IMG/VR virus record: IMGVR_UViG_3300022539_000388
Span: 1-21,109 of that record
DNA length: 21,109 nucleotides
DNA from: a virus
Direction: 5' to 3' (one strand)
A model generated the notes under the pieces. The model did not search any database and had not been told where the DNA came from. It saw nothing but the letters and a program-made list of their open reading frames with translations. Made by a program: the position numbers and the translations under genes. Positions 1 to 21,109 of the stretch are shown in pieces (positions within the stretch are counted from its first letter, which is position 1; each line of letters starts with the position of its first letter).

Positions 1-3000
1 CTCTTCAATGAGAATTTGACCAAGATTGGGCAAACTTCCGCGACCGAAGAGCTAATGGGGTATCTCGGGGCTACGCCGGAAGAGATAACCGAGTTCTTCC
101 AAACGCCCTCTGCTCGCTTCATGACGATAGTTAGCGAAGGCGCTCCCATTTTAAGGGACGCAATTCAGAGCGTCTTTACTGGCATAAAAGTTGATAAGAT
201 GCTTGAGTTTGCCCTGAAAGACCCTGACGCTTTCACGCGTGAGATTTTAGGTAGAGGCTGGACAAGCGATGTAGAAAACCTGCTCTGGCTGCTCTACCCC
301 AATGTTAGCATAGACGAGTTTTTCCCCGCGATGACTGAGCAGGCTATTGAGGCTTGGAGCGATGCCCCGTTGTTTCCCGACTTTGATACTTGGGACGAGT
401 GCGTTTCAGGATTTCCCGGATTTATGGACCTGTGGAACTTCTTTAAGCCAGCCAAGATAGGTGGCGTTGGTATCGGCGTTGTCGGCTCTTACTTTGACAA
501 GTATATCATGCGACCTTGGGAGGGCGCGGTCCTCTTTCTCAGGGCAGAGTTTCAGTGGAGACTCTTTAACGACCAAGATGCCAAAAATTACCTGCTCAGG
601 ATGCGGGAGATAGACAAAAAGTGGGGCACGATGGCGATTTACGCCGAGGAAACCCACTATGCTATGGAGCATTATCTCGGGACCCAGCCTTTTTATGTTG
701 TTGGGCAGGTTGAACTTGCCTCATGGCTTAATCCTGTATTTTTCATACCTATAGGATACGGAGCAGGGTTTATAGCGAAATTTACATCAACGATACCAAT
801 TTTAGGCAGGTCAATGAAGTGGACTGCTGCGGGTGTTCGTGGTATAGAGACCGGTATAATATACCCAATAAAGAAGCCTATTACACTCGGCATTTCCGGC
901 GTTGAGAGGCTAGGTCAAAGATTGGGCGCTGCTCAGACTAACAGGCTGATTAAAGCAGCAGACCACCAGATGCACTTTGAGGAGCTAGTCGCCCTTTCTG
1001 ATGCGGAGATACTGGACAAGCTGATAGTTGATAACTGGCTCAGCCGGTGCATAAAGTTTGGCGCAAGGATACCGGTCTTCAGGCGCGGTATTGAAAGAGG
1101 TCTCGGCTGGCGTATTCTTGCCGAGAGGAACGCTCAGACGGTTGAGGCGATACTTGGCAGGGGCGCTTTGCTCCGCAACTACTTCGCGCGCATGGGTGTA
1201 AATATCAAAAATCCAGTCATCTACAGCATGAGGTCAATCGTCAAAAATCCGGTCAAGTATTTCGGTTTCAACAATCAGGCTTACTCGCAAAAGATGTTTA
1301 GACGCTTGCTGCCCGAACATGCCGGAACTGCCAACGCTGGGACATTTGAGCATGTCTTCACCCACCCCGAAATGTATAGGTGGGATAAGCTCGGCAGGAC
1401 CGCCGAGGTCATGACTCCCAAAGGTCAAGTAATGAGGGTGGATGCCGGACTGAAGTATGTGATGGAGTTCAAGCAGTTTCAGGATGATATTCTGGCGATG
1501 CTGAAGGCTCAAGGAATAGCGCCAGAACATCTGGTTGATGATTGGGTTCACAGGGTCGTCCAAAGGGAAGGCGGTAGGCTGAGGAGAGGTAAAGCCATCG
1601 GCGCTATGCAGCCATACGAGAAGCTGAGGCGCTTTGAGACCATGCAAGAAGGCATTGACTGGTTTATGAAGCATAAGGAACTCGGCGCTCATTACGCCAG
1701 CAATCCGGAAGCCTCTCTCGCGGAGTATATAGAGCAAGCCTTCCGGCGATTAGCTGACGAAAGGTTCGTAGGGTATGTATCAAAGTTTGAGGCGATAGCC
1801 GGACAGAGACCGGCTGCGAAATTACTTGAGACATTCCCCGAGTTGGCTCAGAGGGCGATACTGAGAGCCGAGGAATTCGCTGACACCAAATACTTCACTA
1901 ATGCCATCAACCGAGCCATCAGGGGCGAAAGGTTGCCCGAGCAAACTCTAAGGGCGATAGAGAGGCGCTTTCCCGAATTTGGCTCAAGGTTCAGAGCTTT
2001 GGCGACCGGTCCGGCTGTTGGGGAGGCTCAGTTACGAAAAATAATCGCTCAAAACCAGACGCTCATAGATGACCTGACCACTAGGCTAAGGACAGCAGAA
2101 GCCATTGATATAAACGCGATAAAGAGAAACGCGGTAAGGGACGCGAGGGCTGGCTTGTCCAATGACGCAAAGATGGTTGAAGCCTTTGAGCTTATGGATT
2201 TTGAGGATAGGCTCGCCTTCAGGTCAACTTTTGAAAGCCAGCTTGATGATGTAGGGCGCGTCTGGACTGAGCATAGTCAGGAGCTTGCCGGCATAAAAGA
2301 ATGGCTGGCGCATGACCCTGTTGCCGTCTTCCGTGTGCAGATGGGGAACAGAAGCTACTCGTTAACTCGCTTTCTCAGGGAGGGCGTTTTCCCCGATACT
2401 TTCACAGTAAATGAAGCCCGCGCTCTGATGCTGGGGAAACAGCCGTCTATGGTCATTCAGACGGGAAAGTTCAGGGGCAGAGTGTGGGCTAGAGACGCTC
2501 TGGATGCGGTCGCTGAGCGTTTCCACATGAGCGTTGACGACCTTGAAAATGCAGTAAGACTTCTTGCCGAACAGCGAACTAAGGCGAATGACTTGAGGTT
2601 GCTGTCTGAGATAGTCTCTGGTCGCTACGACCAGATAAAGCGGATGATGGGCATACTTGACGATGTTGAGGCTAGGCTGCGGAATGTCCCTAGACCAAAG
2701 CCCGATGTAGCTATGCCGGCTGAAGGCGCAGCGCCCGAACTAACTCCCATGCCTCAAGCTGCTCAGGATGAGCTATTCGTTCAGGCTGGTAGAGGAAAAG
2801 CCGGACTATCAACTACTCCTGCTGGACTGGTCTATAGAGACGCTGCCGGCAATCCGGTGGTGGTCGTTACCCTTTTCGCTGAAGGCGAATATGTCAGGGT
2901 CGGCGCTGTAGTTTCAAGGGCAAAGGGGCTGCTTGGCGGGAAGGCGGGAAGAGCGATAATCGCGGAGCTTGAGAGGATACCAAACTTGAGGATACCGCCT

Positions 3001-6000
3001 AGAATTGAAATGTCCCCTGCTGGCGCAGCTATAGCCGAGAAATTTATTGCGAGGCAAGAAGCAAGGGGCATACCCAAAGCCGAGATAGGCATGCCGGAAG
3101 CTGGAATACAGAGGGACTTGTTCGGCTTTGAAGCTCCTCATTTCCCGAAGGGTAAGGGGCAAGTTACTCAGATTTCTATGGACGAATATAACCGGCTGGT
3201 GGAATATTGGAGGAAAGCCGGACTGCCTGAAGAGGATATACCGATTGCTCTAAGACCAAGGGTTGCGGGTATATCGGGGCTTGAGACCGCCGGCGCTCCT
3301 AAGCGTATCAGCTTTGATATGCCACCCATTCAATCTGCTGCCGACCGCCTTGCTGAGCTTAAAAGGCTCAGGGCAGAAATAAGGGCGCTCACTGAACAGG
3401 TGAGAATTGAACACCTGACCGCAAAATCAGAGCGCGCTTTGAGAATGGCTCAGATAAGGCAGCCTGCCATTGGGGAAGGTTATATTATGCAGCCTTTCGC
3501 CGGTGGAAAGATTTACAGCGAAGAGTTTATTGATGCTTTCAATAGGTTCTTCGGCTACGAAAAGGGCAGGGGCGAACTGTCCATGATAAGCGACACGGCG
3601 GGTATTCTGAGGATTACCAAAGCAGCGCTTGACTTCTCCTTCCATGCTATTCAGGGCTTGCCTTCTTGGGGGCTTGCTCACGCCTATCTGATGACTAATC
3701 CTGAGCTTGGCGCAAGGATGATGGGGTCGTGGTATAGGAACTACGCGCGCGCCATCGGCTGTTTCTTTAACGAGGGGCTGCTGTCGAGGGCTATTGATAA
3801 CAAGCTCGCGATTTCAGCGCAAAGGATACAATGCGGTGGAAGCTCCCGAGCCATCATGCTCTTTCAAGAATTTGAAATGGCGGGACTAGGCAGGTCGTTT
3901 GAGAGAGCTACGAGAAGGATACCCCTAACGCCATATCAGAGAGCAGAGAGGGCTTGGTTCGCTGCCGGCGAGCTTGTCAGGAATGACTTTTGGGAGATAC
4001 TGTATCCAATCGCAAAGAGGGGCGGTAACGAGTTTCATCTGGCGCGCTCGCTGGACCTGATGACCGGTATCACTGACTCAAGGGCTATGGGAGTTCCTTT
4101 GACAATCAGGCAGATTGAGCAGTCGTTTATCTGGTTTGCTCCTAACTACACCAGAGCTTGCCTGACTTTTCTGGCAGATGTCTTCAGGGGCGGTTACACC
4201 GGCGCTACAGCGCGAAGAGCTTTGGGTGGTATGGTAAGCGCTGGCATTTTCTACTATGGTGCGACTCAGTTCAGTCTTTCAACCTTGAGTGGCAAGACTC
4301 CCGAGCAAGCTATGGAAGATGTTTTGGAAGGCTTCGGCGTTGTCCAAGACCCTATCACCGGCGAGTGGGCGTGGAAGCCGTCAGCCAGATTTATGACGAT
4401 ACAGATAGGCAATTACTACTTCGGCTTCGGTGGCTTCTGGTATGGTCTCATGAGGTTGTCGGGCAACATCATGGCTTGCATCAATGAGGTTGGGGAGAGG
4501 GAAATCATAGACCTGTTCCGGATAATAAAGAACGGCAGCTTTAACAACAAGGATAACCCCTTCATATACTGGTGGTATTCAAGGTCTTCCCCCTTCTTCG
4601 GCTCGGTCTTTGAAGCGTCCACCGGTCGGGACTTTCTCGGGTATCCGATAGAAGGGTGGGAAGAGTATCTGAAGTATATCGCCACCCGCTTTGAGCCTAT
4701 CTGGATGGAGCAAGGTCTTAACTGGCTGGTCCCGACACTGGCAAGAGAGAACGAAATACCGGAAGGCGCAGCGAGATTAGCCGTAGCTCCGTTAGAGCTT
4801 CTTGGCTTGCGGACCTTCCCCGAGGGCGCTTGGGTTAATTTTTACGACAAAGCCAATGAATATATCAACATTCTGCCGGTTGATTTACTCACCGAGTATT
4901 TTGACGAGGACGAGTTAACGAAAATCCTTGAAGTCCAGAGCGAAGGGAAGCTAGAATACAGGCATCTGCCCGAAGCCCTCAAGGTAAGGTTACTCATGAT
5001 GTATGAGGACCTTGAAGAGCTATATATGCTTGCCCAAAACGATAGCTACATGCGTAACAGACCGGAGTGGCAGGCGTGGCAGGATAGTCAGGACCGGAAC
5101 AGAGATTGGTATTATGAGCAGGGCGACACGCTCGTAGATGAGCTTACAGTTGCCATGTCCATTGATACCAGAGAACTCAGGCTGCAATGGAGCGATAGGG
5201 GTCTAGTCTACGGCGCTCACCTTGACGAAATGGAAGCAAGCGGGGTTTACGATGCGGTCTATGAGTATCTGGAAAGGAAGAGAGCCGAGGGCTACAAGTA
5301 TGAGTGGGACCTGAACTTAGCCCTGAGCGAATACATCGCAATCATGTTCTCGGAGTATCCTGACGGCACAGGTGGCATTGATTGGGATGCAAGGGACGAA
5401 GCGATACAGAAGTGGGTAGACTCTTGGGGCGAAGACTGGTATTCGGTGGTTCGGAAGATGTATGCCGACCGGCGCTTGCAGGAAGGGCTAAACCCTATAC
5501 TTGTGAGGCTGGCTGAAGATAAGGACCAGTTAAGCAGGGGGTATTGGGACCTGCCGTATCAGCCCATAATAGACATGACGCTTCTTGACGCAGAAAACGG
5601 AGACATACCCGAAAAATACCTTGCCCTTTGGGAGACATATCAGGGTCTAATGACCGATGAGGCGAGGGCAGCTTTCTTAGAAAACCATCCGGAGCTTGAC
5701 ACGGACTTCAGAGCCGAATACCGGCTGGCTCACCCCGAGACCGATGCCATGCTCGCCCTTTGGGGCTACGGCGGGAAACTTCAGAGCATGGATGCCTATA
5801 ATCTGGTAGTCAAGTGGGGAGAAGAGCTAGGCATACCTCTTGAGCAGATGGGGCTAGGATTACCGCCTCAGAATTTGATTGAGCCATACTTTGAGGCTAA
5901 CCAAACTTCTATGGAGTTCGGTGGTAATAGTGCTCAGATGAAGCTCTGGAAGCTCCAACACGGCGAATATGTGGATTGGGCGGTTGAACAGGGAATATGG

Positions 6001-6501
6001 ACTCAAGGCACAGAGGGCTACAAGCCTGAAGAGTTCTACGAGCTAGAGATACAATGGCATGACTTTGATGTTCGGTATGAGGGCTTGCCGGAAGACAACA
6101 GGCGCAATTTCTTAGAGAAAAACCCTGAGTATCACGCCAGTCGCCGGCGCAGGGATGCTCTCGGGCTTGAAGTCCCCGAGGACCTGCTCGAGACCTATGT
6201 TTTGTGGTATGTGAACTTTGGCTTTAAGCAGCCGGATGATTGGGAATATAACTACTACTTTGAACCCGACTGGTGGCTTCTGGACCATGAGGAGTTCTAC
6301 AACTTCATGGTGGAAGGCGGACACTGGCAGGCTAGGGACTTTAGCGGAGTTCCCACCAGAGAGGTTTGGGCGCTCTATAAGAAATATCTACGCTTGCCTA
6401 CCGGTAAGGTCAGGCTGGTTTTCCGGCATGAGCATAGAGACTTAGACAAGTGGCTGGTATTTAGCTTGGGCTACACGCCTGTAGGCGATAGATGGAAATA
6501 A
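1..6501 (+). CDS. Giant virion-associated polyvalent protein (5' partial)
   Basis: The reading frame is open from base 1 to the TAA at 6499-6501 with no stop before it, so the gene starts upstream; the TTG at 16 is unlikely to be the true start. At least 2166 residues are present. Visible parts, by nucleotide: hydrophobic segments near 460-500 and 690-810; a helical region with coiled-coil character near 2030-2100; a Pro/Ala linker near 2690-2760; a compact alpha/beta stretch at 2818-3066 that looks GNAT-like; a QRDLFG motif near 3113; an Arg/aromatic-rich helical block at 3500-4480 resembling large-polyvalent-protein (LPD38-like) regions; and a Trp/Tyr/Glu-rich C-terminal third with repeats of the form FLExxPE. 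It lies directly before scaffold and coat, so it is probably packaged or ejected with DNA. That role is inference; no catalytic residues are assigned. A tape measure is an alternative, but the position before scaffold argues against it. Confidence 0.75.
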   Translation, partial: LFNENLTKIGQTSATEELMGYLGATPEEITEFFQTPSARFMTIVSEGAPILRDAIQSVFTGIKVDKMLEFALKDPDAFTREILGRGWTSDVENLLWLLYPNVSIDEFFPAMTEQAIEAWSDAPLFPDFDTWDECVSGFPGFMDLWNFFKPAKIGGVGIGVVGSYFDKYIMRPWEGAVLFLRAEFQWRLFNDQDAKNYLLRMREIDKKWGTMAIYAEETHYAMEHYLGTQPFYVVGQVELASWLNPVFFIPIGYGAGFIAKFTSTIPILGRSMKWTAAGVRGIETGIIYPIKKPITLGISGVERLGQRLGAAQTNRLIKAADHQMHFEELVALSDAEILDKLIVDNWLSRCIKFGARIPVFRRGIERGLGWRILAERNAQTVEAILGRGALLRNYFARMGVNIKNPVIYSMRSIVKNPVKYFGFNNQAYSQKMFRRLLPEHAGTANAGTFEHVFTHPEMYRWDKLGRTAEVMTPKGQVMRVDAGLKYVMEFKQFQDDILAMLKAQGIAPEHLVDDWVHRVVQREGGRLRRGKAIGAMQPYEKLRRFETMQEGIDWFMKHKELGAHYASNPEASLAEYIEQAFRRLADERFVGYVSKFEAIAGQRPAAKLLETFPELAQRAILRAEEFADTKYFTNAINRAIRGERLPEQTLRAIERRFPEFGSRFRALATGPAVGEAQLRKIIAQNQTLIDDLTTRLRTAEAIDINAIKRNAVRDARAGLSNDAKMVEAFELMDFEDRLAFRSTFESQLDDVGRVWTEHSQELAGIKEWLAHDPVAVFRVQMGNRSYSLTRFLREGVFPDTFTVNEARALMLGKQPSMVIQTGKFRGRVWARDALDAVAERFHMSVDDLENAVRLLAEQRTKANDLRLLSEIVSGRYDQIKRMMGILDDVEARLRNVPRPKPDVAMPAEGAAPELTPMPQAAQDELFVQAGRGKAGLSTTPAGLVYRDAAGNPVVVVTLFAEGEYVRVGAVVSRAKGLLGGKAGRAIIAELERIPNLRIPPRIEMSPAGAAIAEKFIARQEARGIPKAEIGMPEAGIQRDLFGFEAPHFPKGKGQVTQISMDEYNRLVEYWRKAGLPEEDIPIALRPRVAGISGLETAGAPKRISFDMPPIQSAADRLAELKRLRAEIRALTEQVRIEHLTAKSERALRMAQIRQPAIGEGYIMQPFAGGKIYSEEFIDAFNRFFGYEKGRGELSMISDTAGILRITKAALDFSFHAIQGLPSWGLAHAYLMTNPELGARMMGSWYRNYARAIGCFFNEGLLSRAIDNKLAISAQRIQCGGSSRAIMLFQEFEMAGLGRSFERATRRIPLTPYQRAERAWFAAGELVRNDFWEILYPIAKRGGNEFHLARSLDLMTGITDSRAMGVPLTIRQIEQSFIWFAPNYTRACLTFLADVFRGGYTGATARRALGGMVSAGIFYYGATQFSLSTLSGKTPEQAMEDVLEGFGVVQDPITGEWAWKPSARFMTIQIGNYYFGFGGFWYGLMRLSGNIMACINEVGEREIIDLFRIIKNGSFNNKDNPFIYWWYSRSSPFFGSVFEASTGRDFLGYPIEGWEEYLKYIATRFEPIWMEQGLNWLVPTLARENEIPEGAARLAVAPLELLGLRTFPEGAWVNFYDKANEYINILPVDLLTEYFDEDELTKILEVQSEGKLEYRHLPEALKVRLLMMYEDLEELYMLAQNDSYMRNRPEWQAWQDSQDRNRDWYYEQGDTLVDELTVAMSIDTRELRLQWSDRGLVYGAHLDEMEASGVYDAVYEYLERKRAEGYKYEWDLNLALSEYIAIMFSEYPDGTGGIDWDARDEAIQKWVDSWGEDWYSVVRKMYADRRLQEGLNPILVRLAEDKDQLSRGYWDLPYQPIIDMTLLDAENGDIPEKYLALWETYQGLMTDEARAAFLENHPELDTDFRAEYRLAHPETDAMLALWGYGGKLQSMDAYNLVVKWGEELGIPLEQMGLGLPPQNLIEPYFEANQTSMEFGGNSAQMKLWKLQHGEYVDWAVEQGIWTQGTEGYKPEEFYELEIQWHDFDVRYEGLPEDNRRNFLEKNPEYHASRRRRDALGLEVPEDLLETYVLWYVNFGFKQPDDWEYNYYFEPDWWLLDHEEFYNFMVEGGHWQARDFSGVPTREVWALYKKYLRLPTGKVRLVFRHEHRDLDKWLVFSLGYTPVGDRWK

Positions 6502-6571
6502 AGGGGGTGATAGATGGAAAGTTGACTATCAGGTAATCTGGCATTGAATATTTCAAAGGAGGTTTTTAACT

Positions 6572-7315
6572 ATGCTGGACGAACCCAAACCTGACGCGGA
6601 AGAACACCCTTCCCCTGAAGAAGAGGAACATCCTTCTCCCGAAGAAGAAGGGACTCCAGAGCCACCCAAAGAGAGTTTTACAAGAGCCGAACACGAAAAG
6701 GCGATAAACGACTTGAAGCGTGAGCATGGTCGCGAAGTCAAGACGCTTACTGATGAAAGAGACACGGCGACTGCTGCCCTGACGACCTCTAAAGCAAAGG
6801 TGGATAAGGTTAATGAGAAACTGGATAAAGTCCAGACTCAACTGGACGACCTTGAAGAGGCTAAAGCCAGTGGCAGCGAAGCCGGTATTGACTACATCCA
6901 GAAGCGCAAGGAACTTCGGACGCGGGAAAAGGAACTGCAAACAGAGAGGGATACCCTTGATGCAGATGTAGAAACCCACGCCGAAGAGGTAAGAGTTGGC
7001 AAGCAAGCTAAGTGGGAGAGGGAAATCTTCGCGGTCGCTACTGAGTTTGATATTGATGTAGAAGACCTAGAGGAAGCCAAACCCACTACTGTTGAGCAAG
7101 CCAAGTCTTTTGCCAAGATTATCGCCAAGAAAAAACCAAAGTCAGCACGAAAATCTAAGACCGGTGAAACTCCCACCGAGGAAGAGGAAGCTCCTGACTT
7201 TGAACCCGACTCTGCTAAAACGACCGGAGGTAAAGGTAAATTGACGACCGAGAGTGTGGAGAGAATGCCCATAAGCTCGGTTGCCAAGGAACTAGATAAA
7301 GCCAATAAAGATTAA
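6572..7315 (+). CDS. Capsid scaffold protein
   Basis: This 247-residue, highly charged protein has the composition and position of a phage scaffold, which guides coat assembly and is lost from the mature head. Residues 1-35 are Glu/Pro-rich and contain a duplicated EEHPSPEEE word. About residues 38-145 are heptad-like and rich in Lys, Glu, Asp and Leu, as in a long coiled coil. A Lys-rich stretch near 185-200 is followed by a second acidic segment and a short helical C-terminus, the usual coat-binding end in such proteins. The ATG at 6572 has an excellent AAAGGAGG site at 6555-6562. The coat gene starts 11 bases after its stop. The family is recognised from architecture rather than a conserved motif; a GP20-type minor structural protein is the other name such proteins receive. 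Confidence 0.8.
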   Translation: MLDEPKPDAEEHPSPEEEEHPSPEEEGTPEPPKESFTRAEHEKAINDLKREHGREVKTLTDERDTATAALTTSKAKVDKVNEKLDKVQTQLDDLEEAKASGSEAGIDYIQKRKELRTREKELQTERDTLDADVETHAEEVRVGKQAKWEREIFAVATEFDIDVEDLEEAKPTTVEQAKSFAKIIAKKKPKSARKSKTGETPTEEEEAPDFEPDSAKTTGGKGKLTTESVERMPISSVAKELDKANKD

Positions 7316-7326
7316 CGAGGTGAAAT

Positions 7327-8472
7327 GTGGCAAATACCTTTATCACTCCAACTGTCGTGGCTAAACTGGCTCTACCCACACTCCTAAATAATTGGGTGAT
7401 GGCTGGTTTGGTGCACAGGGACTACTCCAAGGAGTTCCGAAAGATAGGGGAGAAGGTAAGGATACGGAAGCCTGCTACTCTCACAACCGTTGAGTTTGAC
7501 GGCGACCTGACTGGAACATATCAGAATGTCGTTGAGAGCTTTGTAGATGTTCTTCTGGACACCATTTTGGTTGTGCCAATAGAAGTCTCGGCTAAAGACA
7601 TGACTCTTGATATTGTTAACTTCAATCAACAGGTCGTTGAGCCTGCTATGCAGTCTCTCGGACAAAAGGTTGATGAGAAGCTGGCTCTGCTTTACAAGGA
7701 CATCCCCTACTTCATGGACATAGACTCAACATCGGCTGCCACCATCCTTGCCAGCTTGCTGGGCGCTCGTAAAATCCAGAACGACAACAAGGTCCCCTTC
7801 GCTCAGGCAAGAAACGCAGTCATGTCCACCTTGACCACCGCCACCCTGCTCGGGCTGGATGCCTTCAGAGATTTGGATAAGTCTGGCGATACAAAGGCGC
7901 TGAAAGAAGCGTCCTTGGGGCGCAAATTCGGCTATCAATACTTTGAGAGCCAGAATGTCCAGCATCACACTAGAGGCACTACCGATGGGCTGGGTGCGGT
8001 AACAGCAGATGAGCCAAAGGGCGAGACTTCCATCGGTCTTGATACCCTTGGCACAGGCACAATCAAGAAGGGGACAATCATCACCTTTACGGCTAAGGCT
8101 GGTCAGTATGTCGTTACGGCGGACGCTGCCATATCTGGCAATGCTGCCACTGTAATAATATACCCCGGACTGGCTGAATTGGTAGTTGCAACGACAGTAG
8201 CAGACTTGCATGGTCCGGATGCTACTGACCACCCAATCACCAGCATGGAAAACCTGATGTTCCACAAGAATTGCTTTGCCCTCGTAACTGCGCCTCTGGC
8301 AGAGCCGATTGGCGGGGCTAAGGGCGTAACCATGAACTATAAGGGGCTGACCATCAATGTAGTCTACGACTATGTTTCGCAGCAGATGAAGAACATCATG
8401 ACCTTCTCCATCCTCTGTGGTTTCAAGACGCTGACTCCGGAACTCGGCGTTAGACTATACGAGGCAAGTTGA
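7327..8472 (+). CDS. Major capsid protein, P22 coat-like (HK97 fold)
   Basis: The 381-residue product forms the icosahedral head lattice. Its N-terminus (MANTFITPTVVAKLAL, then LVHRDYSKEF and a VRIRKP word by about residue 50) closely follows the start of P22 gp5-type coat proteins, and the length is in the range of that family. A Gly/Thr/Ala-rich stretch around residues 215-290 may be an inserted surface domain of the kind seen in P22-like coats. The start is GTG at 7327 with a GAGGTG site ten bases upstream; the overlapping ATG at 7325 is out of frame. The gene sits immediately after the scaffold gene, the normal order for a coat that needs a scaffold. The coat assignment is secure; the inserted-domain idea is inference. 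Confidence 0.92.
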   Translation: MANTFITPTVVAKLALPTLLNNWVMAGLVHRDYSKEFRKIGEKVRIRKPATLTTVEFDGDLTGTYQNVVESFVDVLLDTILVVPIEVSAKDMTLDIVNFNQQVVEPAMQSLGQKVDEKLALLYKDIPYFMDIDSTSAATILASLLGARKIQNDNKVPFAQARNAVMSTLTTATLLGLDAFRDLDKSGDTKALKEASLGRKFGYQYFESQNVQHHTRGTTDGLGAVTADEPKGETSIGLDTLGTGTIKKGTIITFTAKAGQYVVTADAAISGNAATVIIYPGLAELVVATTVADLHGPDATDHPITSMENLMFHKNCFALVTAPLAEPIGGAKGVTMNYKGLTINVVYDYVSQQMKNIMTFSILCGFKTLTPELGVRLYEAS

Positions 8473-8577
8473 CCTTAGACGCTTTGGGGGGTTGGCGATA
8501 AACTAATCCCCGCAAAGGTCGTAAGAGAGGAGGATAAAGCCCTCTCCTAAAACAAAATCTTATAAAGGAGAACGAAC

Positions 8578-9183
8578 TTGGCTAAACGAGCATTTTTGGA
8601 TGCATACCAAAGCCGAGTGGCAACTGCTCTTGCGGTCGCTGGGGTCTCACTCTCCCTTGACAGCGTTACCGGACTGTCCGCGCAGGATGTCCTCATTATT
8701 GATGAGGGTCTGACTACTGCGGAAGTAGTCTTTGTTACCGCCGTCAACACCACGACCAAGGTAGCGACAATCGTGAGGGGCATGGCTGGCACTACCGATG
8801 TTGCCCATGCGAAGGGTGCAATCGTCAAGAAGGTTGGCTGGAAGAACACTATTGCAGTAAATATTCCTGATGTATCTTCCGCTTTAACCATTGCGTTTGT
8901 CCCACCGAAGGGCATACTGACTAAGGCTTCTATTGTGCTTGGTGGCGCTATCACTGTTGCTGATGCCGTGATTACCCTTTCTAAGGGCACTCAGGCTATC
9001 ACCGGCGGTGTCATCACCATAGCCACCGCTAGCTCTGCCTTGGGCGATATAGACGAGTGTGTTCCCACGCTCTACAACGAGTTCAACGGCACGACTGATT
9101 ACCTGAAGATAGTCGGCAATGGTGGCTCTACCGATGTTGCCACTGCTGGACTGCTCTTAGAGTTCATCAGCGTTGAAGACTGA
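8578..9183 (+). CDS. Virion structural protein, probable head decoration
   Basis: This 201-residue beta-rich, Ala/Val/Thr-rich protein lies directly after the coat gene, where decoration or head-fibre proteins usually sit. Residues about 20-85 carry a small beta module common in phage structural proteins (SLDSVTGL, LIIDEGL, then IVRGMAGTTDVAHAKGA). The C-terminal half runs from a FVPPKGI word through an ITLSKGTQ word to a closing LLLEFISVED. The start is TTG at 8578, supported by AAAGGAG at 8564-8570; no in-frame ATG near the start gives a better choice. A stable hairpin follows 20 bases after the stop, so this may end a high-expression coat transcript. Minor tail protein is the alternative. 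Confidence 0.65.
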   Translation: MAKRAFLDAYQSRVATALAVAGVSLSLDSVTGLSAQDVLIIDEGLTTAEVVFVTAVNTTTKVATIVRGMAGTTDVAHAKGAIVKKVGWKNTIAVNIPDVSSALTIAFVPPKGILTKASIVLGGAITVADAVITLSKGTQAITGGVITIATASSALGDIDECVPTLYNEFNGTTDYLKIVGNGGSTDVATAGLLLEFISVED

Positions 9184-9203
9184 ACGAGGTTAGAGTAGGT
9201 CTA

Positions 9204-9236
9204 AAGGGGGGAGTGGCGCTTAGTTACTCCCCCCTT
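9204..9236 (+). terminator. Strong hairpin, probable (partial) transcription terminator
   Basis: Bases 9204-9214 (AAGGGGGGAGT) and 9226-9236 (ACTCCCCCCTT) are perfect reverse complements, giving an 11-bp stem with six consecutive G:C pairs and an 11-base loop. The tail after the stem (TTATCAAAT) is only weakly U-rich, so read-through or mRNA 3'-end protection is as likely as full termination. It separates the abundant coat and decoration genes from the lower-demand connector and tail genes, a sensible place to reduce transcription. Confidence 0.6.
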
Positions 9237-9259
9237 ATCAAATAAAAGGAGTTATTCCA

Positions 9260-9658
9260 ATGCAAAAACTTTGTGCTTTATGCCAAATAAACGAGACAGG
9301 TCGGAAGATTAACAAAATTCCGGTCTGCTCTCCCTGCTTCCGTGCAGGCGAATATAACCTGCCCGAGAACAGGGACCGCCTGCTTGATGATGTCAAGGCT
9401 GCCAGCGCCAAGCGGAAGGCGCAGAAGGCAAAGAAGGCTAAGGCTCTGGCTGCGAAGCAAGCCAAGAAACCCGCGCCCAAGAAACCCGCGCCGAAGCCGG
9501 CTAAAGCCAAGGCTGAGGCGAAAGAGCCTGAGCAGCCCGAAGAGCCGGAGTCTACCAGCAAGGATGAGCCTCAAGCCGGTGGACCGGTCGTCAAGGATGA
9601 AGTGCCTGACACCGGTGAGGGTGAGGGTGTGCCTGAAGAGCCTGCCACCGGTAGCTAA
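9260..9658 (+). CDS. Small zinc-ribbon protein with Lys/Ala/Pro-rich tail
   Basis: The 132-residue product has an N-terminal four-cysteine zinc-ribbon pattern: C5 and C8 (CALC), then C23 and C26 (CSPC). Residues about 45-85 are a low-complexity Lys/Ala/Pro segment, and the C-terminus is Glu/Pro/Gly-rich and acidic. The start at 9260 has an AAAAGGAG site nine bases upstream. It lies between head genes and the adaptor, but such basic tails also occur in DNA- or RNA-binding proteins, so whether it is a virion component is open. No family function is known to me. A 15-bp tandem duplication lies in the basic tail. The other long + frame across it is a shadow created by biased composition. Confidence 0.7.
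   Translation: MQKLCALCQINETGRKINKIPVCSPCFRAGEYNLPENRDRLLDDVKAASAKRKAQKAKKAKALAAKQAKKPAPKKPAPKPAKAKAEAKEPEQPEEPESTSKDEPQAGGPVVKDEVPDTGEGEGVPEEPATGS
9463..9492 (+). repeat. 15-bp tandem duplication inside the basic tail
   Basis: CAAGAAACCCGCGCC occurs twice back to back (9463-9477 and 9478-9492), encoding a repeated Lys-Lys-Pro-Ala-Pro unit in the low-complexity tail of the zinc-ribbon protein. The exact identity suggests a recent slippage duplication. Confidence 0.85.
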
Positions 9659-9687
9659 AGTCCGAATGAACCACACAGGAGGCGAAG

Positions 9688-9879
9688 ATGCCTACCGCAG
9701 TAGATAAGCTGACCAAAGATAGCTCCCCTGAACAAGCCAAGAAAGCCATTAGTAGCTGCATCAGTCAGATGGCTCATGAGCACCCCGATTGGGAGAACGA
9801 AAGATGCGTGGCAGCTTGCCACAACATGGCGAGGGAAAAGACCGGCAGGGATGGCTTCCTAGCGCCGAAGGGAAGGTAG
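9688..9879 (+). CDS. Small phage protein of unknown function
   Basis: This 63-residue protein has an ATG at 9688 with an AGGAGG five bases upstream, so it is very likely translated. A helical core contains ISSCISQMAHEHPDW and then ERCVAACHNMARE, giving three cysteines (two of them in the second segment) and three histidines that could bind metal or form a helical hairpin. The tail ends in basic and glycine residues. Comparable small proteins with a C-terminal 'vAiC..mA' helix are common between structural genes of phages, but their role is not known to me. The stop is only seven bases before the next start, so it is co-translated with the adaptor candidate. Confidence 0.65.
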   Translation: MPTAVDKLTKDSSPEQAKKAISSCISQMAHEHPDWENERCVAACHNMAREKTGRDGFLAPKGR

Positions 9880-9886
9880 GGGTGAT

Positions 9887-10489
9887 ATGGCAGCAAAAAG
9901 ACTATCCGGAATAATTGAAATAGCCCGACAGATGCTCCGCAACGAGTTCAAGGTTGACGAGAAAAGGGACTGGACACCGGAAGAGCTAACGCAGATAGCC
10001 CTTCATTGCCTTGTTGACATGTCAAAATCTTCTCCGCGTCAAGTCAAAGAGACAGTCAAGACCTCTGCCGGCTCAGTTGACCTTGACATTAGCAGCATAG
10101 AGAGGCTAGGGATTGCTGATGTTGAATACCCTGTAGGCAACAATCCGAGAACTTTTCGGAACTTCTCCGTATTCGGCAATACCCTGACTATGGAAATGGA
10201 CCTCTTGCCGTCTGCCAACCAAGATGTCTACCTGTATTGCAACAAGGTCCACCAGCTTACCGACTCTGCCTCTTCCCTTAGCCCACAGCTTGAGCATCTG
10301 CTCATTTTGGGGATTACCGGAAATGCTGCTGTCAACAAGTCTCTTCCCCATATAAACAAGAAGAACATCGGTGGCAAAAATGTGTTCGCGCTCATGCACC
10401 GGTGGGGTCTGGCTCAACTGGCTTTTTATAAGCAGGGCTTGTTAGAGGAAGAAGAGGCAAACCAGAATATTGACCACGCGAGAAACTAA
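9887..10489 (+). CDS. Putative head-tail adaptor / head completion protein
   Basis: The product is 200 residues. The N-terminal portion (IIEIARQMLRNEF, then DWTPEELTQIALHCLVDMS by about residue 55) matches the general layout of small helical connector proteins, in which a basic 'ARxxLxD' helix is followed by an acidic W-x-x-E/D-E-L helix. The middle is beta-rich (residues about 65-125) and the C-terminus is helical, with a run of Glu in LLEEEEANQN. Position between capsid and tail genes fits a ring that joins portal to tail. The start at 9887 has a GGGGTGAT-type site close upstream. The assignment is by pattern and place only; a generic structural protein is the fallback. Confidence 0.55.
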   Translation: MAAKRLSGIIEIARQMLRNEFKVDEKRDWTPEELTQIALHCLVDMSKSSPRQVKETVKTSAGSVDLDISSIERLGIADVEYPVGNNPRTFRNFSVFGNTLTMEMDLLPSANQDVYLYCNKVHQLTDSASSLSPQLEHLLILGITGNAAVNKSLPHINKKNIGGKNVFALMHRWGLAQLAFYKQGLLEEEEANQNIDHARN

Positions 10490-10509
10490 AGCCTAAAAGG
10501 AGGCGCAAA

Positions 10510-10920
10510 GTGGCTGAGTTTTCCGATTATTACGAGGATAAAATCATTGACCACATGCTCCGAGGACAGGCGTTTACTCCGCCTGCCACTGTCTATCTGG
10601 CGCTCTTCACCGCCGTTACTGGTCTTGAGGCTGATAACCCCACCGCCGAGGTTAGCGGTGGCTCTTACGCTCGACAGGCAATCACGCTAACAGCAGCTTC
10701 CGGCGGTGCGACAACGAACTCCGGCGCGATTACCTTCCCTACGGCTACGGCTGCTTGGGGGGTGGTAACGCATGGGGCTATCGTTGACCATCTTTCCAAT
10801 GTAACTTGGGGCACTGATGTTCATGTCCTTCTGCATAGTCCTCTGGATGCGAGCAAGGATGTTGGCATTGGCGACACCTTCAAGGTCTCTGATGGCGAGC
10901 TTGATTTGACTGTAGCCTGA
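10510..10920 (+). CDS. Small virion protein of the common 'TPPATVYLALFT' type
   Basis: The 136-residue beta-rich product belongs to a widespread phage structural type. It has an N-terminal helix ending in HMLRG, then TPPATVYLALFTA, a Tyr-Ala-Arg-Gln (YARQAITLTAA) strand, a TFPTATAAWG segment, a GAIVDH strand and a C-terminal DGELDLTVA. Such proteins occur among tail or head-fibre genes (sometimes labelled gp80-like). The exact virion location is not known from sequence. The start is GTG at 10510, preceded by AAGGAGG; the next gene starts 18 bases after the stop with its own GGAGG. I am confident of the type but not of its role. Confidence 0.7.
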   Translation: MAEFSDYYEDKIIDHMLRGQAFTPPATVYLALFTAVTGLEADNPTAEVSGGSYARQAITLTAASGGATTNSGAITFPTATAAWGVVTHGAIVDHLSNVTWGTDVHVLLHSPLDASKDVGIGDTFKVSDGELDLTVA

Positions 10921-10937
10921 CGAATGGAGGTTGACTA

Positions 10938-12122
10938 ATGGCATTTCCGGTTGTTGAGGCTACGAATACCAGCGATGATATTGGGACTAGCCATACTGTA
11001 GCCTTGCCATCAGGCATAGAGGCAGGCGATTTACTAATAGTGCTGTTCGCCTCTGATGGCGCTGAGGCTGTTGGCTTCCCCAACGAAGGCGTAGATTGGA
11101 TACAGCTACTTAACAAGTCTCACACGACAGTAGCTACACTCGCAATGGCGTATCGTATTGCTGATGGTGGCGAGGGGGCTTCTATTGAAGTAACTACCCC
11201 TTCTTCGGAGATTTCGGCTCACATAAGTCTGCGGATTAGCGGTTATTCTGGAACTCCGGAGTGCAGCGCAGGCATTATCGGATATTCTACTCTCCCTGAC
11301 CCTGACACGCTAACGCCTTCTTGGGGGTCTGATGATGTTCTTTGGGTAGCTTTTTGTGGTCAAGACGGGAATAGTAATGTCTCTACTTTTCCTTCTGGCT
11401 ACTCAGGCGGAATTAGCAAAGGCGACCTTGGCTCTTCTGGCTGTTCCATCGGTGCTGCATTTAAGGAAGCAACCGCTTCAAGCGAGAACCCACCCGTCTT
11501 CTCTATGACAGTTAACGACCAGTGGATTGCTGCTACTTTAGGGATAAAGCCTGCCGGTGGCGTAACGCATGAGGCTTCTATTACCTTCTCCGGTGCTGGC
11601 GCAATGGTGGTCAGCGCCGTCATGACCTATGCTGCCTCTATTGCCTTCGCCGGTGTCGGGACTCTTTCCATTAACGGGCAATTAGGGTTGACAGTTTACG
11701 GCTCAATATCCTTCTCCGGCGCTGGCGCTTTATCTATCAGCGCCGTCATGACCTATGCTGGCAAGGTTACTTTTTCTGGCGAGGGAAGCCTTGCTATCTT
11801 CGGCGGTTTGCTACATTCCGCGTCTATAACCTTTGGTGGAGAGGGGACTCTATCAATCTTGGGCGGTCTCTTGCTCAAAGCCAAACTGTTCATGTTGGGC
11901 AGGGGCATTTTGTCCATCAACGGAGTCCTCATATTAGCTGCTGCTATATCCTTTTCAGGCGAAGGCTTTTTGACTATAAAGGCTAGATACTTGGGCGCTC
12001 TCTTCGTTGAATGTATTACGACTCACAATCGGGATGTAGAGGTCCTCACCACTCATAATAAACAGGTGGAAGCCCTCACTACTCACAACAAGCAGATAGA
12101 CTCTAAGATTACCGGAGGCTGA
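10938..12122 (+). CDS. Repeat-containing tail or appendage protein
   Basis: This 394-residue protein has three visible parts. Residues 1-205 form a beta-sandwich-like domain common in phage tail proteins, with a HTVALPSGIEAGDLLIVLF word near the start, an HISLRISGYSG word in the middle and a QWIAATLGIKP ending. Residues 211-353 are seven degenerate ~20-residue repeats centred on ISFSGxGxLSI, likely a beta-solenoid or stacked hairpins. Residues 360-389 are three 10-residue repeats with the core TTHN, predicted as a charged helical tail. The start at 10938 has GGAGG at 10926-10930. Repeats plus the modular N-terminus suggest a fibre or surface appendage; receptor binding is possible but unproven. 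The stop codon is two bases before the next ATG, implying coupled translation. Confidence 0.7.
   Translation: MAFPVVEATNTSDDIGTSHTVALPSGIEAGDLLIVLFASDGAEAVGFPNEGVDWIQLLNKSHTTVATLAMAYRIADGGEGASIEVTTPSSEISAHISLRISGYSGTPECSAGIIGYSTLPDPDTLTPSWGSDDVLWVAFCGQDGNSNVSTFPSGYSGGISKGDLGSSGCSIGAAFKEATASSENPPVFSMTVNDQWIAATLGIKPAGGVTHEASITFSGAGAMVVSAVMTYAASIAFAGVGTLSINGQLGLTVYGSISFSGAGALSISAVMTYAGKVTFSGEGSLAIFGGLLHSASITFGGEGTLSILGGLLLKAKLFMLGRGILSINGVLILAAAISFSGEGFLTIKARYLGALFVECITTHNRDVEVLTTHNKQVEALTTHNKQIDSKITGG
11568..11996 (+). repeat. Seven degenerate ~60-bp repeats encoding ISFSGxGxLSI units
   Basis: About 143 residues are built from seven units with cores such as ITFSGAGAMVV, IAFAGVGTLSI, ISFSGAGALSI, VTFSGEGSLAI, ITFGGEGTLSI, LFMLGRGILSI and ISFSGEGFLTI. 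A 24-bp stretch is identical at 11611-11634 and 11737-11760, 126 bp apart, so at least one duplication or recombination event is recent relative to the rest. Confidence 0.85.
12015..12104 (+). repeat. Three 30-bp repeats encoding TTHN decapeptides
   Basis: Units ITTHNRDVEV, LTTHNKQVEA and LTTHNKQIDS are contiguous and each is exactly ten codons. Nucleotide third positions differ between units while the amino acids are held, so the repeat is under protein-level selection rather than being a fresh slippage product. They sit at the extreme C-terminus of the repeat protein. Confidence 0.85.
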
Positions 12123-12123
12123 C

Positions 12124-12636
12124 ATGGAAGTTGAAACTATCGGGATATTCTTAACCAGAGCGAGCGTCAGGACGATTATTTTCGTCAAGGGGGATGACGG
12201 CGAACTGGCTGACCCGACAGCAGTAGAAATGCAGATTAAAGACCCTGACGGCGTTATAAAGGCAGGTTATCTTAGCGTTGCTGACTCCTCAACCTTTACT
12301 GCTGGTCTGGTCGTGGAAGGCGCATCTTCTGGCGCTAAGGGTGTCGTCATATCAAAACCCGATGGCACGACCTTGGAGCTTCACCAGATAACCGGTGTAT
12401 GGCAATCTGGTGAAGTTATAACTGATAGTGGTGCTGGCTCATCTACAACAACATCTGCTATTTTGCATGTCCCTATGGCTTATTTGGTCAAAGGGATATA
12501 CCATTATATTTACCACAAAGGCACTACTGCCGACCCGATGGACACCGGAGTTTGGGTAGTTGATGGTGATATTTGGGACGGGGCGGGGGCAGGAGCAATC
12601 AATACTCCCTTCCATAGAACATTTACGGTGGTGTAA
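12124..12636 (+). CDS. Ig-like tail/baseplate protein with an inserted beta module
   Basis: The 170-residue product looks like one Ig-type fold split by an insertion. The first part (residues about 1-48) carries VRTIIFVKGDDGELADP and IKDPDGV; the last part (about 115-170) carries AYLVKGIYHYIYH, then TGVWVVDGDIWDG and FHRTFTVV, as in N-terminal domains of tail-associated proteins. Between them, residues about 52-112 form a separate module with GLVVEGASSGAKGVVIS and GEVITDSGAGSST words, a type that recurs in phage structural proteins. The ATG at 12124 follows GGAGG at 12114-12118. Its stop overlaps the next start (TAATG), so it is coupled to the hub-like protein and probably interacts with it. 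Function in the tail is inferred from neighbours. Confidence 0.6.
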   Translation: MEVETIGIFLTRASVRTIIFVKGDDGELADPTAVEMQIKDPDGVIKAGYLSVADSSTFTAGLVVEGASSGAKGVVISKPDGTTLELHQITGVWQSGEVITDSGAGSSTTTSAILHVPMAYLVKGIYHYIYHKGTTADPMDTGVWVVDGDIWDGAGAGAINTPFHRTFTVV

Positions 12637-14741
12637 TGAGACAATTAGAGCCAGCTTTATTACGGGCGCAGAAGGACGACACCTTTGACCCGCGACCGAA
12701 GATTGTCCTCACAAAAGGCGCGGATGTAGTTACCTTTACCCATGAAGAGGCTATTGTTCCCGAGCATCTTGAAGAGCCTTTTCGTGTCAATGCCAAGGTC
12801 GTCATTGATAATAGCGAACATGAACTCAGCAACAAGAATTTCAAGGGATACAGAGTAGGTATATCTTACGGCTACCTGACCAGAGACGGGCTGAAATACT
12901 CCCTGACCTCTCCGCTTACAGTGGTCTCTCAGGAAATATTTAGCGGGGAGGAAGACTACTGCGAACTAAGGATGATTGGCATACCTGATATGCTTTCACT
13001 GGACAGGGCGAGTGAAGGATACTACCCGCGTCTAAACACAGAGACCGGCTTATATGAACCAGCCGGTAGCGGAGACAAGAATGTTAAAACCCTGATTACC
13101 GAAATCCTAGAGGCGACTTTTCCCTGCTATACCCATTGCCGACCATACGAGATTGTTTGGGGCAATGTTGATGGCTTAATGAACTCCTACAAGCCGAGAG
13201 CCGGCTTCAGGATATACATAAACGGAAGAAGGCTCGCTGCGCTCAAAAGGCTCTTGAATTTTACCAAGTGCGTGATGCTCTTCCTTCCTGATGGCAAGAT
13301 TAAGATTTTCCAGCCTACTACTTCAGGAACGGACTACGAATACGAATATTCAGCAGAGACCGGTCATCTGTTCTTTGCTCAGACCTATCAGGAGACAGTA
13401 GTTATCCCGAATTACATCATAGTAAAATCTCGGGATGAAGACCCTGAGACATATTCCGGCTTCGCCAAAGACCAAGATAGCATTGATGCTCTAGCCAACG
13501 CACCCACAGGCGACACTGGCGAGAGAAGGTGGTATGTCCAGACGACCCTTGATAGCAACGCTCAGGCTACTCAGATAGCCGAAGCCGTCCTTTCCAATTT
13601 TAAGCTCGGCGCGAAACTAGGCGCTGCTGATGTCCCTATGAACTGCGGGGCTGAGCTTTTTGACTATGTGAAAGTAACCGATGAGGAAGATGGGACCGAA
13701 AGAGTCGGCAACATCGGCTCTATCAGGCGAAAGTTCAATCCTGATAAGGACCTCTACAATATGGAGTTCAACTTCGGGGGCTGGTGGACAGTCGGTAATC
13801 TGGCTGCTGCGCTTGAACTGTCCGAGGACTTCGGCTCAATCGTTACCGAGTATAAAGAGGAGTTTTACAACTACCTCTATGTTGAAATGCTTGATGTTGA
13901 GTTCCTCAGCGCCATATCAGCGAACATGGGCTTGCTCACAGCCGGCGAGATACGGATTGGCGAAGGCATTTTGACCCCTACCGGATACGCAACCGGTGGG
14001 TCTCAGACGACTCTTGTTGACTCCACAGCATCTTGGACACCAGATGCCTACTACGGCATGGACATTAGGCTTATCGTTGACGGCGTTGCTTATGACAGGG
14101 TAATCCTCACGAACACCACGAATATGATAACCTTTACCGAGCCTCTTCCGGAAGGGGTTGTAGTAGCCGATGAAGACTCCTACTACTTCGGGGATATTGA
14201 AGTCCAGATGGGGGATAGCTACTTCATAAGGGGCGTGGGGACCGGCGTGGCTACTGATGGCGGTAAGACATGGCTGATTGACTCCACAAAAGATTGGGAA
14301 GAAAACGAGCATGTCGGGAAATATATACGCATCATAAAAGATGGTCAGTGGTTTCAGAAGACCATTGTATCTAATTCAATCAACATGGTTACATTCACCG
14401 CGTTGGGCGAGTGGAAGCCCTTTACCGGCTTCAGGCTTTGGACCGATGGAATATTGGGCAGGATAGCCGGCTACCTTGACGGAGTTATTCAGTATTACAC
14501 CGGTAGCGATGGCAAGTTTTACGCCGGCAACGGCAGCATAATGATACATGAGTGCGGTATGGTTGTTCACGGAGACCTCTATGGTTCAGGCTATTTGGGT
14601 GAGATAACCTTTCAGGATGGCGAAAATTCAATAAACTATCTAACGGCGTTCTTGAACGATTTGATTATGGACACTTCATACGGCTCAGGGGCTTTTAAGG
14701 TCGTAGGAAGGTTCGTAATACCCGTAGAGGCTGGTGAATAA
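12636..14741 (+). CDS. Baseplate hub / tail tip protein
   Basis: The product is 701 residues. The first ~390 residues show the pattern of gpD/gp44-like baseplate hub proteins: an N-terminal beta region with YRVGISYGYLTRDG, a region near 105-120 with ELRMIGIPDMLSLDR, a helical segment with VKTLITEILEATF, and a C-terminal part with YVKVTDEEDG and RRKFNPDKDLYNMEFNF. Residues about 450-600 are two diverged copies of one ~75-residue domain (nucleotides about 13980-14212 and 14241-14440) with the shared layout 'TG-aT-gG--T-L-DST--W....G--IR-I-DG....I-tNs-NM-TFT'. The final ~100 residues are Gly-rich beta structure. The start overlaps the previous stop. Hub assignment is by pattern, not by a catalytic site. 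Confidence 0.65.
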   Translation: MRQLEPALLRAQKDDTFDPRPKIVLTKGADVVTFTHEEAIVPEHLEEPFRVNAKVVIDNSEHELSNKNFKGYRVGISYGYLTRDGLKYSLTSPLTVVSQEIFSGEEDYCELRMIGIPDMLSLDRASEGYYPRLNTETGLYEPAGSGDKNVKTLITEILEATFPCYTHCRPYEIVWGNVDGLMNSYKPRAGFRIYINGRRLAALKRLLNFTKCVMLFLPDGKIKIFQPTTSGTDYEYEYSAETGHLFFAQTYQETVVIPNYIIVKSRDEDPETYSGFAKDQDSIDALANAPTGDTGERRWYVQTTLDSNAQATQIAEAVLSNFKLGAKLGAADVPMNCGAELFDYVKVTDEEDGTERVGNIGSIRRKFNPDKDLYNMEFNFGGWWTVGNLAAALELSEDFGSIVTEYKEEFYNYLYVEMLDVEFLSAISANMGLLTAGEIRIGEGILTPTGYATGGSQTTLVDSTASWTPDAYYGMDIRLIVDGVAYDRVILTNTTNMITFTEPLPEGVVVADEDSYYFGDIEVQMGDSYFIRGVGTGVATDGGKTWLIDSTKDWEENEHVGKYIRIIKDGQWFQKTIVSNSINMVTFTALGEWKPFTGFRLWTDGILGRIAGYLDGVIQYYTGSDGKFYAGNGSIMIHECGMVVHGDLYGSGYLGEITFQDGENSINYLTAFLNDLIMDTSYGSGAFKVVGRFVIPVEAGE

Positions 14742-15602
14742 GTGGCAGAAGCAGGCGAACTTAAAATCATCGGGACCGACTTCTGGCTCATGAACGCTCT
14801 CGGGGCAGGGCATAGCTTTACCGGCGAAGAGGTTGATGGGACTTTTGGCGAGAAGGGCAGGCTAAAGGTCAAGGGCGATTACATTCATTACATGGACTGG
14901 CATGGCGACCAGAGGCGCTTGCTTGGCAGTCTGACCGGCAACACCGGCGAAGCCGGCGATATAAGGATTAAGGGCAGATACCTTTACTACATGGACTACT
15001 CAGAAAAAGAGCGAGTCCTTATTAAGCCGATATACCCTGTCATGAATTTTAGCGGTTGGGTTAGGCATTATGAAATTCCGCCCCCTTATTTCACTTGGGA
15101 CGAACTGAGAGAGCAGGTAGGGAATGACACTAATTACGGAACAAATATTTACATGGCGAATGTCGCGCCGGCTGGTCAAGAGGATAAATGGCAGACATTA
15201 ACTAGGGGCATTTTAACCTTTGATACCTCTGAGATTGTAGGCAATGTATCCGCAGCTTTTCTGTATTTCAAGGTGTCTTCTAAAGAAGACACCTTGGGCT
15301 TAGCGCCTGACATCGTTTGCGTTTCTGTGAACCCTCAAGGCGAGGAGCACTTGGAAGGACCTGATTACTCGGAGTTCGGCACATTGCATAAAAGCGATAT
15401 TTTGCCTTGGACGAGCCATGTCTTAGGGGAGTATTCGGTCTTCACTTTGAGTCCGTCCTCTATAGTTGATGGCGATTTAACCCACTTGGGCATTAGAGTT
15501 CGCAAAGACATCACCGGCGTAGACCCGACATGGATTGCAGATACAGGCTGCGCTCTTAGCAGCGCTTTGAGTGAGGTATATCTAATCGTTCTTGAAGATT
15601 AA
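14742..15602 (+). CDS. Tail-tip / putative receptor-binding protein
   Basis: The 286-residue product begins with GTG immediately after the preceding TAA. Residues 1-97 hold three related beta units: LKIIGTDFWLMN, LKVKGDYIHYMDW and IRIKGRYLYYMDY, each followed by a charged turn, a design often found at tail-tip attachment ends. Residues about 100-286 form one beta-rich domain with an ILTFDTSEIVGNVSAAFLYF strand region, resembling carbohydrate-binding jelly-roll (DNRLRE/CBM-like) domains, and a hydrophobic final strand VYLIVLED. Last position in the tail block and a C-terminal lectin-like domain suggest host recognition; that is inference. A 28-bp near-perfect palindrome lies inside the coding sequence. 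Confidence 0.55.
   Translation: MAEAGELKIIGTDFWLMNALGAGHSFTGEEVDGTFGEKGRLKVKGDYIHYMDWHGDQRRLLGSLTGNTGEAGDIRIKGRYLYYMDYSEKERVLIKPIYPVMNFSGWVRHYEIPPPYFTWDELREQVGNDTNYGTNIYMANVAPAGQEDKWQTLTRGILTFDTSEIVGNVSAAFLYFKVSSKEDTLGLAPDIVCVSVNPQGEEHLEGPDYSEFGTLHKSDILPWTSHVLGEYSVFTLSPSSIVDGDLTHLGIRVRKDITGVDPTWIADTGCALSSALSEVYLIVLED
15269..15296 (+). repeat. 13-bp perfect inverted repeat inside a coding sequence
   Basis: CAAGGTGTCTTCT at 15269-15281 and AGAAGACACCTTG at 15284-15296 are exact reverse complements separated by two bases. It encodes the in-frame segment KVSSKEDTL of the tail-tip protein. No T-tract follows, so it does not look like a simple terminator. Confidence 0.9.
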
Positions 15603-15612
15603 GGGGGTGGAT

Positions 15613-15822
15613 ATGGACAACGAGAGCTATAAGCTGAAAACGAGGCGCTATCTGTCATGGGGTCTTGCCGGAGTAGCTTCTATAGCCCTGCTCTTCATGG
15701 TCATTTTCGGCGCTTGCACCGGTAACAACGCCATACTTTTCACAGGCTCTTCGACTTTGATTGCTGAGCTTGCCGGCATTACCGGCTTCTATCTCGGTCA
15801 GAGACGAAGCAATGGTGGCTAA
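15613..15822 (+). CDS. Two-helix membrane protein, possible holin
   Basis: The 69-residue protein starts at ATG 15613, which has AAGGGGGTGG at 15601-15610; an upstream in-frame TTG at 15592 overlaps the previous gene and has no such site. After a charged N-terminus (DNESYKLKTRRYL) there are two hydrophobic segments, about residues 13-36 (LSWGLAGVASIALLFMVIFG) and 42-62 (ILFTGSSTLIAELAGITGF), then a short basic Gln-Arg-Arg end. Size, two transmembrane helices, a charged tail and a place at the end of the structural block fit a class II-type holin, but no endolysin gene is adjacent. A short membrane protein of other function cannot be excluded. Confidence 0.55.
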   Translation: MDNESYKLKTRRYLSWGLAGVASIALLFMVIFGACTGNNAILFTGSSTLIAELAGITGFYLGQRRSNGG

Positions 15823-15879
15823 AAAGCATCAGACGCGCTGAGAGCCAAATCTGACAACATACCCTTATTCTGAGTGTAA

Positions 15880-15921
15880 TCCCCCCTCTCCACTATGGAG
15901 AGGGGGGGCTTTCCTTGTTTT
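15880..15921 (+). terminator. Rho-independent terminator of the structural operon
   Basis: CCCCCCTCTCC (15881-15891) pairs perfectly with GGAGAGGGGGG (15897-15907) around a 5-base loop, with an extra U-G pair outside, and is followed by a T-rich tail CTTTCCTTGTTTT (15909-15921). It lies 58 bases after the holin-like gene and before the early promoter, so it insulates the late block from the early block. Confidence 0.9.
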
Positions 15922-15947
15922 GTGGGGACTGGCGGGCGCTGTAATAC

Positions 15948-15959
15948 TTTCCGCGGAAA
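15948..15959 (+). promoter_or_regulatory. 12-bp perfect palindrome, candidate operator
   Basis: TTTCCGCGGAAA is a perfect palindrome in the gap between the terminator and the early promoter, about 68 bases upstream of the -35 element. Its position fits a dimeric regulator site, but no second copy was seen nearby. Apart from this palindrome and the promoter, bases 15922-16077 show nothing coding. Confidence 0.35.
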
Positions 15960-16026
15960 CATTTTGTTGCCTACAGGATACAAAGATGTTCACTGACGAA
16001 TTTCCTAAAACTCGTCTAAAAGGGTA

Positions 16027-16055
16027 TTGACAGTAGGTAAACCCTATGGTAAACT
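16027..16055 (+). promoter_or_regulatory. Consensus sigma70-type promoter for the early operon
   Basis: TTGACA at 16027-16032, a 17-base spacer, and TAAACT at 16050-16055 make a near-consensus bacterial promoter reading into the early genes; transcription would start near 16062. Two direct copies of GGTAAAC (16036-16042 and 16048-16054, 12 bp apart) lie within spacer and -10 and could be an operator. The -35 TTG is also an in-frame start codon of the regulator frame, but it would precede the predicted transcript. Confidence 0.75.
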
Positions 16056-16077
16056 TTCGGGGTCAGGGGGTGTGAAA

Positions 16078-16257
16078 GTGCCAAAGATGGTCAAGCTCCA
16101 CAATAACACCTACGACAACCTCAAACTGCTCAAGAAGCCCAAAGAGTCTTTCAGTGAAGTTACCGACCGGCTTATCGCTCTCTACCATACTATGCAGAAA
16201 ATCCAAGCTGAAGAAGACAGCGAAGGGGGCGAAGCCCCCTCAGAAAATAAAGACTGA
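16078..16257 (+). CDS. Small VapB/RHH-like DNA-binding regulator
   Basis: The chosen start is GTG 16078, giving 59 residues, with AGGGGGT about six bases upstream and downstream of the predicted transcription start; GTG 16072 and ATG 16087 are alternatives. The N-terminal core (MVKLHNNTYDNLKLLKKP then KESFSEVTDRLIALYH) has the strand-helix-helix pattern of VapB/DUF217-type antitoxin-like ribbon-helix-helix proteins, where 'T-Y--L--LK-p-ESFS-V--RLI' is the hallmark. The tail is acidic. No toxin gene (such as a PIN-domain VapC) follows, so it is more likely the operon's own transcription regulator than half of a toxin-antitoxin pair. The GGTAAAC repeats in the promoter are its obvious candidate target; that link is inference. 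Confidence 0.65.
   Translation: MPKMVKLHNNTYDNLKLLKKPKESFSEVTDRLIALYHTMQKIQAEEDSEGGEAPSENKD
16224..16240 (+). promoter_or_regulatory. G/C hairpin near the end of the regulator gene
   Basis: AGGGGGC (16224-16230) and GCCCCCT (16234-16240) form a perfect 7-bp stem with a GAA triloop inside the 3' end of the regulator coding sequence, 40 bases before the next start. No T-tract follows, so mRNA stabilisation or translational control is more likely than termination. Confidence 0.4.
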
Positions 16258-16279
16258 CCAATGACAAAGGGGGAGAAAG

Positions 16280-16786
16280 ATGCCACAACCTAAAGCTAAG
16301 GCTGCGTCTAAAGCTAAGGTAGGACCTGAAACTAAAACCAGAAAGCCAAAGGATTTCACAGAGAGCGCCGAGAACCTCTGCAATCCGCCCGATGTTTTCA
16401 AACTGCTTAACAAGCTGCATAAGCATCAGGCTGTGCTCGCCACACTAGAGGACAGTATCCCTGCGGAACTCAGGGCGCAAATGGGCGATGCAAAGGAGCT
16501 AATAACCGACACGATTGACGAAATCAAATCAGCAGTCAAGAAGTCCGGCTCATTCCAAGACATTGAAGCCGAGCATTACGCCGTCAGATACCGGAGCATC
16601 CGCAAAGAATACTTGGCAAAGCCTTTCGCCAAGCAATACGAGAAGCTCGCGCCGGCGGTTATCGTGGATGCCGTTAATGTTGAAGTGCTTGAGCAGCTAA
16701 TCAGGGGCGGTGTTATAGCTGAGGCAGACCTTAAAGCCAAAGGCATTATTTCGGAAAAGATAACCCACTCATTCTATATCAGGTAG
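16280..16786 (+). CDS. Conserved-looking early protein of unknown function
   Basis: The 168-residue product has a Lys/Ala-rich, probably disordered N-terminus (residues 1-28), a central helical region (about 40-95, with LLNKLHKHQAVLATLEDSIP and ELITDTIDEIKSAV), and an alpha/beta C-terminal half with HYAVRYR, LAPAVIVDAVNVEVLEQLI and a closing SEKITHSFYIR. The ATG at 16280 follows GGGGGAG and lies 22 bases after the regulator; the annealing-protein gene starts six bases after its stop. Proteins beside recT/bet genes are often recombination partners or nuclease modulators, but no motif here supports a definite role, and I do not recognise the family. Confidence 0.65.
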   Translation: MPQPKAKAASKAKVGPETKTRKPKDFTESAENLCNPPDVFKLLNKLHKHQAVLATLEDSIPAELRAQMGDAKELITDTIDEIKSAVKKSGSFQDIEAEHYAVRYRSIRKEYLAKPFAKQYEKLAPAVIVDAVNVEVLEQLIRGGVIAEADLKAKGIISEKITHSFYIR

Positions 16787-16791
16787 CCGGC

Positions 16792-17976
16792 ATGATAACC
16801 GAAGAGGACATGTCCCATGCGGACATGGAGAAGCGCGTTGAGACTCACTGGTGCGGTGAGTGTGGCGCTAGATTAAGTGTAGCTTGGGGGGGCGCTTTTG
16901 GCTTGGACAGTTGGATACTCCGGTGTTCAGCGAATATAGACCATAAAACTATAACCGACTATAAAAAGCCTACTGCTCAAGAAGAGCAGGTAGAGAAGGA
17001 AATCAGGAGGATAAGAGGCATGGATACCAAGGCTTTAATGAACATGGACCAGACCCAAATGCTCGCGCGGATAGCGCAGGCGAAATTCCCCAAGGACCTG
17101 ACAGCACCGGAGAGGCAACTCATGGCTGAAATCTCAATAAGCTATGGTCTTGACCCTCTCATGAATGAGCTTATGATATATCAGGGCAACCCCTATCCAA
17201 CAATCAATGCTCGTTATCGTAAAGCTCAGGAGACCGAGAAGTTTGACGGCATTGATACGAGACCGGCGACAAAGGAAGAGCGCGCTGTGCGCAATGCCAA
17301 AGAGGGCGACTATCTCTATAGGTGTGAAGTGTGGGTAAAGGGCGCTTCTCATCCCTTTGTCGGTTGGGGTAGAGTTCGGGGGGAAGAGACAAAGAGTAGT
17401 GAGAAGAGGGCGCACCTTCCCATAGTCAAAGACCCCGACCGGCAGGCTGAGAAGAGGGCTGAGGCTATGGGGCTACGCAAGGGTTTCAGTATGCCAGTCC
17501 CCTTCAAGAGTTGGGAAGAGTTTGAGGAAGAGAAAGCCGAGCAAGTGATTAAAGATGAGGTCATAGATGTTGACCCCTTGACCGGCGAGGTAATTGAGCC
17601 TAAAGGCGAGAAGCCGAAGGCTGAAAAGAAAGCCCCGCCTAAGAAGGCAGCGCCCCCAAAGGCTGAAGTCAAGCAGCCCGAGCCGAAAGCGCCGGCAGAG
17701 GTAAAAGAGCCGGAGGCGAAGGCAGAGGAGAGTCAGGAAGCACCTTCGCTTGGGGAAAAAGAGGCAGAGGCGGAAGCGAAGGAAGAGCCACCGCCGGACG
17801 ACTCTGAGCCACCGAAGACTGCTGCGGACCTTTTTGAGCGACTGGCGCAGGCGAAGGGCTGGAAGGGCACTCAATACTGTCAGACTTGGATTACTACCAC
17901 TTTCCCCGAGATAACTCCTGAGAGGATAGAGAATGACCCCGCCGGCGTGTGGGAACAGATACAACCATTGCTCTGA
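16792..17976 (+). CDS. RecT/Bet-like single-strand annealing protein with zinc finger
   Basis: The product is 394 residues. Residues about 75-240 match the layout of RecT/Redbeta-superfamily annealing proteins: LTAPERQLMAEISISYGLDP, then a YQGNPYPTINARYRKA strand-loop, a FDGIDTRP word, a WGRVRGEE strand and a DRQAEKRAEAMGLRKGF helix. These proteins coat and anneal complementary single strands in recombination-dependent replication. Unusual for the family, an N-terminal zinc-finger-like segment is present (C21 and C24 in CGEC, C45, H51). Residues about 265-345 are a Lys/Glu/Pro/Ala linker, and the last ~50 (AADLFERLAQAKGW onward) form a small helical domain. The start at 16792 has only a weak AGG upstream; ATG 16810 or 16825 could be used instead, and both keep the finger. 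No exonuclease partner is seen before the terminal nuclease. Confidence 0.7.
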   Translation: MITEEDMSHADMEKRVETHWCGECGARLSVAWGGAFGLDSWILRCSANIDHKTITDYKKPTAQEEQVEKEIRRIRGMDTKALMNMDQTQMLARIAQAKFPKDLTAPERQLMAEISISYGLDPLMNELMIYQGNPYPTINARYRKAQETEKFDGIDTRPATKEERAVRNAKEGDYLYRCEVWVKGASHPFVGWGRVRGEETKSSEKRAHLPIVKDPDRQAEKRAEAMGLRKGFSMPVPFKSWEEFEEEKAEQVIKDEVIDVDPLTGEVIEPKGEKPKAEKKAPPKKAAPPKAEVKQPEPKAPAEVKEPEAKAEESQEAPSLGEKEAEAEAKEEPPPDDSEPPKTAADLFERLAQAKGWKGTQYCQTWITTTFPEITPERIENDPAGVWEQIQPLL

Positions 17977-18067
17977 TGAGGGGCTTCAAGGCATAAAGTA
18001 TAAATGCTGGTGTCCCGAAGTGGAACTATCGGTTGCTCTGGATACTACGCCTGATAATGCAGGGTAG
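17933..18067 (+). CDS. Small cysteine-rich (zinc-ribbon-like) protein
   Basis: A 44-codon frame begins at ATG 17933 inside the end of the annealing-protein gene and runs to TAG at 18065-18067. The sequence upstream (GAGAGGATAGAG) contains a usable ribosome-binding site. The product has C6, H12, C13, C25 and C27 (the last two as KCWCPEV), a plausible four-ligand metal site, followed by a Val/Leu/Asp-rich end. It accounts for most of the gap between the annealing protein and the initiator. The gene is short, so chance is possible; spacing of the cysteines, the start signal and the overlap typical of this operon favour a real gene. Confidence 0.45.
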   Translation: MTPPACGNRYNHCSDEGLQGIKYKCWCPEVELSVALDTTPDNAG

Positions 18068-18126
18068 GAACGAAAGAGACGGCGAGAACTACCGAGCCAG
18101 CCTGAGCCGACCGAGAGGGGTATTAA

Positions 18127-18594
18127 GTGCCAATACGGAACTTTGATAGCGGTTTCTGGAATGACCCGTCTTTGGTTATCAAACTACCCAAGGACGGCAA
18201 GCTGCTATTCGCTTACCTCTTCACCTGTGCCCATTGCACTCCATCAGGTCTTTACTACATAGCTGAAGAGACCATACACAACGAGACCGGAATAGCAAAA
18301 GATGACCTCGCCCCACTTTTTGAGTTACTCAAGCCTAAAATTGAATGGTATCCAGACGACAATCTGGTATGGGTAAAGAACTTCGTTGGTCGCCAAACTT
18401 CCTCTCCACTATTCCTCAAGGCGGTAGGCAAAAGCCTGCGCCAAATCCACAATGAGACAGTGGTCCAAACCCTGCTTGAATATAACAAGAAGAAGTATCA
18501 CCTTGACCTTGAGCATTATTACGAGGAAGCCGACAAGAGTCAGGGTGAGAAGCCGGTAACAAAGAAGCGCGCAAAGGTAGCGAAAATAGAATAA
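18127..18594 (+). CDS. Replication initiator, phage replisome-organizer N-terminal type
   Basis: This 155-residue protein matches the winged-helix domain found at the N-terminus of phage replisome organizers and DnaD-like initiators: GFWNDPSLVIKLPKDGKLLFAY at the start, then SGLYYIAEETIHNETGI, a helix KDDLAPLFELLKPK, and the hallmark DDNLVWVKNFVGRQTSSPLF strand-helix. It should bind the phage origin and recruit the helicase loader encoded next. The C-terminal ~25 residues are Lys-rich (KKRAKVAK), useful for DNA contact. It is shorter than full organizers, lacking a separate DnaD-like C-terminal domain. The start is GTG 18127 with GAGAGGGG upstream. The stop overlaps the following start (TAATG), tying it to the loader. 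Confidence 0.8.
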   Translation: MPIRNFDSGFWNDPSLVIKLPKDGKLLFAYLFTCAHCTPSGLYYIAEETIHNETGIAKDDLAPLFELLKPKIEWYPDDNLVWVKNFVGRQTSSPLFLKAVGKSLRQIHNETVVQTLLEYNKKKYHLDLEHYYEEADKSQGEKPVTKKRAKVAKIE

Positions 18595-19397
18595 TGACTA
18601 ACTACACCATTGAGCGAAAGGTCTGCGCGAACCCCGACTGCGGTAAAGAGTATGATGCAAAGGTCGTTCAATGCTTGGGCGAAAACTTAGTCATGGGCGG
18701 TGGCTTCTGTCACGATTGCCGGAAAATACTTGAAGCCAATGAGCGAGAGGCAGAGAAGATTAAGCAGGAGTTGGCTAACAAGGGGCAGAGGCGGTTATGG
18801 CGTAAAAGGTGCGGGATACCGCCCAAGTTCCAAAAAAAGAACTTCGCGAACTTTGACCAGACGCTACAGGCGAAATACTACAGAATATGCCTGAAGTATG
18901 CCGATGAATACCCGATACTAACGCCGGCGGGTTACAAGTCTCTCATGCTCTTCTCAGAGGACTCATGGGGAGTCGGTAAGACTCATCTAGTCGGCGCTAT
19001 CGGGCACAAGATACTGGACCGGTGGGATGGTGAAGATGTTAGTTGTCCTGTGCTCTTCGTCAGCGAGCCGGACCTCTACACGCGGATACAGGCGACCTAT
19101 AAAGACAGGGGTTTCGGGGGCGAGACCGAGGCGGACATTATCAATCAACTTACTCGGGTAAGTCTCCTGATTATGGATGATGTCGGGAAGAGGAGCGTTG
19201 CGGACCCGAAGTTCGTCAGGCGTATAATGTTCTCAGTCATTGACGGCAGATATAAAACTCTGCTGCCGATGGTCCTGACCGCTAACCTCACTCCTGACCA
19301 ACTCTCTGATTACATGGGCGATGCGCCGATGGACCGGCGCGCTGAAATGTGCGGGGTCTTTTACAAGATTGAAGGCGACAGCTATCGGATTAGGTAA
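18594..19397 (+). CDS. DnaC/IstB-like helicase loader ATPase
   Basis: The 267-residue AAA+ protein loads replicative helicase at the initiator-opened origin. Visible motifs: Walker A at residues 123-130 (DSWGVGKT), Walker B LLIMDD at 191-196, a sensor-1 Asn at 231 in VLTAN, and a DRR box at 247-249 for the arginine finger. The first Walker A glycine is replaced by Asp123, but the Gly-x-Gly-Lys-Thr core is intact. The N-terminus carries a zinc-binding cluster (C11, C16, C39, C42, with C27 nearby) followed by a charged helix, an arrangement seen in some phage DnaC-like loaders. It is translationally coupled to the initiator and ends in a short tandem repeat before the DUF5131 gene. IstB of a transposon is excluded by context. 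Confidence 0.88.
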   Translation: MTNYTIERKVCANPDCGKEYDAKVVQCLGENLVMGGGFCHDCRKILEANEREAEKIKQELANKGQRRLWRKRCGIPPKFQKKNFANFDQTLQAKYYRICLKYADEYPILTPAGYKSLMLFSEDSWGVGKTHLVGAIGHKILDRWDGEDVSCPVLFVSEPDLYTRIQATYKDRGFGGETEADIINQLTRVSLLIMDDVGKRSVADPKFVRRIMFSVIDGRYKTLLPMVLTANLTPDQLSDYMGDAPMDRRAEMCGVFYKIEGDSYRIR

Positions 19398-19427
19398 AGC
19401 ATTAAGGTAAAGCATTAAGGTAAAGCA
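19393..19427 (+). repeat. 13-bp tandem repeat at a gene junction
   Basis: GGTAAAGCATTAA occurs at 19393-19405 and 19406-19418, followed by a partial copy GGTAAAGCA at 19419-19427 that abuts the next ATG. The first copy contains the TAA stop of the helicase loader (19395-19397). Each unit boundary reads TAAGG, the only Shine-Dalgarno-like sequence before the DUF5131 gene. Confidence 0.85.
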
Positions 19428-20339
19428 ATGAATAGAGCAACCAGCGCTACCGGTTGGGTCAGAAACCCTGTCGTGAAGTCTCCTAAGCTAGACCCGCGTC
19501 TGGCAAGTAGCTATGAGTTGGGCTGGACATATAACCCCATCACCGGCTGCCTGAACCACGACAACGGCTTGTGCAAAGGTGGGGGCTTCCCCTGCTATGC
19601 TTACAAGCTGGCTCATGGGCGGTTGAGGCAAAGGTATCTAGCGAATGATAACTGCCTTGATGCGGAGAGGGCAGGTATAGATACTGACCCCTTCTATCCC
19701 CGCTTGTGGGAAGATAGGCTGTCGTGGTTTATTCCAAGATACGCAGGCAGCCGACACTTGCGAAAGCCAAGAGGTATTTTTGTATGCGATATGGGGGAAC
19801 TCTTTGGCGACTGGATACCGAAAGAGTGGACTACTAAGGTGCTTAATATAGCAAAGCTGTGGGATGAGCACCGCTTCTACCTGCTCACCAAACAGCCCCA
19901 AAACCTGCCGAAGTGGTCGCCGTTCCCCGATAACTGCTGGGTGGGGGTTACGGCTACGGATACCAGAATGGCTTTAGAGGCTTGCCTGAAGCTCGGCGAT
20001 ATTGAAGCCTCTGTCCGCTACCTCTCCATTGAACCTATGCTCCATGAGATAAATCTACCACCTGAGCACCTAACAGCCTGCAAGATAGGGCAGGTAATCA
20101 TCGGCGCACAGACCAAGCCCTATAAACCGCCCGAGATAGAGTGGGTGAAAGAGATTGTTGAGGCTGCTGATAGGGCGAGAATACCGGTGTTCCTGAAGGA
20201 TAACCTGATGCCTCTCTTTCAATCGTCTGTGAAGCTAGTTAAAACCCCCTCTAATTTAGTGAAAGCTCCTTATGGGAGATACGAGGGCATCGTAGGAGAG
20301 CCGTTGGAATTTAAGCTAAGACAGGAGATACCGAGCTAA
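19428..20339 (+). CDS. Phage Gp37/Gp68 family protein (DUF5131)
   Basis: The 303-residue product matches this phage-encoded family: an N-terminal YNPITGC motif, then cysteines C41, C49 and C56 with C56 in PCYAYKLA, an IFVCDMGELFGDWIP block, a RFYLLTKQPQNLPKW strand-helix, a WVGVTATD block, a YLSIEPMLHEI segment and a late VIIGAQT and IPVFLKDNL. The three-cysteine motif is reminiscent of metal or iron-sulfur cluster binding, but the spacing here (C-x7-C-x6-C) is longer than the usual family spacing, and no biochemical role is established to my knowledge. It is placed among replication genes. Translation probably relies on coupling or on the repeated TAAGG, since no strong ribosome-binding site precedes the ATG. 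Confidence 0.85.
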   Translation: MNRATSATGWVRNPVVKSPKLDPRLASSYELGWTYNPITGCLNHDNGLCKGGGFPCYAYKLAHGRLRQRYLANDNCLDAERAGIDTDPFYPRLWEDRLSWFIPRYAGSRHLRKPRGIFVCDMGELFGDWIPKEWTTKVLNIAKLWDEHRFYLLTKQPQNLPKWSPFPDNCWVGVTATDTRMALEACLKLGDIEASVRYLSIEPMLHEINLPPEHLTACKIGQVIIGAQTKPYKPPEIEWVKEIVEAADRARIPVFLKDNLMPLFQSSVKLVKTPSNLVKAPYGRYEGIVGEPLEFKLRQEIPS

Positions 20340-20614
20340 TGCCAGTAGTCATGGAGATTACCGCCCCGCATGGAAGCTGCCGGATAGAAGAGTTCCCGAG
20401 CATAGAGGAGTTCTACGAGTCTGAGCTTGGCAAGGGCATGAACCGCCGAATGTCTGAGGAGGGGTGGAACAAACTAAGCGTGGCTGAAAGGTATCGGTAT
20501 TATTTCGGCGCTGCGAAGCGGATAGACAGCCAACACCGGCAGGGCATCCGAGCCTTTATGAGACAGCACAAAAAGAGGGGGAAGAATGGGCAGAAACATC
20601 ACCGAACAGGATAA
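20339..20614 (+). CDS. Small early protein of unknown function
   Basis: The 91-residue product starts at ATG 20339, overlapping the stop of the DUF5131 gene (TAATG), so it is translated by coupling. It begins with a short strand (VVMEITAPHGSCRIEEF), continues with an acidic helix (SIEEFYESELGKGM), a helix with aromatic residues (AERYRYYFGAAKRI), and ends in a strongly basic stretch (RQHKKRGKNGQKHHRTG) that could contact nucleic acid. The last 29 bases overlap the next gene in another frame. I do not recognise the family. Confidence 0.6.
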   Translation: MPVVMEITAPHGSCRIEEFPSIEEFYESELGKGMNRRMSEEGWNKLSVAERYRYYFGAAKRIDSQHRQGIRAFMRQHKKRGKNGQKHHRTG

Positions 20615-20936
20615 GCTGATTAACGCTGTGCCTATATTTGACTTCGTGGACTGTGGAGAAAAGCGCTATGAGGTTCACACTGTTGGCATGGGTGGGTTTG
20701 CTCAGTTCATAAACCCCAGCCTTGCACTCCGGAATGAAATGTTTGGCATCAGTGGCGTAGCCGAGACGATGATTTGGCTGGTCAATGAAAAAAATATACG
20801 CGTGGACATGATGAACATACTCCATTGCCTGCGCTACAACGACTACGACAGGGCTGTTTTGTCTCACCACCGGTGCATAGATAGGCGGAAGGCGGGAGAC
20901 GACAGCTTCTTCATCGGAGACGGAGAGCCAAAATGA
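20586..20936 (+). CDS. Early protein of unknown function
   Basis: This 116-residue protein starts at ATG 20586 with a GAGGGGG site upstream, inside the tail of the preceding gene. The N-terminal part has alternating hydrophobic residues (INAVPIFDFVDCGEKRYEVHTVG), the middle is helical (GISGVAETMIWLVNEKNIRVDMMNIL), and the C-terminus has HHRCIDRRKAGDDSFFIGDGE, with several cysteines and histidines that do not form a recognisable cluster. Its stop overlaps the next start (ATGA). No family is recognised; position suggests a DNA-metabolism accessory protein. Confidence 0.55.
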   Translation: MGRNITEQDKLINAVPIFDFVDCGEKRYEVHTVGMGGFAQFINPSLALRNEMFGISGVAETMIWLVNEKNIRVDMMNILHCLRYNDYDRAVLSHHRCIDRRKAGDDSFFIGDGEPK

Positions 20937-21109
20937 CCGAAGAAGAGTTTGCCAGTGGGGTAGAGGACCTGCTTGAAATTTACCACTGGCTCTGGTGTCA
21001 TTTCCGACCGGCGCGGACCATAAGGGGCTGGCGGACCGCCGTATCAGGGCATAAGGGCTTGCTGGACTATATCGCTGCGAGACCACCGCGCCTGCTGTTT
21101 TTTGAACTA
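20933..21109 (+). CDS. VRR-NUC/Hjc-like nuclease (3' partial)
   Basis: The frame begins at ATG 20933, overlapping the previous stop, and runs open for 59 codons to the end of the window. After an acidic first helix, the sequence HFRPARTIRGWRT, then SGHKGLLDYIAARPPRLLFF ending in Glu-Leu, follows the conserved start of VRR-NUC and archaeal-Hjc-like nucleases. In those enzymes an Asp in a 'G-x-x-D' turn and a Glu in the next strand (usually Glu-x-Lys) form the metal site; the Asp and Glu are visible, the Lys would be just past the window. Such nucleases resolve Holliday junctions or cut flaps, fitting the recombination cassette here. This ORF would be missed by a 60-residue cutoff. Confidence 0.75.
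   Translation, partial: MTEEEFASGVEDLLEIYHWLWCHFRPARTIRGWRTAVSGHKGLLDYIAARPPRLLFFEL

Follow-up and report, generated by a model that had tools for sequence, protein, structure and literature searches.

Why should a phage genome be free of several short palindromic sequences at once, and what could have removed them? The question is raised by the window, by which we mean the whole 21,109-bp stretch of DNA analyzed here (IMG/VR virus record IMGVR_UViG_3300022539_000388). Since it has no terminal repeat and an open frame runs off its 5' end, we treated it as a fragment; it comes from an uncultured tailed dsDNA phage with a P22-type coat protein. Eight motifs have no copy in it, namely GGCC, GATC, GTAC, ACGT, CCWGG, GCSGC, GAWTC and CGWCG. 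The genes referred to below are the following.

1..6501, + strand: open frame of 2166 codons, open at the 5' end (eight motifs: 137 copies expected, 0 found)
7327..8472, + strand: major coat protein of the P22 coat family (phrog_283, E 8.6e-68; PF11651, E 2.8e-46)
10510..10920, + strand: head protein (phrog_240, E 8.8e-24)
18127..18594, + strand: DnaD-like helicase loader or replisome organiser (phrog_1701, E 4.1e-9)
18594..19397, + strand: DnaC-like helicase loader, an early gene (phrog_50, E 1.1e-48)
19428..20339, + strand: DUF5131 protein of 303 aa (PF07505, E 6e-30)

The long frame at 1..6501 is related over its full length to ORFs of locus L001 and of other members of the phage group, and it gave no family match when searched in pieces against PHROG and Pfam. 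Among cultured phages the coat protein has only distant relatives, and a 701-aa protein has no relative. A small protein at 16027-16257 has a VapB-type antitoxin match (PF02697, E 4.9e-6) that lies near the threshold, just under the cut-off, and no toxin was recognised in the adjoining position.

Counts and expectations of the missing words

The first-pass annotation of this DNA claimed that GATC, GTAC, GGCC, ACGT and CCWGG are wholly absent while other palindromes are common. Exact counts in the 21,109 bp bear out both statements: GATC, GTAC, GGCC, ACGT, CCAGG and CCTGG are each found 0 times, and AGCT occurs 103 times, CATG 89, CCGG 128 and GCGC 116. The four named tetramers are the only ones absent from both strands. 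The same annotation suggested a comparison with Markov and codon-shuffled backgrounds, and both null models predict hundreds of sites where 0 were found. Under the maximal-order Markov model the expectations are 66 for GATC, 53 for GTAC, 113 for GGCC, 25 for ACGT and 46 for CCAGG/CCTGG. The stricter null, in which synonymous codons are permuted inside each gene with proteins and codon usage held fixed, gives 83 for GGCC, 58 for GATC, 53 for GTAC, 41 for CCWGG and 41 for ACGT. Three more zero words had been overlooked, GCSGC (0 observed, 45 expected from the shuffle), CGWCG (0/35) and GAWTC (0/29), as had three that are nearly lost, TCGA (4/75), CCSGG (2/26) and GTSAC (1/17). The surviving copies of the last three, by exact count and without strand, are as follows.

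3784..3787, then 6188, 10671 and 15751: the four TCGA sites
415..419, then 8164: the two CCSGG sites
18709..18713: the sole GTSAC site

Each of the eight zero motifs thus stands at 0 against 29-83 expected copies, and together they are observed 0 times against a mean of 387 and a minimum of 342 in 200 synonymous shuffles. Sites are therefore eliminated from the window when elimination is taken as an observed/expected ratio under 0.1 with more than 15 copies expected from a background that allows for composition and codons. The loss extends to longer words. Of the 64 six-base palindromes, 36 do not occur, where 3.2 absences are expected and no shuffle gave more than 7; of 182 palindromic REBASE specificities, 78 have no site in the window (16.5 expected). 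When chosen motifs were masked in turn in a greedy decomposition, weaker losses remained, for example SAGCTS 0/29, GGMKCC 0/18 and CCRYGG 1/14. Losses of this kind should not be tallied as separate systems, because SAGCTS and several six-base words are mildly low in relatives too. A separate observation concerns GGNNCC, of which 11 copies survive (679, 680, 4728, 5306, 5546, 7791, 9372, 13692, 14238, 14772 and 19202); all 11 are of the GGGACC/GGTCCC or GGACCC forms, and every other GGNNCC form is absent.

The avoidance had been described as running through structural and early genes alike, and in fact 21 of 21 genes are empty of the motifs, including the coat gene (0 copies, 27 expected) and the DnaC-like gene (0 copies, 17 expected). 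All three codon phases are empty. A single centre base decides whether a word is lost: GCSGC is absent and GCWGC is at 68/44 (observed/expected), GAWTC is absent and GASTC is at 37/30, and CGWCG is absent and CGSCG is at 78/59. Reversed words are ordinary, as with CCGG at 128/97 against GGCC at 0, and the only empty reversal is GGSCC, which itself includes GGCC. Across four gene segments aligned with L001 there are 30 identical dipeptides that L001 encodes with an avoided word; at 29 of them the window uses a site-free synonymous pair. The loss acts on the DNA, not on codons or on one reading frame. Because every gene and phase is affected and words reversed or with the other centre are normal, the loss cannot be put down to composition or codon bias. 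The two null models, the phase counts and the reversed-word controls together rule out composition, codon-pair effects and general palindrome avoidance.

Relatives, lifestyle and an adjoining host gene

The coat protein was used as the query for relatives, which returned 80 viral loci, and as the basis of a tree. In this tree the window pairs with L005 (record G004) with 99% SH-aLRT, and L023 (record G011) and L012 form a separate clade, also with 99% SH-aLRT; it is a quick tree, and with only 45% of the L023 row filled the precise placement of G011 is less certain. All close relatives have nearly lost GATC, and their CGWCG stands far below expectation. The remaining avoided words are moderately reduced or normal in most of them, G004 included (observed/expected: GGCC 49/130, GTAC 18/87, CCWGG 75/73). 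Since many of the words missing here are present in most close relatives, a clade-wide composition bias is ruled out. G011 is as extreme as the window, with GATC at 1/108, GTAC 0/93, GGCC 0/97, TCGA 0/110, CATG 1/73, CCGG 1/78, CCWGG 0/47, GAWTC 0/52, CGWCG 0/45 and GCSGC 2/48. The two share nine motifs at an observed/expected ratio below 0.1 (hypergeometric p 2.4e-5); by the same limit ACGT and GTSAC are avoided in the window and not in G011, and CATG, CCGG, CGCG and GGWCC in G011 and not in the window. Subsets are seen elsewhere in the family, in L136 (record G338; GATC 0/98, TCGA 2/81, CGCG 2/32) and in L142 and L144, and L141 has no avoidance. The relatives are graded, patchwork forms of the same loss, and the extreme state either evolved on two occasions or persisted in two lineages while it was relaxed elsewhere.

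To place these numbers on one scale, we tested 48 palindromic words of four or five bases, each with an expectation of 10 or more, and counted those observed at no more than 5% of expectation. The window has 9 (8 independent, as GGSCC contains GGCC) and G011 has 13 (12 independent). Other family members have 0-5, seven reference phages, some represented in part, have 0-5, and 76 unrelated viral contigs have 0-3. Two further groups of loci are recorded here as separate observations: L046, L047, L049 and L050, from another group of coat relatives, each have CCGG, CTAG and CCWGG at 0, a second multi-motif pattern, and the distant relatives L019 and L025, both short contigs, have zero GATC, GTAC, ACGT and CCGG and 0-1 GGCC.

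Of the records searched, G003, G004 and G340 alone gave a tyrosine integrase, and G004 and G008 alone an N6/N4 methyltransferase; PF00145 and PF07508 had no match in these records. The anatomy of G004 is that of an integrated prophage, with a XerC-like integrase, a tRNA-Ala and then a partial host clpC gene in L088:15742-18844. G011 (L085/L086) is complete at 39 kb and terminally redundant (144 bp), and has no integrase or methyltransferase match; it does carry a Gp3-like recombination directionality factor (Pfam) without an integrase, as if of temperate phage descent. Within the 21-kb window no integrase was found and the search for PF01555 and PF00145 methyltransferases gave no match, and the sites of the window are absent, not protected by methyltransferases of its own. 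Lifestyle as the sole driver is ruled out by G006, which is complete and terminally redundant (114 bp), has no integrase or methyltransferase match and yet strongly avoids only GATC and CGWCG. The absence of lysogeny may thus allow extreme avoidance without guaranteeing it, and the enzymes of the host must matter.

The 2-kb clp gene adjoining G004 is most like clpC (61-64% to ClpC and about 55% to true ClpB of other genomes). It has GATC at 0/7.7 (observed/expected), GTAC 0/3.1, GGCC 0/11.6, ACGT 0/2.5 and TCGA 1/6.8. Pooled, these five tetramers are observed once against 31.7 expected (lowest shuffle 20), and six control clpC genes from other genomes have 30-84 copies against 39-77 expected. 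CCWGG (9/3.7), CCSGG (6/4.0), GCSGC (6/5.9), CCGG and GCGC are normal or high in the same gene; CGWCG (2/4.2) and GAWTC (1/2.1) have counts too few to judge. The first-pass annotation had asked whether the host genome itself lacks the avoided words. For one 2-kb clpC gene in the host of the sister phage this appears to be so for the five tetramers and not so for CCWGG, CCSGG and GCSGC. The host lineage itself thus seems to avoid the five tetramers, as judged from one gene in the host of a sister phage, and the loss of CCWGG, CCSGG and GCSGC looks like phage-only selection.

Candidate hosts were also sought directly. Scanning genome contigs with the coat protein yielded three loci: two in Bacillota MAGs with 40-43% identity, and one in an Acidimicrobiia MAG with 41% over part of the protein. 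A search for a close host in the class and phylum of one MAG found none, the best ClpC match being about 65%, and a ClpC search of viral contigs gave only homologues of 46-49%, which were reused as unrelated controls. The motif list is itself a testable fingerprint for finding the host.

Probable restriction-site avoidance and its alternatives

We consider that the window has been purged by restriction-site avoidance against many Type II restriction-modification (R-M) systems, with a probability of about 0.82. All eight motifs are in the REBASE-derived list, as HaeIII-, MboI-, RsaI-, HpyCH4IV-, EcoRII-, TauI-, TfiI- and Hpy99I-type specificities. The core of this reading is well supported, because the lost words are specificities listed in REBASE, codon phase makes no difference to the loss, W and S centres are told apart, and subsets of the losses are found in relatives. 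It agrees in part with the first-pass annotation, which had proposed several type II systems: selection against several short Type II sites stands, and the restriction enzymes in the host, as the selective agent, we infer. The host of the window would likewise resemble that of the sister phage.

On this reading, infecting DNA would meet a large number of orthodox Type II enzymes that recognise words of 4-6 bp, any unmethylated site would be potentially lethal, and site-free synonymous or neutral variants would be selected until no site was left. The loss of GATC, GTAC, GGCC, ACGT and nearly all TCGA appears to reflect an old, lineage-wide R-M pressure that shaped the host chromosome too. As CCWGG, CCSGG and GCSGC are gone from the phage and normal in the sampled host gene, their loss most likely comes from systems of particular strains or of alternative hosts. 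GAWTC and CGWCG could belong to either the tetramer layer or the phage-only layer, and the phage would end with the union of the specificities it met. Against restriction-site avoidance it has to be said that so many enzymes are demanding for a single host, and that the sister prophage G004 keeps moderate numbers of GGCC and GTAC. A wider proposal, which we put forward tentatively and regard as doubtful though possible, is that a host group with an unusually large, recurrent Type II panel, or with one modular multi-target defence, purges its own tetramers and has driven separate phage clades to drop the same approximately nine to twelve motifs, so that the phages recode their whole genomes instead of relying on methylation or inhibitors.

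Compositional mimicry, in which the host lacks the words through mutation bias, repair or self-restriction and the phage matches it without being cut itself, would account for a clpC gene beside G004 that lacks exactly the five tetramers of the window. We find it unlikely, since that gene retains CCWGG, CCSGG and GCSGC, which are gone from the window, the prophage G004 resident in that chromosome retains many of the tetramers, and zero counts with W/S discrimination are hard to get from mutation bias. One multi-specific or non-R-M sequence-dependent defence, such as a nuclease that recognises several palindromes or a system that depends on phosphorothioate, would be a shared agent of the kind expected if two separate clades lose the same motif group. 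This is less probable still: the main motifs are all standard Type II specificities and the motif sets vary word by word, with CATG and CCGG lost in G011 but not in the window and ACGT the other way round, and such differences among relatives fit separable systems. An artefact of statistics or composition, arising from codon usage, dinucleotide bias or a general avoidance of palindromes, has next to no probability and is already refuted by the counts, even though some other palindromes are mildly depleted (CTAG 32/47, AATT 42/70), given what the Markov and shuffle models predict, the empty codon phases and the normal reversed and other-centre words.

Comparison with known systems

Rusinov et al. 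(2018, PMC6286503) described site elimination chiefly in dsDNA phages that are not temperate and for sites of orthodox Type II systems. The window is like those phages in that short palindromic Type II sites are nearly all removed, presumably by the same selection, and unlike them in that, within 21 kb, eight specificities have no site left and at least three others hardly any. The reference phages tested here have eliminated one site or a few, and the window is matched in its extreme state by another clade of this uncultured phage group. The mechanism is known; what is exceptional is how many words have been removed together. One phage genome can thus evade many specificities through synonymous substitutions that leave its proteins conserved, and the relatives, graded from no avoidance in L141 to near-total loss, provide a natural experiment on the trade-off among restriction, lysogeny and methyltransferases.

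In bacterial genomes Rusinov et al. (2015, PMC4687349) reported avoidance where orthodox Type II systems are long-lived. The clpC adjoining G004, the one gene seen, resembles such hosts in being without the five tetramers, and differs from them in that CCWGG, CCSGG and GCSGC are not avoided. Phage-encoded DNA methyltransferases are another answer to the same pressure, and G004 and G008 carry genes of the N6/N4 type. Unlike methyltransferase-protected phages, the window and the complete G011 have no such match, and in them the sites are missing instead.
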